Assembly (NCBI RefSeq): GCF_017916255.1
Contig: NZ_CP072827.1
Location: 6,225,501 to 6,289,500, forward strand
From: Streptomyces mobaraensis NBRC 13819 = DSM 40847
GTDB lineage: Bacteria > Actinomycetota > Actinomycetes > Streptomycetales > Streptomycetaceae
Reading direction: 5' to 3'
Length of the DNA stretch: 64,000 bases
Shown here: positions 1-64,000 of the stretch, in pieces
Layout of the letters: every line of letters starts with the position of its first letter
How positions within the stretch are numbered: the stretch's first letter is position 1
The notes under the pieces: generated by a model
What the model saw: only the letters and a program-made list of their open reading frames with translations
The model's database searches: none
What the model was told of the DNA's origin: nothing
Program-made: the position numbers and the translations under genes

Positions 1-1
1 C

Positions 2-406
2 CAGGACCGGAGCGCGTACGTCCCACCCGTCACCCTGCTCAACCCGCCCCCGTCGTCGCCCCTGCACCACGCGGAACCCTTCGGTCCTGTGGACACCATC
101 GTCCTCGTGGATACCGAAGCGGAACTGCTCGCCGCCATGAACGCCAGCAACGGCGCCCTGGTCGCGACCCTCTCCTGCGACGACCCCGAGACCTTCGGCC
201 GCCTCGCCCCGCAGATCAGGGCCTTCAAGGTCGGCCACGGGAAGCCGCGCTCGCGCGGTGACCGCGACGAACTGTTCGGCGGTTTCGGCGCGTCCTGGCG
301 GGGCGCCTTCGTGGGCGGGGAGCTGCTGGTCAAGGCGGTGACGCAGGGTCCGTCAGCGGAGGAACGCCTGCCGGGCAACTTCCCGGACTACCACCTGATG
401 CCCTGA
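2..406 (+). CDS. Aldehyde dehydrogenase family protein, C-terminal part (5' end outside window)
   Basis: The reading frame is open from the window edge to a TGA at 404-406, leaving about 134 residues. The segment starting HAEPFGPV, then a VDTEAELLAAMN-like stretch and the GGELLVKAVTQG region, looks like the end of the catalytic domain and the C-terminus of an NAD(P)-dependent aldehyde dehydrogenase. Those enzymes oxidise aldehydes to acids. The catalytic Cys and Glu would lie upstream of the window, so activity cannot be judged. The fragment most resembles the PaaZ/BoxD-like branch, but substrate cannot be inferred. An internal GTG at 89 is not a credible start because the family-typical EPFGP motif lies before it. 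Confidence 0.7.
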   Translation, partial: QDRSAYVPPVTLLNPPPSSPLHHAEPFGPVDTIVLVDTEAELLAAMNASNGALVATLSCDDPETFGRLAPQIRAFKVGHGKPRSRGDRDELFGGFGASWRGAFVGGELLVKAVTQGPSAEERLPGNFPDYHLMP

Positions 407-464
407 CGCGGCCGACGGGACCGCCGTGGCCGCACGCCTACCGCTACCCGCGAGACGCAAGGCG

Positions 465-506
465 TGACGTGACCCGTGAGACGCGACGCCTGACGTGACC
501 CGTGAG
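465..506. repeat. Short direct repeat in the 407-768 intergenic gap
   Basis: The 16-mer TGACGTGACCCGTGAG occurs at 465-480 and again at 491-506, a 26-nt period. The 362-nt gap between the dehydrogenase and the tRNA has no convincing coding frame. Besides this repeat it holds the hairpin at 658-680 and a probable tRNA promoter. No function is assigned. Confidence 0.6.
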
Positions 507-657
507 GCGCACGTGCTCCACGCGCCCGTACCCCGCGCGCACCCCTGGGCGGCCCGGCGGCACCCCGCCCACCGCCCGGCCCTGACCTCCCCCGACGGCG
601 GAAACCCCGCCGACCGGGGGTCCTCTTTCCCCGAGCGACACCGAAGACGCCGGGTAT

Positions 658-680
658 GCCCATAAACACCCTTTATGGGC
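658..680. other. Perfect 9-bp inverted repeat (hairpin)
   Basis: GCCCATAAA and TTTATGGGC flank a 5-nt loop (CACCC). The A/T-containing stem stands out in this GC-rich setting. No T-tract follows on either strand, so it is not a canonical intrinsic terminator. It could be a weak terminator for the dehydrogenase transcript or a protein-binding dyad just upstream of the tRNA promoter. Confidence 0.5.
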
Positions 681-695
681 AGCCCAAAAGCCCTG

Positions 696-725
696 GTCAA
701 AGGCGCTCCGAAACCTTGATAGAGT
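696..725 (+). promoter_or_regulatory. Probable tRNA-Leu promoter
   Basis: A TAGAGT hexamer at 720-725 fits the Streptomyces -10 pattern TAnnnT and lies 43 nt before the mature tRNA. A GTCAAA hexamer 18 nt upstream (696-701) is a weak -35 candidate. Its location in front of a stable-RNA gene is the main support. Confidence 0.45.
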
Positions 726-768
726 TATCCATGTCGCCGCGGGGAACGCCCCGAGGAGACAACACCTA

Positions 769-853
769 GTCCGGGTGGCGGAATGGCAGACGCGCTAGCT
801 TGAGGTGCTAGTGCCCTTTATCGGGCGTGGGGGTTCAAGTCCCCCCTCGGACA
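769..853 (+). tRNA. tRNA-Leu (anticodon GAG)
   Basis: An 85-nt class II tRNA. The acceptor 5' strand GTCCGGG pairs with CTCGGAC at 846-852, with one G-T pair, followed by discriminator A at 853. The anticodon stem CTAGC/GCTAG encloses the 7-nt loop TTGAGGT, giving anticodon GAG. A long variable arm (TGCCC..GGGCG) and a T arm with GGGGG-TTCAAGT-CCCCC follow. CCA is not encoded. It reads CUC/CUU leucine codons. Confidence 0.97.
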
Positions 854-859
854 CATATG

Positions 860-888
860 AGAACCCCAGCTGAGCTGGGGTTCTTTTG
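860..888 (+). terminator. Intrinsic terminator of tRNA-Leu
   Basis: AGAACCCCAGC (860-870) and GCTGGGGTTCT (874-884) form a perfect 11-bp stem with a TGA loop, followed by TTTG. It begins 7 nt after the tRNA, so it most likely ends the tRNA transcript. Confidence 0.85.
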
Positions 889-1007
889 TTTGTCCGGCGG
901 TTCGCCGACGGGTCGGACCCCGGTGATCTTCTGCGGGCACCTGGGCGGCATAATCGGACATCCGGGGTGAAAGCCCTGATTCGATCCCGCAACCGCAGGA
1001 GCAGTTC

Positions 1008-1334
1008 ATGATCTTCATCGTCGTCAAGTTCACGATTCGTCCGGAGCGGAGCGACGAGTGGCTCGGTCTCGTCGAGGACTTCACCCAGGGCACCCGGCGG
1101 GAGCCGGGCAACCTGTTCTTCGAGTGGTCGCGGAGCGTCGAGGACCCGAACCAGTTCGTGCTGGTCGAGGCGTTCAAGGACGGCGCGGCCGGCGAGGTGC
1201 ACGTGAACTCGGAGCACTTCAAGAAGGCGATGTCCTGGATGCCCGACCTGATCGCCAAGACCCCCGAGATCGTCAACGTCGAGGTGCCGTCCGAGGGCTG
1301 GTCGGCGATGGCGGAGCTGTCGCCGCGCGGCTGA
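1008..1334 (+). CDS. Antibiotic biosynthesis monooxygenase (ABM) domain protein, putative quinol monooxygenase
   Basis: 108 aa. The ATG has an AGGAG about 7 nt upstream. The whole protein is a single ABM (dimeric alpha/beta barrel) domain: it opens MIFIVVKFTIRPERSDEW, contains a NLFFEWSRS core strand, and has the HVNSEHFKKAM helix region typical of YgiN-like proteins. Characterised relatives are small cofactor-independent oxygenases acting on quinols or polyketides, but many members have no known substrate. The gene stands alone between the tRNA and a strong terminator, so a link to the bisindole cluster 1.3 kb downstream is possible but unsupported. Confidence 0.8.
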   Translation: MIFIVVKFTIRPERSDEWLGLVEDFTQGTRREPGNLFFEWSRSVEDPNQFVLVEAFKDGAAGEVHVNSEHFKKAMSWMPDLIAKTPEIVNVEVPSEGWSAMAELSPRG

Positions 1335-1346
1335 CCCGCCCGACGG

Positions 1347-1398
1347 CCGAGGCCCCGTTCGCCCTCACGTAGAGGGCGGGCGGGGCCTCGGTGTCTTT
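1347..1398 (+). terminator. Intrinsic terminator after the ABM gene
   Basis: CCGAGGCCCC (1347-1356) pairs with GGGGCCTCGG (1382-1391). Inside it, CGCCCTC pairs with GAGGGCG. The downstream sequence TGTCTTTGG is T-rich for this genome. The element starts 12 nt after the stop codon. Confidence 0.75.
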
Positions 1399-1443
1399 GG
1401 GTACCGTGCGGAGGCGCGCCGCACGGTGCCAGGAGGGGTGGGG

Positions 1444-2448
1444 ATGACGGCCGAATCGTTTTACCGGACCGAACCGTCGGAGGGTGCCGCCTGGCGGCTC
1501 GCGATTCTGATGGGCGCGAACACGCGCACGTACAAGTTCGCGCTCGGTTCCGCGCTCCTCGCCTGTGCCGAGCGGGGCGAGGACGCCGCTCCGCTCCGGG
1601 ACGTCGCGGCGGCGTACGCGATGGGCGTCGTCGGCCGGCGTGCCGACGCGCCCCAGGCCCCGGCCGGGACGTCCGGAGGGGACGCCGACTTCCTGGCCGT
1701 CGCCGCGCGGGAAGGGGAGGAGTCGAGGAGGCTCGGCCGGCCCACGGAGGCTCTGCTGGACGCCGCCGTCCGGACCATGCCGGGAATGGTCATGCGGAAG
1801 TTCCACAATCTGCGGGGCGGTACCGAAGTGCCGCATCGTTTCTACGAGCTGACCGGCCGCGGGGCCGGGCGTGTCGTCCGGCTGACCCCGCAGCTCCGGC
1901 GGCTGGCGCGGGATGGGCAAGCTTGCGTCCTGCGCGCGGAGCTGGAGGCGCGGTGGAGCATCGTCGAGAGTTCCTTCTCGGCGGCGGTCGGGCGCAGCCT
2001 GATGAGCGACGGCGTCCGCGTGGACTGGGGCACGCTGACCCTCACCGACCGGCGCAGGCGCCGGTCGGTGGCCCGGGTCGGGGACGCCCTGATCGGGTTC
2101 CAGCACGGCCGGTGCCTCATCTGCGGGGACGGCATCGTGCCGGGGGACGGGATGGCCGTGGACCATGTGTTCCCGTACGCCCTGATGCGGCGGTTCGGCG
2201 GGGCCTCCGCGTGGTCGGGGCCCGATCTCGACGTGATCTGGAACCTGGCGCCGGCGCACCCGCGCTGCAACGGCGCCAAGAGCGACCGGCTGCCCACCGC
2301 CGCCGAACTGGCCGGGCTCGCCCGGCGCAATGAAGCGATCATGGGCTCCCCGCATCCTCTGAAGAAGACGCTGGAGTTGACTCTCGCGGCGGCCGGAGGC
2401 GGCGGGTGGCCGGAGTTCCTGCGAGCCGTCCAGACGGTGTGCTGCTGA
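1444..2448 (+). CDS. HNH endonuclease domain protein
   Basis: 334 aa from the ATG at 1444, chosen because AGGAGG sits 7 nt upstream; an in-frame GTG at 1426 has no such site. The C-terminal third carries an HNH-type metal finger: CLICGD (first Cys pair), then VDHVFPYALM (His-bearing strand), then NLAPAHPRCNGAKSDRLP (Asn, His and second Cys). Such domains cut nucleic acid in restriction, homing or mobile-element enzymes. The N-terminal two thirds resembles no family I can name. It is a lone gene with no methyltransferase partner adjacent, so its role is unknown. Confidence 0.75.
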   Translation: MTAESFYRTEPSEGAAWRLAILMGANTRTYKFALGSALLACAERGEDAAPLRDVAAAYAMGVVGRRADAPQAPAGTSGGDADFLAVAAREGEESRRLGRPTEALLDAAVRTMPGMVMRKFHNLRGGTEVPHRFYELTGRGAGRVVRLTPQLRRLARDGQACVLRAELEARWSIVESSFSAAVGRSLMSDGVRVDWGTLTLTDRRRRRSVARVGDALIGFQHGRCLICGDGIVPGDGMAVDHVFPYALMRRFGGASAWSGPDLDVIWNLAPAHPRCNGAKSDRLPTAAELAGLARRNEAIMGSPHPLKKTLELTLAAAGGGGWPEFLRAVQTVCC

Positions 2449-2631
2449 GGGAACTCGTGGAGCGGGGCCCGTGCCAGGCCGTCGAATCCCTTGAACGGAC
2501 AGGGTGGTTCCGGTTGTTACGGGGGAATAGGGGATCTTTCGGGAAGATCGGGAGAGAGGCGCCATTGAAGGCGGGGTGGGGGTTCCCGCACGATTGGGGC
2601 GAAGCGGTGGCGTCGGGGAGGGCGGGGCGGC

Positions 2632-4197
2632 GTGGTGGAGGTTCGGGACGTCGTGGTCGTCGGTGCCGGGCCCACGGGGCTGGCCCTGGCGATCGCGCTG
2701 CGGCGGTACGGGCTGGACGTGCTCGTCGTCGAGAAGGAGCCGAGTACGAAGCGCGAGGCCCGGGCGTGCGTCATCTGGCAGCGGGCCCTTGAGGCGCTGC
2801 GGGACCTCGGGTGTGCCGAGGACCTGGTCAGGGCGGGTGTGGTGGTGCGGCGCGGGTCGTTCCGGGTGCGGGGGCGGCTGTGCGGGGAGTACGACCTGGC
2901 CATGCCGGGGACGGCCTTCCCGTGTCCGCTCGCCATCGAGCAGGACACCACCGAGCGGCTGCTCCGCGGCCGGCTGCGGGCGCTGGGGGAGGACGTCGGC
3001 TGGGGCACCGAGGCCGTGGCGGTGCGGGTCGGGGCGGACGGCGCCGAGGCCGACCTGCGGGGGCCGGACGGGCGGGGGCGCACGGTCGCGTGCCGGTGGA
3101 TCGTGGGGTGCGAAGGGGCGCACAGCGTCGTGCGCAAGACCCTGGGCATTCCCTTCGAGGGCGAGCGCCGGACCGGCCTCCAGGCCGTGCAGATCAACGC
3201 CAAGCCCGACTGGCGCTTCCCGCTGGACCGCGACCTCACCCAGATCTTCATCCAGCGGGGCGTCTCCCTCATCGTCAGCCCGCTGCCCGGTGGAGCGAGC
3301 CGGTTCTTCGCCTTCCGGGACGACCCCGCGCCGCGCAGCGAGGAACCGCCCGGCGTCGAGGAGATGCGGGCGCTCGTCGCCCGCGCCACCGGCGACCCCG
3401 ACGTCCGGCTGGTGCCGACGGACCCGCCCTGGATCAACCGGGCCCGCTTCCACGACCGCCTCGCCGCCTCGCTCCGCCACGGCGCCGCCCTGCTCGCCGG
3501 CGACAGCGCCCACCTGTGGGCGCCCATCGGCGGACACGGCCTCAACGCCGGGCTGTGCGCGGCCCACAACCTCGGCTGGAAGCTCGCGGCCGTCCACCAG
3601 GGGCGCTGCCGCGAGGAGTTGCTCGACACCTACTCCGACGAGCAGCGCCGCACGGCCGCCGGCGTGATGCGGGACATGCGCCACAACATCATCGAACTCC
3701 CGCCCGGCCCGCTGACGCTCGCCGCCCTGAGCCTCGCCGCGCCGGTGGTCATCGGCAGCCGGTGGGCCGAACGGCGGACGCGGCTGATGATGAGCGACTT
3801 CGCCCGGCACCACCGGCCCAGCGCCCTCTCCGCCGACACCGCCGGCCGGGGGCCGCTGCGCGCCGGCGACCGGCTGCCGGACCTGGCCGTCCGCGACCAC
3901 GACGGCCGCCGGCGGCGCCTCCACGAACTGCTCTCCTACCGCAGGTGGACGCTGCTCGTCTTCGAGGGCGGGGACGAGAGCGGGGACGGCGAGGGGCGGA
4001 GCGCGGAGCCGCCGGGGCTGCCGGAGCGGTACCGCGCGGCGTTCGAGGTGTTCCGGGTCCGCCCCGAGGCCGGTGCGGCCGGTGCGGTGCCCGCCGGGAC
4101 GCTCCTGCTCGTCCGCCCGGACGGGTACGTGGGCCTCCGCGCGGCCGTCGGCGACCGGCGCGCGCCGGCCGCCTACCTGGAACGGTGGTTCGGCTGA
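2632..4197 (+). CDS. FAD-dependent aromatic monooxygenase (PheA/TfdB type) with thioredoxin-like tail
   Basis: 521 aa with a GTG start behind a GGGGAGGG purine run. The N-terminus has the FAD-binding fold motif VVVGAGPTGLALAIAL. Near residue 290 is the second FAD motif LLAGDSAHLWAPIGGHGLNA. The last ~110 residues (from RAGDRLPDLAVRDHDGR) look like the thioredoxin-fold C-terminal domain found in this hydroxylase class. Such enzymes hydroxylate or epoxidise phenols, indoles and polyketides using NAD(P)H and O2. The gene converges on the P450 of the indolocarbazole-type cluster, ending 47 nt away. Indolotryptoline clusters such as BE-54017/cladoniamide carry extra FAD monooxygenases (X1/X2), so a late oxidation role in the bisindole pathway is plausible but inferred. 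Confidence 0.85.
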   Translation: MVEVRDVVVVGAGPTGLALAIALRRYGLDVLVVEKEPSTKREARACVIWQRALEALRDLGCAEDLVRAGVVVRRGSFRVRGRLCGEYDLAMPGTAFPCPLAIEQDTTERLLRGRLRALGEDVGWGTEAVAVRVGADGAEADLRGPDGRGRTVACRWIVGCEGAHSVVRKTLGIPFEGERRTGLQAVQINAKPDWRFPLDRDLTQIFIQRGVSLIVSPLPGGASRFFAFRDDPAPRSEEPPGVEEMRALVARATGDPDVRLVPTDPPWINRARFHDRLAASLRHGAALLAGDSAHLWAPIGGHGLNAGLCAAHNLGWKLAAVHQGRCREELLDTYSDEQRRTAAGVMRDMRHNIIELPPGPLTLAALSLAAPVVIGSRWAERRTRLMMSDFARHHRPSALSADTAGRGPLRAGDRLPDLAVRDHDGRRRRLHELLSYRRWTLLVFEGGDESGDGEGRSAEPPGLPERYRAAFEVFRVRPEAGAAGAVPAGTLLLVRPDGYVGLRAAVGDRRAPAAYLERWFG

Positions 4198-4242
4198 GGA
4201 CTGAGGACTGAGGACCGAGTGCCGAGGACTGAGGGCCGAGGG
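4194..4242. repeat. 7-nt tandem repeat between convergent monooxygenase and P450 genes
   Basis: Seven consecutive units of CTGAGGA or close variants (CCGAGTG, CCGAGGA, CTGAGGG, CCGAGGG). The first unit contains the stop codon of the FAD monooxygenase and the last ends 2 nt before the P450 stop. The array fills the whole 47-nt gap between the converging genes. Confidence 0.85.
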
Positions 4243-4244
4243 AC

Positions 4245-5474
4245 TCAGCGGTCCGCGCGCACCACCATCCTCGACGGTCCGTGGAAGACCAGGTCGTCCG
4301 CGTACCGCACCGGGCCGTCCGGCTCGTCCGCCGCGAGCCGCAGCCCCGGCAGGCCGGTCAGCAGCCGGCGGAGACCGGTCTCCGCCTCGACGCGGGCCAG
4401 CGGGGCGCCGAGGCAGTAGTGGGCGCCCAGCCCGAAGCCGCAGTGGCGGCGGGCGTCGCGGAGGACGTCCAGCCGGTCGGGGTGCGGGAAGCGGCGCGGG
4501 TCGCGGTTGGCCGAACCCAGGACCAGGGTCACCTTCTCGCCCCGCCGGATGGTCCGCCCCCCGATCTCGCCGTCCTCGTGCGCGCGGCGGCTGATCAGCT
4601 GGACCGGGCCGTCGTAGCGGACCAGTTCCTCCACCGCCCCCGGCAGCGACTCCGGCCGCTCGCGCAGCAGCGCGAGCTGGTAGGGGTGGGCCAGCAGGGC
4701 GAGCAGGCCCTTGCAGAGGAGGTTGGTGGTGGTCTCGTGGCCGGCCGTGAGCAGGTGGACGCAGGTGCCGACGAGGACGTCGTCGCCCAGCGGCTCCTCC
4801 TCGGCCGCCCGCAGCATGGCCGATATCAGGTCCCCTTTGTCTCCCACCCCCGCCGGGTCGGCGGTGCGGCGCCGGGACAGTTGGGCACGGAAGTACGCGT
4901 CGAGTTCGCGAGCCGCCGTGTCCGCCACCCGGTAGGCGTCGCTCCGCCGGGCGGCGCGGGCGTTGGTGGCCTGCTGGAGGTCGACCGCCCGGGCCCGGAA
5001 CCAGGGCCGGTCGTCCGCCGGCACCCCGAGGAGTTCACTGATCACCAGGAGTGGGAAGGGCGCGGCGAACCGGTCGACCAGGTCGGCCCGCCCGTCCTCG
5101 TCCAGCGTCTCGGCCAGGTCGGCGACGAGCCGGCCCGCGAGTTCGTCGACGCGGGGGCGTAGCCGCTCGACCACGCGGGGCGTGAAACTCCTCGCGACCA
5201 GCGCGCGGACGCGGGTGTGCCGCGGCGGGTCCATGAAGACCATCCAGTCCGACGCCGTCCGCCGCAGATGCGGGCACCCGGCGGGCAGCGGCGCGGGCAG
5301 GCCGCCGCGGCCGTACCGGCGGTCGGAGAGGACGGCGGTGACGTCGGCGTGACGGAACAGGTACCAGCCGTCGTCGGCCCGGTGCACGGGGTCGTCCTCG
5401 CGGTAGCGCTCGTAGAGGGGGTACGGGTCGGGGATGTGCACATCGGAGAGGCGGAAGGGGCCGAGGAGTGTCAT
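4245..5474 (-). CDS. rebP: Cytochrome P450, RebP/StaP-like (chromopyrrolate-processing)
   Basis: 409 aa. The frame stays open far upstream, but the ATG at 5474 (MTLLGPFRLSD) has GGAGG at the right spacing and gives a normal bacterial P450 length. Hallmarks: I-helix AGHETT at 244-249, ExxR at 283-286, and heme loop FGLGAHYCLG at 347-356 with axial Cys354. It is a soluble enzyme needing ferredoxin partners encoded elsewhere. Next to RebO, RebD and RebC homologues it is expected to couple the two indole rings of chromopyrrolic acid, the StaP/RebP step. Assignment to that step rests on context. It is separated from rebC by a 456-nt gap filled with minisatellite repeats. Confidence 0.82.
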   Translation of the reverse strand: MTLLGPFRLSDVHIPDPYPLYERYREDDPVHRADDGWYLFRHADVTAVLSDRRYGRGGLPAPLPAGCPHLRRTASDWMVFMDPPRHTRVRALVARSFTPRVVERLRPRVDELAGRLVADLAETLDEDGRADLVDRFAAPFPLLVISELLGVPADDRPWFRARAVDLQQATNARAARRSDAYRVADTAARELDAYFRAQLSRRRTADPAGVGDKGDLISAMLRAAEEEPLGDDVLVGTCVHLLTAGHETTTNLLCKGLLALLAHPYQLALLRERPESLPGAVEELVRYDGPVQLISRRAHEDGEIGGRTIRRGEKVTLVLGSANRDPRRFPHPDRLDVLRDARRHCGFGLGAHYCLGAPLARVEAETGLRRLLTGLPGLRLAADEPDGPVRYADDLVFHGPSRMVVRADR

Positions 5475-5557
5475 GGGTGCCTCCGAGGTGCGGATCTGTT
5501 GGGTGTGCGGGTTTGGTGAGGGGGCGGGTTTGGTGGGTGTGCGGGTGTGGTGGCGGA

Positions 5558-5902
5558 CCACTGGGCGTCGGGTCGCGTGGTGAGGTGGCACCCGGCGTCG
5601 GACCAGTTGGCGTTGGACCGTCCGGTCTTGGGCTGCCCGGTGGGAGACCACCGGACGGCGGGTCGCGCGGTGAAGTGGCACCCGGCGTCGGATCAGCCGG
5701 CGTGGGGCCACCCGATCTTGGGCCACCCAGTGACGGATCACCGGACGTCGGGCCGCGTGGCGATGTGCCACCCGTCGTCGGCAGAGCCGGCGATGGACTA
5801 CCCGCCCTTGGTCCACCCGGTAACGGGCCGCCGGATGACGGGCCACCGGACGACGGACCACTGGACGACGGGCCGCCGGACGACGGGCCGCCGAACGAGG
5901 TG
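5558..5902. repeat. Higher-order minisatellite: 15-bp unit amplified into three 90-bp blocks
   Basis: Three diverged 90-bp copies at 5558-5647, 5648-5737 and 5738-5827 are followed by five much purer 15-bp units (5828-5902, consensus CCGCCGGACGACGGG). Each 90-mer can itself be read as six diverged 15-mers, so the array is hierarchical. It fills the 456-nt gap between the rebC-like stop and the P450 start. The period is a multiple of three, so frames stay open through it (Gly-Gly-Pro-Ser-Ser-like on the minus strand), but no start or ribosome site makes it a credible gene. Confidence 0.85.
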
Positions 5903-5930
5903 CCTTCGAGCGGCCGTTCTCGGCACGCGC

Positions 5931-7559
5931 TCACCGTGCCCCCCGTACGGTGTCCACCAGCAGCCCCGGGTCCAGCGGTGGGCCGTCGGCGCGCCAGGCC
6001 ACGTGGCCGTCCGGGCGCACCAGGACGTACGGCCTGCCGTACAGCCGCGCCACCAGCCGGTCGTGGCAGTGGGTGACCGCGAGTGGCACGCTCCGGCGGG
6101 CGAAGGCGTCGGTGAGGGCGTCCGGCGGTGGGGCGTCCGCGAAGCACAGCAGGCGGAAGCCGGTGCCGAAGAGGTCGAGCGTCGACGTTCCGCCGCTGAG
6201 CCAGGCGTGCGGGGCGCGGGCGCCGGGCAGGGCGCCGGAGCGCCAGTCCCCGTCGTCGCCGTCCGGATCGGTGACGATCAGCGGGGAGGCGTAGCGGTGG
6301 CCGAAGTGCAGGTCGGGGGCGTCGAATTCGGTGTGGACGGCCTCGCTGCCCAGCCGCCGGGCCAGTGCCGCACGGGCCCGGTCGCCCTCTGGGGTGTCCA
6401 GCAGGATCTCCTGGGGGAGCGTGCGGTCGACCGTGCGCCGCAGGTTGGCTCCGGCCGCCGCCAGACCGCGCTCCGCGACCGGACGGCGTTCGGTCGCGTA
6501 CGCGTCGAGCAGTCCCGGCCCCGCCCAGCCGGCCAGCTCGGCGGCGAGCTTCCAGCCGAGGTCGGCGGCGTCGCCGATGCCGGTGTTCATGCCGAAACCG
6601 CCCGCCGGCGGGAGGGTGTGCGCCGCGTCCCCGGCGAGCAGCACGCGGCCGACGCGGTAGCGGTCGGCGATCCGGTGGGTCAGGTGCCACACGTGCTCGG
6701 ACACCACCTCCAGCGGGGTGTCCACGGCGACGGCGGACCGCAGCAGCGCCATCGGATCCTGGTGCCGCGCCGTCTCGGCGGTGGCGGTCAGCCGGTACAG
6801 CCCGTGGCCGTCCATCGACCGCAACGGATAGCGCAGGTCCGGGGGTCGGGTGAGGAAGTAGACGAGGGCCCGGCGGTCACCGAGCCGTGCGTCGAGTTCC
6901 GGCGCGCGGAAGAGGATGTTGCGGAAGATGCGGACGGGGTGGCGGGAGGGTGCGTCGACACCGAGGAGCCGGCGGACGGTCGACGTGGCGCCGTCGCAGC
7001 CGACCAGCCAACGGGCCCGCACGGTGCGGCGGGTGCCGTCGGCGAGGCGGGTGACGGAGGCGGTGACGCCGGTGGCGTCCTGGACGAGGCCGTCGAGGCG
7101 CCGGCCGTGCCGCAGCGGTCCGTCGGGATGGACGCCGACCGCGCGGGCGAGCAGCGGCAGTAGCAGGTGCTGCGGACAGACCTGCTCCGGTTCCGGCGTC
7201 CAGGGGAGCGGCGGCCGGCTGTCGGAGGTGCCGAACGCCAGGCGGTGGATCTCGTGGCCGCCGACCGCGGTCACCCACGCCACGTCCAGCGGGTGGTCGC
7301 CGGGCCAGCCGGCCGTCCGGATGGCGTGCGCGAGGCCCCAGCGCCGGAACAGCTCCATCGAACGCGGCCCGACCGTACCGACCTTGGGGTGCTCCACCCG
7401 CCCGTCGGAGGCGTCCAGGAGCCGGAAGCGGACGCCCCGGTGTCGCAGGTCCAGGGCCAGCGCCAGCCCGACCGGGCCGGCGCCGACGATCAGGACGTCG
7501 GTGTCGAAGGGCGCGCTCCGGCCCCCGCTCCCTTCCCCGTCGGCATGCGTGGTCGTCAT
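5931..7559 (-). CDS. rebC: FAD-dependent monooxygenase, RebC/StaC family (indolocarbazole biosynthesis)
   Basis: 542 aa. The ATG at 7559 follows AGGAGG and overlaps the upstream stop by 4 nt (ATGA), so translation is coupled. An FAD-binding N-terminus (VLIVGAGPVGLALALDL) is followed by stretches matching my memory of RebC: VGPRSMELFRRWG, TAGWPGDHPLD, NILFRAPEL, GDAAHTLPPAGGFGMNTGIG, ARAPHAWL and LVRPDGHVAWR. RebC and StaC act with the P450 on chromopyrrolic acid and set the oxidation state of the pyrrole-derived ring (arcyriaflavin or K252c). Which outcome applies here cannot be read from the sequence. The N-terminus carries about 16 extra Gly/Ser-rich residues before the flavin fold. Confidence 0.93.
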   Translation of the reverse strand: MTTTHADGEGSGGRSAPFDTDVLIVGAGPVGLALALDLRHRGVRFRLLDASDGRVEHPKVGTVGPRSMELFRRWGLAHAIRTAGWPGDHPLDVAWVTAVGGHEIHRLAFGTSDSRPPLPWTPEPEQVCPQHLLLPLLARAVGVHPDGPLRHGRRLDGLVQDATGVTASVTRLADGTRRTVRARWLVGCDGATSTVRRLLGVDAPSRHPVRIFRNILFRAPELDARLGDRRALVYFLTRPPDLRYPLRSMDGHGLYRLTATAETARHQDPMALLRSAVAVDTPLEVVSEHVWHLTHRIADRYRVGRVLLAGDAAHTLPPAGGFGMNTGIGDAADLGWKLAAELAGWAGPGLLDAYATERRPVAERGLAAAGANLRRTVDRTLPQEILLDTPEGDRARAALARRLGSEAVHTEFDAPDLHFGHRYASPLIVTDPDGDDGDWRSGALPGARAPHAWLSGGTSTLDLFGTGFRLLCFADAPPPDALTDAFARRSVPLAVTHCHDRLVARLYGRPYVLVRPDGHVAWRADGPPLDPGLLVDTVRGAR

Positions 7560-10500
7560 CCTTCGCGATCCCTCCTCTTCGGATCCGTCGCTCCTGGTAG
7601 GCCCCGGAAGAAGTCGGCGTAGAAGGCCGCCATGTCGCTGACCCGGTCCGGCACCCGGGGGCAGGCGCGTGCCGCGGCGGCGAGGTGGGCGAAGCGCAGG
7701 GCGAGGGCGCGGCGGGCGACGTCGGGGCGGGGGACGGGCTCGGGCGCGGCCTCCAGTTCGAACGTCGGCCCCGCCGTCCGGCCGCGGCGGCCCGAGTCCA
7801 TCGTGACCAGCAGTTCCGCCAGCGGGCGCATGATGCCCGTCATGACGTCGATGGAGGCGTTCATCAGTTTGGAGCGGCGCAGACTGCCGTCGGCGCTCTC
7901 GCCGAAGTGCTGGACCATGAGGCGCAGCATCAGCTCGTACGCCTGGTTGAACAGCCGGGCGACCGCGCGCGCCTCCAGGTCGGTGACGGGGTCCTTGGCC
8001 GCGTCGCCGGTGCCGAGGGTGGGGTTGCGCAGCACGGGATAGGCGGGGTCCCAGGGGAGCAGCCGGCCGTGCGGTCCGGGGGCGCGTTCGGTGGTGAGCA
8101 GTTCGCCGATCCGCAGGAACGTCTCGAAGTGCGAGGTCTCCGGCGGGGGAGCGGCGCCGGAACCGCCCTCGCCCTGTTCGGTGATGAGGTCGACGGCGAA
8201 CAGGGCGCTGGCGAGGTCGTCGACCTCCAGTTGGTAGTCGGGGTGGGCGGTGTTGACGGACTCCCGCAGGAAGAGGTGGTGTTCGCCGCCGCCGCGGCCC
8301 TTCTCCACCAGGAACAGGTCCGGGACGCGCCGCAGGCCCTCCCGGATGGCCGCGTACAGCTCGCTGATCGATCCCCAGGCGCCGGGGTGCGGCGCGGGTG
8401 GGGCGTGCGGAGTGCCCTCCTGGCGCAGTTCGGGGGTGAGGCCGGCGGGCTGCTCGACGGCGATGTACCGCTGGACGCTGCCGATGCTCAGCCCTTCCAG
8501 GGCGAAGTCGAGGGGTACGGGCAGCCGCCCGTTGAGCGTGCCGAAGTCGATCACCGGAACGTGGAACGGTTCGCCGAGCGCCATGATGATGTTGTTGACC
8601 AGCAGGAAGTGGATCATCTCCTCGCGGGCGACGTTCAGCAGGCCGCCGCGGATCCCGTCGTCCAGCGTCGCCCCGCCCTGGCCGCAGACGAGTTCGAGCT
8701 GGCGCGGGGTCCACAGGCCGCGCCGCACGAGGACGCGGCCCGCGCCGTGCGTGGGCAGGGAGAATGCGGCGTACAAGTACTGGAGCATCACGGCCAGTTC
8801 GAGGGTGGCCGCCTGTTTGAGGACGGCCCACAGCCGGCCGCGGGTGGTGATCGGCGGCGGCGCGGTCGGCGGCGCGGGAACGGCGAGCGGCGGGCGGATC
8901 CCGGCCTGCTGGTTGCGGAGGTAGGCGAGGAGCAGCCGGGCCTTCGGGTCGGTGAGGTCGCGGGTGGGCGGCATGTAGTACGTGCGGTCCTTGTTGCGCG
9001 GGTCGCACATCTGCCAGGCCAACTCGGCGTAGGTCTCGACCTTGCAGCGGTCGGCGAGGCTGAACACCTCGGACTTCATGAAGGTCGACACCTGCTCGTA
9101 GTAGGCGAAGACCTCCCGGTGGAGGAGGGCGAAGTCCACGTCCTCGCGCGGGACCGCGTCCAGGTGCCAGTCGTCGGGCAGGACGCGGACCGCCAGCGAG
9201 CCGGCGCCCGCCCAGAAGCGGAGCGCGTCCGCGTCGTCGTAGGCGGTCCAGGCGGAGCCGGGGGCGCGGGGGTCGGTGCCCGGGGTGTCGGCGGGGCCGG
9301 TCGAGAGCAGGACGCGGCAGGTGCCGGCGCGGTCGCCGCGGAGGAGGAGGCGGGCGTGGCCCTGGGCGTTGGTGGTGAGGGTGCACTCCGGGGTGTACGG
9401 CGTGGGGGCGGGCGCGGGTGCAGGGCTCGCGGTGCGCGCTCGGCCGGCCGGTGCGGGGGCGCCGCCGACGGGGCCGTGCGGTACGGCGCCCGGTGCGCCG
9501 ACCGTTTCGCCGGTCCGGCCGTCCGGTCCGCTGTCCGTTCCGCCCACCGGGTCGTTCGGCGTGCTGCCTGTGCTGCCATCCGTTCTGCCCGACCCGCCCC
9601 CCGGACCGGCATCCGATTCCCCGCCCGGTTCCCCACCCGCCTCCTCGCCCCGCCCCGCCCGCACCCCCAGCACCACAGCATCCGCGCAGCGCGCCCCCGG
9701 CGTGCCCGCCACGCGGTCGGCGGGGAGTGCGCGCGGGTTGTAGTACTGGCGGACGCGCACCTCCACGGGTGCCGGGCGCCCGCGGACGAACGAGCGCAGG
9801 CGCACCGGGACGGCGTGGTCGGCGCCGCGCGCGCGGTCGCGGTGGTGGAGCACCACGAACGCGTCGTCCGACTGCACGACGGCCTCCCGCTCGGCCAGCA
9901 GCACCCGCCGCCGCCCGCCGGGAGCCGTCCGGGTCAGGAACAGCCGCTCGTCCCCGGCCTCCGGAGAGCCTGCGGCCCGGGCCAGGGAATCGGCCCGGTC
10001 CACGGTGACGAGCCCCGACGTCGCGTCCGAGGGGTACGCGCCGGCGGGCAGCCGGGCGACGAGCGTCCCCGACGCCGTCCACAGCTCCAAGTCGCCCAGG
10101 TCCAGAGCGGGACCGAGCGCGTGCAGCGGACCCGGACCCGCCTCCTCCGCCCGATGCGTGACCGGAACGGCGGTGATCATGTCCAGGACCGCGAGATCGT
10201 CCGTCAGCCGCAGCGAGAGATGGCGCAACGGGCTCCCGGGGACGGGTTCCAGCAGCCGCCCCGCCGGATAGGTGCGCATTTCGTGCGCGTACCAGGGGGC
10301 GACCGTGCCGCGGACGCGCCAGTGCACAGGCGCGTCGGGGACGACGGGGGTGCTCATGCCGTCCAGGGCGAACCGGACGACGAGCCCGTCCGCACCGCCC
10401 CCCGCGACCGCCGACCGCAGCGCCTCCGCGACGGGGGAGCGGACCGCGCCGGGCGGCCACTCCGCCTCCTCGCGGACGACCACGAACTGGTGCACGGCGG

Positions 10501-11110
10501 CGTACCGCAACTGCTCGGCGAGGATGTGCTCGCCGACGTCGAGGATCCGCCCGAACTGCACCCATCGCGGCGGCTGGAAGCCGGTGACGCCCCCGGTGAA
10601 CAGGTAGCCGTCGTCGTGCGAGCGGCCCAGCCGGCCGACGCCGAACCGGCCGGTCATCAGGGCCGTCGTCCACCGCGACGCGGGATCGAGGTCGAAGACG
10701 CGGGCGCGGTTGACGGTGGTGCGCAGGTAGGGGTTGTAGTGGCCCCAGACGTCCACGGCACGCCCGACGACGGGGTCCTCGGTGTCCGTCCGCCCGTCCG
10801 GGCCCTGGACGGCGGTGACGCGCGCGTCGAAGAGGAAGTGCCCGTTCCCGTCGAGGTTCCAGCCCGTCGCCACGCTGAAATCGCCGTCCGGGCAGGGGCG
10901 TCCGCGGCGGTCGTAGCGGGGTCCGCGGCGGCGCAGCCAGGCGTGGTACTCGGCGGCCGGCCGGTCGGCGGGGAACGGGACGGGCTCCGGTCCGTCGTCG
11001 ACGAGGGTGCGCGGACCCGCCATGTCCACCAGGCCGTTGCGCGGCCCGGTGGGCAGCCGGGTGGTGGCGACGCCGGCGAAGTGCAGGCGGGGCAGGTCGA
11101 AGACGCTCAC
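7556..11110 (-). CDS. rebD: Chromopyrrolate synthase, RebD/StaD/VioB family (iminophenylpyruvate/IPA-imine dimer synthase)
   Basis: 1184 aa. The GTG at 11110 overlaps the rebO stop (GTGA) and yields the family N-terminus MSVFDLPRLHFAG. The C-terminal half has ferritin-like helices typical of VioB/RebD: TLELAVMLQYLYAAFSL, then REEMIHFLLVNNIIMALGEP. Members are heme proteins that join two indole-3-pyruvate imines from the oxidase partner to give chromopyrrolic acid. RebD is about 1013 aa. The extra length is partly explained by a Gly/Pro/Ala/Thr-rich insertion of about 90 residues (roughly 485-572, near nt 9390-9660) between two otherwise conserved-looking parts. The stop overlaps the rebC-like start. 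Confidence 0.93.
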   Translation of the reverse strand: MSVFDLPRLHFAGVATTRLPTGPRNGLVDMAGPRTLVDDGPEPVPFPADRPAAEYHAWLRRRGPRYDRRGRPCPDGDFSVATGWNLDGNGHFLFDARVTAVQGPDGRTDTEDPVVGRAVDVWGHYNPYLRTTVNRARVFDLDPASRWTTALMTGRFGVGRLGRSHDDGYLFTGGVTGFQPPRWVQFGRILDVGEHILAEQLRYAAVHQFVVVREEAEWPPGAVRSPVAEALRSAVAGGGADGLVVRFALDGMSTPVVPDAPVHWRVRGTVAPWYAHEMRTYPAGRLLEPVPGSPLRHLSLRLTDDLAVLDMITAVPVTHRAEEAGPGPLHALGPALDLGDLELWTASGTLVARLPAGAYPSDATSGLVTVDRADSLARAAGSPEAGDERLFLTRTAPGGRRRVLLAEREAVVQSDDAFVVLHHRDRARGADHAVPVRLRSFVRGRPAPVEVRVRQYYNPRALPADRVAGTPGARCADAVVLGVRAGRGEEAGGEPGGESDAGPGGGSGRTDGSTGSTPNDPVGGTDSGPDGRTGETVGAPGAVPHGPVGGAPAPAGRARTASPAPAPAPTPYTPECTLTTNAQGHARLLLRGDRAGTCRVLLSTGPADTPGTDPRAPGSAWTAYDDADALRFWAGAGSLAVRVLPDDWHLDAVPREDVDFALLHREVFAYYEQVSTFMKSEVFSLADRCKVETYAELAWQMCDPRNKDRTYYMPPTRDLTDPKARLLLAYLRNQQAGIRPPLAVPAPPTAPPPITTRGRLWAVLKQAATLELAVMLQYLYAAFSLPTHGAGRVLVRRGLWTPRQLELVCGQGGATLDDGIRGGLLNVAREEMIHFLLVNNIIMALGEPFHVPVIDFGTLNGRLPVPLDFALEGLSIGSVQRYIAVEQPAGLTPELRQEGTPHAPPAPHPGAWGSISELYAAIREGLRRVPDLFLVEKGRGGGEHHLFLRESVNTAHPDYQLEVDDLASALFAVDLITEQGEGGSGAAPPPETSHFETFLRIGELLTTERAPGPHGRLLPWDPAYPVLRNPTLGTGDAAKDPVTDLEARAVARLFNQAYELMLRLMVQHFGESADGSLRRSKLMNASIDVMTGIMRPLAELLVTMDSGRRGRTAGPTFELEAAPEPVPRPDVARRALALRFAHLAAAARACPRVPDRVSDMAAFYADFFRGLPGATDPKRRDREG

Positions 11111-12669
11111 CGCAGGGCCCCCGCGCGCCCCCGGCGGCCGGATACGCCGATGACGCGGGCCGGCGGCGCGTAGTGGACGACCTGGTGGACGGCGTGCAGC
11201 GCGGACTCGATGGCGCCCTCGATCCAGGCGGGCGCCGTGGAGCAGTGCTCGCCCGCGAAGAACAGCCGGCCGGCCGGGCGGGCCGCGCGCAGCCGTTCCA
11301 TCTCGCACTCGGCCGCCGACCTGCCCCAGCGGGTGGCGCAGCCGCCGCTCCACCGCGACTGCCCCCAGACGGCGCTCGCCGAGCCCAGCACCATGCCGGG
11401 CCGCCGGAGCCGGGGGTGGGCGGCGGCGAGTTCGTCGAGGACGAGCCGGTGCCGCCGGCGGGCCGGCAGCCGGCCGATCCGCTCGGCCTCGTCGCCGATG
11501 GTGTAACTGGCGAGCAGCGCGGCGCCGTTGCCGGGGGAGTCGCCGACCGCGTCCTCCGCGCGGTCGTCCGCCGCCGGGTAGTAGGTCTGGCGTATCAGCC
11601 CCCCGGTGAACGACGCGCCGCCCCGGATGCCCTCCTCCCGCCAGAAGGGCTCCCGGCAGTGGAGCGCCACCTTGGTCGCAGGGCAGTAGACGACGTCCTC
11701 GAGCACGGCGCGCTTGTCGTCGTCCACGCCGCTGAGCCGGACCCGCCGGAGTGCCGGGAAGGGCAGGGTGCAGACGACGAAGTCGGCCTGTTCCACCGTG
11801 GTGCGCGCCCCGGCGCGGACACGGACGAGCACGCCGTCGTCCCGGACGTCGATGCCGACGACCCGACGCCCGCAGGAGAGGCGGCCCTTGAGCCGGCCGG
11901 CGAGCCGGCGCGGCAGCTGGTCCATGCCGCCGTGCAGCCGGAGGAGGGCGGGGCTGGTCTCCGTGAGGATGTCGTCCAGGAAACTGTTGAGGCGTCCGCT
12001 GCACCCGGTGCGGATCTCCGGGTGGGCGGAGAACAGGGAGTGCAGGTCGATCCGGTCGCGCGCCGGACCGCGCAGGTGGGGGGCCAGGTCGAGGCGGGCG
12101 ACGAGGTCGAGGAGCTGGCGGTGCAGGTCGTCGCGGAGCGCCGCGCGCAGCTCGGGCGGGGCGGTGGCGTCGACGACGGCGGTCAGCCAGGCGCCGAAGG
12201 CGATGGCCGGGGCGGCGTACCGGCGGTCGCCGCCGCGCAGCGCGAGTTCGGCGCGGAAGGTCTCGCACAGTGGCCCGGAGGCGTCCCGGACCCGGACGAA
12301 ACCCGTGGGAACGCGCAGGAAGGCGTTCTCCTCGGAGAGGAGCGTGGTGAACCTGCGCAGATTTCCCGTGAGCCCCATCCGGTCGATGTATTCGAGGGTG
12401 AGGCGGTGGTGCGCCGGAATGCGCATGGCGCCCAGTTCGACCGTCGGCGCGTCCGGCCCGGTGCCGAAGCGGTGGGTGAGGACGCGCCCGCCGATACGGG
12501 TGTCGCCCTCGATCACCTCGACGTGGAAACCGCGGCGTTCCAGCTCGTAGGCGGTGGTGAGCCCCGCCACCCCGGCTCCCAGCACCAGGACGCGTGGTCG
12601 CCCGCCCCCGCTCCCGCCGACACCCTCGTCGAATGTGTGCACATGCCAAACTTCAGGCGTGCCGGACAT
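11107..12669 (-). CDS. rebO: Flavin-dependent L-tryptophan oxidase, RebO/StaO/VioA-like
   Basis: 520 aa, ATG at 12669 with a G-rich ribosome site (GGGGGGAA). A flavin amine-oxidase fold is clear: VLVLGAGVAGLTTAYELERRG at the N-terminus, ELGAMRIPAHHRLTLEY next, and the C-terminal GRLFFAGEHCSTAPAWIEGAIES region that closes the FAD site. In indolocarbazole and violacein pathways this enzyme converts Trp (or chloro-Trp) to the indolepyruvate imine consumed by RebD/VioB, with which it is 4-nt overlapped here. No tryptophan halogenase is visible nearby, suggesting an unchlorinated substrate. It is the first gene of the leftward rebO-rebD-rebC operon. Confidence 0.9.
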   Translation of the reverse strand: MSGTPEVWHVHTFDEGVGGSGGGRPRVLVLGAGVAGLTTAYELERRGFHVEVIEGDTRIGGRVLTHRFGTGPDAPTVELGAMRIPAHHRLTLEYIDRMGLTGNLRRFTTLLSEENAFLRVPTGFVRVRDASGPLCETFRAELALRGGDRRYAAPAIAFGAWLTAVVDATAPPELRAALRDDLHRQLLDLVARLDLAPHLRGPARDRIDLHSLFSAHPEIRTGCSGRLNSFLDDILTETSPALLRLHGGMDQLPRRLAGRLKGRLSCGRRVVGIDVRDDGVLVRVRAGARTTVEQADFVVCTLPFPALRRVRLSGVDDDKRAVLEDVVYCPATKVALHCREPFWREEGIRGGASFTGGLIRQTYYPAADDRAEDAVGDSPGNGAALLASYTIGDEAERIGRLPARRRHRLVLDELAAAHPRLRRPGMVLGSASAVWGQSRWSGGCATRWGRSAAECEMERLRAARPAGRLFFAGEHCSTAPAWIEGAIESALHAVHQVVHYAPPARVIGVSGRRGRAGALR

Positions 12670-13052
12670 CGTGGTTCCCCCCGCAAATGTGACCTATTTC
12701 CATTTTGTGGTTCCTAAAGACGCCACGGGATCGCGAGTCGCACAGCGGTTTTTCCGGACAGGGCGGACTTGTGAGCATTGCGGCAGGTCGGCAGGCCGGA
12801 GGCGTAGAGGAATTACGCGCCCGGGGTAAGCGGGACCCCAGGCCGTTGCGGAACACGGATCACGCGGAGCGCTCGCCCGCCGCGCGACGGAAGGACCGCC
12901 CGGCCCGCTGTGAGCTCCACGGCAGCCCCACCCCCGGGTCGTACTCCATCGGGAGTACGGAGAACCCCGTTCCCAGGGACGAGGACGCACCGCGCGGGGC
13001 GCGGCATCGTGGAAGGTATGAAGGACGACGGTACGGACCACAGGGGCACCCC
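12670..13052. promoter_or_regulatory. Divergent control region of the bisindole cluster with 20-bp dyad
   Basis: 383 nt separate rebO (minus) from the exporter (plus). A perfect dyad lies at 12940-12959: CGTACTCC, 4-nt spacer ATCG, GGAGTACG. It is a plausible operator for a regulator controlling one or both directions; no regulator gene lies in the cluster. A 12-codon frame, MKDDGTDHRGTP, runs 13018-13056 and its TGA overlaps the exporter GTG. It has no good ribosome site and may be chance. No clear -35/-10 pair was identified. Confidence 0.5.
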
Positions 13053-14276
13053 GTGAGCCTCCTCGCGCTCTCGGTACTGCTCTGCCTGGTGTCCGCCGTC
13101 TGCTACGCGGCGGCGGCCATCGTGCAGGAGCGGGTCGCCGCGACGGCCGGCGAGGGGATCCGCGGGCCGCTGCGCAGCGGAGCCTGGTGGGGCGCCGTGG
13201 CCCTGACCGGCCTGGGCGCCGGGCTGCACGTCCTGGCGCTCGCCTGGGGACCGCTCAGCCTGGTGCAGCCGATGGGGGCGCTCACGATCGTCTTCGCGCT
13301 GCCCATGGCCGCCGTCTTCGCGCACCGGCCCGTCGGCGCCGCCGGCTACCGCGGGGCGCTGCTGGCCACCGGCGGCCTCGCCGGCCTGCTCGCGCTCACC
13401 GGGCCGCCCGGCACGGAATCCCTGCCCGCCGGTGAACGTCCGCTGCTCGCCGCCGGGATGGGCGCCGCCGTGGCCCTCACGGCCCTCGTCGCCCGCCGGG
13501 CGCGACGGCCCGTCGTCCGCGGCGTCCTCCTGGCCACGGCGGCGGGTGTCGCCTTCGGCATGGGCTCGGTCTTCACCAAGGCCGCGGCCGAGGACGTCAC
13601 CGGGCACCGGACGGAGGCGCTCCTCCCGACGCTCGCCATCACGGCGGTCCTCGCCTCGGCCGGCATGGTGCTCTCCCAGGCGTCCTACCGCGGCGCGGGC
13701 CTCGCCGCCCCGCTGGCCACCGTCACCGTCGTCAACCCCGTGGTGGCCGCGGCCGTGGGGATCTGCTGCCTGGACGAAGCGTTCCGCCACGGCCTGACGG
13801 GCGGGGTGCTCGCCGGCCTGGCGGGCGCCGCCGCGGCGGCGGGGGTGGTCATCCTGACGTTCCGGGGCGCGGTGGAGGTGTCCGGTGCGGCGGGGGCGGA
13901 GGCGGTGGAGGTGTCCGGTGCGGCGGGGGCAGAGGCGGCGGAGGTTTCTGGTGCGGCCGGGGAGGAGGCGCCGTCGGCGGGTCTCGTCGGCCGGCAGCGG
14001 GAGGGGCGGGCACCGGCGTGGCCACCGCTGCCCGACGGCACGGGGGCCGGTCCCGGTCCCGGCGCGTACGGTCCGTGCGTGCCGCCGGACGGGGAGGCGT
14101 CCGGGGCGGCGTCTGCGCCTACGGCCGGGTCGGGGTCCGGTTCTTCGTCCACGCCGCCCGGGTCGACGTCCGCGCCGCCCGGGTCGCTTCCCGGGCCGGC
14201 CCGGGGGCCCGTCACCCGCTCCGGCCGACGGTGCCTGGTCTCGCCGTCGGCGCGACAGCGGTCCCGGACGGGCTGA
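13053..14276 (+). CDS. DMT/EamA-type membrane transporter with repetitive C-terminal tail
   Basis: 407 aa from the GTG at 13053. Residues 1-275 are almost continuous hydrophobic helices (LALSVLLCLVSAVCYAAAA, LHVLALAWGPLSLVQPMGAL, later VVNPVVAAAVGICC), as in drug/metabolite transporters of the inner membrane. The remaining ~130 residues are Pro/Gly/Ser/Ala-rich and begin with three 11-residue repeats of AVEVSGAAGAE type, probably a disordered cytoplasmic tail. Lying divergent from rebO, it is a candidate exporter of the bisindole product, though this family also includes metabolite exporters and proteins of unknown role. Earlier in-frame starts lack hydrophobic sequence and ribosome sites. 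Confidence 0.75.
   Translation: MSLLALSVLLCLVSAVCYAAAAIVQERVAATAGEGIRGPLRSGAWWGAVALTGLGAGLHVLALAWGPLSLVQPMGALTIVFALPMAAVFAHRPVGAAGYRGALLATGGLAGLLALTGPPGTESLPAGERPLLAAGMGAAVALTALVARRARRPVVRGVLLATAAGVAFGMGSVFTKAAAEDVTGHRTEALLPTLAITAVLASAGMVLSQASYRGAGLAAPLATVTVVNPVVAAAVGICCLDEAFRHGLTGGVLAGLAGAAAAAGVVILTFRGAVEVSGAAGAEAVEVSGAAGAEAAEVSGAAGEEAPSAGLVGRQREGRAPAWPPLPDGTGAGPGPGAYGPCVPPDGEASGAASAPTAGSGSGSSSTPPGSTSAPPGSLPGPARGPVTRSGRRCLVSPSARQRSRTG
13870..13968. repeat. 33-bp coding tandem repeat (three copies)
   Basis: Copies at 13870-13902, 13903-13935 and 13936-13968 encode an 11-residue unit (AVEVSGAAGAE with minor changes). The repeat marks the junction of the transporter's membrane part and its low-complexity tail. 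Confidence 0.85.
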
Positions 14277-14778
14277 GGCGGTGCCGGATGGGCTGCGATG
14301 CTCATCCCGGGCGGGCTCAGGGGGAGCCGAACGGGCCAGGGTGGTCCCGGGCGGGCTGAGGCGGTTCCGGATGGCCTGGGGCAGCTCCGACCAGGCCGGC
14401 GCGGGCCGGAACGGACTGAGGCGGCCCCGGGCGAGCCGCGACGGTTCCGACCAGGCCCGCGCGGATCCGTACCGGCCCGCGCGGATCCGTACGCGATGAC
14501 GGCGGTTTCCACGGCCCGCCGCCGCAGCTGGGAAGCCACACACGGCCGACGCGACAGGCAGGCAGGCCACCCCGGTTGAAGCACCGGCCCGCGCGCGGGC
14601 GACTCCCGCCGGTTCAGCCCGCCATGTCCCCGCGCCGACACCGCACCGCCACCCCGCGCCACGGAAGCCGGCCCTCCACGGGCCGGAACCGCACCGTGGT
14701 GCCCGTACGTTCGCGGCGCCACCATGGGTGCCGGCCGCGTCAGAGCCGACGCGCGCCGCCGTCTACCGAGGAGCGCCC
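14277..14778. repeat. Degenerate GC-rich repeat region, including a 60-bp tandem duplication
   Basis: This 502-nt gap after the transporter shows no convincing gene. Two 60-bp copies lie at 14352-14411 and 14412-14471, both containing CTGAGGCGG and TCCGACCAGGCC/C. A related start occurs at 14269. An 18-mer ending GCGCGGATCCGTAC is repeated at 14455-14472 and 14475-14492. The remainder to 14778 is GC-rich without recognised signals until the pyrophosphatase ribosome site. Confidence 0.7.
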
Positions 14779-15279
14779 GTGGACTTCGACGTCGTCGTGG
14801 AGATCCCGCAAGGCAGCCGCAACAAGTACGAGATGGACCACCGGCTCGGGCGCATCCGGCTGGACCGGCTGCTGTTCACGTCCACCTGGTACCCCGCCGA
14901 CTACGGCTATGTGGACGGCACCCTGGGTGCCGACGGGCAGCCGCTGGACGCTCTCGTCCTGGCCGGGGACCCCACCTTCCCCGGGGTGGTGATCCGCTGC
15001 CGGGCGATCGGCATGTTCCGGATGCGGGACGAACAGGGCGAGGACGACAAGGTGCTGTGCGTACCGGCCGCCGACCCCCGCCACGAGCACCTGCGCGACC
15101 TGCGGCACCTCCCCGAGTACGACCGGCTGGAGATCCAGCACTTCTTCGAGGTCTACAAGGAACTCGAACCGGGCAAGTCCGTCGAGAACGCCTGCTGGGC
15201 CGACCGCGCGGCGGCCGAGGCGGAGATCCTCGCCTCCCGCGCCCGCGCCGGGAACGCGTCGGAAGGGCCGACCCGGTAG
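14779..15279 (+). CDS. ppa: Inorganic pyrophosphatase
   Basis: 166 aa. The GTG at 14779 follows GAGGAG by 5 nt and gives the usual family start (M)DFDVVVEIPQGSRNKYE. An in-frame start at 14728 would add an unusual tail. Family I motifs are intact: the metal-binding region YVDGTLGADGQPLDALVL contains the D-x-x-D-x-x-D acidic pattern, and Glu, Lys and Arg residues of EIPQGSRNKYE contribute to the active site. The cytosolic enzyme hydrolyses PPi to drive biosynthesis. It is apparently monocistronic. Confidence 0.96.
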   Translation: MDFDVVVEIPQGSRNKYEMDHRLGRIRLDRLLFTSTWYPADYGYVDGTLGADGQPLDALVLAGDPTFPGVVIRCRAIGMFRMRDEQGEDDKVLCVPAADPRHEHLRDLRHLPEYDRLEIQHFFEVYKELEPGKSVENACWADRAAAEAEILASRARAGNASEGPTR

Positions 15280-15294
15280 GAGCCACGGATCGCA

Positions 15295-15363
15295 CCGCCG
15301 GCCGCTCCGCACCACCGAATCACCGCACCACCGCACACCACCGCACCACCGAACGGCCGGCGG
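15295..15363 (+). terminator. Long-loop inverted repeat after ppa
   Basis: CCGCCGGCCG (15295-15304) and CGGCCGGCGG (15354-15363) are perfectly complementary around a 49-nt loop made of CCGCACCAC-like repeats. It lies 15 nt after ppa and 50 nt before the convergent SsgA-like stop, so it may terminate ppa. There is no T-tract. Confidence 0.45.
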
Positions 15364-15413
15364 TCGAAGCCCCCTCCCCCACCATCCCCCACGCCAATCC
15401 GACCGGTCGGTAT

Positions 15414-15827
15414 TCAGAGCTGACGCAGCAGCGCCTCGACGCCCCCGTCGACGTCGAGGCACCCGGCCTCGCCACCCACCGGCACCAGCGCGTACGAACG
15501 CGCCAGAAATCCGCGCAGTTCGGCGGTGTCGATCTGCACCATGGCCACGCCCTCCGGCGCGTGGAACTCCAGGACCGTCCGCTCCGGCCCGCACGGCCAG
15601 ACCCGGACGTCGCCGCCGCCCGACGGGGACAGCAGTCCGCCGGCCAGCAGTTCGCGCGCGAACGCCCACTCGACCTCGGCGCCGTCGAGCGAGGCGGCCG
15701 CCGGGAAGGCGATGCGCACCGCGAAGGGGTCGGCGCGCCGGTACCGGAGCTGGGCGGGGACGGAACGGGTCTGCGGGGAGGACGCGATGAGTCGGGCCTG
15801 GACGGCCTGGTCGATGACGGTGGGCAA
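15414..15827 (-). CDS. SsgA-like (SALP) sporulation/cell division regulator
   Basis: 137 aa. The frame opens upstream, but the TTG at 15827 has GGGAGAAGG 4 nt before it and fits the family's usual length. Signature segments are visible: VPAQLRYRRADPFAVRIAF (family P-x-x-L-x-Y-x-x-x-D-P-x-A-V/I), WAFARELLAGGLLSPSGGGDV (WxFxRxLLxxGL.PxGxGDV), then a C-terminal AELRGFLARSYALVP. SsgA-like proteins are found in sporulating actinomycetes and place or activate the divisome and cell-wall machinery. Which paralogue this is cannot be told. A leader with lower GC precedes it. Confidence 0.9.
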   Translation of the reverse strand: MPTVIDQAVQARLIASSPQTRSVPAQLRYRRADPFAVRIAFPAAASLDGAEVEWAFARELLAGGLLSPSGGGDVRVWPCGPERTVLEFHAPEGVAMVQIDTAELRGFLARSYALVPVGGEAGCLDVDGGVEALLRQL

Positions 15828-16168
15828 CGCCTTCTCCCTTGCGGTTGGTTGGTCTTCCCGATGGTGGGGGCCGTGGCACTCCGCAGGGTGAGACGGCGGA
15901 TCGCAGGACTCAGTGCTTGATTCGAGCGTGAGATGCGTCACGGCCCTTGAATGAACAGGGCATTTCATGCCTCTGCCTATGAATACCTACGAACTCAAGC
16001 ACTTCCGCCAACAGTGAGGGTCCACGCGTAACAGGCTTACGTTGCCTGGTGCCTCTGCCGTCGCAGAGGTCACAGCGGTGGTCGCGCGGCAGCGCAGACG
16101 TACTGCCGCGCGGCAACCGTACTGCCGCGCGGGCGAATTGACCCTCGCGCGCCCCTGCGGCGCCCGGC
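15828..16168. other. 341-nt gap with relatively AT-rich leader and hairpins
   Basis: No supported gene. The part nearest the SsgA-like gene (about 15900-16020) is clearly less GC-rich than the surroundings and probably holds its promoter and leader, though I cannot fix a -35/-10 pair. A perfect 7-bp hairpin lies at 16052-16069 (CCTCTGC/GCAGAGG, loop CGTC). Nearer the YCII gene is the terminator-like stem at 16083-16112. Confidence 0.5.
16083..16112 (-). terminator. Terminator-like hairpin downstream of the YCII gene
   Basis: CGCGCGGCAG and CTGCCGCGCG form a perfect 10-bp stem with a 10-nt loop. The 3' arm, GTACTGCCGCGCGG, is repeated at 16119-16132, so alternative pairing is possible. It sits about 57 nt after the stop of the leftward YCII gene. 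Confidence 0.5.
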
Positions 16169-16471
16169 TCAGGACGGGGGCCGCTCCTGCCGGTACTCCT
16201 CCAGCGCCGGCGCCGTCTTCGTGGGGACGAACTCGGTGATGCTGTACTCGCACACCCCCGCCACCGAGAACGGATCGCTCCGCGTGATCTCCTCCATCTT
16301 CGCCCGGTCCTCGCCGACCGCGAGGATGATGCCGCCGTCCCGCGGCACCTTGCGCCCGGAGGCGAGGAACACCCCCGACGCGTAGTGCGCGTCCAGCCAG
16401 GCGAGGTGTTCGGCGTGCGCGGCTTCCACGCGGTCGAGCGGGGCGATGTAGGTCAGCTCCAGTACGAACAT
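16169..16471 (-). CDS. YCII-domain (YciI-like) protein
   Basis: 100 aa. The single small domain has the family pattern: MFVLELTYIAPLDRVEAAHAEH at the start, LDAHYASGVFLASG in the middle, then GGIILAVGEDRAKMEEI and DPFSVAGVCEYSITEF. YCII domains share the ferredoxin-like fold of ABM proteins and are proposed small enzymes with a conserved His; roles are mostly unknown. The ATG at 16471 lies 6 nt from a TAGCCT -10 box on the minus strand, indicating a leaderless mRNA. The alternative GTG at 16477 would abut the -10 box. It is divergent from endonuclease V. Confidence 0.8.
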   Translation of the reverse strand: MFVLELTYIAPLDRVEAAHAEHLAWLDAHYASGVFLASGRKVPRDGGIILAVGEDRAKMEEITRSDPFSVAGVCEYSITEFVPTKTAPALEEYRQERPPS

Positions 16472-16477
16472 GATCAC

Positions 16478-16509
16478 AGGCTACGGCCCGGGCGGCCGTC
16501 CCGTACGGT
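16478..16509. promoter_or_regulatory. Two back-to-back -10 boxes for leaderless or near-leaderless transcripts
   Basis: On the minus strand TAGCCT (16483-16478) is 6 nt before the YCII ATG. On the plus strand TACGGT (16504-16509) is 9 nt before the endonuclease V ATG. Both match TAnnnT. The start-to-start gap is only 47 nt, so the two promoters must overlap. Confidence 0.5.
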
Positions 16510-16518
16510 GTCCTCGCC

Positions 16519-17226
16519 ATGAACCACACGACTGATGACACGACCGGCGAACCGCCCCCCGGCTGGCCCACCACCGAGGCGGAGGCGCTCGCCGTCCAGG
16601 ACGCGCTCCGGGACCGCGTGGTCCTCGACGAACCCGGCCCCGCGCCCGGCGCCGAACTGACCGCCGTGGGCGTCGACGTCGCCTACGACGACGAGCACGA
16701 CCTCGTCGCCGCCGCGGCCGTCGCCCTCGACACCCGCACCCTGCGCGTCGTGGCGGAGGCCACGGCCGTCGGCCGGGTGGCGTTCCCCTACGTCCCCGGG
16801 CTGCTCGCCTTCCGCGAGATACCGACGGTCCTGGCGGCGCTCGACCGGCTGCCCGCCAGCCCCGACCTCGTCGTCTGCGACGGCTACGGCCTGGCCCACC
16901 CCCGCCGCTTCGGCCTCGCCGCGCACCTGGGCGTGCTGACGGGACTGCCGACGATCGGGGTCGCGAAGAACCCGTTCACCTTCCGCCACGCGCCGCCCGG
17001 ACCGGCCCGCGGCGACACGGCGCCCCTGCTGGACGGGGACGAGGAGGTCGGCCGCGCGCTGCGCACCCGGGAGGGCGTCAAACCGGTGTACGTCTCCGTC
17101 GGCCACCGCGTGAACCTGGACCGCGCCTGCGCCCACACCCTCGGCCTGGCCCGCGCCTACCGCCTCCCGGAGACGACCCGCGCGGCGGACGCGCTGTGCC
17201 GGCGGGCGCTGGCGGAGGCGCGCTGA
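16519..17226 (+). CDS. nfi: Endonuclease V (deoxyinosine 3'-endonuclease)
   Basis: 235 aa. Family motifs are present: VGVDVAYDDEHDLVAAAAV carries the first catalytic Asp, PYVPGLLAFREIP is the diagnostic Tyr-wedge strand, CDGYGLAHPRRFGLAAHLGV carries the second Asp and metal-site residues, and GVAKNPF follows. The enzyme nicks DNA at the second phosphodiester 3' of deoxyinosine to start repair of deaminated adenine. About 35 N-terminal residues are extra and polar. The start is supported by a TACGGT -10 box 9 nt upstream and by absence of a ribosome site, implying a very short leader. Confidence 0.93.
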   Translation: MNHTTDDTTGEPPPGWPTTEAEALAVQDALRDRVVLDEPGPAPGAELTAVGVDVAYDDEHDLVAAAAVALDTRTLRVVAEATAVGRVAFPYVPGLLAFREIPTVLAALDRLPASPDLVVCDGYGLAHPRRFGLAAHLGVLTGLPTIGVAKNPFTFRHAPPGPARGDTAPLLDGDEEVGRALRTREGVKPVYVSVGHRVNLDRACAHTLGLARAYRLPETTRAADALCRRALAEAR

Positions 17227-17402
17227 GGGGAAAGCGGAAGAGGGGCTTTCCGCTTGTCAGTGGCGGCTGGGAGCCTGAATCCGTGCTGACCGACGGACTG
17301 CCGGCGGGCGAATCCGAGACCTGTGGGAGCCGGCCGCGTGGACGCCTCCCGCCGCTGGGTAGGCAGGCCCCGGCAGGCCGTCCCGCCGACCAGGAGGACC
17401 CC

Positions 17403-18344
17403 ATGCGACCGACCGTGCGACCGACAGGATTCATCCCGCCCCTCTGCACCCCCCTCACCCCCGACGGCGCCGTCGACACCCGCTCGCTGCACCGGCTCGT
17501 CGAGCACGTGCTGGACGGCGGGGCTTCGGCGCTGTTCGCGCTCGGCACGTGCGGCGAGGCCGTCTTCCTCACCGACGAGCAGCGCCGTACCGTCGTGCGG
17601 ACCGCCGTCGAGGCGGCCGGCGGACGCGTCCCCGTCCTCGCCGGCGTCATCGACACGACCACCCCGCGCGTGCTGGAGCGCGCGCGGGAGGCGGCCGGCC
17701 TGGGCGCCGACGTCCTCGTGGCCACCGCGCCGTTCTACACGGACACCCACCCCGCCGAGACCGCCGACCACTTCCGCCGCGTCCGCGCCGAGACGGGCCT
17801 GCCCCTGCTCGCCTACGACATCCCCTCCCGCGTCCACACCAAGCTGCCGCCCGCCGTCCTCCTGGGACTCGCCGAGGACCGCACCCTCGTCGGTCTCAAG
17901 GACAGCAGCGGCGACCTCGACACCCTGCGCCACCTCCTGGTGGCCCTCCGCCGCCGCGGCCTGGACCGCCGCTTCTCCGTCCTCACCGGCTCCGAACTCA
18001 CCGCCGACGCCGCCCTCCTGATCGGCGCCGACGGCGTCGTCGCCGGCCTCGGCAACGTCGATCCGGCCGCCTACACCCGCCTCCACACCCACGCCACCGC
18101 CGGCCGCTGGCCCGAAGCGGTCACCGAACAGAACCGCCTCACCACCCTCCAGACCCTGACCCGCGCGGCCGACCCGGCAACCATGAGCGGCACGGCGGCG
18201 GCCGTGGGAGCCTACAAGGCGGCGCTGGAACTCCTGGGAGTGATCGACTGCCGAGCCACGGCCACACCGCTGCGGCCGCTGCCGCAGGAGAGCGTGGAAG
18301 AGGTGCGTCGGCGCCTGGAGGAGGGCGGGCTGCTCCCAGGGTGA
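17403..18344 (+). CDS. Dihydrodipicolinate synthase/N-acetylneuraminate lyase family protein (DapA-like)
   Basis: 313 aa, ATG with AGGAGG 7 nt upstream. A TIM-barrel class I aldolase with expected landmarks: GGASALFALGTCGEAVFLT (family G-T-x-G-E substrate loop, with Cys in place of the usual Thr), PLLAYDIPSR containing the catalytic Tyr, and LVGLKDSSGD containing the Schiff-base Lys. It could make dihydrodipicolinate, or act on another 2-keto acid as many extra DapA paralogues do. The absence of lysine genes nearby argues for a paralogue. It forms the left flank of the defence island. Confidence 0.88.
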   Translation: MRPTVRPTGFIPPLCTPLTPDGAVDTRSLHRLVEHVLDGGASALFALGTCGEAVFLTDEQRRTVVRTAVEAAGGRVPVLAGVIDTTTPRVLERAREAAGLGADVLVATAPFYTDTHPAETADHFRRVRAETGLPLLAYDIPSRVHTKLPPAVLLGLAEDRTLVGLKDSSGDLDTLRHLLVALRRRGLDRRFSVLTGSELTADAALLIGADGVVAGLGNVDPAAYTRLHTHATAGRWPEAVTEQNRLTTLQTLTRAADPATMSGTAAAVGAYKAALELLGVIDCRATATPLRPLPQESVEEVRRRLEEGGLLPG

Positions 18345-18467
18345 CTGTGAGGACGAGTCTCTCGCTTCCCCCCTCCAGGGCATGCGAAAGAGGTGTTTGC
18401 GCAGGTGGCGGGCGGTGCCCGTGGTGCGGAGGCTTCCCCCTGGGAGGACCCGCGCCAGAATGGGGCC

Positions 18468-18887
18468 ATGCCCGCCCTGGAGACCAACCCGAAGACCAGT
18501 GCCCGGATGAGCAAGCAGCGCAGTCGTGACACGGACATCGAGATCGCTCTCCGCAAGATCCTGCACGCCGCCGGTTTCCGGTACCGGGTCCACCGCAGGC
18601 CACTCAAGGGCGTGCGCCGTGAGGCCGACATCGTCTTCGGCCCGGCACGCGTCGCGGTCTTCGTCGACGGCTGCTACTGGCACGGCTGCCCCGAGCATGC
18701 GACGTGGCCGAAGACGAACGCCGGGTTCTGGCGGGAGAAGATCGAGAAGAACCGCACACGGGACCGCGACACCGACGCCCGGCTCGCCGAGGCGGGGTGG
18801 GCGTCGATCCGGATCTGGGAGCACGACAGCGCGGCGGAGGCGGCGGAGCGGATCGCCGCTCTGGTGCGAGAACGGCGGACCGGGTAG
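18468..18887 (+). CDS. vsr: Very short patch repair (Vsr) endonuclease
   Basis: 139 aa. The N-terminal segment SARMSKQRSRDTDIEIALRK matches the Vsr family start (M-S-x-x-x-x-x-D-T-x-x-E). The core FRYRVHRRPLKGVRREADIVF carries the catalytic Asp, and VAVFVDGCYWHGCPEH is the characteristic metal/zinc-ligand region. Vsr nicks DNA 5' of the T in T:G mismatches produced by deamination of 5-methylcytosine at the partner methylase's site. The stop codon is 69 nt before the cytosine methyltransferase start, the classical vsr-dcm pairing. The first gene of the island; an alternative internal ATG at 18507 would remove the N-terminal 13 residues. Confidence 0.9.
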   Translation: MPALETNPKTSARMSKQRSRDTDIEIALRKILHAAGFRYRVHRRPLKGVRREADIVFGPARVAVFVDGCYWHGCPEHATWPKTNAGFWREKIEKNRTRDRDTDARLAEAGWASIRIWEHDSAAEAAERIAALVRERRTG

Positions 18888-18943
18888 ATGCCGGCAGGCC
18901 GCGACGGTGCTGGAGCCGTCAATTCCGCTGGCCACCACAGGCT

Positions 18944-18949
18944 AAACTT
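18944..18949 (+). promoter_or_regulatory. Candidate -10 box for a leaderless methyltransferase mRNA
   Basis: TAAACT fits TAnnnT and ends 7 nt before the ATG at 18957. No ribosome site is seen there. No convincing -35 hexamer lies 16-18 nt upstream. Confidence 0.4.
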
Positions 18950-18956
18950 CCGCCAC

Positions 18957-20375
18957 ATGGCCAGCTCGGACACAGACTCGGGATTCCTCAAGGATCCGCA
19001 TATTTTGGACCTCTTCGCGGGTCCGGGCGGTCTCGATGTGGCCGCGCACATGCTCGGCGTGCCCTCACTCGGAATCGAGTGGGACAAGAACGCCTGTGAG
19101 ACGCGTTACGCGGCCGGCCTCCCGACGTTGCACGCGGACGTCAGCGCCGTGCGGCAGCACAGATTCGAAGAGCTGCCCAAGGCGCTGAACGTGCTGGCCG
19201 GCGGGCCGCCGTGCCAGACGTACTCGGTGGCGGGCAGCGGAGCCGGGCGCAAGGCCTTGGACAAGGTCGAGGGGCTCATTCACGATCTGGTGGCCGGTGC
19301 CGACGATCAGGAGATCGACAAGCGACTGGCGACGCTGGAGGGGAGCAGCCCGGAGGAGCAGCGCCGAGAGGGGTGGAAACCCGATCGGAGGACCGCCCTC
19401 GTCCTGGAACCCCTCCGCTATGCGATCAAGGCTCTCCACAGTCCCAACCGCGACCGGCGGCCGTTCGACGTGATCGTTTTGGAACAGGTGCCGCAGGTCA
19501 AGGCGCTCTGGGAGGTCTACCGAGAGGTATTGGAGAGCGGACTGCCCGGTGCGGACGGGCGCAAGGTGAAGTACAAGGTCGCCAAGGTGGAGACGCTGCG
19601 CACCGAGGCGTACGGAGTCCCCCAGACTCGCCGCCGTGCGATTCTCATCGCTCGACTCGAGCAGCATGGCGCCCCTTCCCTCCCCGGTGCCACTCACCAC
19701 ACCTTCAACCCTCACAAGCCGAAACAGGGTGGCCCCGAGGACGAGAAGGCGGTGGCGCAAGCGGCCGCCGTCCAGACCGCTCTGCCGATCGGGACGTCCC
19801 GGAAGCCGCCGGTGCCCTTGCCGTGGGTCCACATGTGGGAGGTACTGGGGAAGACGGAGCGGTTGCCGGGCGGCAGGAAATCCTCCTTCAAGATCGTGTC
19901 GAACTACGGAAGCGGCGGTGATCCGAAGAACCGAGGAGTCCGAACGGATCGCCAACCGTCCTTCACCGTCACGGGGAAGGTCTCCCGGAACGCCGTGCTG
20001 AACCCGGACGGCACGCCGCAGAAACCGGATCGTCTGACCATCCGAGAGGCCGGCATCCTCCAGACGTTTCCACCCAACTACCCCTGGTCCGGTGGCGATC
20101 GGTCGCAGCAGGTGGGCAATGCCGTACCACCGTTGTTCGGTATGCACGTGCTGACTGCGGCGCTCGGCCTGCCTCCCTTGACGGAGGAGGCGGAGAAGAA
20201 ACTGCGGAAAAACTGGCGCGAGTACAGCTACGACGAAGTCACCACCTTCCGCAAGGAGGGCTGTGGTGAACCGGACGGCTGCGGACCCGGCTGCCCGAAA
20301 CCCGAGGATCAGGCTGTCCCCTCCAAATCCTCCCGCCCCCGCACCGGCGCGTCCGCGAAGAGGTCCGAGAAGTAG
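18957..20375 (+). CDS. DNA (cytosine-5) methyltransferase, catalytically intact
   Basis: 472 aa from the ATG at 18957; an ATG at 18888, directly after the vsr stop, would add 23 unconvincing residues. Ordered C5-methylase motifs: I LDLFAGPGGLDVAA, IV GGPPCQTYS with catalytic Cys86, VI VLEQVPQV (usually ENV), VIII QTRRRAILIA, IX near GILQTFPPNYPWSG, X QQVGNAVPPLFGMHV. It would transfer methyl from AdoMet to C5 of cytosine in a specific site. Pairing with Vsr hints at a Dcm-like (CCWGG-type) sequence, an inference only. In class 2 DISARM the DrmMII methylase plays the self-marking role. Its last 67 nt overlap the convergent gene. A C-terminal Cys-rich stretch (EGCGEPDGCGPGCPKP) is unusual. Confidence 0.95.
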   Translation: MASSDTDSGFLKDPHILDLFAGPGGLDVAAHMLGVPSLGIEWDKNACETRYAAGLPTLHADVSAVRQHRFEELPKALNVLAGGPPCQTYSVAGSGAGRKALDKVEGLIHDLVAGADDQEIDKRLATLEGSSPEEQRREGWKPDRRTALVLEPLRYAIKALHSPNRDRRPFDVIVLEQVPQVKALWEVYREVLESGLPGADGRKVKYKVAKVETLRTEAYGVPQTRRRAILIARLEQHGAPSLPGATHHTFNPHKPKQGGPEDEKAVAQAAAVQTALPIGTSRKPPVPLPWVHMWEVLGKTERLPGGRKSSFKIVSNYGSGGDPKNRGVRTDRQPSFTVTGKVSRNAVLNPDGTPQKPDRLTIREAGILQTFPPNYPWSGGDRSQQVGNAVPPLFGMHVLTAALGLPPLTEEAEKKLRKNWREYSYDEVTTFRKEGCGEPDGCGPGCPKPEDQAVPSKSSRPRTGASAKRSEK

Positions 20376-21184
20376 TCCACCAGCGCGCTCACGGACAGCT
20401 CGGGCGCCGGCTCCTCCTCGGGACCGGTCGGGAGTTCCTGCCGTGAGACCTGGCGCGCGTACTCGGCTTCGGCGATCCAGTCGAGGAGGGGACGGGACTC
20501 GCGTTCGACGTCGGGGGCGATCACGTCGTACATCAGTGTTGCCGCCGACGCGTTGACGGCTCCCATGAGGGCGTTGACCTCGCGGCCGGTGGTGATCACG
20601 CTCTTCGCGACCAACCGGACGATCGCCTGAGCGGTGGGTCGGTGGTTGATCACCGACATGCGCAGGGCGGTGTTCATGATGTCCTGGTTGGCGCAGGCCG
20701 TGACGACGGGGGAGTAGTCTGAGCCGTCGCGGAAGAGCTCGGCCGCCCACCAGAGGCGGGCGAAGGACTGCTTGTGGTACTGCCCGCGGAACCGGTCGGC
20801 CGCCACCTTGGTATCCGACAGGTGCCGCCAGATCACGTAATCGGGAGCCACGCCGAGCGACAGGTAGTTCCAGAAACCGGGATCAGCCGCCTCGCGTCGG
20901 GTGAGTCGGAGCGCGGCGTGCAGTCGTGGTGCGAGCCAGGCGTCGGCCTGGGTGGCCTTGAGCCCGCCGGCCCGACAGTAGGCCATGGCGTCCTCGGCCA
21001 GGTCGCGGACGGGTAGCAGTTCGCCACGCCGGTCGGTGTGCGGCAGCGGTTCGGTGACCCGATTGAGCTTGAGGCTCTGCACGTCCTCGCGACCGGTCAG
21101 CAGCCCTTCGGTGAGGAATTCCGCCGCCTCGGCGTTGGGAAGGAGCGCGAGGCGCTCCGGGAGGTGGCTGGGCCGGTCGGTCAT
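20309..21184 (-). CDS. Unrecognised defence-island protein (possibly DUF6339-type)
   Basis: 291 aa, ATG at 21184 overlapping the upstream stop (ATGA). I recognise no catalytic motif. The sequence is mostly helical and Leu/Ala/Arg-rich with conserved-looking aromatic pieces: DPGFWNYLSLGVAPDYVIWRH, ARLWWAAELFRDGSDYSPV, ANQDIMNTALRMSVINHRP. The pattern 'WxY..RF.G...LWW.AEL.RDG.DY....QD..N' reminds me of the DUF6339 annotation, with low certainty. It is the last gene of a three-gene leftward operon with an unknown protein and the XRE-GHKL ATPase, which suggests the three act together. Its 3' end overlaps that of the methyltransferase by 67 nt, tail to tail. Confidence 0.7.
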   Translation of the reverse strand: MTDRPSHLPERLALLPNAEAAEFLTEGLLTGREDVQSLKLNRVTEPLPHTDRRGELLPVRDLAEDAMAYCRAGGLKATQADAWLAPRLHAALRLTRREAADPGFWNYLSLGVAPDYVIWRHLSDTKVAADRFRGQYHKQSFARLWWAAELFRDGSDYSPVVTACANQDIMNTALRMSVINHRPTAQAIVRLVAKSVITTGREVNALMGAVNASAATLMYDVIAPDVERESRPLLDWIAEAEYARQVSRQELPTGPEEEPAPELSVSALVDYFSDLFADAPVRGREDLEGTA

Positions 21185-22185
21185 GCGTCGTCCCCCTGGG
21201 TAAGGCGTTCCAGATCGCGGATGGTGGTGGAGAGCGTCCGGGGGACGCCCGCGCGTTTCGAGGCGGCGAAATGGATCCGGGGTTGGAGCTCGCCCCAGCC
21301 GGCGGCGGATGATCCCATGCGGGCCGCATGGACCTCGCGGAGGGCGTCCTCGGGATCGCGATCGGGATATACATCGGGAAGCATCGCCCGAAGCACTTCG
21401 CCCTGCCATCCGTGCGGGAACAGCGGAGTGCCGTCCTCCTCGATTTCCAAGTCGCCGACCGCCGAATGGAAGACGGCGGTCCAGACATCGGAGCACATCT
21501 GGGTGAGAAGAAGTTCCCGTACGGTCTTCTCCGCGCCGTTGCCGCCGTCACCGCCCATCAGCCCCTCGAGCCCGTCGAAGTCGGTGTTGACACGTACGGC
21601 GGGGAGCCTCCCGGTGGTGTCGACCACCCATGGGGAGTCCTTGAAGCGCCGCAGCCGACTCGCGCCGGAATCGAAGCCCAGTAGTTTGACGTCGAGTTCG
21701 CGAGCGAGGGAGGGCGCGGTCTCGATGACGTCGACGAACCATTCCACGTCGGAGGTGGAGATCACTCGGCCGCGCACGCCGTCCACCGTGGCGACGACAT
21801 GGACTGCCAGGGTGGCGCGGTCGAGGAGGTCGCACCGGTGGAGGTAGAGCTCGCCCGTCAGTTCGCGGCCGTCGGCGGCGACCGGGGACAGCTCCACGGC
21901 CGTCCGCGTGTTGGTGGCGCGCTCCGTGAGCACCGCGACGACCCTGACGTCCTGCCAGGTGTCGCCGGAATTCACCGCCTTGGCCGGCAACTCGGCCCGA
22001 AGGCGGAGCCGTGCCTGGACCCAGTCGGGACGGTCGTCGTTCGGCCCGAGGGCCACGACGCGCTCGATGGTGGAGAGGTATTTGCTCTCCACGTCTTCCC
22101 AGGGCTCGCCCTCGGCCTTGAGCTGCGCGCTGACGACACGCCAGGAGACGTTGCCGGTGAGTCGCCGGTAGGGGTAGACCTTCAC
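21181..22185 (-). CDS. Unrecognised defence-island protein
   Basis: 334 aa. The GTG at 22185 (VKVYPYRRLTGNVSWRVV) follows GGGAGAG and overlaps the stop of the XRE-GHKL gene (GTGA); the downstream gene overlaps it again. The N-terminal half is rich in beta-strand-like segments (DWVQARLRLRAELP, VRVVAVLTERATNTRTAVEL, LAVHVVATVDGVRGRVI). The C-terminal half is more helical, with KTVRELLLTQMCSDVWTAVF and WQGEVLRAMLPDVYPD. I see no nuclease, helicase or nucleotide-binding motif and assign no function. Tight coupling on both sides implies stoichiometric production with its neighbours, perhaps as part of a complex with the GHKL ATPase. Confidence 0.75.
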   Translation of the reverse strand: MKVYPYRRLTGNVSWRVVSAQLKAEGEPWEDVESKYLSTIERVVALGPNDDRPDWVQARLRLRAELPAKAVNSGDTWQDVRVVAVLTERATNTRTAVELSPVAADGRELTGELYLHRCDLLDRATLAVHVVATVDGVRGRVISTSDVEWFVDVIETAPSLARELDVKLLGFDSGASRLRRFKDSPWVVDTTGRLPAVRVNTDFDGLEGLMGGDGGNGAEKTVRELLLTQMCSDVWTAVFHSAVGDLEIEEDGTPLFPHGWQGEVLRAMLPDVYPDRDPEDALREVHAARMGSSAAGWGELQPRIHFAASKRAGVPRTLSTTIRDLERLTQGDDA

Positions 22186-24392
22186 GCCTGCTCTCCCTTC
22201 CCGCTGCGGAGTTCGACGACAAGCCCGGTGAGCTGGGCTCGGACGGGGTGGCGGGACACGTCGGTGACACCACGGAAGACGGCTTTGCGGCTGCCGGGGC
22301 TCAACCGCAGCGCCCCGTCGACGACCTCGCATCCGCTGACGGCGACGAGTTCCTTCCAGTGGGCGACGGGACGGGGGCCCGAGCGCACGTCGAACTTGGC
22401 GACCGGCGTGACAGGACGGTCCGTGTCGACACTCGGCGAGACGCGCAGGTCGACGGTGACCGACCAGGCCCCCGTCTCGTCGATCAACGCGTCCACGTTG
22501 TCCAGCTCGGGCAGCGCGGTGCCGGAGGGGCGCGGCTTCTTCGTGACGCCGCCCACCTTCAGCCGGCCGGCGATCTTCGCCTCCCCGCCGTTGCGGCGCT
22601 TGGCCCGGGGTACGGCGACGAGATCGCGTACCGCCTGGTTGGCGAGGGTGGTCAGAGTGGCGATGCGGCGGTGGGCGGATGGCGAGTAGGTGAGGCGGAG
22701 TTCCTCGGTCTGGCCCCACTTGTTGTGCTCCGGTGGCTCGGAGGCACGGAGGAACTCCTCGGCGGCGTCGGCGCCGGGGGCGTCCGGGCCTGCCGCGCGG
22801 CCGACGAGGAGGACGGCCTGGAACGGATTGGTGCCGATCGGGACGTTGGGGACGCCGTTGTTCTTGACGGTCATGCGATTGCCCCGCATGCAGACCAGTC
22901 GGTTGGGGCGACCCTCGACATCGTCCTCGGCGTTGGTGACCAGGACCACGGCCTCGTGAGACACGCCGCCGCGCACCTCGCCGCCCCGCAAGGGCACGCT
23001 CAGCCGCACGGTCGCGCGCGCGACCTGGCCCGGGGCGGTGAGGCGGTCGACCGTGTCGCCCTCGAGGAAGGCGCGTAGAGCACGGGTGCGGGACGGCTGG
23101 GTCTCGGCCGGATCCACGATCTCCTCGGGGATGAGGATCTCGCCGTTGCGGTACGTGCGAACGGACGCCTTCAAGTGCGCCTCGTGGCCGCCGCCCTCGG
23201 TCATCGCGGCCCAGAAGTTGCGGCCGAGCGCGTCCTTGAGCCTGGCGTGCATCCGCTGGACGGAGTCGTCGTCATCGACGCTGTCCTCGTCGCCGGTGAC
23301 CGGTGCCAGGCTGGCGACGTCATGGGCGCCGACGATGAGGAAGGACGTGCCGGGCTCACCGCTCTCGCGGGTGAGGTGGAGCCGTTCGACGGTCTCCTCG
23401 TCCGCCCACCAGGAACGGGCCACGTCACTGGACTTCGCGTTCGGGTCGGGGCGGCCGAACCAGGCCGGGCCCGCGAATGCCCTGCCGTCGACCTCGCGCC
23501 AGGGGAGATCGAGGCGGCCGATCAGACGGCGTTCGGTGCGCCCTTCGTGGGGCTCGGAGAGGGTGGAGTTGATCAGCACGAGCCCGAGGCGGCTGGTGGC
23601 CCAGAGCGTGGCCTTCCCGAGGCCGTAGGATCCGCCCGCGCCGGAGTCCTTCTTCTGGCTGTCGAGCTGTCGGCGTACGACCGCGGCGAAGAGCCCGTCG
23701 CCGTAGTCGTCGCCGGTGAGGCCCGTGGCGTTGTAATCGTCGACGCGGAGCAGTACCAGGCGATCGCGCTGGTACATGTCTCGCAGTCCGGCCGCGATCG
23801 TGCGCGAGACCTTGTCCTGTCGGCCGCCGTCGGCGGTGAACGCCTCGTAGTGCGGGAGCAGCCGTTCCCAGTCGACGGCCTCGCGGAAGCGGGAGAGGGC
23901 CTCACCGGTGAGTTCGTGCAGGGTGTATCGGACCCGGACGGGTCGGGTGGGGTCGAGACGCGCGTCCAGGCTGTTCTGGGTGGCCTCGCGGGCGAGGACC
24001 GAGACGTCGGCCTCGAAGGCGAACGCGGCGGCGTTGCCGTACTCGCGGCCGCCGTCGTCGTGAGCCGGCCGGTGGTACCACGAGACGGGCAGTCCCAGTT
24101 GGGCGTCGGCGCTGCGCGTGTGGATGGTCTCCAGGTCGGTGTTGAGCAGATCCGCGATGCGCCGGATCGTCTCGTCCCGGGGGACGGAACGGCCGACGAT
24201 CCAGGCCGAGACGGCGGCCCGGGTCATGCCGAGATCCACGGCCAGGTCCGTCTGGCTCTTCCCGGCGTTCCTGAGCTGGCGTGCCAGCCAGGGGCCGAAG
24301 TCCTCAGCCGCCTCCACGTCCCACCCGCTTCCGATCGATGCACCCGAGTGAGAGCCACCGTACCCCACCGCTGTTGACGGGGTGACCGCCAC
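22182..24392 (-). CDS. XRE-type HTH fused to GHKL (HATPase) ATPase
   Basis: 736 aa from GTG 24392 (start uncertain; GTG 24317 is an alternative just before the HTH). Residues ~30-90 form a Cro/C1 helix-turn-helix: LRNAGKSQTDLAVDLGMTRA, then VSAWIVGRSVPRDETIRRIA. After a linker comes a GHKL ATPase domain: N-box EATQNSLDA (E136, N140, D143), G1 RVDDYNATG (216-224), lid loop GAGGSYGLGK (251-260). MORC-, Hsp90- and MutL-like ATPases share this fold and clamp on or remodel DNA. The remaining ~450 residues are unassigned. An HTH-ATPase fusion could both repress its operon and act as an effector. A 17-bp palindrome abuts the start, suggesting autoregulation. First gene of the leftward operon. Confidence 0.85.
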   Translation of the reverse strand: MAVTPSTAVGYGGSHSGASIGSGWDVEAAEDFGPWLARQLRNAGKSQTDLAVDLGMTRAAVSAWIVGRSVPRDETIRRIADLLNTDLETIHTRSADAQLGLPVSWYHRPAHDDGGREYGNAAAFAFEADVSVLAREATQNSLDARLDPTRPVRVRYTLHELTGEALSRFREAVDWERLLPHYEAFTADGGRQDKVSRTIAAGLRDMYQRDRLVLLRVDDYNATGLTGDDYGDGLFAAVVRRQLDSQKKDSGAGGSYGLGKATLWATSRLGLVLINSTLSEPHEGRTERRLIGRLDLPWREVDGRAFAGPAWFGRPDPNAKSSDVARSWWADEETVERLHLTRESGEPGTSFLIVGAHDVASLAPVTGDEDSVDDDDSVQRMHARLKDALGRNFWAAMTEGGGHEAHLKASVRTYRNGEILIPEEIVDPAETQPSRTRALRAFLEGDTVDRLTAPGQVARATVRLSVPLRGGEVRGGVSHEAVVLVTNAEDDVEGRPNRLVCMRGNRMTVKNNGVPNVPIGTNPFQAVLLVGRAAGPDAPGADAAEEFLRASEPPEHNKWGQTEELRLTYSPSAHRRIATLTTLANQAVRDLVAVPRAKRRNGGEAKIAGRLKVGGVTKKPRPSGTALPELDNVDALIDETGAWSVTVDLRVSPSVDTDRPVTPVAKFDVRSGPRPVAHWKELVAVSGCEVVDGALRLSPGSRKAVFRGVTDVSRHPVRAQLTGLVVELRSGKGEQA

Positions 24393-24409
24393 GTCAAATG
24401 AACTTTGAC
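24393..24409. promoter_or_regulatory. 17-bp palindrome, candidate operator of the XRE-GHKL protein
   Basis: GTCAAA-TGAAC-TTTGAC: two perfect 6-nt arms around a 5-nt centre, immediately upstream of the GTG at 24392. Another TTGAC half-site lies nearby (TTGACG, about 24374-24379) facing a CGTCAA that overlaps the first arm. Size and symmetry fit operators of XRE/Cro-type regulators. The position between divergent defence operons would allow control of both. Confidence 0.6.
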
Positions 24410-24728
24410 AGGGGCCGGCTCGGCCCGGGGAAGTCTTGTGGGCGACAAAATTCGGAGTCTGGAATTCCGCCCTATTCGTAGAGAAATGCGTAAGAAGTTC
24501 CCTGGGCGGCCGTACCGAATCGACCGAGGGCGCCCCTTGCGTTGCCCTGGGATTCCGTGATGAGATCTCACCTCAGCCGCCCCACCGGCAAGTTGGGTCA
24601 ACTGCCTGCTCCCAGGGCACCGTTGTGCCTTTTTCGGTCGGATCGCCCCCACGCGACCCGGTCTCTTCCGCACCGCCTCGCACCACTTCCTCGTGAACTC
24701 CCACGAAAGCGAAAGCGCAGGTACCCCA
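24410..24728. other. 319-nt divergent intergenic region with potential leader structure
   Basis: Less GC-rich than its surroundings; no gene recognised. TGCCCTGGGA (24543-24552) and TCCCAGGGCA (24610-24619) are perfectly complementary across 57 nt. The loop contains the palindrome TGAGATCTCA (24561-24570) and an AGTT/AACT pair (24591-24603). This could be a structured leader for the rightward defence operon. An in-frame GTG at 24693 would start the small protein here but lacks a ribosome site. No clear promoter pair was found. Confidence 0.4.
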
Positions 24729-24980
24729 GTGCCCTTGAAAAAGACCCCGCTTGACGAGATGCGCACCATCGTTCGCCAGTACGACGCGCTGGCCGACGAT
24801 CCTGAGGCTCAGGCGGCGTACCTCGGCCTCATGGGTGGGCTCGACCACGGCATGGTCGCCTCCTATCGCGACGTCCTCCTCGGCGAAGTCTCCGCGACGA
24901 ACCGTCGCCGCCCGCAGCGGAACCCGACGGGCCGTCAGCGCGTCGCCACGGTCACGATCACTCTGCACGTCGTCCGCTGA
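24729..24980 (+). CDS. Small unrecognised protein at the head of the rightward defence operon
   Basis: 83 aa from the GTG at 24729 (MPLKKTPLDEMRTIVRQYDAL), preferred over GTG 24693 because GCAGG lies about 9 nt upstream. The N-terminal ~55 residues look helical and acidic (YDALADDPEAQAAYLGLMGGLDHG). The C-terminus is basic (TNRRRPQRNPTGRQR) and ends in a beta-like VATVTITLHVV. No family recognised. It ends 55 nt before the giant GHKL-helicase and probably shares its transcript. It may be a small accessory or antirestriction-like factor, but coding status itself is only moderately sure. Confidence 0.5.
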   Translation: MPLKKTPLDEMRTIVRQYDALADDPEAQAAYLGLMGGLDHGMVASYRDVLLGEVSATNRRRPQRNPTGRQRVATVTITLHVVR

Positions 24981-25035
24981 CGGCACGGCCCGTCAGCTGC
25001 CCCCGCCCGCCCCTCGCCCGAAAGTGGAACCCTTC

Positions 25036-28000
25036 GTGGCCGATCAGCAGTCCCCCGTGATCCGCACCGTCGTCGAGCAGTCCCGTCGCGTTCTGGAGAC
25101 CTATCGCGTCGACCCCGGCCTGATCCCCGAACACGCCAACGGTGAACGCCGTATCACCCAGGGCGGGTACGGCGACCGTCAACTCTTCGAGTTGGTCCAG
25201 AATGCCGCCGACGAGATCCGCGACGAGCCCGGCGGGCGGATCCACGTGGTGCTCACCGACACCCACCTGTACTGCGCCAACCAGGGAAACCCGGTGACCC
25301 CCGAAGGCGCGGAGACCATCCTGCGCATGAGCATGTCGCGGAAGCGCGGCGGGCAGATCGGGCGGTTCGGCGTAGGTGTGAAGTCCGTCCTCGTGGTGAC
25401 GGACACCCCCGAGTTCTTCAGCAGCACCGGCAGCTTCGGCTTCGACCGAGCCTGGTCGTACGACCTCATCCGGAACGTACCCGGTGTGCGGGAGCGGCAC
25501 GGCGAGGACTTCGAGGCACCCGTGCTGCGCATGGCCCGCGAGCTGGACTCGGATGCCGAACGCCTCGCGGACCCGGTGCTGGACGAGCTGCTGGGATGGG
25601 CGACCACCGTGGTCCGCCTGCCCCTGCTGCGCGGCGCTGCCGACCGGCTGGGCAAGGACATGCACGGACACCAGGGTGTGGCGGGCCACGAGGCGCGTGA
25701 CGAATTCCCGTCCGGCTTCCATCTGTTCTCCTCGCACGTGGGTCAGGTGGTCCTGGAGGACCGCCGGCCCCGCCCGATCGCCCGCCGGGTGCTCCGCGCC
25801 GAGCGCGACGGCACCCTGTGTACGATTCACGAAGAGCGGGTCGGCAAGCCGCCGGTCGCCTCGCAGTGGCGGGTCTTCACCCACAGCCACGAGCCGACCG
25901 AGGCCGCTCGTCGCGACGCGGGCGAGCTCCACGGACGTCTGACCGTCGACCTCGCCTGGGCCGTTCCCGCTTACAAGCGCGAGGAGAGCGGTCTGCTCAG
26001 CCCCGCCGGCCCGCGTCGGCGCGGACAGTTCTGGGCGTACTTCCCCAGCAAGTACGAGATGTCACTGACCGGCATCCTGAATGGCGCCTGGAAGACCAAC
26101 GAGGACCGACAGAACCTGCTCGATGCCTCTCCCTTCAACGCGGAGATGATCCAGGTCGCGGCACGGCTGGTGGTGGACTCCCTGCCCGGGCTGGCGCCCC
26201 CGGAGGACCCCGCCGCGTACCTGCCGCTGCTGCCCGGCCGTTCCAGGGAGGCCATCAGCTGGGCCGACAGGCACCTGTTGGAGCAGATCTGGGAGACGGC
26301 GGCACAGCGTCCGTCGCTGCCCGACCAGGACGGCGTGCTGAGGAATCCCCGTGAACTGCGCGTCCACCCCGACCTGTCGAAGGACTTGGCCGCGACCAAC
26401 CGCTGGTTGAAGCAGTGGCACGCGTACCCCGGCCGGCCCAAGGACTGGCTGCACCCGTCCGTGGAGGCCACGACCCTGCGTTCCGGCAAGGTCGAACACA
26501 TCCTGGACCGGACCAAGCAGCAGAAGGCCGATGTCCGCGAGTGGCTGGAGGCGTTGGTCTCCGACGGCACCGCCAAGGCTTCCGAGACCGCGATCCGGAT
26601 CGTCGCCGACATGATCGAGTCGGGAGCCGCCTGTGCCGCGGAGGCACGCAAGGCCAAGATCGTGCTCACCGAGGAACACGGCATGGTCGCACCCGTGCCG
26701 GGACGCGTCTTCCGACGTGCCGACGACGACGGCCTGCGGGAGTCGCTGGTCTACGTCGATCGGGCGCTGTCCGACGATCCGTCGTTGTCCGGCCCCCTGA
26801 CCACGCTCGGGATTCGGGAGGCCGACGTCCGGGGCCGATTCGTGAGCGTGCTCGACGAGGGCTTCGACTCCTACGGCCCGCGTGAGTGGACGCGGTTCTG
26901 GGACCTGTTCCACCAGGCGGGGGCATCGGTGGTGGGCCACGAGCTGGTCAAGCGCGTGGCCGCTCCGCTGGGCACGCTCATGGTGCGGACGGCAGACGGG
27001 CAGTTCCGCGTCCTGCGTGACTGCATGCTGCCCGGCGCCGTGGTCACCGCGCACGGCGACCCCGGCATCGCGGTGGACATGGAGTTCCACTCCGACGACA
27101 CCGGCTTCTTCCGTGAGGTGGGCCTGCGCGACCGCCCGAGCGTCGGCCATCGGCCGGAGGACGAGCCCTGGTTCGAGGAATACCGGGAAGCCATGCACAC
27201 GGCGTACTGCCGCAAGCTCGACGACCGCGCGAGCCGGCCGACCCTGGCCCGGACGAAGATCGAGGGCGCGGCCGTCGGTGGCCCTCTCCACCTCCTTCCC
27301 CGGCTCTCCGAGGAAGCGCGCGCCGCGTTCCTGCGGTTGCTCCCCGAGGAAGGGCTGATCGAGAACTGGACGCTCCAGATCGGGGCCCAGGTCTCCACCC
27401 GCCGGACCGCGCCGTCCCCGATCCGCTGGATGCTCGCCCGGCACGGCCGGGTGGAGACGTCGCAGGGCGTCAAGCCGCTCAAGGAAGCCGTGGGCCCGCA
27501 GCTGTCGGAATACGGCGACGTGCTCCCGGTGGCTTCGATCAGCGTCGAGAAGGCCCGCAAGCTGAAGCTCGCGGACAGCGTGGAGAAGGTCCGCCCCCAG
27601 CAGTGGGAGCAGCTTCTGGAGAAGCTCCAGGAGAGCGAGGACGACGCCTTCGTCGGTTCCACCTACGCCTTGCTGACCCGGCTGGGAATCGATTTTCCCG
27701 AGGACTCCCTGACCCGCTGCCGGATCGGTGACGCCTGGGAGACCCGGGAGGACGGGGAGATCGCCGTCGCCGCGAGCGCGGAAGAGTACCGATCGCTGCG
27801 GGCCGAGCGCGTGCCGGCGTTGTTGCTGCCGGATCGGGAGTCCGCCGACCTCATGGTCGAGACCTGGGGCATGCTGCGGCACAAGGACGTCGTCAGCCAC
27901 GAGACCCGGCACGAGTCGACCGTGGACGCCGTCCCCCTGACCGAGGAGTTCCCGACCCTGCGGCAGCGGATGGGCTCGTCCGCAGGCACCTACACGCTGC

Positions 28001-29793
28001 TGCGGTGCTCCTCGTTGGAAGAGGTGGTCAAAACCCCGCACGGCGTGCGGGCGAAGACCCTGGAGAGCGCGCGTCAGGGCAACGTGATCAAGGTTCTGGA
28101 CACGCTGGACCGGCTTGCCACTCTGCGGGCCGTGGACCGTGAGCTGGGCCTGCGGATGGGCGAAGCCGGTTGTCGCGCGGTGCTGGAGGCCCAGACCCGC
28201 CAGGAGCAGGACGAGAAGATCCGGTCCGCACTGAAGGCGATCCGTGAGGCCGAGGACGTGACGGCCAAGCTGGAGTTGCTGATCGGTGCGGACGCCCTCC
28301 GCGAACGGTTGCCCGCCGGCCTGATGGACGCCGAGCGGCAGGAGCTGGGTGGGCAGGAGCCCTCCGGGCGTCGGATCGCCCAGATGGCGTTCAACGCACA
28401 CGGCGACACCATCCTCAAGACCCACAGCCGAGACATCCAGGAGCGTTTCCCGAACGCTCCGTCGTCCTACACCGGCGGTTCCGCGGCGGTCTCCTTCGTC
28501 GCCGACCTCGGGTTGCCCGCGCCCTTCGCAGGCTACCGGGCCCCGACCCTCGACCAAAGCCTGACGGTGGAAGGCCCGCGGGACTTCCCGCGTCTCCACG
28601 ACTACCAGGAGCGGCTCGCTCTCAACATCTTCGAGATGCTGGACCGGTTGACCCCGCAGCGGGCCATGTTGTCGCTGCCTACCGGCGCGGGCAAGACGCG
28701 CGTCACCGCCGAGGCCGTCATCCGCTGGGTGAAGCAGGCCGGCGAGCTCAAGGGGCCGATCCTGTGGATAGCCCAGACCGAGGAGTTGTGCGAACAGGCC
28801 GTACAGAGCTGGAAGTTCGTCTGGGAGAAGGCCGGCGCGCAGACCCGGCTGACGATCAACCGGCTCTGGACCTCGAACGAGGCGGCCCGTGTGGTCGACG
28901 GGCCACAGCTCGTCGTAGCCACCGACGCCAAGCTCCAGGTGTGTCTCGACACCGACCGGTACGCCTGGCTGAGGGATGCCGCCCTGGTCGTGGTGGACGA
29001 GGCCCACGTCGCGACCAGCCCGAGCTACACCAGGATTCTCGGCCTGCTCGGCCTGACCCCGCGCCAGACCGAACGCCACCTGCTCGGTCTCACGGCCACC
29101 CCGTTCCGCGGCCACAACGAGGAGGAGACCCGCCGCCTCGTCAACCGGTTCGGCGCCCGCCGGCTCGACGAGGGTGTCTTCCCCGCCGACGACGCCTATG
29201 GCTACCTCCAAAAGGAAGGCGTGTTGGCGCAGGTCGAACATCGGGAGCTGACCGGCGGCACCATCGAGCTGTCCCGCCAGGAGCGGGAGAGCGCCGAGCA
29301 GCTCAGCCTGCTGTCCAAGGCCGCCGAGCAGCGGCTCGCCGACGATCACGACCGGAGCCTTCGCATCGTCGAGGAGATCGCGGCCATGCCGGAGGACTGG
29401 CCGGTGCTGGTGTTCGCCACCTCGGTGGAACACGCCAAGTACCTGGCGGCGAAACTGAAGGACCGCGGGATCTCGGCGTCGTCGGTGGACGCCACCACCT
29501 CCGACAACGACCGCCGGGCCCGCATCCGGGAGTTCCGTGACGGCAGGGTCCGGGTGCTCACCAACTACGGCGTGCTGACCCAGGGGTTCGACGCCCCCGC
29601 CACCCGCGCCGTGGTGGTCGCCCGACCCGTCTACAGTCCGAACGTGTACCAGCAGATGATCGGACGCGGTCTCCGCGGCCCCCGCAACGGCGGCAAGGAC
29701 ACCTGCCTGATCCTCAACGTCCGGGACACCATCCGGAACTTCGAGACGGCCCTCGCCTTCACGCGGTTCGAGCACCTGTGGAGCAAGAAGTGA
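25036..29793 (+). CDS. Giant GHKL (sacsin-like) ATPase fused to SF2 helicase
   Basis: 1585 aa from the GTG at 25036 (VADQQSPVIRTVVEQSRRVL). N-terminal ATPase: ELVQNAADEI (E52, N56, D59), CANQGNP (80-86) in place of the usual DxGxG box, and IGRFGVGVKS (108-117), as in sacsin-type Hsp90-like domains. A ~1100-residue middle region is unassigned. The C-terminus is a complete SF2 helicase: LPTGAGKT (Walker A, ~1214), VVVDEAH (~1321), LLGLTATPFRG, NYGVLTQGFDAP, and QMIGRGLRGPRNGG (motif VI, ~1543). One polypeptide thus carries two unrelated ATPases, suited to DNA or RNA remodelling or translocation in defence. The stop overlaps the UvrD-like start. Confidence 0.88.
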   Translation: MADQQSPVIRTVVEQSRRVLETYRVDPGLIPEHANGERRITQGGYGDRQLFELVQNAADEIRDEPGGRIHVVLTDTHLYCANQGNPVTPEGAETILRMSMSRKRGGQIGRFGVGVKSVLVVTDTPEFFSSTGSFGFDRAWSYDLIRNVPGVRERHGEDFEAPVLRMARELDSDAERLADPVLDELLGWATTVVRLPLLRGAADRLGKDMHGHQGVAGHEARDEFPSGFHLFSSHVGQVVLEDRRPRPIARRVLRAERDGTLCTIHEERVGKPPVASQWRVFTHSHEPTEAARRDAGELHGRLTVDLAWAVPAYKREESGLLSPAGPRRRGQFWAYFPSKYEMSLTGILNGAWKTNEDRQNLLDASPFNAEMIQVAARLVVDSLPGLAPPEDPAAYLPLLPGRSREAISWADRHLLEQIWETAAQRPSLPDQDGVLRNPRELRVHPDLSKDLAATNRWLKQWHAYPGRPKDWLHPSVEATTLRSGKVEHILDRTKQQKADVREWLEALVSDGTAKASETAIRIVADMIESGAACAAEARKAKIVLTEEHGMVAPVPGRVFRRADDDGLRESLVYVDRALSDDPSLSGPLTTLGIREADVRGRFVSVLDEGFDSYGPREWTRFWDLFHQAGASVVGHELVKRVAAPLGTLMVRTADGQFRVLRDCMLPGAVVTAHGDPGIAVDMEFHSDDTGFFREVGLRDRPSVGHRPEDEPWFEEYREAMHTAYCRKLDDRASRPTLARTKIEGAAVGGPLHLLPRLSEEARAAFLRLLPEEGLIENWTLQIGAQVSTRRTAPSPIRWMLARHGRVETSQGVKPLKEAVGPQLSEYGDVLPVASISVEKARKLKLADSVEKVRPQQWEQLLEKLQESEDDAFVGSTYALLTRLGIDFPEDSLTRCRIGDAWETREDGEIAVAASAEEYRSLRAERVPALLLPDRESADLMVETWGMLRHKDVVSHETRHESTVDAVPLTEEFPTLRQRMGSSAGTYTLLRCSSLEEVVKTPHGVRAKTLESARQGNVIKVLDTLDRLATLRAVDRELGLRMGEAGCRAVLEAQTRQEQDEKIRSALKAIREAEDVTAKLELLIGADALRERLPAGLMDAERQELGGQEPSGRRIAQMAFNAHGDTILKTHSRDIQERFPNAPSSYTGGSAAVSFVADLGLPAPFAGYRAPTLDQSLTVEGPRDFPRLHDYQERLALNIFEMLDRLTPQRAMLSLPTGAGKTRVTAEAVIRWVKQAGELKGPILWIAQTEELCEQAVQSWKFVWEKAGAQTRLTINRLWTSNEAARVVDGPQLVVATDAKLQVCLDTDRYAWLRDAALVVVDEAHVATSPSYTRILGLLGLTPRQTERHLLGLTATPFRGHNEEETRRLVNRFGARRLDEGVFPADDAYGYLQKEGVLAQVEHRELTGGTIELSRQERESAEQLSLLSKAAEQRLADDHDRSLRIVEEIAAMPEDWPVLVFATSVEHAKYLAAKLKDRGISASSVDATTSDNDRRARIREFRDGRVRVLTNYGVLTQGFDAPATRAVVVARPVYSPNVYQQMIGRGLRGPRNGGKDTCLILNVRDTIRNFETALAFTRFEHLWSKK

Positions 29794-31703
29794 CCCTTTC
29801 CGTCGTCGAAGCTCCCGCTCTCACCCCCGAGCAACAGGCGGTCGTGGACCAGCCCTGGGATACCCGCCTGCTGGTCACCGCGGGAGCGGGGTCGGGCAAG
29901 ACCCACACGCTCGTACGCCGCCTGGACGCGCTCGTCGGTCACGTCGACCCCGACGAGGCCCTGGAAGCCTCCGAGCTGTTGGTCCTCAGCTTTTCCCGGG
30001 CCGCCGTCCGCGAGCTGCGAGACCGCATCGCCCGGCACGGCGAGCACGCGAGGAGGGTTCGCGTGCAGACCTTCGACTCCTGGGCGTACTCCCTGCTGGT
30101 ACAGGCGTACCCGGACGGGGAGTGGGCGGCGCTCTCCTTCGACGAGCGCATCCGGGCGGCCACCGCGGCGATCGAGAAGGGCGCGCTGGACACGATGGAG
30201 TCGGGCCCGCCCGCCCATGTGATCGTCGACGAGGTGCAGGACCTCGTGGGCGTCCGCCGGGAGATGGTCGAGTCGCTGCTCGACCGGCTCCAGGACTCCT
30301 GTGGGTTCACCCTCGTCGGTGACTCGGCCCAGGCGATCTACGACTTCCAGATCGAGGACCCGGAGGAGTACGCCGACCGCGCCGACCTCTTCCTCCGTTG
30401 GGTGCGTGCCTCGTACGCCGACGATCTGGTGGAACTGAACCTGACCCGTAACTTCCGGGCCGCCACGCCCGAAGCGCGTACCGCTCTCCCGCTCGGCCCG
30501 GCCGTGCAGGGCATCGGCAGCGCCCCCGAAGGCGCGGACGCGGCAGCCGAACGGCTCCACGGAGACCTGCGCGAGCTGCTGCTCGACCTGCCCGACCTGG
30601 GTCCGCTCGACGACGCGTTCACCCTGGACACCCTGCGGTCCTTCCCCGGCACCTGCGCCGTCCTGACCCGCGACAACCGCCAGGCCCTGCTCGTATCGGA
30701 ACGGTTGCATTTGCACGGCGTGCCGCACGCTCTACGGCGCTCGCTCCGGGACCGACCGGTGCCGTACTGGGTCGCCGAACTGCTGCGTCGCACCCGGGCC
30801 GCCACCCTCACCGAGGAACGGCTGCGGGAACTGCTGGACGGGATGCCGCTGCCGGAGGGCACCGATCCGGACCGGGTGTGGCGGGCTCTGCGGGCGGCGG
30901 CACGCGGCACCGGCAGGGGCACGCTCGACGTGGCACGAGTGCGCGGACTGGTGGCGGAGCGTCGCTTCCCCGACGAACTGGCCGACCCGGAACCGGCCCG
31001 ACTGATCGTGTCCACGGTGCACAGCGCCAAGGGCTTGGAGTTCGACCGGGTGGTACTGCTCACTCCGCCGACCGTCGCGGAACTGCGTCGTCGCCGTGCC
31101 GACCGACTCGACGTGCCCGCCGAGGCCCGCGCCCTCTACGTGGCGATGACCAGGGCTCGGGAGGACCTCTATCGCCTCGCCCCGCCGGACACGGTGATGT
31201 TGCGGAGACACATGCCGACCGGCCGCTGGTACAGGGGAGCGCCGCGGCAGGGATGGCGTCGCCACGGCATCGAGGTACGGGCCGGTGACGTGAGTGCCCT
31301 GGAGCCGGCCGACGCCCGGGAGAACGCCCTCGCAGCGCAGGCGTATCTGTTGGAGCGCGTACGGCCGGGAGACGCCGTGACGTTCCGGCTGCACGACTTC
31401 CTTCCCATGGGCCCCGTGCAGAGCCCCCGGTACGCGTTGCTGCACGAGGGACGTGAGATCGGCGAGGCTTCCGAGACTTTTAGAACCGACCTGTACTCCG
31501 TCCTGAAGGTCGGCCCCGACTGGGACGTCCGGTGGCCGGAGGAGATCGTCGGACTGCGGATCGACTGCCTGGAGTCGGTCTCGGGCAGCACGGCCGCCGG
31601 GGCCAACGCCGGCCTGGGCGGTCACGGAGTGTGGATCGCCCCGCGCGTCGGCGGAATCGGACGGTTCCGGCGTTCGGCCGGAACCGAGGAGGAGCAGGAA
31701 TGA
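29790..31703 (+). CDS. UvrD/Rep-like SF1A helicase
   Basis: 637 aa. The GTG at 29790 (VTLSVVEAPALTPEQQAVVD) has GGAG 6 nt upstream and overlaps the previous stop. SF1 motifs in order: Q motif LTPEQQAVVD, Walker A GAGSGKTH (~31), Ia-like LLVLSFSRAAVRELRDR, II VIVDEVQDL (~144), III TLVGDSAQAIYDFQ, IV-region LNLTRNFRA, V STVHSAKGLEFDRVV (~406), VI ALYVAMTRAREDLYRL (~450). These enzymes unwind DNA 3'-to-5'. The ~180 residues after motif VI are not typical of UvrD and are unassigned; no nuclease motif is evident. Being coupled between the GHKL-helicase and the DrmA-like protein, it is very likely a component of the same system. Confidence 0.9.
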   Translation: MTLSVVEAPALTPEQQAVVDQPWDTRLLVTAGAGSGKTHTLVRRLDALVGHVDPDEALEASELLVLSFSRAAVRELRDRIARHGEHARRVRVQTFDSWAYSLLVQAYPDGEWAALSFDERIRAATAAIEKGALDTMESGPPAHVIVDEVQDLVGVRREMVESLLDRLQDSCGFTLVGDSAQAIYDFQIEDPEEYADRADLFLRWVRASYADDLVELNLTRNFRAATPEARTALPLGPAVQGIGSAPEGADAAAERLHGDLRELLLDLPDLGPLDDAFTLDTLRSFPGTCAVLTRDNRQALLVSERLHLHGVPHALRRSLRDRPVPYWVAELLRRTRAATLTEERLRELLDGMPLPEGTDPDRVWRALRAAARGTGRGTLDVARVRGLVAERRFPDELADPEPARLIVSTVHSAKGLEFDRVVLLTPPTVAELRRRRADRLDVPAEARALYVAMTRAREDLYRLAPPDTVMLRRHMPTGRWYRGAPRQGWRRHGIEVRAGDVSALEPADARENALAAQAYLLERVRPGDAVTFRLHDFLPMGPVQSPRYALLHEGREIGEASETFRTDLYSVLKVGPDWDVRWPEEIVGLRIDCLESVSGSTAAGANAGLGGHGVWIAPRVGGIGRFRRSAGTEEEQE

Positions 31704-34700
31704 CCATCCACGCAGGGCGGCACGCCGCACACTACGAGGTCCGCGAGGATCTGGTGGCCCGGCTCCGCCGGGAGCTGCTGGGCCCGGACGTCGGAGCCTC
31801 CGCCGAGGAACGCGCCGAAGTGCTGGACCAGGACGCTCCGATCACCCGTTACCCCATGGGGGTCCTCTTCCCCCGCCCGGCGGACGCCGAGGCCGCCCGT
31901 CGGCTCGAGGAGGACGAACACGAGCAGAACGGCCCGGACGGAGAGCTCGTGCCCGGGAGGGAGAGCCTCGACGATTCGGGGGAGACCGTCGATCGTCCGG
32001 TCGCCGGCGTCCGACGCCCGTCCTCCGTCGGCCTGACCTTCGCCGTCGACCCCGCCGTCTGCCGGGAGATCGTGGTCTCCGCACGCGCGGCCGTGTACGA
32101 GCCGGAGGACGCCGAGGGCCGCAGGATCCCGGCTCGTCGCAGCGAGGCTCGCACCACCTCCGACCAGCGGGAGCGCTGGTGTCGGGTGGAGCTGGACCTG
32201 CCGGACGTCACGGTGGACGTCACGCGGCCGGGACGGGGCGCGTCGTGCGACCTGGTCGACGGCATGGTGCGGCTGGAGGTGCACGTACGTCGTCCGTCGG
32301 CGGAGACGGGGACGGTCACGGTCACGGTCGCCCTGGTCAACGTCCAGAGGGTGGGAGAGCGGGAACTCCAGGACGCTTTCGCCCTGTTCCAGCCCGGTCT
32401 TGTGATCCGCGCCGCCGACGGTTCGAGCGCTTTCGTCGAGCGCCCCGCGGCCCTGTCCGCCGCGGACCCCGAGCTGGAGACCGGCCGGTTGTTGCACCGG
32501 CACGCCCCGACCTTCGCCACCGGTCACGGCTGTGCGGCAGTGTGGGACTGGGAACCGGTCCCGGTCGGCCTCACCGATGTGCGGCACGCGGGTGTCACCG
32601 AGGTGCGCACCGAGTTCCTGCCCACGCACGAGGTGCTGCTCACCGACTCCAACCCGGAGATCGACGACCGCGCTCTGACCATGCTGGGCCTCGCCGAGGC
32701 GCCCGACGCCGAGGTGCTCGCCGCCCTGGAAGGGCTGGCCGCGGGCTACGAGCAGTGGATCGAGCGGAAGCGGGCCGAGGCCGCGGCCCTTGCCGGCACG
32801 GCGCACGAGGAGGCCGCGGCAGCCCAGGTCGCGGCCTGCGGAGAGGCGTTGGACCGGATCCGGCAAGGCATCGCGCTGCTGCGGGACAAGCCTGACCTGA
32901 TGCGGGCGTTCCGCCTGGCCAACCAGGCGATGGCCGTGCAGCGCTCCCGCAGCGCCTGGATCAAGGCCGATCGGGTCGGTGAACCGGACCTCGCCTCGGC
33001 GCGCTGGCGACCGTTCCAGATCGCCTTCGTCCTGCTGTGCCTGGCCGGTGTGGACGACCCCGAGCACCCGGACCGGGGCGTGTCGGACCTGCTGTGGTTC
33101 CCCACCGGCGGCGGCAAGACCGAGGCGTATCTCGGCCTGATCGCGCTGACCACCTTCCTGCGACGGATGCGCCGCGGCGCGGCGGGCGGCGGTGTCACCG
33201 TCCTGATGCGCTACACGTTGCGTCTGCTCACCCTCCAGCAGTTCGAGCGCGCCGCGATCCTGATCTGCGCCATGGAGCGGATGCGTCGTGCGAACCCCGC
33301 CGATCTCGGCCAGGAGGAGATCTCCCTGGGCATGTGGGTGGGGCAGTCGGCCACTCCGAACACTCTGGAGGCGGCCGATCGACAGCTCGTCGCCGCTCGT
33401 TCCGGGAGGACGCTCCAGACGGAGAACCCGGTCCAGCTGCACGCCTGCCCGTGGTGCGGGACGGCCCTCGACGCCCACCATTACTCGGTCGATCGGGACG
33501 CCGTCCGGATGGACGTGCGCTGCCCCGGAACTGACTGCGCGTTCTCCGGCGGGCTGCCCGTGCACCTGATCGACGAGACGGTGTACCGGGCCCGGCCCAC
33601 CCTGGTGATCGCCACCGTCGACAAATTCGCCTCGATGCCGTGGCGACCGCAGACCGCCGCGCTGTTCAACCGGGACCGCCAGGACACCACCCCGCCACCG
33701 GAGTTGATCGTGCAGGACGAGCTGCACCTGATCTCCGGTCCGCTGGGGACCCTCACCGGTCTGTACGAGACGGCCGTCGACGTGCTCGCCGATCGGCCCA
33801 AGGTGATCGCCTCGACCGCGACCATCCGTCGCGCCGGCGACCAGGGCAGGGCCTTGTTCTGTCGCGAGGTGCGCCAGTTCCCGCCCGCCGGCCTCGACGC
33901 CCGCGACTCCTGGTTCGCCGTGGAGACCCCGGCCGGAGAGAAGGCCTCCCGCCGATACGTGGGCCTGTTCGCTCCCGGCACCAGCCAGTCGACGTTGTTG
34001 ATCCGCACTTACGCCACCCTGCTGCACCAGGCGATGCGAACCGACACCACCCCGCAGGTCCGCGACGCGTACTGGACGCTGGTCGGCTATTTCAACAGCC
34101 TGCGCCTGCTGTCCGCCGCCGAACTCCAGGTCCACGACGACGTCGTGGCCCACCTGGAGCACCTGGCCGAACGCGACGGTTGCGAGCCCCGCTCCGTAGG
34201 CAACAACTCCGAGCTGACCAGTCGGGTCGACGCCAGCGACATCCCGGCCCGCCTCAAGCAGATCGAGCGCCGGTTGCCCGGTGACGACGTGGTGGACGTG
34301 CTCCTGGCCACGAACATGATCGCCGTAGGCGTGGACGTGGACCGTCTGGGCTTGATGGCCGTCATGGGACAACCGCAGACCACCGCCGAGTACATCCAGG
34401 CCACCAGCCGGGTGGGCCGTGCCCACCCCGGCCTGGTGGCGGTGATGCTCAACGCGACGCGCCCGCGCGACCGTTCCCACTACGAGAACTTCCAGCACTT
34501 CCACTCCGCGCTCTACCGCGAGGTCGAGTCCACCTCGGTGACCCCCTTCTCGGCCCGTGCGCGTGACCGTGGGCTGCACGCGGTGATCGTCTCCTTGGCT
34601 CGCATCCTGATTCCCGCCGCCCGTGCCGACACGGCCGCCGGGGACATCGACCTCTTCGTGGACGAGCTGAGGGAGCGGATCCGCCCCATGATTCTCGAAC

Positions 34701-34963
34701 GGGTGGCGAAGGTCTCCCCGGAAGCGACCGCCGCCAAGGAGGTCGAGAACGTGGGCGCGGCCTTCGACGAGTTCGTCGACTGGTGGTACGACGAGGCCGA
34801 GCGGCACGGGGGCCTCCACTACGAGCCGAAGCGCGGACGCCGCGTCCCCTCGCTGCTCAAGTCCTACAACGACGCCCTGGAGGACGTCGAGGCGTGGGGG
34901 ACCCTCTGGTCCCTCCGCGATGTCGACGCCGAGTCCGCCCTGTTCATGGAGGCATCCCGATGA
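31700..34963 (+). CDS. drmA: DrmA-like SF2 helicase (DISARM-type)
   Basis: 1087 aa, ATG at 31700 with GAGGAGGAG before it, overlapping the previous stop (ATGA). Helicase motifs: WFPTGGGKTEAYLG (Walker A, ~467), TVLMRYTLRLLTLQQFERA, VQDELHLISGPLG (motif II as DELH, ~672), ASTATIRRA (motif III), ATNMIAVGVDVDRLGLM, and YIQATSRVGR (motif VI). A zinc-ribbon-like insertion (HACPWCGTA...RCPGTDCAF) separates motif Ib from II. The layout and the following DUF1998 partner match DISARM DrmA, which with DrmB forms a DNA-binding complex; known DrmA proteins are somewhat longer. The N-terminal ~400 residues are strand-rich and unassigned. Confidence 0.75.
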   Translation: MTIHAGRHAAHYEVREDLVARLRRELLGPDVGASAEERAEVLDQDAPITRYPMGVLFPRPADAEAARRLEEDEHEQNGPDGELVPGRESLDDSGETVDRPVAGVRRPSSVGLTFAVDPAVCREIVVSARAAVYEPEDAEGRRIPARRSEARTTSDQRERWCRVELDLPDVTVDVTRPGRGASCDLVDGMVRLEVHVRRPSAETGTVTVTVALVNVQRVGERELQDAFALFQPGLVIRAADGSSAFVERPAALSAADPELETGRLLHRHAPTFATGHGCAAVWDWEPVPVGLTDVRHAGVTEVRTEFLPTHEVLLTDSNPEIDDRALTMLGLAEAPDAEVLAALEGLAAGYEQWIERKRAEAAALAGTAHEEAAAAQVAACGEALDRIRQGIALLRDKPDLMRAFRLANQAMAVQRSRSAWIKADRVGEPDLASARWRPFQIAFVLLCLAGVDDPEHPDRGVSDLLWFPTGGGKTEAYLGLIALTTFLRRMRRGAAGGGVTVLMRYTLRLLTLQQFERAAILICAMERMRRANPADLGQEEISLGMWVGQSATPNTLEAADRQLVAARSGRTLQTENPVQLHACPWCGTALDAHHYSVDRDAVRMDVRCPGTDCAFSGGLPVHLIDETVYRARPTLVIATVDKFASMPWRPQTAALFNRDRQDTTPPPELIVQDELHLISGPLGTLTGLYETAVDVLADRPKVIASTATIRRAGDQGRALFCREVRQFPPAGLDARDSWFAVETPAGEKASRRYVGLFAPGTSQSTLLIRTYATLLHQAMRTDTTPQVRDAYWTLVGYFNSLRLLSAAELQVHDDVVAHLEHLAERDGCEPRSVGNNSELTSRVDASDIPARLKQIERRLPGDDVVDVLLATNMIAVGVDVDRLGLMAVMGQPQTTAEYIQATSRVGRAHPGLVAVMLNATRPRDRSHYENFQHFHSALYREVESTSVTPFSARARDRGLHAVIVSLARILIPAARADTAAGDIDLFVDELRERIRPMILERVAKVSPEATAAKEVENVGAAFDEFVDWWYDEAERHGGLHYEPKRGRRVPSLLKSYNDALEDVEAWGTLWSLRDVDAESALFMEASR

Positions 34964-36828
34964 CCCCGCCCCCTTCCCGCCGTCGGCGGGGCACCGACGG
35001 CTCGCCGGTACCGGCCCGCACCCTGCCCCGCCGCGGGGCGGTCCGGCGTGCCCAGGCCATCACCACGTACGGTGTGGGATCCCTGGTCGCCGTGGAGCAG
35101 GAATCGTTCATCGTCACCGGTATCGACGGCGCCGAGGCGCAGTGGTCCCGCGACGAGGCCCCGGTGATCCACGAGCCGCGCCTCGCCCGCGTGCTCGGGG
35201 TCCGGCGGTTCCGGCTCCCCCCGGCCTCCGGCGACGGCAGCCGCGACGGAATCCGGGTGCGTCGCTTCCCCCTGTGGCACCACTGTCCCGAGTGCCACGC
35301 GCTCGACCACGTGCGGCGATTCAACTCACCGCCCGGACGCAACGAGTGCGCGGAGTGCTCCGAGACGCTCGTGCCGTCGCGTTTCGTGATGGCCTGCGAG
35401 GACGGGCACATCGCCGACTTCCCGTATTGGAAGTGGCTCCACAGGGGCCGACGCGGTGACGGCGAGGCCGGTTTCTGCGGGGGCCGGATGAGCCTGCGCT
35501 CATCGGGCCGCACCTCGTCGCTCCGTTCGGTGGTGCTCTCCTGCTCCTGTGGAGTCCCGGACGTGTCCATGGAGGGCTCCTTCCGTCGCGGCGCACTCAA
35601 GGACCTGAAGATCCGCTGCGAGGGCAAGCGTCCCTGGCTGAGGGACGCCCCGGACGTCCCCTGCTCGCAGCCGCCCCGGACCCTGCAGCGTGGTTCCTCC
35701 TCGGTGTGGCAGCCCGTGCTCCGCTCGGCCCTGTCCATTCCGCCGTGGAGCGACACCCGCGTACAGGCCCTGGCCGGCCACTGGGACGAGCTCCGCGCCT
35801 GCTCCACTCCCGCCGAGATCGAAATCCACTTGAAGTACATCTTCGACGGCGCTCCTTCCCCGATGAGCGCCCGGCAGGTCATGGACATGCTCGCCGCGAT
35901 GGAGGCCGAGGACCCCATCGGGGAGGACCACGGGTCCGACGTGGACCGGGAGCGACGCTACCGGGCTCTACGGGACGTGGAGTACGAGCGTCTGTGCGCG
36001 GGCAACCCGGAGGACTCCGGCCGCCACACCGAACAGTTCGTGTGCGAGCCTCCGACCGGTGACACGACGTCACTGTCCGGCCTGGGGCTGGTCGCTCCGA
36101 TGCTGGTGAAGAAGCTCCGCGAGGTGCGCGCCCTCAAGGCCTTCACCCGGATCATCGACCCCGAGACCTCCTCCGAGGGCCATGAGGCGGAGCTTTCCCT
36201 CGCTCCCACCGACTGGCTGCCGGCCATGGAGGTCCACGGCGAGGGAGTCTTCCTCCGGCTGGACGAGGACAGGATCGACGCCTGGGCCGAACACCCGGGA
36301 GTCGCCGCCCGAGTGGAACACATGCGTCGTCGGCACCAGCGGGTCCTCACCGAACGGGCCTCCGATCCGGGGCGGGTCCCGCTCTCTCCCGCAACCCCGC
36401 GCATGGTCCTGCTGCACACCCTCGCGCACGTGATGATCAACGAATGGAGCCTGGACTCCGGATACCCGGCTGCCTCGCTCCGTGAGCGCGTCTACTCCGG
36501 TGACGAGATGGCGGGCGTGCTCGTCTACACGGCCACCAGCGACTCGGCCGGCAGCCTCGGCGGTCTCGTGGCGCAAGGGGAGGTCGACCGCCTTGTCCCG
36601 GCGGTGCGCTCGGCGATCCACCGTGCCGAGTGGTGCTCCGCGGACCCGCTCTGCGTCGAGACCGAGGCGTCGGGTGTCGGCGGCACCAACATGGCGGCCT
36701 GCCATGCCTGCGTGATGCTTCCGGAGACCAGTTGCGAGCACAACAACGGACTGCTCGACCGAGCCCTCCTCGTCGGCACCCCTGAGGACCCGTCGATCGG
36801 TTTCTTCTCTCGCCTGCTCGCTCCCTGA
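34960..36828 (+). CDS. drmB: DrmB-like protein with DUF1998
   Basis: 622 aa, ATG at 34960 behind GGAGG and overlapping the drmA-like stop (ATGA). The start RRGAVRRAQAITTYGVGSLV resembles the DrmB N-terminus. A zinc site follows (CPECHALDHV...CAECSE, from ~109), then VMACEDGHIADFPYWKW. The C-terminus is a DUF1998 domain: LLHTLAHVMINEWSLDSGYPA, VLVYTATSDSAGSLGGLV, CSADPLCVE and ACHACVMLPETSCEHNN, where Cys/His residues form a metal site. In DISARM, DrmB binds DrmA and activates it against unmodified phage DNA; the length agrees with the ~70-kDa DrmB. It is last in the rightward operon. Confidence 0.8.
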   Translation: MTPPPSRRRRGTDGSPVPARTLPRRGAVRRAQAITTYGVGSLVAVEQESFIVTGIDGAEAQWSRDEAPVIHEPRLARVLGVRRFRLPPASGDGSRDGIRVRRFPLWHHCPECHALDHVRRFNSPPGRNECAECSETLVPSRFVMACEDGHIADFPYWKWLHRGRRGDGEAGFCGGRMSLRSSGRTSSLRSVVLSCSCGVPDVSMEGSFRRGALKDLKIRCEGKRPWLRDAPDVPCSQPPRTLQRGSSSVWQPVLRSALSIPPWSDTRVQALAGHWDELRACSTPAEIEIHLKYIFDGAPSPMSARQVMDMLAAMEAEDPIGEDHGSDVDRERRYRALRDVEYERLCAGNPEDSGRHTEQFVCEPPTGDTTSLSGLGLVAPMLVKKLREVRALKAFTRIIDPETSSEGHEAELSLAPTDWLPAMEVHGEGVFLRLDEDRIDAWAEHPGVAARVEHMRRRHQRVLTERASDPGRVPLSPATPRMVLLHTLAHVMINEWSLDSGYPAASLRERVYSGDEMAGVLVYTATSDSAGSLGGLVAQGEVDRLVPAVRSAIHRAEWCSADPLCVETEASGVGGTNMAACHACVMLPETSCEHNNGLLDRALLVGTPEDPSIGFFSRLLAP

Positions 36829-36832
36829 GCGC

Positions 36833-36874
36833 CGGAGGACGACACCCTGGGAGGCAGGCGAAAGACGTCCTCCG
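36833..36874. terminator. Convergent terminator-like hairpin between drmB-like and methylase-like genes
   Basis: CGGAGGACG (36833-36841) and CGTCCTCCG (36866-36874) are perfectly complementary with a 24-nt loop, inside the 98-nt gap between converging genes. There is no T-tract, so assignment as a bidirectional terminator is tentative. Confidence 0.4.
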
Positions 36875-36926
36875 TCGGGCCGGCGGGGGGCACGCGGGGT
36901 TCATCGGTGTCCCGTCTCGCGGACGG

Positions 36927-37925
36927 TCAGTCCCCGCCGGCGAGCGCGGCCCGGACGGCGAGTCCCAGGGCCCGACCCACCGGAGGCGGTGAGGCGTGCC
37001 CTACCTGGCGGTAACGGACCGTCTTCCGCCCGGCGAAGCTCCAGTCGTCCGGGAAGCCCTGCAGGCGTGCGGCCTGCTCCACGGTCAACGCCACCATGCC
37101 CTTGACACCGAGCGACACGTCCCAGGGGAACTCGGGCCCCGGGGGCTCGTCGGCGACGGTTCCCCCGTTCACGCGCATACGGGCCCAGGAACGCTTCGAC
37201 CCGGTCGGCCCCAGGTCGGCCCCGCCGCGGTTCCACGAGCCGCCGACCAGGGTCGGGGCGACCCGGTCGGCCTGGGCCGCCCACGCCGTCGCATGAGGCC
37301 AACCGCGGGCGGCCATGGAATCGCCGAGCGCCTCGCCCACGGTGGGTGGCGGGTTCTCGTCGGGCGTGGGGACGACGAAGTCCCCGACCGAACCTTCTTT
37401 GAAGGCCACGAGGATTCCCTGCTTGCGGTCCTGGGGCACGCCGTGGTCCATCGCGTTGAGAACGAACCAGTGGTGCCGGTACCCGAGATGCCTCAGCTCG
37501 GCGGAGACGTACGCGCGAATCGGCTCGTAGGCGGGCTTGGAGACCAAGTCCGGGACGTTCTCGACGAGCAGGGCGCGGGGCTGTACGCCGTGCATCAACA
37601 TGATCGTCGCCTCGAGCACCCGTATCTCCTCGGCGCTGTCCGCGCGCGCCACGGCGGCCCCGGCCTTCACCCGCGGCAAACCGGCGGCCAAGAGATCGAC
37701 ATCGTAGGTGGCCTGATGGTCCACCGGATCGAAGTCCAACAGGTCCGTTTCGAGGACGTTCCACCGCGGACGATTGAGGCGCAGGGTCTCGCAGGCGACC
37801 GGGCGGTTGTCCAGAAGCAACACGGGATCGAAACCGGCCTGTTCGAGGCCGAGAGCGAGACCGCCCGCGCCGGCGCACACGGCGAGGCAGCTGAGGCGTT
37901 CGAGGGGGGACTCTTCCATGATCAC
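36927..37925 (-). CDS. C5-cytosine methyltransferase homologue lacking the catalytic PCQ motif
   Basis: 332 aa from the GTG at 37925 (GGAAG 10 nt upstream); ATG 37919 is an alternative. C5-methylase architecture is kept: motif I CAGAGGLALGLEQAGFDPV, motif VI LLVENVPDLV, motif VIII GVPQDRKQGILVAF, motif IX ARLQGFPDDWSF, motif X VGHASPPPVGRALG. Motif IV, normally G-P-P-C-Q, reads AGLPRVKAG at 81-89, so Arg85 replaces the nucleophilic Cys. The protein should not methylate by the known mechanism. The frame is otherwise uninterrupted and cleanly ordered, so this looks like a conserved pseudoenzyme rather than decay. It may be a site-sensing subunit of the island or an inactive partner of the intact methylase. 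Confidence 0.85.
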   Translation of the reverse strand: MIMEESPLERLSCLAVCAGAGGLALGLEQAGFDPVLLLDNRPVACETLRLNRPRWNVLETDLLDFDPVDHQATYDVDLLAAGLPRVKAGAAVARADSAEEIRVLEATIMLMHGVQPRALLVENVPDLVSKPAYEPIRAYVSAELRHLGYRHHWFVLNAMDHGVPQDRKQGILVAFKEGSVGDFVVPTPDENPPPTVGEALGDSMAARGWPHATAWAAQADRVAPTLVGGSWNRGGADLGPTGSKRSWARMRVNGGTVADEPPGPEFPWDVSLGVKGMVALTVEQAARLQGFPDDWSFAGRKTVRYRQVGHASPPPVGRALGLAVRAALAGGD

Positions 37926-38119
37926 CGTTTGTGTTCTTCCGGAAACTCGATGCGAGGCGGGAAGGGCAGGCTACCCCGCACGCCCACGGTGTCGTACGGC
38001 GGTCGTCGGGTGACGGGGCGACCGACTCGACGCCTGCAGTGAGCCGGGCGAATCGGACGACGCCCGGCGTCGATGGACCTAGCGTGTACCCGTAAGCGAA
38101 CGACGCACCGGAGGATTCC

Positions 38120-38494
38120 ATGGCCCGCACCCCCGCCCCCCTCGTCGCGAGAGCGAAGGTCCGCGAGTTCGCCCTCTCCCTCCCCGAAGCCGTCGAGGAG
38201 TTCCCCTGGGACGAGAGTGCCGTCGTCAAGGTCAACAAGAAGATCTTCGTCTTCCTGGGGGCGGAGGGTGCGGAGGCGCCCGGTATCAGCGTCAAGCTGC
38301 GGGACGAGGAGGCGCACGGGCACGCTCTCGCCGTGCCCGGGGCCGCGCCCACGGGGTACGGGCTGGGGCGGTCCGGGTGGGTGTCCGTTCCGCTGGTCGC
38401 CGGGGGTGCGCCTGTGGAGCTGCTGTGCGACTGGGTGGAGGAGAGCTACCGCACCATCGCGCCCAAGCGGCTGGTCGCGCGGCTCGACGGCTGA
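38120..38494 (+). CDS. MmcQ/YjbR family DNA-binding protein
   Basis: 124 aa, ATG with GGAGGA 6 nt upstream. The single domain follows the family pattern: REFALSLPEAVEEFPW near the start, VKVNKKIFVFLG, SVKLRDEEAHGHALA, YGLGRSGWVSVPL and a C-terminal LLCDWVEESYRTIAPKRL. This is the CyaY-like fold of the YjbR family, annotated as DNA-binding but with no firm biological role. A TAGCGT -10 box at 38080-38085 implies a leader of about 30 nt, unlike the leaderless genes elsewhere in the window. It marks the return to ordinary chromosomal genes right of the island. Confidence 0.85.
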   Translation: MARTPAPLVARAKVREFALSLPEAVEEFPWDESAVVKVNKKIFVFLGAEGAEAPGISVKLRDEEAHGHALAVPGAAPTGYGLGRSGWVSVPLVAGGAPVELLCDWVEESYRTIAPKRLVARLDG

Positions 38495-38545
38495 CGTACG
38501 CGCTCCGCTCGGGCGCTCCGTCAAGTGGCGTCCGGCGCGCGGGGC

Positions 38546-38585
38546 TTGTGGAGAGTGGAACACGTTCTTAACATCACGAGTGTTA
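38546..38585 (+). promoter_or_regulatory. Promoter of the acyl-CoA operon with overlapping dyad
   Basis: TTGTGG (38546-38551), a 17-nt spacer, then TAACAT (38569-38574) make a good -35/-10 pair. A dyad TAACA-(7 nt)-TGTTA spans 38569-38585 and so overlaps the -10 box, the expected place for a repressor such as a TetR-type fatty-acid regulator. The CaiB-like ATG is 73 nt further on. The regulator itself is not in the window. Confidence 0.6.
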
Positions 38586-38658
38586 CAGCGGTCTTGTCAT
38601 AGAGACGCGTCATGGCGGGTCGGGTCGGCAGAGGCGACGGTCACGGGGAGCGAGCCGG

Positions 38659-39792
38659 ATGGCAGATGCAGTGGGCGGGCCGCTCGCCGGGGTGCGGGTC
38701 GTGGAGCTGGCCGGGATCGGGCCCGGGCCGTTCGCCGGGATGCTGCTGGGGGACCTGGGGGCCGATGTGGTCCGGGTGGACCGTCCCGGGGGGCCCGGGC
38801 TGGGTATCGATCCGCGGCGGGACGTCACCCACCGCAACAAGCGCTCCGTGTGCGTCGACCTGAAGACGGACGGCGGGGCGGAGGCCGTACTCGGCCTCGT
38901 CGAGCGGGCCGACGTGCTGCTGGAGGGGTACCGGCCCGGCGTCGCGGAGCGGCTCGGTGTCGGGCCCGGGCCGTGTCTGGCGCGCAATCCCCGGCTGGTC
39001 TACGGGCGGATGACCGGGTGGGGGCAGGACGGGCCGCTCGCGCGAACCGCCGGGCACGACATCGGGTACATCGCCGTCACCGGCGCCCTCGGGCTGACCG
39101 GTCCGGCCGACGGGCCGCCGTACCCGCCCGCCAACCTGCTCGGCGACTACGCCGGCGGATCCCTGTACCTCGTCGTGGGTGTCCTCGCCGCCCTGCTGCA
39201 CGCCCGGGCCACCGGCACCGGCCAGGTCGTCGACGCCGCCATCGTCGACGGCACCGCCCACCTGACCGCCATGCTCCGCGGCATGCTCGCCGCCGGCGCC
39301 TGGCAGGACCGGCGCGGCGGCAACCTGCTGGACGGCGGCGCGCCGTTCTACGGCGTGTACGAGACGTCCGACGGCGGGCACATGGCCGTCGGGGCGCTCG
39401 AACCGCGGTTCTACGAGGAGTTCGCGCGGTTGCTGGGGCTGGACGGCGAGACTGCCGCCGGGCGGGACGACCCCGGCCGGTGGGGCGGGCTGCGGGAGGC
39501 CGTCGCCGAGCGGTTCCGGCGGCGTACCCGGGCCGAGTGGACGGCGGTGTTCGAAGGGACGGACGCCTGCGTCGCGCCCGTGCTCTCCCTGGGCGAGGCC
39601 CCCGGCCATCCGCACCTCGCCGCCCGCGGCACCTTCGCCGACCGCGACGGCGTCGTCCAGCCCGCCCCCGCGCCCCGCTTCTCCGCCACCCCCGGCTCCC
39701 TCCGCCGGCCGCCCGCGCCGCCCGGCGCGCACACCGAGGAGGTCGCCCGCGACTGGGACGTTCCCGGACTCCGAGAGAAGGGGCCGCAGTGA
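38659..39792 (+). CDS. CaiB/BaiF family CoA-transferase (alpha-methylacyl-CoA racemase-like)
   Basis: 377 aa, ATG at 38659 preceded by GGGGAGCGAG. The start LAGVRVVELAGIGPGPFAGMLLGDLGADVVRVDRPGG is typical of class III CoA-transferases and of alpha-methylacyl-CoA racemase; DLKTDGG, LVYGRMTGWGQDGPLA and the GHDIGYIAVTGAL segment with the conserved His/Asp follow. Such enzymes move CoA between acids or epimerise 2-methylacyl-CoA before beta-oxidation. The GPGPFAG sequence and the neighbouring acyl-CoA dehydrogenase favour the racemase branch. First gene of a four-gene rightward cassette; its stop overlaps the next start. Confidence 0.9.
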   Translation: MADAVGGPLAGVRVVELAGIGPGPFAGMLLGDLGADVVRVDRPGGPGLGIDPRRDVTHRNKRSVCVDLKTDGGAEAVLGLVERADVLLEGYRPGVAERLGVGPGPCLARNPRLVYGRMTGWGQDGPLARTAGHDIGYIAVTGALGLTGPADGPPYPPANLLGDYAGGSLYLVVGVLAALLHARATGTGQVVDAAIVDGTAHLTAMLRGMLAAGAWQDRRGGNLLDGGAPFYGVYETSDGGHMAVGALEPRFYEEFARLLGLDGETAAGRDDPGRWGGLREAVAERFRRRTRAEWTAVFEGTDACVAPVLSLGEAPGHPHLAARGTFADRDGVVQPAPAPRFSATPGSLRRPPAPPGAHTEEVARDWDVPGLREKGPQ

Positions 39793-40943
39793 CGCGAGCC
39801 ATGGACCGACGGATCTTCGACGACCGGCACGACGCCTTCCGGGCCACCGTGCGGACCTTCCTCGACCGCGAGGTCGCGCCGCACTACGAGCGGTGGGAGG
39901 AGGACGGCGTGGTCTCCCGCGACGTCTGGCGGGCGGCCGGCAAGCAGGGGCTGCTCGGGCTCGCCGTGCCCGAGGAGTACGGCGGCGGGGGCACCCCGGA
40001 CTTCCGGTTCGGCGTCGTCCTGGCCGAGGAGTTCGCCCGCGCGGGCGCGGCCGGATTCGCCGCCGGGCTGCACAACGACATCATCGGGCCGTACCTCACC
40101 GGCCTCGCCACCGAGGAGCAGAAGCGGCGCTGGCTGCCCGGGTTCTGCAGCGGCGAGACGGTCACCGCCATCGCCATGACCGAGCCGGGGGCCGGGTCCG
40201 ACCTGCAGGGGATCCGCACGACGGCCGTGGACGAGGGCGACCACTGGCTGCTCAACGGCTCCAAGACGTTCATCTCCAACGGGATCCTCGCCGACCTGGT
40301 GATCGTCGTGGCCCGGACCACCCCCGAGGGCGGGGCCAAGGGGCTCAGCCTGCTCGTCGTCGAGCGCGGCACGGCGGGGTTCGAGCGCGGCCGGAACCTC
40401 GTCAAGATCGGGCAGAAGGCGCAGGACACCGCCGAGTTGTTCTTCGACGACGTCCGCGTCCCCAAGGAGAACCTGCTCGGCGAGCTGCACGGCGCGTTCG
40501 GCCACCTCATGGCCAACCTCCCGCAGGAACGGCTGCAGATAGCCGTCTCCGCCGCGGCCGTCGCCGAGCACCTGGTGGAGATCACCACACGGTACGTCAA
40601 GGAGCGCGAGGCGTTCGGCCGGCCGCTCGCCCGGTTCCAGCACATCCGCTTCGAGCTCGCCGAGATGGCCACCGAGTGCGCCGTCACGCGCGCCTTCGTC
40701 GACCGCTGCGTGGAGGAGCACGCCGAAGGGCGGCTCGACGCCGCGCACGCGTCGATGGCCAAGTGGTGGGCGACCGAGCTGCAGAAGCGCGTCGCCGACC
40801 GGTGCCTCCAACTGCACGGCGGGTACGGCTACATGGCCGAGTACCCGGTCGCCCGGGCGTTCACCGACGGCCGGATCCAGACGATCTACGGCGGCACGAC
40901 CGAGATCATGAAGGAGATCATCGGCCGTTCGCTGCTGGCCTGA
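39789..40943 (+). CDS. Acyl-CoA dehydrogenase
   Basis: 384 aa from the GTG at 39789 (AAGGGG 5 nt upstream, 4-nt overlap with the CaiB-like stop); an ATG at 39801 is possible. Family motifs: AMTEPGAGSDLQGIRT (first signature), LLNGSKTFISNG, QEIGRFQ-equivalent GRPLARFQHIRFELAEMATE, LQLHGGYGYMAEYPVARAFTDGRI, and the C-terminal IYGGTTEIMKEIIGRSL with the catalytic-base Glu. It oxidises acyl-CoA to 2-enoyl-CoA with FAD, passing electrons to ETF. It acts in the same degradative pathway as the flanking genes. Confidence 0.95.
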   Translation: MTRAMDRRIFDDRHDAFRATVRTFLDREVAPHYERWEEDGVVSRDVWRAAGKQGLLGLAVPEEYGGGGTPDFRFGVVLAEEFARAGAAGFAAGLHNDIIGPYLTGLATEEQKRRWLPGFCSGETVTAIAMTEPGAGSDLQGIRTTAVDEGDHWLLNGSKTFISNGILADLVIVVARTTPEGGAKGLSLLVVERGTAGFERGRNLVKIGQKAQDTAELFFDDVRVPKENLLGELHGAFGHLMANLPQERLQIAVSAAAVAEHLVEITTRYVKEREAFGRPLARFQHIRFELAEMATECAVTRAFVDRCVEEHAEGRLDAAHASMAKWWATELQKRVADRCLQLHGGYGYMAEYPVARAFTDGRIQTIYGGTTEIMKEIIGRSLLA

Positions 40944-40997
40944 CGGCCCCCCTCACGGACACCCACCCTCCGCACGCACTCAGGAAGGCTGCCGAAC

Positions 40998-42212
40998 TTG
41001 AGCACCGAAGCGTACGTCTACGACGCCATCCGCACCCCCAGGGGCCGCGGCAAGGCGAACGGCTCCCTGCACGGCACCAAGCCCATCGACCTCGTCGTCG
41101 GACTCCTCCACGAGCTGCGGCGCCGCTTCCCCGACCTCGACCCCACCGCGATCGACGACATCGTGCTCGGCGTGGTCAGCCCGGTCGGCGAGCAGGGGTC
41201 GGACATCGCGCGGATCGCCGCCGTCGCCGCGGGGCTGCCCGAGACGGTCGCCGGCGTCCAGCAGAACCGCTTCTGTGCCTCCGGCCTCGAAGCCGTCAAC
41301 ACGGCCGCCGCCAAGGTCCGTTCCGGCTGGGAGGACCTGGTCCTCGCGGGCGGCGTCGAGTCCATGTCCCGGGTGCCCATGGCCTCCGACGGCGGTGCCT
41401 GGTTCGGCGACCCGATGACCAACTTCGCCACCGGCTTCGTCCCCCAGGGCGTCAGCGCCGACCTCATCGCCACCCTCGGCGGCTACACCCGCCACGACGT
41501 GGACGCCTTCGCCGCCCGCTCCCAGGAGAACGCGGCCCGGGCCTGGAAGGAGGGCCGCTTCGACCGCTCCGTCGTCCCCGTGCGCGATCGCAACGGCCTC
41601 GTCGTCCTCGACCGCGACGAGCACCTGCGCCCCGGCACCACCCCCGAGACCCTCGCCAAGCTCAAGCCGTCCTTCGCGGGCATCGGCGAGGCGGCCGGCT
41701 TCGACGCCGTCGCGCTGGCCAAGTACCACTGGGTGGAGCGGATCGACCACGTCCACCACGCCGGCAACTCCTCCGGCATCGTCGACGGCGCCGCCCTCGT
41801 CGCCATCGGCAACGAGCGGATCGGCGAGCGGTACGGGCTCACCCCGCGCGCCCGGATCGTCTCCGCCGCCGTCTCCGGCTCCGAGCCGACCATCATGCTC
41901 ACCGGCCCGGCGCCCGCCTGCCGCAAGGCCCTGGCCAAGGCCGGGCTGACCATCGACGACATCGACCTCATCGAGATGAACGAGGCGTTCGCCGCCGTCG
42001 TGCTGCGCTTCGCCGACGACATGGGCATCGGCCTGGAGAAGATCAACGTCAACGGCGGGGCCATCGCCCTCGGCCACCCGCTCGGCGCCACCGGGGCGAT
42101 GCTTCTGGGCACGGTCGTCGACGAGCTGGAACGGCAGGGCAAGCGGTACGGGCTGGTCACGCTGTGCGTGGGCGGCGGCATGGGTGTCGCCACCGTCGTC
42201 GAGCGCCTGTGA
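40998..42212 (+). CDS. Acetyl-CoA C-acyltransferase (thiolase)
   Basis: 404 aa; start TTG at 40998 with CAGGAAGG about 10 nt upstream, giving the usual N-terminus [18 protein letters not shown]. Active-site features: [12 protein letters not shown] (acyl-accepting Cys), [36 protein letters not shown] (His) and [14 protein letters not shown] (second Cys). It cleaves 3-ketoacyl-CoA in beta-oxidation. The pair of thiolase then FadB-like gene, in that order and direction, is the usual arrangement for an actinobacterial trifunctional set. The 54-nt gap before it and 80-nt gap after it fit one operon. Confidence 0.95.
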
Positions 42213-42292
42213 GCGGCGGGCAGCACCGCATGCTGTCCGGCCACGCCCGCCCCGGCCGTACCCGCCACCCAGACCTCCAGGAGAACCCCACC

Positions 42293-44503
42293 ATGAGCAC
42301 CACCGGAACCACCGACACCGCCGGCACCCCCGGCCCCACCGAGACCATCCGCTGGGAACAGGACGCCGACGGCATCGTCACCCTCGTCCTCGACGACCCG
42401 AACCAGTCCGCCAACACCATGAACCGGAACTTCCAGTCCTCCCTCACGGCGGTCGCCGACCGCCTGGAGGCCGAGCGGGAGTCCGTCCGTGGTGTGATCT
42501 TCACTTCCGCGAAGAAGACCTTCTTCGCCGGCGGTGACCTCCGCGAGCTCATCGCGCTCCGGCCGGAGGATGCCGAGACCGCGTTCCGGGCCACCCAGGA
42601 GCTCAAGCGCGACCTGCGCCGCATCGAGACGCTCGGCGTCCCGGTCGTCGCCGCGCTCAACGGCGCGGCGCTCGGCGGGGGGTACGAGATCGCCCTCGCC
42701 TGCCACCACCGGATCGCCCTCGACGCGCCACGCGCGAAGTTCGGACTGCCGGAGGTCACACTCGGCCTGCTGCCCGGCGGCGGTGGCGTCACCCGCACCG
42801 TACGCCTCCTCGGCATCGCCGACGCGCTGCTGAAGGTCCTCGTCCAGGGCACCCAGTACAGCCCCCGGCGGGCGCTGGAGGCCGGGCTGGTGCACGAGGT
42901 CGTCGACAGCGCCGAGGAACTCGTCGCGAAGGCCCGGGAGTTCGTGCTCGCCCACCCCGAGTCGCGGCAGCCGTGGGACACCGACGGCTACCGGATGCCC
43001 GGCGGGACGCCGTCCCACCCGGCGCTCGCCGCCAATCTGCCCGCCTTCCCCGCGACGCTCGTCAAGCAGACGTCGGGCGCTCCCTACCCCGCCCCCCGCA
43101 CCATCCTCGCCGCGGCCGTCGAGGGCGCCCAGGTGGACTTCGAGACCGCCTCGACGATCGAGTCCCGCTACTTCGTGGACCTCGCCACCGGGCAGACGAG
43201 CAAGAACATGATCCAGGCGTTCTTCTTCGATCTCCAGGCGGTCAACGCCGGTCGCAGCCGACCCGCCGGGCCGGAGCCGCGGAAGGTGACCAAGGCCGCC
43301 GTGCTCGGCGCCGGCATGATGGGCGCCGGCATCGCCTACGCCTGCGCCCGCGCCGGCATCGACGTCGTCCTCAAGGACGTCTCGCTCGACAACGCCCGCA
43401 AGGGCAAGGAGTACTCGGCCGGGCTGCTCGCCAAGGCCCTGGCCAAGGGCCGGACGACCGAGGAGAAGCGGGACGCGCTGCTCGCCCGCATCACCCCCAC
43501 CGCCGACCCGGCCGACCTGGCCGGCTGCGACGCCGTCATCGAGGCCGTCTTCGAGGACCCGGCCCTGAAGCACAAGGTGTTCCAGGAGATCCAGCACATC
43601 GTCGCCCCCGACGCGCTGCTCTGCTCCAACACCTCCACCCTGCCCATCACCCTGCTCGCTGAGGGCGTCGAGCGGCCCGCCGACTTCGTCGGGCTGCACT
43701 TCTTCTCGCCCGTCGACAAGATGCCGCTCATCGAGATCATCAAGGGCGAGCGCACCGGCGACGAGGCCCTGGCCCGCGCCTTCGACCTGGTGCGGCAGCT
43801 CGGCAAGACGCCCATCGTCGTCAACGACTCGCGCGGCTTCTTCACCTCGCGGGTCATCGGCCGGTTCATCTCCGAGGGCGTCGCCATGATCGGCGAGGGT
43901 GTCCCCGCCGCCACCGTGGAACAGGCCGCCGCCCAGGCCGGCTACCCCGCCAAGGTGCTCTCCCTGATGGACGAGCTCACCCTCACCCTGCCCCGGCGCA
44001 TCCGCGAGGAGGCCCGCCGCGCCACCGAGGCGGCCGGCGGCACCTGGACCCCGCACCCGGCGGACGCCGTCATCGACCGGATGATCGACGAGTTCGGCCG
44101 CACCGGCCGCGCGGGCGGCGCCGGCTTCTACGACTACGAGGACGGCCGCCGGACGGGCCTGTGGCCGGGGCTGGCCGAGCACTTCGGCCGTGCGGTGCAG
44201 CCGGCCGACATCTCGCTGACCGAGCTCCAGGAGCGGATGCTGTTCGCCGAGGCGCTGGACACCGTCCGCTGCCTGGAGGAGAACGTCCTCACCTCGGTCG
44301 CCGACGCCAACATCGGCTCGCTGTTCGGCATCGGCTTCCCCGGCTGGACCGGTGGCGCCCTCCAGTACATCAACGGCTACCCCGGCGGCCCGGCCGGCTT
44401 CACCGCCCGCGCCCGCGAACTCCAGACGGCGTACGGCGACCGCTTCGCGCCGTCACCGCTGCTGCTGGAGAAGGCGGAGCGGGGGGAGTTCTTCACGGAC
44501 TGA
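42293..44503 (+). CDS. FadB-like bifunctional enoyl-CoA hydratase/3-hydroxyacyl-CoA dehydrogenase
   Basis: 736 aa, ATG with CCAGGAGAA upstream. The N-terminal crotonase domain has the oxyanion motif [14 protein letters not shown] and [22 protein letters not shown] plus [26 protein letters not shown] with the catalytic Glu. The C-terminal dehydrogenase has the NAD-binding motif [21 protein letters not shown], the catalytic His region [18 protein letters not shown], and [17 protein letters not shown]. It hydrates enoyl-CoA and oxidises the 3-hydroxyacyl-CoA, feeding the upstream thiolase. Length matches the multifunctional alpha subunit. Confidence 0.95.
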
Positions 44504-44619
44504 TCCGCCGGGCGGGGCCCGTCGGGCGCGTCCTCGGCCGTCGGGCCGTCGCGCCCCGCGTACGGACCCCGGGTGCCGACTTCCCCATGCTGCGCGGTCG
44601 TCGTGCGTTCCCCGGGGCG

Positions 44620-44646
44620 GGGGCCGGCCGGGTCGCGGCCGGCCCC
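44620..44646. terminator. Hairpin in the convergent gap 44504-44842
   Basis: GGGGCCGGCC (44620-44629) and GGCCGGCCCC (44637-44646) form a perfect 10-bp stem with a 7-nt loop, between the FadB-like gene and the convergent hemerythrin gene. The rest of this 339-nt gap shows no gene; short GC-rich inverted repeats continue to about 44830. Confidence 0.55.
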
Positions 44647-44842
44647 AAGGTACCGGTGGCACTGATGGCCGTGCCGCTGCCGGCCACGACCGGCGTCGCC
44701 GTCCGGCTCATCGAGGACGCGGCCGACGCCGCCCGAGCGGTGGGGCGTCGGGGCCGCCGGGCGCCCCCGGGCTTGCGGGCCCGAGACGTATCCGGGCGCC
44801 GCCCGGCCTCCACGGACCACCGGGCGGCGTCCCGAAGCGCCG

Positions 44843-45427
44843 TCAGTGCGCCATGGCTCCCTTGATCGCGTCCTTCGTGCGGTCCACCAGGGACGCGATC
44901 GGGCCCACGCTCCACTGCGCGGCGGTGGAGCCGGCCGCCACGGGGTGCGGGTGGGTGGGGGCGACCTTCTCGGCCGCGCGGAGCATCGTTCCCATGCGCT
45001 TGAGCTGGGCCTCGTCGCGGCCCGCCCGGAGCGTGGGGAACTCCTCGCGCTCCTCGCGCTCGGCGTGGTCCACCACGGCCTTCTCGAACTCGCGCAGCTG
45101 CGCGTCGAAGTCCGGGCTGTCGACGTCCATCTTCTCCAGCCGGGCGAGGACCCTGTTCGCCTCCGCCTCCTCCGCGTTGCGGGCGTCCGCCTCCTTCTTG
45201 CCGGCGGTGTCGCGGGCCACGGGCCGGACGACCATCTCCTCCGCCGTCTCGTGGACGGCCAGCAGCGCCCTCAGCTCGTCGAACGCCTGCTTCTTGTGCT
45301 CCCCGTCCGCCGCCTTGACGTCGGCGAAGAGCTCCCGGATGCGGGCGTGCTGCGCCAGCAGGACGGCCACGACGTCGCCCTCGGGCAGCCGGGCGGCCTG
45401 CTCCCGGTCGGACTTCGCACCACTCAT
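44843..45427 (-). CDS. Hemerythrin HHE-domain protein
   Basis: 194 aa, ATG at 45427 with GGAGG 7 nt upstream. The first ~150 residues fit an HHE four-helix bundle: VLLAQHARIRELFADV (first His), LRALLAVHETAEEMVVRP (second His and Glu), and VVDHAEREEREEFPTL (third site). Such domains bind a di-iron centre and O2 or act in redox/NO sensing. The C-terminal ~40 residues (HPHPVAAGSTAAQWSVGPIASLVDRTKDAIK) are an amphipathic extension common in Streptomyces homologues. Transcribed towards the FadB-like gene, probably alone. Confidence 0.88.
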   Translation of the reverse strand: MSGAKSDREQAARLPEGDVVAVLLAQHARIRELFADVKAADGEHKKQAFDELRALLAVHETAEEMVVRPVARDTAGKKEADARNAEEAEANRVLARLEKMDVDSPDFDAQLREFEKAVVDHAEREEREEFPTLRAGRDEAQLKRMGTMLRAAEKVAPTHPHPVAAGSTAAQWSVGPIASLVDRTKDAIKGAMAH

Positions 45428-45702
45428 GAGGTTGCCTCCCTGTCGTTGCGGGCTGTCTCGGGCGCGGATCGCGATCCGGCGATCACCTGATGCGCGGATG
45501 TCCGGACACGCCGACGGGAATCCCCCGGGACTCCGCGTTTCCAGCCTAGGGGGCGTATGAGGGGGCGGCATCCGCCCGGGGCACCGGGGGCGTCAGGGGT
45601 GCCGGCCCGGTGCGGTGACGTCGTCCGGGTGCCGGGGCCGGTGCGCACGCCGGGGTGGCGCGGCCGGCGGGTCCCACCGGGCCGAACGAGATCCCGAAGG
45701 GG

Positions 45703-46467
45703 TCAGTCCGGCCCGTCGTCCCCCGTCCCGTACGTCCGCCGCAGCTCCTCGCGCAGCGCCCGCTGGAACGCGGTCACCAGCGCCTGGACCACCAGCGGCT
45801 GCATGTGCGCCGATAGCGACTTCATCGCCTCCACCTCCGTCGGGTCCGTCTCCCTGGCCTCGTACGGGCCCCACACCTCCTCGTGGAACAGCCGGGTCAG
45901 CTCGTGGGCGGTGGACCGGGCGTGGTCGAGCAGGACCGTGCGCGCGGCGAGGACCGTGTCCAGGGACGCGGGGACGGCCAGCAACTGGGTGCCCAGGGCC
46001 AGCAGGCCCGGGTCCACGCGAAAGCGCGCCGCCTCACCGCGATCCCCGGCGACCGCCCGGCGTTCGAGCACGTCCATGGCGGCGAGCTTGCCGATGTCGT
46101 CCTCGGTCAGCGGGCGGCCCGCGCGGCGTTCCAGCTCGGCGTGGGTGATCTCCTCGGTGCCGTCCGGGACCCAGGAGGCCACCACCCCCCGGTGGATGGC
46201 GAGGTCGTGCGCGCTCAGGTCCTCCGGGAGGCGGCGCAGATAGCGCTCGATGGCGGCAAGCGTGAGGCCCTGGTGCTGCAACTCCTCGATCAGCGCGAGA
46301 CGGGAGAGGTGGCCGGGGCCGTAGTGGCCCACGCGGCGCGGGCCGAGCGCGGGCGGCGGCAGCAGTCCGCGCGTGCTGTAGAAGCGGATGGTGCGGACGG
46401 TCACCCCGGCGCGCGCGGCGAGTTCGTCGATGGTGAGGAGGTCCGGCTCCCCGGTCTCCGTGGCCAT
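45703..46467 (-). CDS. MerR family transcriptional regulator
   Basis: 254 aa from the ATG at 46467 (MATETGEPD). The winged HTH is clear: LTIDELAARAGVTVRTIRFYSTRGLLPPP, then VGHYGPGHLSRLALIEELQHQGLTLAAIERYL. The ~150-residue effector part is helical with no metal-binding Cys motif. Regulators of this form in actinomycetes often control small efflux or stress operons and themselves. No obvious target gene is adjacent except the divergent-side M1 peptidase region, which has its own terminator. An inverted repeat upstream (46528-46590) is a candidate operator. Confidence 0.88.
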   Translation of the reverse strand: MATETGEPDLLTIDELAARAGVTVRTIRFYSTRGLLPPPALGPRRVGHYGPGHLSRLALIEELQHQGLTLAAIERYLRRLPEDLSAHDLAIHRGVVASWVPDGTEEITHAELERRAGRPLTEDDIGKLAAMDVLERRAVAGDRGEAARFRVDPGLLALGTQLLAVPASLDTVLAARTVLLDHARSTAHELTRLFHEEVWGPYEARETDPTEVEAMKSLSAHMQPLVVQALVTAFQRALREELRRTYGTGDDGPD

Positions 46468-46527
46468 GCCCCGTGCCTCGCTCTCCGGCTCTCGGACCTC
46501 ACCGGCCGCTCCAGCCACTCCGTACGC

Positions 46528-46590
46528 GTACCCCTACCGGTACGACCACGCGCGCCCGGCGGACGCGGCAGTGCAACAGTAGGGGTGTAC
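46528..46590. promoter_or_regulatory. Candidate MerR operator pair
   Basis: GTACCCCTAC (46528-46537) faces GTAGGGGTGTAC (46579-46590), an inverted pair with the shared core ACCCCTAC/GTAGGGGT. Both are in the region just upstream of the leftward MerR gene. A smaller CACC-GTT-GGTG dyad follows. Suggestive only. Confidence 0.35.
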
Positions 46591-46650
46591 CACCGTTGGT
46601 GTAAGAGCGGGCGACGATCACTCACGACCAGGGTGGGCCGTACGGAGCGC

Positions 46651-46682
46651 GCCGGCCCGGATCCGCGTGGATCCGGGCCGGC
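46651..46682 (-). terminator. Strong intrinsic-type terminator of the M1 aminopeptidase gene
   Basis: GCCGGCCCGGATCC and GGATCCGGGCCGGC are perfectly complementary (14-bp stem, GCGT loop), 18 nt after the stop of the leftward peptidase gene. No T-tract, as is common for Streptomyces terminators. Confidence 0.75.
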
Positions 46683-46699
46683 GGCCGTGTTCCCCCGGG

Positions 46700-48247
46700 T
46701 CAGTGACCGTGCGTCCGGAGCGCGTCCTGGATCTTCGGCCAGGAGGCGGGCCGCGCCGGCTTCTTCGCGGCGAGCGACGCGCCACCCGTACGGGCCGTCG
46801 CCTTCGCCCCGGCCTTCGCCGGCAGGCCGATGCCCGCCTTGGCCGCCTCCGCCGCGCTCGGCTTGGAGGCGGTGAACAGCCAGGTGTCGAAGAGCGGCTT
46901 CAGCTTCTTGCCGGAGACCTGCTCCGCGTGGGCCACGAAGTCCTGGACCGAGCCGTTGCCGTACCGGTTCTTCGCCGTCCAGCCCTTGAGCGTCTCGAAG
47001 AACACCTTGTCGCCGACCGTGTTGCGCAGCGCCTGGAGGGCGATGGCCCCGCGCTGGTAGACGGCGCCGTCGAACTGCTTGTCCGCGCCCGGGTCGGCCG
47101 GCTTGACCGTCCAGAACTTGTCGTCGGCCGGGTAGAGGGCGTAGGTGTAGTCGGCGAGTTCCTGCGCCGTGCCCTCGCCCTCCTTCTCCGACCACAGCCA
47201 CTGCGCGTAGGAGGCGAAGCCCTCGTTGACCCAGATGTCCCGCCAGTTCTTCACCGAGACGCTGTCGCCGAACCACTGGTGGGCCAGCTCGTGCACGATG
47301 AGCGAGACGTTCGCGCCGTTGGCGAACGGCGCCGGGCTGTAGAACGGCCGGGTCTGCGTCTCCAGGGCGAACCGGGTGGGCACGTTGGGCACGTAGCCGC
47401 CGACGGCCGTGAAGGGGTACGGGCCGAAGACGCTGCTCTCCCAGTCGATGACCTCGGCGCTGCGCTCGACGCTCGCCTTCGCCGGCTCCAGATTGTCGCC
47501 CAGGTCCTTGCTGTAGGCGTTGATCACGGGCAGGCCGTTGGACGTGGTGTCCGTGGTGATCTCGAACTTGCCGACGGCCAGTGTGGTCAGGTAGCTCGCC
47601 TGCGGCTTGGTGGAGCGCCAGTTCCAGCGCGTCCAGCCGAGCTTGGAGGTCTTCGAGGCGAGGACGCCGTTGCTGATCGCCTGCACGTCGTCGGGGACGG
47701 AGACCGAGATGTCGTACGTCGCCTTGTCGCGCGGGTGATCGTTGCTCGGGAACCACCAGGCGGCCGACTCCGGCTCCTGCGCGGCGATGCCGCCGTCCGG
47801 CGTGCGCTGCCAGGCGGACGAGCCGTTCACCTTCACCGCGGACGGGGTGCCGCTGTACCGGACGACGACGGTGATCTGCTTGCCCTCGGGGAGGGACGCG
47901 GCCGGGGTGATCTCCAGCTCGTGGGTGCCCGTCTTCTTGAACGCGGCCTTCTTGCCGTTGACCAGGACGTCGCTGACGTCCAGCAGCAGATCGAGGTTGA
48001 AGCGGGACAGCGCCTGCGTCGTGGTCGCGGTGATGGTGGCGGTGCCCTCCAGCCGGTCGTTCTTCGGCTGGTACTTGAGCCGCAGGTCGTAGTGGGAGAC
48101 GTCGTAGCCGCCGTTGCCGGCGTCCGGGTAGTAGGAGTCTCCGATGCCCGGCGCGCCCGGCGTGCCGTCGGCCGCCGACGCGGGGACCGCGAGCAGCAGG
48201 AAGGCGGCAGCGGCGGCGGCGCTCGGAACGAGGAGTCTGTGACGCAC
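46700..48247 (-). CDS. Secreted M1 family metallopeptidase
   Basis: 515 aa from the GTG at 48247, preceded by GGAG. Signal peptide: RHRLLVPSAAAAAAFLLLAVPASAA. Zinc motif VHELAHQWFG (HExxH) followed after 18 residues by Glu in DIWVNEGFASY, the gluzincin arrangement. The exopeptidase signature (G-x-M-E-N) appears changed to GGYVPNVPTRFA, which may alter N-terminal recognition. The substrate is extracellular peptides. It is divergent from the X-Pro peptidase pair, suggesting a secreted-peptidase locus, and ends at a strong terminator. Confidence 0.92.
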   Translation of the reverse strand: MRHRLLVPSAAAAAAFLLLAVPASAADGTPGAPGIGDSYYPDAGNGGYDVSHYDLRLKYQPKNDRLEGTATITATTTQALSRFNLDLLLDVSDVLVNGKKAAFKKTGTHELEITPAASLPEGKQITVVVRYSGTPSAVKVNGSSAWQRTPDGGIAAQEPESAAWWFPSNDHPRDKATYDISVSVPDDVQAISNGVLASKTSKLGWTRWNWRSTKPQASYLTTLAVGKFEITTDTTSNGLPVINAYSKDLGDNLEPAKASVERSAEVIDWESSVFGPYPFTAVGGYVPNVPTRFALETQTRPFYSPAPFANGANVSLIVHELAHQWFGDSVSVKNWRDIWVNEGFASYAQWLWSEKEGEGTAQELADYTYALYPADDKFWTVKPADPGADKQFDGAVYQRGAIALQALRNTVGDKVFFETLKGWTAKNRYGNGSVQDFVAHAEQVSGKKLKPLFDTWLFTASKPSAAEAAKAGIGLPAKAGAKATARTGGASLAAKKPARPASWPKIQDALRTHGH

Positions 48248-48415
48248 GAGACACTCCAACTCGTAGGGGGCGGAAGATCGATCGCAGCCTATGCACTCAC
48301 CCGCGGTGCGGGAATGTCCATGACGAATCCAGACATGCGACTGACATCCGGCCGACACAGGCGGAGCGGTGTGCTCCACCTCGCCGTACCGACCCGACGG
48401 TACGTCAAATCGCGC

Positions 48416-48444
48416 TTGGCGCAAGGGAGTTGCTGGGTTAGCGT
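48416..48444 (+). promoter_or_regulatory. Promoter for a leaderless X-Pro peptidase mRNA
   Basis: TTGGCG (48416-48421), exactly 17 nt spacer, TAGCGT (48439-48444), then only 6 nt to the GTG start at 48451. This is the best -35/-10 pair in the window and leaves no room for a leader. Confidence 0.65.
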
Positions 48445-48450
48445 CCGTCC

Positions 48451-50364
48451 GTGAAAAACAACATGCGTCACATGCGCAACAAGGGTTTCTTGAAACGTAC
48501 GGTTCCGGCCGCCGCCACGGCACTCCTGGCCGCCGTGGTCGCGGCACCGGCTCCGGCGCAGGCCGCTTCCTCCGGGCGAAGCGTCGACGAGAGCACTCCG
48601 GTCTACTCCTACGACCGGGCCGTCCGGGAGACCGTCTATGTGGAGACGGGGAAGGACAGTGACGGCGACGGGCGTACCGACCGGGTCGCCGTGGACATCA
48701 TCCGGCCCAGGGAAGCGGCGGAGCAGGGCCGCAAGGTCCCGGTGATCATGAATGCCAGCCCGTACTTCCAGAGCATCGGGCGGGGTCCGGAGAGCCAGGT
48801 CAAGACCTACGACGAGCAGGGCCGGCCCCTGCAGTTCCCGCTCTACTACGACAACTACTTCGTCCCGCGCGGCTATGCCGTGGCCCTGGTCGACCAGCCC
48901 GGGACCAACCGTTCCGACGGCTGTTCGGACGCGGGCGGCCCGTCGGACGTCGCGGCGGCCAAATCGGTCGTCGACTGGTTCAACGGCCGGGCGAACGGCT
49001 ACACCTCACGCACCGGGGACGGCGGCGCCGACGCCGACTGGACCACCGGTTCCGTCGGCCTGATCGGCAAGAGCTACGACGGATCGATCGCCAACGGTCT
49101 CGCGGCCACCGGCGTCGAGGGCCTGAAGACCGTCGTCCCCATCTCCGGGCCCAGCTCCTGGTACGACTACTACTTCTACAAGGGCGCCTCCACCAACTCC
49201 ACCGAGGGCATCGCCGGCCACGCGCGGTACGTCGAGACCGACGAGGTGAAGGCCCGCTGCAAGGCCATGGACAAGGCGCTGGTCGAGGGCTCGCCGCGCG
49301 ACGGCAACTGGACCGGCATGTGGCAGGACCGCGACTACGTCCGCGGCGCGGACAAGGTCCGTGCCAGCGTCTTCGCCGTCCACGGCCTCCAGGACCTCAA
49401 CGTCCGCACCCAGCACCTCAACCGGTGGTGGGACGCCCTGGCCGAGAACGGCGTCGAGCGCAAGATCTGGCTCTCGACGGCGGCGCACACCGACCCGTTC
49501 GAGTTCCGCCGCCAGGAGTGGGTGACCACCCTCCACCGGTGGTTCGACCACTACCTGATGGGCTACGACAACGGCGTCGACAAGGAGCCGATGGCCGACG
49601 TCGAGCGGGCTCCCGGCCAGTGGACCACCGACCGGGTCTGGCCGCCCAGCGGCACCGGCCGCGCCACCGTGCGCCCGGCCGCCGGGCCGGTCGCGGGGGT
49701 GGGAACGCTGGGCGCCGAGCCCGCCAAGGCCGGCACCACGGCCGAGTTCACCGACGACCCCGCCCTCGGCGAGCTCGACTGGGCGGCGGACGCCGACCGG
49801 CCGACCCCGGCCAAGGCGTCGTTCGCCACCAGGCCGCTCGGCCGCGACCTCCGGCTGTCCGGACACGGCTCGGTGACGCTGAAGGTCACCCCGACCACGA
49901 ACTCGGCGACGCTCTCCGCCGTCCTCGTCGACCTCGGCCCGGACACCATCCGGGACTACAAGAACGGCGGCGGCGTCTCGATCCTCCCCGAGAAGGAGTG
50001 CTTCGGCAGCGGCACCACCGGGGACACCGGCTGCTTCAAGAAGGCCGCCCCCGCCACCAAGAAGGTCGAACAGACCGTCTTCAGCCGCGGCTGGGCCGAC
50101 CTCGGCCACTACGCCGGCTTCCCCCGGCGGGAGATCACGCCCGGCAAGCAGTACGACATCACCCTCGACCTCGGCACGGCCGACCACGTGGTCCCGGCCG
50201 GCCACCGGCTGGCCCTGATCGTCGCCGGTACGGACAAGCCGTACATCGACGCCCCGGCGTCCACGCCGAAGCTGACCGTGGACCTCGCCGGCAGTGCGGC
50301 GGAACTGCCCGTGGTCGGCGGCTACCGGGCCTTCGCGCGCGCCACGGGCGACGACCGGACGTGA
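48451..50364 (+). CDS. Secreted X-Pro dipeptidyl-peptidase (S15/CocE-like), copy 1
   Basis: 637 aa, GTG start. A basic N-terminus then LKRTVPAAATALLAAVVAAPAPAQA form a signal peptide. Alpha/beta-hydrolase fold: catalytic Ser208 in LIGKSYDGS, Asp315 in HGLQDLN, His346 in AAHTDPF. A C-terminal jelly-roll (KLTVDLAGSAAELPVV) completes the S15 arrangement. These serine peptidases release X-Pro dipeptides; in Streptomyces, secreted homologues digest peptides outside the cell. About 70% of positions appear shared with the next gene, so they are tandem paralogues. Confidence 0.9.
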   Translation: MKNNMRHMRNKGFLKRTVPAAATALLAAVVAAPAPAQAASSGRSVDESTPVYSYDRAVRETVYVETGKDSDGDGRTDRVAVDIIRPREAAEQGRKVPVIMNASPYFQSIGRGPESQVKTYDEQGRPLQFPLYYDNYFVPRGYAVALVDQPGTNRSDGCSDAGGPSDVAAAKSVVDWFNGRANGYTSRTGDGGADADWTTGSVGLIGKSYDGSIANGLAATGVEGLKTVVPISGPSSWYDYYFYKGASTNSTEGIAGHARYVETDEVKARCKAMDKALVEGSPRDGNWTGMWQDRDYVRGADKVRASVFAVHGLQDLNVRTQHLNRWWDALAENGVERKIWLSTAAHTDPFEFRRQEWVTTLHRWFDHYLMGYDNGVDKEPMADVERAPGQWTTDRVWPPSGTGRATVRPAAGPVAGVGTLGAEPAKAGTTAEFTDDPALGELDWAADADRPTPAKASFATRPLGRDLRLSGHGSVTLKVTPTTNSATLSAVLVDLGPDTIRDYKNGGGVSILPEKECFGSGTTGDTGCFKKAAPATKKVEQTVFSRGWADLGHYAGFPRREITPGKQYDITLDLGTADHVVPAGHRLALIVAGTDKPYIDAPASTPKLTVDLAGSAAELPVVGGYRAFARATGDDRT

Positions 50365-50445
50365 GGCGGCGGGGTGCGGGGCCGTCTCCCGGAGGCCGCC
50401 CCGCACCCCTTCTGCACGGCAGTGGACGCGCGTACGCTCCCGCCC

Positions 50446-52407
50446 GTGCCGAAACCCACGCGGAACACCCGCATATCCTGGACCACTTCAGTCCTCGCGG
50501 CCCTGGCGGCGCTGCTGGCCGTCCTCGCCGCACCACCGGGCGCGGCCCAGGCCGCGCCCCCCGGAAGACACGCCGGCGAGAGCAGACCCGTCTACTCCTA
50601 CGACCGCGCCGTCCGCGAGTCCGTCTGGGTCGAGGCGCCCACCCGCGCCGGCGGCACGGACCGGGTCGCCGTGGACGTCGTCCGGCCGCGCGAGGCCGCC
50701 GAGAAGGGCGTCCGCGTCCCCGTGATCATGGACGCCAGCCCGTACTACTCCTGCTGCGGACGCGGCAACGAGAGCCAGAAGAAGACGTACGACGCCCAGG
50801 GGAAACCCGTCCAGTTCCCCCTCTTCTACGACAACTACTTCGTCCCGCGCGGCTACGCCGTGGTACTCGTCGACCTCGCCGGAACGAACCGTTCCGACGG
50901 CTGCGTGGACGTCGGCGGGCGCTCGGACGTCCAGTCCGCCAAGGCCGTCGTCGACTGGCTCAACGGCCGGGCGCGCGCGTACGGTTCGCGCACCGGGAAC
51001 ACACCGGTGACGGCGGACTGGACCACCGGCGCCGTCGGAATGATCGGCAAGAGCTACGACGGCACCGTCGCCAACGGCGTGGCCGCCACCGGTGTGGACG
51101 GCCTGAAGACGATCGTCCCCATCGGCGCCATCAGCTCCTGGTACGACTACTACTTCGCCAAGGGCGCCGCGCTGTTCGGCAGCGGCCCCGACGGCCTCGC
51201 CTCGCGGGTGGAGAGCGCCGAGGCGCGCGCCCGCTGCCAGGACGTCCAGCGGAAGCTCGTCGAGGGCGCGCCCCGCAATGGCGACCGGACACCGCTGTGG
51301 AGCGAGCGCGACTACGTCCGCGACGCGGGGAACGTGCGCGCCAGCGTCCTCGCCGTGCACGGCATGCAGGACCTCAACGTCCGCACCAAGCACCTCGGCC
51401 AGTGGTGGGACGCGCTCGCCGCCAACGGCGTCGAGCGGAAGATCTGGCTGTCGCAGACCGGACACGTCGACCCGTTCGACTTCCGGCGCGACGCCTGGGT
51501 GCGCACGCTGCACCGCTGGTTCGACCACTACCTGATGGGCTACGACAACGGCGTCGAGCGCGAGCCGATGGCCGACGTCGAGCGGGCGCCCGACCAGTGG
51601 ACCACCGACCGCGTCTGGCCGCCCGCCGGCACCCGGGCCACCACCCTGCGCCCGGCGGCCGGATCCGCGGAGGGTCCGGGCGTACTCGGCCTGGAACCCG
51701 CCCGGCCGGGCAGCACCGCCGAGTTCACGGACGACCCGGCGCTCGGCGAGAACGACTGGGCGGCGGCGATCGACCGGAGCACCCCCGCGAAGGCCGGCTT
51801 CGTCACCCGGCCGCTCGCCCGCGACCTGCGCCTGTCCGGTTCCTCCACGGTCCGGCTGCGGGTGACCCCGTCCACCGCGTCCGCCCACCTCTCGGCGGTC
51901 CTCGTCGACCTCGGCCCGGCCACCATCCGCGACTACGCCGACGACGCCGAGGGCATCACCACCCTCACCGACCGCACCTGCTGGGGCGCCGGCACCCCCG
52001 GGGACACCGGCTGCTTCCTGCGGACCGAGGCCAGGACGGCACGGGTCGACCACACCGTCTTCAGCCGCGGCTGGGCCGACCTCGGCCACTGGGGGAGCGG
52101 CAAGCGCACCCGGGCCGTGACCCCCGGCACCCCGTACACCATCACCCTCGACCTCGCCGCGACCGACCACGTCGTCCCGGCCGGCCACCGGCTGGCACTG
52201 ATCGTCGCGGGCACCGACCGCGGCCTGATCGAACCGGCCTCCACCACCCCGCGGTTGACCCTCGACCTGGCCGCGACCTCGGCGAACCTGCCGCTGGTCG
52301 GCGGCTACGCGGCGTTCGCCCGCGCCACCAAGGGCGGCGCCCGGCCGCCCGTCAAGCCCGCCCACCCGTACGGGCTGGGGACGCCCCGGCAGACGCGGCT
52401 GCCCTGA
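50446..52407 (+). CDS. Secreted X-Pro dipeptidyl-peptidase (S15/CocE-like), copy 2
   Basis: 653 aa from GTG 50446, chosen because it gives a clean signal peptide (TTSVLAALAALLAVLAAPPGAAQA) and lies 7 nt after a TACGCT -10 box. The triad matches copy 1: Ser203 in MIGKSYDG, Asp in HGMQDLN, His in QTGHVDPF. Long identical stretches such as RWFDHYLMGYDNGV and ADVERAP show tandem duplication. Differences include a CCGRG segment near SPYYS and a longer Pro/Arg-rich tail. It has its own apparent promoter, so the two are probably separately transcribed. It ends 6 nt before the convergent oxidase gene. Confidence 0.9.
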   Translation: MPKPTRNTRISWTTSVLAALAALLAVLAAPPGAAQAAPPGRHAGESRPVYSYDRAVRESVWVEAPTRAGGTDRVAVDVVRPREAAEKGVRVPVIMDASPYYSCCGRGNESQKKTYDAQGKPVQFPLFYDNYFVPRGYAVVLVDLAGTNRSDGCVDVGGRSDVQSAKAVVDWLNGRARAYGSRTGNTPVTADWTTGAVGMIGKSYDGTVANGVAATGVDGLKTIVPIGAISSWYDYYFAKGAALFGSGPDGLASRVESAEARARCQDVQRKLVEGAPRNGDRTPLWSERDYVRDAGNVRASVLAVHGMQDLNVRTKHLGQWWDALAANGVERKIWLSQTGHVDPFDFRRDAWVRTLHRWFDHYLMGYDNGVEREPMADVERAPDQWTTDRVWPPAGTRATTLRPAAGSAEGPGVLGLEPARPGSTAEFTDDPALGENDWAAAIDRSTPAKAGFVTRPLARDLRLSGSSTVRLRVTPSTASAHLSAVLVDLGPATIRDYADDAEGITTLTDRTCWGAGTPGDTGCFLRTEARTARVDHTVFSRGWADLGHWGSGKRTRAVTPGTPYTITLDLAATDHVVPAGHRLALIVAGTDRGLIEPASTTPRLTLDLAATSANLPLVGGYAAFARATKGGARPPVKPAHPYGLGTPRQTRLP

Positions 52408-52413
52408 CCCCCG

Positions 52414-53376
52414 CTACGGCCGGTCGTCCAGCGCCAGTTCCGCCGCCTCCCGGGCGCACCCCCAGGAGACCGTGACCCCCGACCCGCCGTGCCCGTAGTT
52501 GTGCACCAGCCGCGCCCCGCCCGGGAGCCGCTCCGCCTCCAGGCGGACCCGGTGCCGGGCGGGGCGCAGCCCCACGCGATGGGCCAGGACGCGGGCCCGG
52601 GTCAGCCCCGGGTGCACCCGGGCGCACCGGGCGATGATCGCCTGGGCCAGGGACGGCGTCGGCGTCCGGTCCCACACGTGGGCGCGGGCCGTCCCGCCGA
52701 GGACCAGGCCGTACGGCTGGGGGAGCAGGTAGGCGGGGGCGCCCGTCCCGTCGTCGGCGGCGGTGAACCACTCGCGTATCCCCGGGTTCTCGACGACGAC
52801 GAGCTGGCCGCGCACCGGGTGCAGGTGCGGGTCGCCGGCGAGCCGGCCGGCGCCCAGGCCGGTGCAGTTGACGACGACCGGGGCCGCCCGGGCCGCGTCG
52901 GCGAGGGCGGCGACCGGGCGGAGGGTGACGGTGCCGCCGGCCCGGCCCAGCCGGCGTTGCAGGTAGCCGAGGTGCGCGGGCATGTCGATGAGCGGCAGCC
53001 GGGCGCGCACGGCCCGGTCGTAGCCGCGCGGCGTCTCGTGCGGGGCCGCGTCGCGCAGCCCGGGGACACCGGACGCCCACGCGCCCAGTCCGCCGACGGA
53101 GACGCCGGCGTGCACCCCGTCCACCATGCGCACCCCGGTCTCCTCCGGCCGCCGGGCCAGGCCGGCCAGGACGGGCAGGGACGCGAGCGACCAGGCGGCC
53201 ACGGCCTGGGCCGGTTCCGCGCGGTACGGCCACCACAGGCCCCCGGCCACCGCGGAGGTGGTCTGCACGGCCGTCTCCCGCGTCCACACCTCGACCCGCA
53301 GTCCGCGTTCCGCGAGGAGGACGGCGGTGGTCAGGCCGATGACGCCGGATCCGATGACGATCGCATCGCTCACCAT
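52414..53376 (-). CDS. D-amino-acid oxidase-like FAD oxidoreductase (DAO family)
   Basis: 320 aa from ATG 53376 (MVSDAIVIGSGVIGLTTAVLLAERGLRV), with a TACCTT -10 box 6 nt upstream on the minus strand, implying a leaderless mRNA. Features: FAD motif GSGVIGL, SAVAGGLWWPYRAEP, VVVNCTGLGAGRLAGD, HPVRGQLVVVENPG, GLRPARHRVRLE, and the C-terminal VHNYGHGGSGVTVSWG with the conserved G-H-G-G-S/A-G. Such enzymes oxidise D-amino acids to keto acids, NH3 and H2O2. Nearness to peptidases and to a poly-amino-acid synthetase suggests amino-acid turnover, but this is context only. Confidence 0.9.
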   Translation of the reverse strand: MVSDAIVIGSGVIGLTTAVLLAERGLRVEVWTRETAVQTTSAVAGGLWWPYRAEPAQAVAAWSLASLPVLAGLARRPEETGVRMVDGVHAGVSVGGLGAWASGVPGLRDAAPHETPRGYDRAVRARLPLIDMPAHLGYLQRRLGRAGGTVTLRPVAALADAARAAPVVVNCTGLGAGRLAGDPHLHPVRGQLVVVENPGIREWFTAADDGTGAPAYLLPQPYGLVLGGTARAHVWDRTPTPSLAQAIIARCARVHPGLTRARVLAHRVGLRPARHRVRLEAERLPGGARLVHNYGHGGSGVTVSWGCAREAAELALDDRP

Positions 53377-53504
53377 GGAGTGAAGGTACCGACAGGCGGC
53401 GGCCGTTGGGCGGGGATTACCGGGCGCTGGGGGAATGACCGGCTCGTCACGGGGCGGCCGCACGCCCCGGCAGGCGGATTCGGACCGATAGAGTCGGCCC
53501 CGAC

Positions 53505-55142
53505 ATGAACGCCACCCTCGTCGCCAAGAACCTCGCCGCCGGCCACGGCGACCGCACCCTCTTCACCGGGCTGGACCTGGTCGTCGCCCCCGGCGACGTG
53601 ATCGGGCTCGTCGGGGCCAACGGCGCCGGGAAGTCCACCCTGCTGCGGATGCTCGCCGGGCTCGTGGAGCCCGACGAGGGCACGGTCCGGATCAGCCCGC
53701 CCACCGCCACCGTCGGGCACCTCCCGCAGGAGCCGGAGCGGCGGCCGGGGGAGACGGTGCGGGCGTTCCTGGCCCGGCGCACCGGCGTCGCCGCCGCGCA
53801 GGCCGCGCTCGACACCACCACCGAGGCGCTGGCCGCGGGCGCGCCCGGCGCGGACGACGCGTACGCCGTCGCGCTGGAGCGCTGGCTGGCGTTGGGCGCG
53901 GCCGACCTGGACGAGCGGGCGGAGGAGGTCGTCGGCTCGCTCGGCCTCACGGTCGGTCTCGACCGGCCCATGACGGACCTGTCGGGCGGCCAGGCGGCCC
54001 GCGCCGGCCTGGCCTCGCTGCTGCTCAGCCGCTACGACGTGTTCCTGCTCGACGAGCCCACCAACGACCTGGACCTGGACGGCCTGGAGCGGCTGGAGAA
54101 CTTCGTCACCGGGCTGCGCGCGGGCACCGTCCTGGTCAGCCACGACCGCGAGTTCCTCACCCGGACCGTCGACCAGGTGCTGGAACTGGACCTGGCCCAG
54201 CAGCAGGTCACCCTCTTCGGCGGCGGCTACGGCGCCTACCTGGAGGAGCGTGAACGGGCCCGCCGGCAGGCGCGCGAGGCGTACGAGGAGTACGCGGACA
54301 CCCGCGCCGCCCTGGAGGCCCGCGCCCGCACCCAGCGGAACTGGATGGAGAAGGGCGTCCGCAACGCCCGCCGCAAGGGCAACGACATCGACAAGATCAC
54401 CCGGAAGACGCGGATCGAGGCCAGCGAGAAGCAGGCGTCCAAGGCGCGGCAGACCGAGCGGCTCATCGAGCGGCTGGAGACCGTCGAGGAGCCGCGCAAG
54501 GAGTGGCAGCTCAAGATGGAGATCGCCGCCGCGCCCCGCTCGGGCAACGTGGTGGCCACCCTGCGCGGGGCCGTGGTGCGCCGCGGCTCCTTCACCCTCG
54601 GCCCGGTGGACCTCCAGATCGACTGGGCCGACCGGGTCGCCGTGACCGGCGCCAACGGCTCAGGGAAGTCCACCTTGCTGGCCGCGCTGCTGGGCCGGCT
54701 TCCGCTGGACGAGGGCTCGGCCGCGCTCGGCCCGGGCGTGGTCGTCGGCGAGGTGGACCAGGCGCGGGCGCTGTTCTTCGGCACGGAGACGCTGCTCGAC
54801 GCGTTCGGGGTGGCCGTCCCGGAGCTGGTACCCGCCGACGTGCGGACGCTGCTCGCCAAGTTCGGCCTCAAGGCCGACCATGTGCTGCGCCCCGCCGTGA
54901 CCCTCTCGCCGGGCGAGCGGACCCGCGCCGCGCTGGCGCTGCTCCAGGCCCGCGGCGTCAACCTGCTGGTGCTCGACGAGCCCACCAACCACCTTGACCT
55001 GCCGGCCATCGAGCAGCTCGAGTCGGCCCTCGCCTCGTACTCGGGCACCTTGCTGCTGGTCACGCACGATCGGAGGATGCTGGACGCGGTGCACACCACC
55101 CGGCGGATCATGGTCGAGGACGGCCGCATTATGGAGCGCTGA
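53505..55142 (+). CDS. ABC-F family ATPase (ribosome-associated)
   Basis: 545 aa, ATG 53505; a TAGAGT box 10 nt upstream indicates a leader of only a few bases. Two full nucleotide-binding domains and no membrane segments: Walker A GANGAGKST and GANGSGKST, signatures LSGGQAARAGLAS and LSPGERTRAALAL, Walker B VFLLDEPTNDLD and LLVLDEPTNHLD. The charged inter-domain linker RARTQRNWMEKGVRNARRKGNDIDK is the P-site tRNA interaction motif. ABC-F proteins rescue or tune ribosomes and some give resistance to ribosome-targeting antibiotics. Self-resistance for a nearby product is possible but unproven. Confidence 0.92.
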   Translation: MNATLVAKNLAAGHGDRTLFTGLDLVVAPGDVIGLVGANGAGKSTLLRMLAGLVEPDEGTVRISPPTATVGHLPQEPERRPGETVRAFLARRTGVAAAQAALDTTTEALAAGAPGADDAYAVALERWLALGAADLDERAEEVVGSLGLTVGLDRPMTDLSGGQAARAGLASLLLSRYDVFLLDEPTNDLDLDGLERLENFVTGLRAGTVLVSHDREFLTRTVDQVLELDLAQQQVTLFGGGYGAYLEERERARRQAREAYEEYADTRAALEARARTQRNWMEKGVRNARRKGNDIDKITRKTRIEASEKQASKARQTERLIERLETVEEPRKEWQLKMEIAAAPRSGNVVATLRGAVVRRGSFTLGPVDLQIDWADRVAVTGANGSGKSTLLAALLGRLPLDEGSAALGPGVVVGEVDQARALFFGTETLLDAFGVAVPELVPADVRTLLAKFGLKADHVLRPAVTLSPGERTRAALALLQARGVNLLVLDEPTNHLDLPAIEQLESALASYSGTLLLVTHDRRMLDAVHTTRRIMVEDGRIMER

Positions 55143-55249
55143 GGGCGCGGTTCCCGGTTTTCCTGACCCGTTCGAGCGAACTTCGGCCCGAAAAAAACCT
55201 TCGTCGCAGGTCAACTCTTCGCCAAGCCGTCACCGTCGCCCGTCCGGCC

Positions 55250-55265
55250 GAAAACCATGGTTTTC
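55250..55265. promoter_or_regulatory. 16-bp perfect palindrome upstream of the Pls-like gene
   Basis: GAAAACCATGGTTTTC is a perfect palindrome in the 298-nt gap before the Pls-like start. It lies in an unusually A/T-containing patch (55190-55295), standing out in this genome. Two smaller dyads lie at 55322-55339 (CGTTC/GAACG) and 55338-55348 (CGTTG-G-CAACG). These are candidate operators; no promoter hexamers were fixed. Confidence 0.5.
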
Positions 55266-55440
55266 CGGTGAAACGGCACGTACCGTGAGAAAAGAGTGCG
55301 CCCGAGGCATCCCCCGCCACTCGTTCGATATGCGGAACGTTGGCAACGCTTTTACGAACCCGTGGGCGCGGAGCGACGTCTGTGGGTGCGGACGTCCGTG
55401 GGGCGTCCGCATCCCCACCGTCGAATCGAGGCGTAAGGCC

Positions 55441-58400
55441 ATGTCCCCGACACTCTCCAGTTCCACCCCCACCCCGCTGGCGCCGCCGGCGGGGCGGGCG
55501 CTGTACAGCAGCGCGCCACCGCCGGGGGAGCGCACCCTGGTGGACGTCCTCGACGCCACCGCCGCCGGCCACCCCGACGCCCCGGCCCTCGACACCGAGG
55601 CCGGCGTCCTCACCTACCGGGAGCTGTGCGCGGAGGTCGAGACCCGGGCCGAGCGGCTGCGCCGGGCCGGGATCGGACCGGGCGACCGGGTCGGCGTCCG
55701 GATCCCCTCCGGCACCGCCGAGCTCTACCTCGCCATCCTCGCCGTCCTCCGCTGCTCCGCCGCCTACGTCCCCGTCGACGCCGACGACCCCGACGAGCGC
55801 GCCGCCACGGTCTTCCACGAGGCCGAGGTGTGCGCCGTCCTCACCGGCGACGGCGCGCTCGCCCCCGGCCGCCGAAAGCCCGGGGCCGCCGGACCCCGGC
55901 AGCCGCTGCCCGAGGACGACGCCTGGATCATCTTCACCTCCGGCTCCACCGGCGCCCCCAAGGGCGTCGCCGTCTCCCACCGCAGCGCCGCCGCCTTCGC
56001 CGACGCCGAGGCCGCCCTCTTCCTCCAGGACGAGCCGCTCGGCCCCGGCGACCGGGTGCTGGCCGGCCTCTCCGTCGCCTTCGACGCCTCCTGCGAGGAG
56101 ATGTGGCTGGCCTGGCGGCACGGCGCCTGCCTGGTGCCCGCCCCCCGCGCGCTGGTCAGGGCCGGCCACGAGCTGGGCCCCTGGCTGGTCGAGCGGGCCG
56201 TCACCGTCGTCTCCACCGTCCCCACCCTGGCCGCCCTCTGGCCCCGGGAGTCCCTGGACCGGGTGCGGCTGCTGATCGTCGGCGGCGAGGCGTGCCCGCC
56301 CGGCCTCGTCGAGCGGTTCGCCGTCCCCGGCCGCGAGATGTGGAACACCTACGGGCCCACCGAGACCACCGTCGTCGCCTGCGCCGCCCGCATGGAGCCC
56401 GGCGAGCCGGTCCGCATCGGCCTGCCGCTCGACGGCTGGGAGCTCGCCGTCGTCGACCAGGACGGCGAGCCCGTGCCGTACGGCGCCGAGGGCGAGCTGG
56501 TGATCGCCGGCGTCGGCGTCGGCCGCTACCTCGACCCCGCCAAGGACGCCGACCGCTTTCGGCCCTGCCAGGCCCTCGGCAGCGACCGCGCCTACCGCAC
56601 CGGCGACCTCGTCCGGGCCGACGAGGAGGGCCTGGTCTTCGCCGGCCGCGCCGACGACCAGGTCAAACTGGGCGGCCGGCGGATCGAGCTCGGCGAGATC
56701 GACGCCGCCCTCGGCGAGCTCCCCGACGTCCACGGCGCCGCCGCGGCCGTCCGCACCACCCCGTCCGGCTCCCAGCTCCTCGTCGGCTACCTGGTGACCG
56801 CCCCGGGCTTCGACGCGACCGCCGCCCGCGCCCGGCTCACCGAACGGCTGCCCGCCGCGCTCGTCCCCGTCCTCGCCGAGGTCGGCGAGCTGCCCACCCG
56901 CACCTCCGGCAAGGTCGACCGCGACGCCCTGCCCTGGCCGCTCCCCACCACCGGCGGCGCCGCCCCCGGAGCGGGCGAGGAACTGCACGGCACGGCCGCC
57001 CGGCTCGCGGACCTCTGGGAGGAGCTGCTCGGCGTCCGCCCCGGCCCCGACTCCGACTTCGTCACCATGGGCGGCACCAGCCTCACCGCCGCCCGCATGG
57101 CCTCGGCCCTGCGCGAGCACCACCCCGGCGTCTCCGTCGCCGGCCTCTACCGGCACACCGTCCTGCGGGACATGGCCGCGCACATCGACGCCCTCGACAC
57201 CCCCGTCGAGGACACCGGACCCCGCCGGACCGTCCGCCCGCTGCGCCGCCGCACCGGCGCCGCGCAGATCCTGGTGCAGACCGTCCTCTACGGCGTCCAG
57301 GGCCTCCGCCTGCTGACCGGCCTCGCCGTCGCCGACAACCTCCTCGGTGTCTTCGCGCCGCAGGTCTGGGCGCCGTACACCGCCTGGTGGCTGGTGGCCG
57401 TCGCCTGGGTGCTGCTGTTCAGCGCCCCCGGCCGGTTCGCGATCGGCGCCCTCGCCGCCCGCGTGCTCACCCGTGGCGTCACCCCCGGCGCCCACCCGCG
57501 CGGCGGCCGCGTCCACCTGCGGCTGTGGGCCGCCGAACGCACCGTCGCCGCCTTCGGCGTGCCCTCCCTGATGGGCACCCCCTGGGCCCGCTGGTACGCC
57601 CGCGCCCTCGGCTGCGCCGCCGGCCGGAACGTCTCCCTCCACGCCATGCCCCCGGTCACCGGTCTCGCCGAGTTCGGCGACGGGGCCAGCGTCGAGCCCG
57701 AGGCCGACATCGCCGGCTGGTGGATCGACGGCGAGACCCTGCACGTCGGCCCGGTCCGGCTCGGCGCCGACTCCCGGGCCGGCCACCGCAGCATGCTGAT
57801 GCCCGGCTCCTCCCTCGGCGACGGCGCCGAACTGGCACCCGGCGCCTGCCTCGACGGCCACGTCCCCGCGGGCGAGACCTGGGTGGGTTCGCCCGCCCGC
57901 CCGGACGCCGCCGCCCACCACGCGAGCGGCCCGGTCCGCCCCGCCGAGGACTGGCCCGCGCCGCGCCGCGAGCGCTCCCGCCGCTGGGCCACCGCCTACG
58001 CCCTGGCCCTGTTCGGCATGCCGCTGCTGCCCCTGCTCGCCGCCGCGCCCGCCCTCGTCGCCACCTTCTGGCTGATCAAGGACAGCGCCTCGCTCACCAC
58101 GGTCGCCGTCAGCCTGCTGCTCGCCGTCCCCGCCTTCACCGTGGTCACCACGGTCTGCTGGATGCTCGTCGTCGCCGGCACGGTCCGCGTCCTCAACCGG
58201 GGCATCAGCGCCGGCCTCCACCCCGCCTGCGGCGGCGTCGCCTGGCGCGCCTGGGTGATCACCCGGCTCCTGGACGGCGCCCGGCGCAACCTCTTCCCGG
58301 TCTACGCCAGCCTCGCCACCCCGGTGTGGATGCGGATGCTCGGCGCCCGGATCGGCCGCGGCGCCGAGCTCTCCACCGTCCTGCCGCTGCCGTCCCTGCT

Positions 58401-59394
58401 CACCGTCGACGACGGCGCGTTCCTCGCCGACGACACCCTCGTCGCCCCCTACGAACTGCGCGGCGGCTGGCTCCGCCTGGGCACCGCGCACGTCGGCCGC
58501 CGGGCCTTCCTCGGCAACTCCGGCATCATCGGCCCCGGCCGTTCCGTCCCCGACCACGGCCTGGTCGGCGTCCTCTCCGACGCGCCCGAGCACAGCGAAC
58601 CCGGCACCTCCTGGCTGGGCCGGCCCGCCATGCCGCTGCCCCGCGTCGCCACCGTCGCCGACGCCGGGCGCACCTTCGCCCCGCCCCGGAGACTCGTCCT
58701 GGCCCGGGCCGGCGTCGAACTGTGCCGGATACTGCCGCTCATGTGCGGCCTCGCCCTGGCCGACATGGTGCTGCTCGGCGAACAGTGGGCGCTCAACCAC
58801 GGCGGCCTCGGCCTCGCGGCACTGGTCGCCGCGCCGTTGCTCTTCATCGGCGGCATCCTCGCCGGACTCCTCGCCACCGCCGCCAAGTGGCTGCTCGTGG
58901 GACGCTTCCGGAGCGGTGAACACCCGCTGTGGAGTTCCTTCGTCTGGCGGAACGAACTCTTCGACACGTTCGTGGAATCCCTCGCCGTCCCCTGGTTGGC
59001 GGGACCCTTCACCGGCACCCCCGTGCTGAACTGGTGGCTGCGCACCCTGGGCGTCCGTATCGGCCGGGGTGTGTGGTGCGACACCCACTGGCTGCCGGAG
59101 ACCGACCTCATCACCCTCGGCGACGGGGCCACCGTCAACCGCGGCTGCGTCCTCCAGACCCACCTCTTCCACGACCGGATCATGCGCATGGACACCGTCC
59201 ACCTCGCCGAGGGCGCCTCCCTCGGCCCGCACGGCATCGTGCTCCCGGGCACCACCGTCGGCGCCCACACCGCCATCGCCCCGTCCTCCCTCGTGATGCG
59301 CGGGGAGACCGTCCCGCCGGGCACCCGCTGGGCGGGCAACCCGATCGCCGGACAGCGGCCCGCCGCCGCCCCCCAGCGAGAGGCCGCCGCGTGA
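55441..59394 (+). CDS. Pls/PosA family membrane-bound non-ribosomal peptide synthetase
   Basis: 1317 aa, ATG with GAGG/AAGG before it; epsilon-poly-L-lysine synthetase Pls is 1319 aa. Adenylation domain (~30-520): FTSGSTGAPKGVA, NTYGPTETTV, YRTGDLV, GRADDQVKLGGRRIELGEID, TSGKVDRDALP. Carrier domain: FVTMGGTSLTAAR with phosphopantetheine Ser547. Then three pairs of membrane helices (about 606-680, 850-920, 1095-1155) separated by the tandem C-domain-like linkers of Pls, and a hexapeptide-like end (LGDGATVNRGCVLQTH). It would activate one amino acid and polymerise it at the membrane without a thioesterase. The monomer cannot be read with confidence; lysine, diaminopropionate and others occur in the family. 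Confidence 0.93.
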   Translation: MSPTLSSSTPTPLAPPAGRALYSSAPPPGERTLVDVLDATAAGHPDAPALDTEAGVLTYRELCAEVETRAERLRRAGIGPGDRVGVRIPSGTAELYLAILAVLRCSAAYVPVDADDPDERAATVFHEAEVCAVLTGDGALAPGRRKPGAAGPRQPLPEDDAWIIFTSGSTGAPKGVAVSHRSAAAFADAEAALFLQDEPLGPGDRVLAGLSVAFDASCEEMWLAWRHGACLVPAPRALVRAGHELGPWLVERAVTVVSTVPTLAALWPRESLDRVRLLIVGGEACPPGLVERFAVPGREMWNTYGPTETTVVACAARMEPGEPVRIGLPLDGWELAVVDQDGEPVPYGAEGELVIAGVGVGRYLDPAKDADRFRPCQALGSDRAYRTGDLVRADEEGLVFAGRADDQVKLGGRRIELGEIDAALGELPDVHGAAAAVRTTPSGSQLLVGYLVTAPGFDATAARARLTERLPAALVPVLAEVGELPTRTSGKVDRDALPWPLPTTGGAAPGAGEELHGTAARLADLWEELLGVRPGPDSDFVTMGGTSLTAARMASALREHHPGVSVAGLYRHTVLRDMAAHIDALDTPVEDTGPRRTVRPLRRRTGAAQILVQTVLYGVQGLRLLTGLAVADNLLGVFAPQVWAPYTAWWLVAVAWVLLFSAPGRFAIGALAARVLTRGVTPGAHPRGGRVHLRLWAAERTVAAFGVPSLMGTPWARWYARALGCAAGRNVSLHAMPPVTGLAEFGDGASVEPEADIAGWWIDGETLHVGPVRLGADSRAGHRSMLMPGSSLGDGAELAPGACLDGHVPAGETWVGSPARPDAAAHHASGPVRPAEDWPAPRRERSRRWATAYALALFGMPLLPLLAAAPALVATFWLIKDSASLTTVAVSLLLAVPAFTVVTTVCWMLVVAGTVRVLNRGISAGLHPACGGVAWRAWVITRLLDGARRNLFPVYASLATPVWMRMLGARIGRGAELSTVLPLPSLLTVDDGAFLADDTLVAPYELRGGWLRLGTAHVGRRAFLGNSGIIGPGRSVPDHGLVGVLSDAPEHSEPGTSWLGRPAMPLPRVATVADAGRTFAPPRRLVLARAGVELCRILPLMCGLALADMVLLGEQWALNHGGLGLAALVAAPLLFIGGILAGLLATAAKWLLVGRFRSGEHPLWSSFVWRNELFDTFVESLAVPWLAGPFTGTPVLNWWLRTLGVRIGRGVWCDTHWLPETDLITLGDGATVNRGCVLQTHLFHDRIMRMDTVHLAEGASLGPHGIVLPGTTVGAHTAIAPSSLVMRGETVPPGTRWAGNPIAGQRPAAAPQREAAA

Positions 59395-59395
59395 C

Positions 59396-60811
59396 ATGGG
59401 GGCACGACACACCTGCAGCCGCCGCGTCCTCCTCGCCGCGCTGGCCATCCCGGTGACCGCCGCCGCGGTGGGCGGCGGCTCCCGCCGCCGGCCCGCCCGC
59501 GAGGAGCACTACTTCCCCCGGCACGGCTCGTACGGCCACCACACCCTCGCCTACCACCTGGAGCTGGACTACGACCCGCGCGGCCACCGGCTCGACGGCC
59601 GCGCACGGATCGAGGCGACGGCCAACGGCGCGATCGACTCCGTCGAACTCGACCTGGCGAAGCTCACGGTCGACGAGGTCCTCCTCGACGACCGCCCGGT
59701 CCCCTTCCGGCACCGCGACGGCAAGCTGCGGATCACCGCCGACCGCACGCTGGAACCGGGCCGCCCCTTCACCCTGGACGTCCGCTACGGCGGACGTCCC
59801 CGGCCCGTCCACTCGCCGTACGGCCCGATCGGCTGGGACCGCACCGGCGACGAGCACGACGGCACGCTCGTCGCCTCCCAGCCGGTGGGGGCGCCGTCCT
59901 GGTTCCCCTGCAACGACCGCCCCGACGACAAGGCCGCCTACACCTTCGAGGTGACCGTCCCGGCCGGCTACGACGCGCTCGCCAACGGCTCCCTGGTCGA
60001 CCACCGGGAGGCGGACGGCAGCGCCCGCTGGACCTACCACCACCCCGGCCCGATGGCCTGCTACCTCGCCGCCCTCTACACCGGCCGCTTCCACCGCGAG
60101 ACCTGGACCGAGGAGGACATCTCCGGGGCCCCCGTCCCCGTGCACGTCGCCTGCCCCGCCGGGGCGGTCGACCGCGTCCGCCACGACCTCGCCCGCCAGG
60201 GCCGCATCCTCCGGCTCTACACGGACCTCTTCGGCCCCTACCCGTTCGAGTCCTACGGCGTCACCGTCGTCGACGCCGAACTGTCCGCGCCCGTCGAGAA
60301 CCAGACCCTCTCCGTCTTCGGCCGCAACCACATGGACGGCCGGCGCGGCTGGGAGACGCTGGTCGCCCACGAGACGGCCCACCAGTGGTTCGGCAACAGC
60401 GTCAGCCTCGCCGACTGGCAGCACATCTGGCTCAACGAGGGCTTCGCCACCTACGCGGAGTGGCTCTGGTCCGAACACCTGGGCGAGGACGACGCCGACA
60501 CCCTCGCCCGCCGCTCCCGCACGGACCTCACCGCCCGCCGCCAGAACCTGCGCATCGCGGACCCCGGGCGGCGGCACCTGTTCGACGACCGGGTGTACGT
60601 CCGGGGGGCGTGCGCCCTGCACGCCCTCCGCCTGGCCGTCGGCGACGACCCCTTCTTCCGCGTCCTGCGCACCTGGCACGAGACGCGACGGGGCGGCAGC
60701 GCGGACACGCCCGGATTCCTCACGCACGCGAGGCGGGTCGTGGCGCGGGATGTGGAGGACGTCTTGGCGCCGTGGCTGTACGAGAAGCGGGTGCCGGAGT
60801 TCCGGCGGTAG
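59396..60811 (+). CDS. Secreted M1 family metallopeptidase coupled to the Pls-like gene
   Basis: 471 aa; the ATG is one base after the Pls-like stop, so translation is probably coupled. The N-terminus CSRRVLLAALAIPVTAAAVGGGSRRR looks like a signal with twin Arg. Zinc site: HETAHQWFG (His325, His329) and Glu348 in IWLNEGFATYAEW. AELSAPVENQTLSVFG holds the exopeptidase-like E-N-Q/T region. Gluzincin aminopeptidases trim N-termini. Next to a polymer synthetase it could tailor or degrade the poly-amino acid outside the cell, as polymer-degrading peptidases do in epsilon-polylysine producers; this role is inferred. It is a paralogue of the peptidase at 46700-48247. Confidence 0.92.
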   Translation: MGARHTCSRRVLLAALAIPVTAAAVGGGSRRRPAREEHYFPRHGSYGHHTLAYHLELDYDPRGHRLDGRARIEATANGAIDSVELDLAKLTVDEVLLDDRPVPFRHRDGKLRITADRTLEPGRPFTLDVRYGGRPRPVHSPYGPIGWDRTGDEHDGTLVASQPVGAPSWFPCNDRPDDKAAYTFEVTVPAGYDALANGSLVDHREADGSARWTYHHPGPMACYLAALYTGRFHRETWTEEDISGAPVPVHVACPAGAVDRVRHDLARQGRILRLYTDLFGPYPFESYGVTVVDAELSAPVENQTLSVFGRNHMDGRRGWETLVAHETAHQWFGNSVSLADWQHIWLNEGFATYAEWLWSEHLGEDDADTLARRSRTDLTARRQNLRIADPGRRHLFDDRVYVRGACALHALRLAVGDDPFFRVLRTWHETRRGGSADTPGFLTHARRVVARDVEDVLAPWLYEKRVPEFRR

Positions 60812-60824
60812 GGGGGTGCCCCGG

Positions 60825-61003
60825 TCCCGCCCTTTCACCGTTTCCTGGGGGCGAGCCCCCAGACCCCAAAACCGCGCTCCGCGCGGTTGTCCTCAAACGC
60901 CGGACGGGCTGATTCAGCCCGTCCGGCGTTTGAGGACGCGCGCCGCAGGTGCGCTCGGGGGTGCGGGGGCGCCGCCCCCGCAAGAAACGGTGAAAGGGCG
61001 GGA
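60825..61003. terminator. Large nested palindromic convergent terminator/repetitive element
   Basis: The outer 20-nt arms TCCCGCCCTTTCACCGTTTC (60825-60844) and its exact complement (60984-61003) enclose four hairpins: 60845-60862, 60871-60887, a near-perfect 24-bp palindrome with one central base at 60889-60937 (ends GTCCTCAAACG/CGTTTGAGGAC, core CCGGACGGGCTGA), and 60963-60981. It sits between the M1 peptidase and convergent tex. The CAAACGCCGGACGGGCTG core is one I recall recurring between Streptomyces genes, so this is probably both a bidirectional terminator and a dispersed repeat. Confidence 0.8.
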
Positions 61004-61012
61004 CTGGGGCTT

Positions 61013-63346
61013 CTACCTGCGGCCCTCCGGCCGCACGAGCCCCGCGCGCCGCAGCGCATCGGCCATCGCTCCGCCAGCCGCAGGCGCGGAAGCCTCACGC
61101 CGCGGCCGGGGCGTCCCCCCACGCCGGTTCTCCCGCGGCTCCCGCCGCGGTGAAGCCGACGCCTCGTCGTCCAGCCGCAGCGTCAACGAGATCCGCTTCC
61201 GCGGAATGTCGACTTCCAGCACCTTCACCCGCACGATGTCCCCGGGCTTGACCACATCCCGCGGATCCTTCACAAAGGTCCTCGACATCGCGGACACATG
61301 CACCAGCCCGTCCTGGTGAACCCCGACGTCCACGAACGCCCCGAAAGCGGCGACGTTCGTGACGACGCCCTCCAGGATCATCCCCGGCGCCAGATCCCCG
61401 ATCTTCTCGACCCCGTCCTTGAACGAAGCCGTACGGAAGGCGGGCCGCGGATCCCGCCCCGGCTTCTCCAGCTCGCGCAGGATGTCGGTCACGGTCGGCA
61501 GACCGAAGGAGTCGTCCACGAACTCCTCGGGCCGCAACGACCGCAGCACGCCGGTGTTACCGATGAGTGCGGCGACCTCGCTCCCCGTCCGCTTCGCCAT
61601 CGCCCGCACCACCGGGTACGCCTCGGGATGCACGCTGGACCCGTCCAGCGGGTCGTCGCCCCCGCGGATGCGGAGGAAGCCGGCGCACTGCTCGTACGCC
61701 TTGGGGCCGAGCCGGGCCACGTCCTTGAGCGCCTTGCGGGAGCGGAACGGACCGTTCGCGTCACGGTGGGCGACGATGTTGTCGGCCAGGCCGGAGCTGA
61801 TGCCGGAGACCCGGGAGAGCAGCGGCGCGGACGCCGTGTTGACGTCGACGCCGACGCCGTTGACGCAGTCCTCGACGACCGCGTCGAGCGAGCGCGACAG
61901 CTTCACCTCGGACAGGTCGTGCTGGTACTGGCCGACGCCGATCGACTTGGGGTCGATCTTGACGAGCTCGGCCAGCGGGTCCTGGAGCCGCCGCGCGATG
62001 GACACGGCGCCGCGCAGCGACACGTCCAGGCCGGGCAGCTCCTGCGAGGCGAACGCGGAGGCGGAGTACACCGAGGCGCCCGCCTCGGAGACCATCACCT
62101 TGGTGAGGCCCAGCTCCGGGTGACGGCCGATCAGGTCGGCGGCCAGCCGGTCCGTCTCCCGGGAGGCCGTGCCGTTGCCGATGGCGACGAGCTCCACCCC
62201 GTGCTCCTTGGCGAGCCGGGCGAGGGTGGCCAGGGAGGCGTCCCACTTGTTCTGCGGGACGTGCGGGTAGATGGTCTCCGTGGCCGCGACCTTGCCGGTG
62301 GCGTCGACGACGGCGACCTTCACGCCCGTACGGAAGCCCGGGTCGAGGCCCATCGTGGCGCGGGTGCCGGCCGGGGCGGCGAGCAGCAGATCGCGCAGGT
62401 TGGCGGCGAAGACGCGGACCGCCTCGTCCTCGGCGGCCTGGCGCAGCCGCAGCCTCAGGTCGATGCCGAGGTGGACGAGGATGCGGGTGCGCCAGGCCCA
62501 GCGGACCGTGTCCGCCAGCCACTTGTCGCCCGGCCGCCCCCGGTCGGCCACGCCGAACCGGCGGGCGACGGCCTGCTCGTACGCGCTCGGGCCCGCCGCC
62601 GCCTCACCGGCCGGCTCCGGCTCCAGGACGAGGTCGAGCACCTCTTCCTTCTCGCCGCGCAGCATGGCGAGCACCCGGTGCGAGGGCAGCTCGGTGAACG
62701 GCTCGGCGAAGTCGAAGTAGTCGGCGAACTTGGCGCCCGCCTCCTCCTTCCCCGACCGCACCTTGGCGACCAGCCGGCCCCGCGTCCACATCCGCTCGCG
62801 CAGCTCGCCGATCAGGTCCGCGTCCTCCGCGAACCGCTCGGTGAGGATCGCCCGGGCGCCCTCCAGCGCGGCGGCCGGGTCGGCGACGCCCTTGTCCGCG
62901 TCGACGAAGGCGGCGGCAGCGGCGAGCGGCTCGACGCCCGGGTCGGACAACAGCCCCTCGGCCAGCGGTTCGAGCCCCGCCTCGCGCGCGATCTGGGCCT
63001 TCGTCCGCCGCTTGGGCTTGAACGGCAGGTAGATGTCCTCCAGCCGGGCCTTGGAGTCGGCCTCGCGGATCCGCGCCTCCAGCGCGGCGTCCAGCTTGCC
63101 CTGCGAGCGCACCGACTCCAGGACGGCGGTCCGCCGCTCCTCCAGCTCCCGCAGGTAGCGCAGCCGCTCCTCCAGGGTGCGCAGCTGGGCGTCGTCCAGC
63201 GCGCCGGTCGCCTCCTTGCGGTAGCGGGCGACGAACGGCACGGTCGCCCCGCCGTCGAGCAAGTCGACGGCCGCCTTCACCTGCCGCTCCTGTACGCCGA
63301 GCTCCTCGGCGATCCTGCCTTCGACCGACGTACCGGTTGCCGTCAC
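61013..63346 (-). CDS. tex: Tex family transcription-associated RNA-binding protein
   Basis: 777 aa from GTG 63346 ([22 protein letters not shown]), with GGAG 7 nt upstream and a typical N-terminus; ATG 63367 would add 7 residues. Domains in order: N-terminal helical Tex region with [24 protein letters not shown], a YqgF/RNase H-like core ([20 protein letters not shown]), helix-hairpin-helix repeats ([20 protein letters not shown]), and a C-terminal S1 domain ([31 protein letters not shown]). Tex binds nucleic acid and influences transcription and stress tolerance. A ~60-residue basic, Pro/Arg-rich tail follows S1. Confidence 0.96.
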
Positions 63347-63429
63347 GATCACGCTCCGCTTTCTCATCTCGGACTGCGCTTCGCATTGTGGCAGGTGCCT
63401 CGGACAACGCGGGCCGCGCCGCCCCCGGC

Positions 63430-63999
63430 TCAGCTCTCGGCGGAGCCGCCCGTCGCGCGCGGGGCGCCCGTGGGGGACCCTCCGGCGGCGGCGATCCGGG
63501 CGGCCAGGCCCTCGGCCAGCTCCGTCAGCCGCTCTGTCCCCTCCGGGCCCAGGTGCTCCCACGGCCCGGCGTCCAGCCGGTCGGTGGCCTCCTCCACGTC
63601 CCGGCGCAGCGCCGCGCCCGCCGGGGTGAGCGTCCCGTCGGCGGTGAACAGTCCGCGCTCGCGCAGCCGCCGCGCGCCCCCCTCCAGCTCCTCCGCGCTC
63701 CACCCGCGGGTGCGCAGCAGCCGCCGGGACAGTGCACTGCCCTCCCGCCCGGCCGCATGGCTGACCAGCGCCTCGACGGGGTCCAGCCCGGCGCCGGCCA
63801 GCGCCGCCAGGTGACCGCCGCCGCGGTGCTCGCGGAGCATGGTCGCCGCGTGCCACAGGGCCAAGTGCGGGGCGTCGGGGACGGGCTGGTCCGCCTGGGC
63901 GGCGTACAGCGGCCGCGACGCGCGCTCGCCCGCCTCCGCCGCGCGCAGCGCGAGCTCCGCGGCCTCGGCGATCTCCGGCGAGGCGACGGCCTCGTCCCC
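63430..63999 (-). CDS. SCO6745-like protein (MarR-like helix-turn-helix), N-terminus outside window
   Basis: About 189 C-terminal residues are present; the frame is open to the window edge. Segments [53 protein letters not shown] and [33 protein letters not shown] fit the actinobacterial SCO6745 family, a helical protein with a winged-helix-like C-terminal half whose function is unknown. The stop at 63430 is 84 nt upstream of the tex start, so the two may share a transcript. An ATG at 63864 is internal to the conserved region and is not the start. Confidence 0.75.
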
Positions 64000-64000
64000 G

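Follow-up and report, generated by a model that had tools for sequence, protein, structure and literature searches.

A locus of Streptomyces mobaraensis NBRC 13819 = DSM 40847 (NZ_CP072827.1) makes it possible to test what licenses DISARM-type helicases, and in which way. Streptomyces is a genus in which, to our knowledge, few defence systems have been worked out. The window, i.e., the whole stretch of 64,000 nucleotides that was analysed, lies at 6.23-6.29 Mb and carries a block of about 20 kb. We put the probability at roughly 55% that this block encodes a composite, methylation-licensed anti-phage system of two docked modules, in which a sensor drives a DISARM-type helicase effector. The features of the block, divided into a left and a right module, are as follows.

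18468..18887, + strand: vsr, mismatch endonuclease, left module (TIGR00632, NCBIfam vsr, 119.1 bits, cut-off 97.85; PF03852, 70.2 bits)
18888..20375, + strand: M1, C5 cytosine methylase, left module (PF00145, 89.1 bits; PADLOC MTase_II, 241.9 bits)
20309..21184, - strand: uA, DUF6339 protein of 291 aa, left module (PF19866, 43.5 bits, cut-off 23.2; PADLOC PDC-M33C, E 4.1e-6)
21181..22185, - strand: uB, 334 aa, left module, no family (predicted structure)
22182..24392, - strand: xGHKL, XRE helix-turn-helix plus GHKL (MutL/MORC-like) ATPase, left module (PF01381, 40.3 bits, cut-off 23; PDC-M33A, E 2.7e-23)
24393..25035, no strand: divergent intergenic region separating both operons (position alone)
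25036..29793, + strand: GHKLhel, 1585 aa, right module (NF047352, 66.5 bits, cut-off 50; PF04851, PF00271)
29790..31703, + strand: UvrD-like SF1 helicase, GajB-like, 637 aa, right module (PF00580, 89.3 bits; PADLOC GajB, E 3.4e-27)
31700..34963, + strand: DrmA, SF2 helicase, 1087 aa, right module (NF038325, 1023.2 bits, cut-off 950; Serratia DrmA 7s9v, E 5.5e-179)
34960..36828, + strand: DrmB, DUF1998/MZB protein, 622 aa, right module (NF038324, 463.4 bits, cut-off 240; PF09369, 35.4 bits)
36927..37925, - strand: M2, Cys-less C5-methylase homologue, left module (PF00145, 128.3 bits)

The genes xGHKL, uB and uA run leftward and GHKLhel, uvrD, drmA and drmB run rightward, so that they form two divergent operons; vsr and M1 are convergent with uA, and M2 is convergent with drmB. 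The original prediction of genes interlocked by 4-nt overlaps was borne out at five junctions (21181, 22182, 29790, 31700 and 34960), where the overlap is exactly 4 nt given the annotated starts, but the genes run in opposing directions and do not make up a single operon. Judging from its position, 24393..25035 is the probable shared control region of the two operons, and the XRE domain may control it. An ORF at 24729-24980, previously listed as a small unknown protein, gave no tblastn match at E<=1e-3 in the loci L033-L092 and is probably not a gene, while all of the other listed components are present. The block was confirmed to lie contiguously between the DapA-like and MmcQ/YjbR genes, as had been proposed, and these two genes nearly adjoin in one relative without the block. 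The GC content of the block is 0.699, as compared with 0.743 and 0.739 in the flanks.

In the left module, M1 has PCQ in motif IV and EQV instead of ENV in motif VI. All 33 sequences aligned at motif IV have PCQ and all 36 aligned at motif VI have EQV, the window included; matches below 30% identity were omitted, and three extracted proteins end short of motif IV. The start of M1 may be 18888 or 18957, and that of xGHKL 24392 or 24317. xGHKL matched none of the GHKL models of Pfam at E<=0.01, and its QNxLD and GGSxGLGK motifs, which we take to be an N-box-like motif and the glycine box, are conserved across 53 aligned sequences. The predicted structure of uA is all-helical (pLDDT 89.5), and in the model of uB an Ig-like beta-sandwich precedes a C-terminal half made of helices (pLDDT 89.5, pTM 0.59). 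uB matched nothing in Pfam or PADLOC at E<=1; 152 relatives were found among 84,980 species genomes (GTDB), and 80 were retained. Structure-based fold searches with uA and uB gave no clear restriction nuclease, and Vsr was the sole nuclease with an RE fold recognised by sequence searches with the proteins of the block.

M2 has GLPR where PCQ is expected, i.e., Arg replaces the catalytic Cys, and ENV is retained. The Arg was present in 25 of 25, 64 of 65 and 119 of 120 homologues in three overlapping sets, the last being the best 120 of 5125 homologues, beyond which active methylases are probably included; the count omits L071, an unrelated methylase with PCQ, and L208 stops short of motif IV. 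Because the nucleophilic Cys is Arg, M2 should not methylate. What is new here is that M2 carries Arg, and not the catalytic Cys, in nearly all homologues examined, and the databases mostly label the family 'DNA cytosine methyltransferase' despite this replacement in 119 of the closest 120 homologues. M2 lies between vsr and M1 in most relatives examined, and beyond drmB in the window. No M2 match above 150 bits was present within the sequence examined at 14 of 80 GTDB loci, some of which may carry M2 past drmB. In one genome, G285, DUF6339 and M2 are fused as a single 615-aa ORF.

In the right module, GHKLhel is composed of a sacsin-like GHKL domain, an unassigned middle part of approximately 850 aa (residues about 350-1180) and a RadD-like SF2 helicase. 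Its N-terminal part alone matches PADLOC TmtA (E 2e-37), and the PDB structure nearest to its helicase is 6jde, RadD (E 2.7e-21). The GAGxGKT and DExQD motifs of the UvrD-like helicase are conserved in 37 aligned sequences.

The genes were found to travel together, as had been expected from the original prediction. Among 392 sampled Streptomyces genomes there are 63 genes for DrmA of this kind, and xGHKL is located 9.3-11.4 kb from 59 of them, on the opposite strand in 59 of 59 cases; in a 60th pair (G143), the full arrangement is divided over two contigs. The block thus occurs in about 15%, or one in seven, of the sampled species (60 of 392). Named carriers include S. griseus NCTC13033 (L171) and S. 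glaucescens NRRL B-2706 (L192). Of the 62 high-identity DrmA loci found besides the window, 36 were examined, and 33 of these kept the order and strands of seven genes, uA-uB-xGHKL facing GHKLhel-uvrD-drmA-drmB. Since so many loci share the order and strands of seven genes, the arrangement is conserved beyond chance.

The earlier view that DrmAB is recruited to a GHKL/UvrD machine stands insofar as the set is distinct and linked, but two modules that can occur apart describe the locus better than one unit does, with the left module related to MORC/paraMORC and PDC-M33. Sixteen xGHKL loci have no DrmA within 25 kb, and 14 of these are stand-alone left modules, two having been set aside (G143, split over contigs, and G098, whose contig stops 0.8 kb past xGHKL). 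No credible right-module gene was found within the sequence examined at the 14 loci, where one 47-residue drmB match (E 5e-4) was taken as chance and one contig stops 4.6 kb past xGHKL. Vsr was detected in only 8 of the 14. The right module occurs without the left, and with other partners, in G563, G285, G094 and G381. Therefore, neither module strictly needs the other. The right-hand partner is also exchanged: xGHKL lies within 25 kb of 8 of 47 low-identity DrmA genes, and in all three of these loci that were examined (L119-L121) a NERD gene stands in between. A NERD-DrmAB-type right module is present at 17 of the 80 GTDB loci carrying the left module, and in Nocardia flavorosea (L178) the left module is co-directional with a GHKLhel-NERD-DrmA module. 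In the sampled Streptomyces species that carry the block, DrmAB behaves as an interchangeable unit joined to a methylation/MutL module.

The stand-alone loci and the other partners of the right module favour an alternative in which the two modules are independent neighbours, namely a restriction-modification system of the MORC/paraMORC type and a helicase system resembling DISARM, co-inherited in a defence island with no functional coupling. Distance correlations between loci point in the same direction. In the first set, rho was 0.90-0.94 within the left core, 0.94-0.96 within the right core and 0.79-0.89 between left and right, and the left core gave 0.57-0.75 with GHKLhel over 61 GTDB loci, so that the values between modules are below those within modules; the co-divergence of the modules can be explained by block inheritance alone. 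We regard this alternative as rather unlikely.

As in DISARM, DrmA and DrmB are encoded in tandem and exceed the curated DISARM cut-offs, and a cytosine methylase is near. The block may, improbably, be a class 2 DISARM in variant or degraded form, in which DrmA, DrmB and the cytosine methylase are the working core and the rest is accessory. DrmC is dispensable and often missing in DISARM, according to the portion of PMC9142583 drawn on here, which favours this alternative and makes a missing drmC less telling than was originally claimed. Neither drmC nor drmE, which had been claimed to be absent, was found here. No PLD match (PF13091, PLDc_2) was found in the window, those elsewhere in the genome being only at 4.34 and 7.09 Mb, and one short PADLOC DrmC model gave no match, a weak result as its control matched nowhere. 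For drmE, the one PADLOC model used (PDLC02636) gave no match in the genome of S. mobaraensis, its control matching in 1 of 14, and none was among the PADLOC matches listed for the ten locus proteins. Because drmC and drmE were not found, the locus is not DISARM proper. Moreover, the methylases fit other models better than DrmMII (M1, MTase_II at 241.9 against 61.9 bits; M2, DruM2 at 295.3 against 95.6 bits). Unlike degrading accessories, the five extra genes uA, uB, xGHKL, GHKLhel and uvrD are retained in the 33 loci at 38-86% identity. In comparison with DISARM, the locus adds the sacsin-GHKL helicase, UvrD, XRE-GHKL, DUF6339, uB, Vsr and a Cys-less second methylase. The class 1 components, DrmD SNF2 helicase and DrmMI adenine methylase, are absent among the ten scanned proteins, the DrmD model matching GHKLhel only (E 0.0015).

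MORC/paraMORC genes neighbour Dcm, Vsr and SFII helicases (Iyer, Abhiman and Aravind 2008, PMC2292703). The portion of that work drawn on here mentions neither a DrmAB-type helicase pair nor DUF6339, and neither a methylase lacking the Cys nor a fusion of sacsin-GHKL with a helicase. The left module is related to these restriction-modification systems: a putative GHKL ATPase is likewise accompanied by a C5 methylase and Vsr, and SFII helicases lie close by, but no RE-fold partner apart from Vsr was recognised in this locus. The PADLOC candidate PDC-M33 resembles it in that xGHKL corresponds to M33A and, weakly, DUF6339 to M33C, whereas uB has no match; PDC-M33 is a model-library candidate, compared through M33A and M33C only. 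A second M33C model had no match in the genome, its control matching nowhere, and the name PDC-M33 was not found in open-licence PubMed Central literature. ARMADA, in the part of its description drawn on here (Bell et al. 2025, PMC12458937), likewise combines a helicase of the YprA/DrmA family, a second one resembling GajB/UvrD and a methylase; its components include a BrxHII-like helicase, a PglX-like methylase and a fusion of YprA with a C-terminal Vsr nuclease. In the present locus, on the other hand, DrmA and DrmB are separate genes and the methylases are of the C5 type. None of the latter three ARMADA-type proteins was among the ten scanned proteins, and the BrxH models matched GHKLhel only, and weakly (E 4.6e-4). 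In agreement with the original prediction, no described system with the same gene set was found in open-licence PubMed Central literature. The novelty lies in the architecture, and most of the parts are not new.

Patchy presence, insertion at an empty site, lower GC and a changeable methylase are the usual marks of defence islands. That the block is a DNA-repair or methylation-maintenance cassette rather than antiviral, with MutL-like ATPases, UvrD, Vsr and the RadD-like helicase acting at methylated-site mismatches, is very improbable in view of its patchy presence (63 DrmA in 392 genomes), its insertion at an otherwise empty site, its GC below that of the flanks and the changeable M1, although PMC2292703 argues for a link between MutL, UvrD and Vsr in mismatch repair and very-short-patch repair, and the solved helicase nearest to GHKLhel is RadD.

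For the preferred reading, a composite methylation-licensed system, we infer antiphage activity, complex formation, methylation sensing and the following order of recruitment. M1, which looks active, would mark host DNA at its own recognition site, and Vsr would repair the T:G mismatches arising from deaminated 5-methylcytosine. M2, uA (DUF6339) and uB would form a complex that reads DNA and is paired with M1; this complex would bind target sites unmarked by M1. xGHKL would act as a MutL/MORC-like ATP clamp closing on the unmarked DNA, and may repress its own divergent promoter. The clamp would recruit the right module, i.e., the sacsin-GHKL/RadD and UvrD helicases together with DrmAB, and these would load on the unwound foreign DNA, which they would strip, unwind and block, whether or not host nucleases take part. 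In favour of this reading are the fixed architecture and linkage of the block, the co-variation of distances between as well as within the modules, the recurrent pairing of the left module with DrmAB, the DUF6339-M2 fusion and the somewhat closer tracking of M1 by M2. Counting against it are the occurrence of each module on its own, the finding of no clear restriction nuclease in the block and the detection of Vsr at only 8 of the 14 stand-alone loci. The ATPase of DrmAB is lowered by methylated DNA, as stated in the portion of PMC9142583 drawn on here.

M2 may read methylation. It is possible, though doubtful, that the block represents a defence class of its own, in which M2 serves as a dedicated, catalytically dead sensor that would probe or flip target cytosines without covalent capture and report via DUF6339 and the MutL-like clamp, licensing interchangeable DISARM-type effectors; specificity would then reside in the methylase pair, which can be exchanged, and DrmAB would be plugged in as the effector. 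If this is true, DISARM would be a particular instance of a broader plug-in arrangement. By sequence distances, M2 co-varies somewhat more with M1 than with the core, and the M1-M2 link is modest. At the GTDB loci, M2 tracked M1 at 0.56, as compared with 0.26-0.40 for uA, uB, xGHKL and GHKLhel, and M1 tracked GHKLhel at 0.52, close to the M1-M2 value. Over 64 loci, the whole M2 gave 0.46 with M1, 0.42 with xGHKL and 0.35 with uB, and the region of M2 at the presumed TRD position gave 0.43, 0.23 and 0.20, respectively. In the first locus set, M1 gave -0.03 to 0.07 with all of the others, some M1 ends being poorly delimited. Three of the four M1 types were found with both right modules.

Family scans of the window proteins gave the gene content below, and the gene set of the original prediction was found to be real and conserved, in these scans and in the loci of relatives.

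Genes of the block, 18468 to 37925 (family scans of the window proteins)
vsr, starting at 18468: Vsr
M1: C5 methylase, PCQ present
uA: DUF6339
uB: no family match
xGHKL: XRE HTH plus GHKL-like protein (PADLOC PDC-M33A)
GHKLhel, 25036-29793: sacsin-like GHKL domain fused to a RadD-like SF2 helicase
UvrD: UvrD/GajB-like helicase
DrmA and DrmB: each above the curated DISARM cut-off
M2: PCQ-less methylase, ending the block at 37925

The proposed interlocking was confirmed at five junctions, where the genes overlap by exactly 4 nt. The block is not a single operon: its genes are arranged as two operons that diverge from a gap of 0.64-0.72 kb. The small unknown protein is probably not a gene; its ORF, located in this gap, matched nothing in the other loci searched. 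Conserved-site scans detected helicase motifs in GHKLhel and UvrD, and xGHKL showed a glycine box together with an N-box-like motif. The region of about 850 aa between the GHKL and helicase parts of GHKLhel is partly conserved and unassigned; no nuclease motif was recognised there when the conserved sites were inspected by eye. In the predicted models, uB forms an Ig-like beta-sandwich with helices and uA is helical throughout; the fold search with uA gave no convincing match.

The block is flanked, as predicted, by a DapA-like gene on one side and YjbR on the other. In G018, a relative, 25 bases lie between the end of the protein match to one of these genes and the start of the match to the other, and the DNA alignment covers window positions 16255-17213, 17423-18334 and 38160-40673; thus, the stretch of 18.33-38.16 kb is missing from G018 as one piece. 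About 1.5 kb separates the two genes in a second relative, G008. The GC content of the block is 0.699, versus 0.743 and 0.739 in the outside sequence, and no integrase was found among the ten scanned window proteins. In S. huiliensis the system is present, and the flank with DapA and endonuclease V is common to it and the window. The endonuclease V gene (16519-17226) is located just beyond the block, in a flank common to relatives.

In 392 genomes of the genus, DrmA gave 110 matches in 103 genomes, forming two groups (63 at 54-100% identity and 47 at 38-45%), and xGHKL was present in 83. xGHKL was located within 25 kb of DrmA in 59 of the 63 high-identity cases, on the opposite strand in 59/59, with lower coordinates 9.35-11.44 kb apart. 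Genome G143 has the same arrangement divided over two contigs, for a total of 60; the remaining three are G285, G094 and G381. From the 62 high-identity loci besides the window, 36 were fetched, and uA-uB-xGHKL faces GHKLhel-uvrD-drmA-drmB in 33 of them, at 38-86% identity to the window. The co-occurrence and gene order by which the original prediction was to be judged were borne out. Extended stretches of seven genomes (G357, G142, G085, G157, G245, G108 and G203) have vsr-M2-M1 or M2-M1 at the left, while M2 is beyond drmB in the window and in G339, the nearest relative, as are both methylases and vsr in G136. Some xGHKL copies may be decaying: the G223 copy has a stop inside the gene, and in G339 a TAG lies close to the 3' end. 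A third arrangement, in Nocardia flavorosea, places the left module after a GHKLhel-NERD-DrmA module and in the same orientation.

Distance correlations over up to 34 loci were 0.90-0.94 within the left core, 0.94-0.96 within the right core and 0.79-0.89 between them; M1 against any other gene gave -0.03 to 0.07, with some M1 ends poorly delimited. The values for 61 GTDB loci were 0.81-0.85 within the left core, 0.57-0.75 for the left core against GHKLhel, and 0.17-0.56 for M1 against the others. In both sets the pairs are non-independent, and such correlations can be obtained from inheritance of the block alone.

The block is real, conserved and modular. A role for MORC/paraMORC ATPases in restriction-modification, alongside Dcm, Vsr and SFII helicases, was predicted in 2008 (PMC2292703). 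In DISARM, DrmAB is the core, its ATPase is reduced by methylated DNA, and DrmC is dispensable (PMC9142583). By membership, the block is not a DISARM. The most fitting description is a composite in which a MORC/paraMORC-type methylation module is combined with a DISARM-type helicase module; we infer its mechanism. The proposed distinct architecture is retained as new, but as two modules in divergent operons. The novelty lies in this architecture and in the Cys-less methylase. Searches of the open-licence PubMed Central literature showed no description of a system with the same gene set; one could exist in a subscription journal or a preprint.

In motif IV of M2, Arg replaces Cys in 25/25 aligned sequences, the window counted. 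Among M2 copies in GTDB loci covering the motif, 64 of 65 have Arg, one His and none Cys; among the best 120 of 5125 protein homologues, called by pattern (two by eye), 119 have Arg and one Gln. These three sets share members. Of the 25, 21 have ENV at motif VI, three have ENI and one has ENM. M1 is the reverse, with PCQ in 33/33 covering motif IV and EQV in 36/36. The M2 distances correlated with those of M1 at rho 0.56, versus 0.26-0.40 for uA, uB, xGHKL and GHKLhel. Over 64 loci, the M1-M2 link was modest: the difference was smaller for whole M2 (M1 0.46, xGHKL 0.42, uB 0.35), whereas the region at the target-recognition position gave a larger one (0.43, 0.23 and 0.20, respectively). Four M1 types occur among 80 loci, three of them with both right modules. 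In G285, one 615-aa ORF joins DUF6339 and M2, and the M2 part also has Arg. On the simplest reading, M1 and M2 would be a specificity pair bound to DUF6339. That the Cys-less M2 is a sensor licensing interchangeable DISARM-type helicase effectors appears rather unlikely, its odds being slightly lowered by the modest M1-M2 link.

DISARM-type genes were also seen in other surroundings. Plasmid NZ_LR134452.1 of Tsukamurella tyrosinosolvens carries a cytosine methylase with UvrD, DrmA and DrmB, adjoining a DEAD helicase, a large methylase, a large Zn-binding protein and UvrD, a set resembling ARMADA type II. ARMADA is defined in PMC12458937, and neither GHKL nor MutL occurs as a word in that text. 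The mobilizable plasmid NZ_CP029836.1 of Azospirillum ramasamyi has UvrD-DrmA-DrmB-NERD helicase and then a DarT-like gene.
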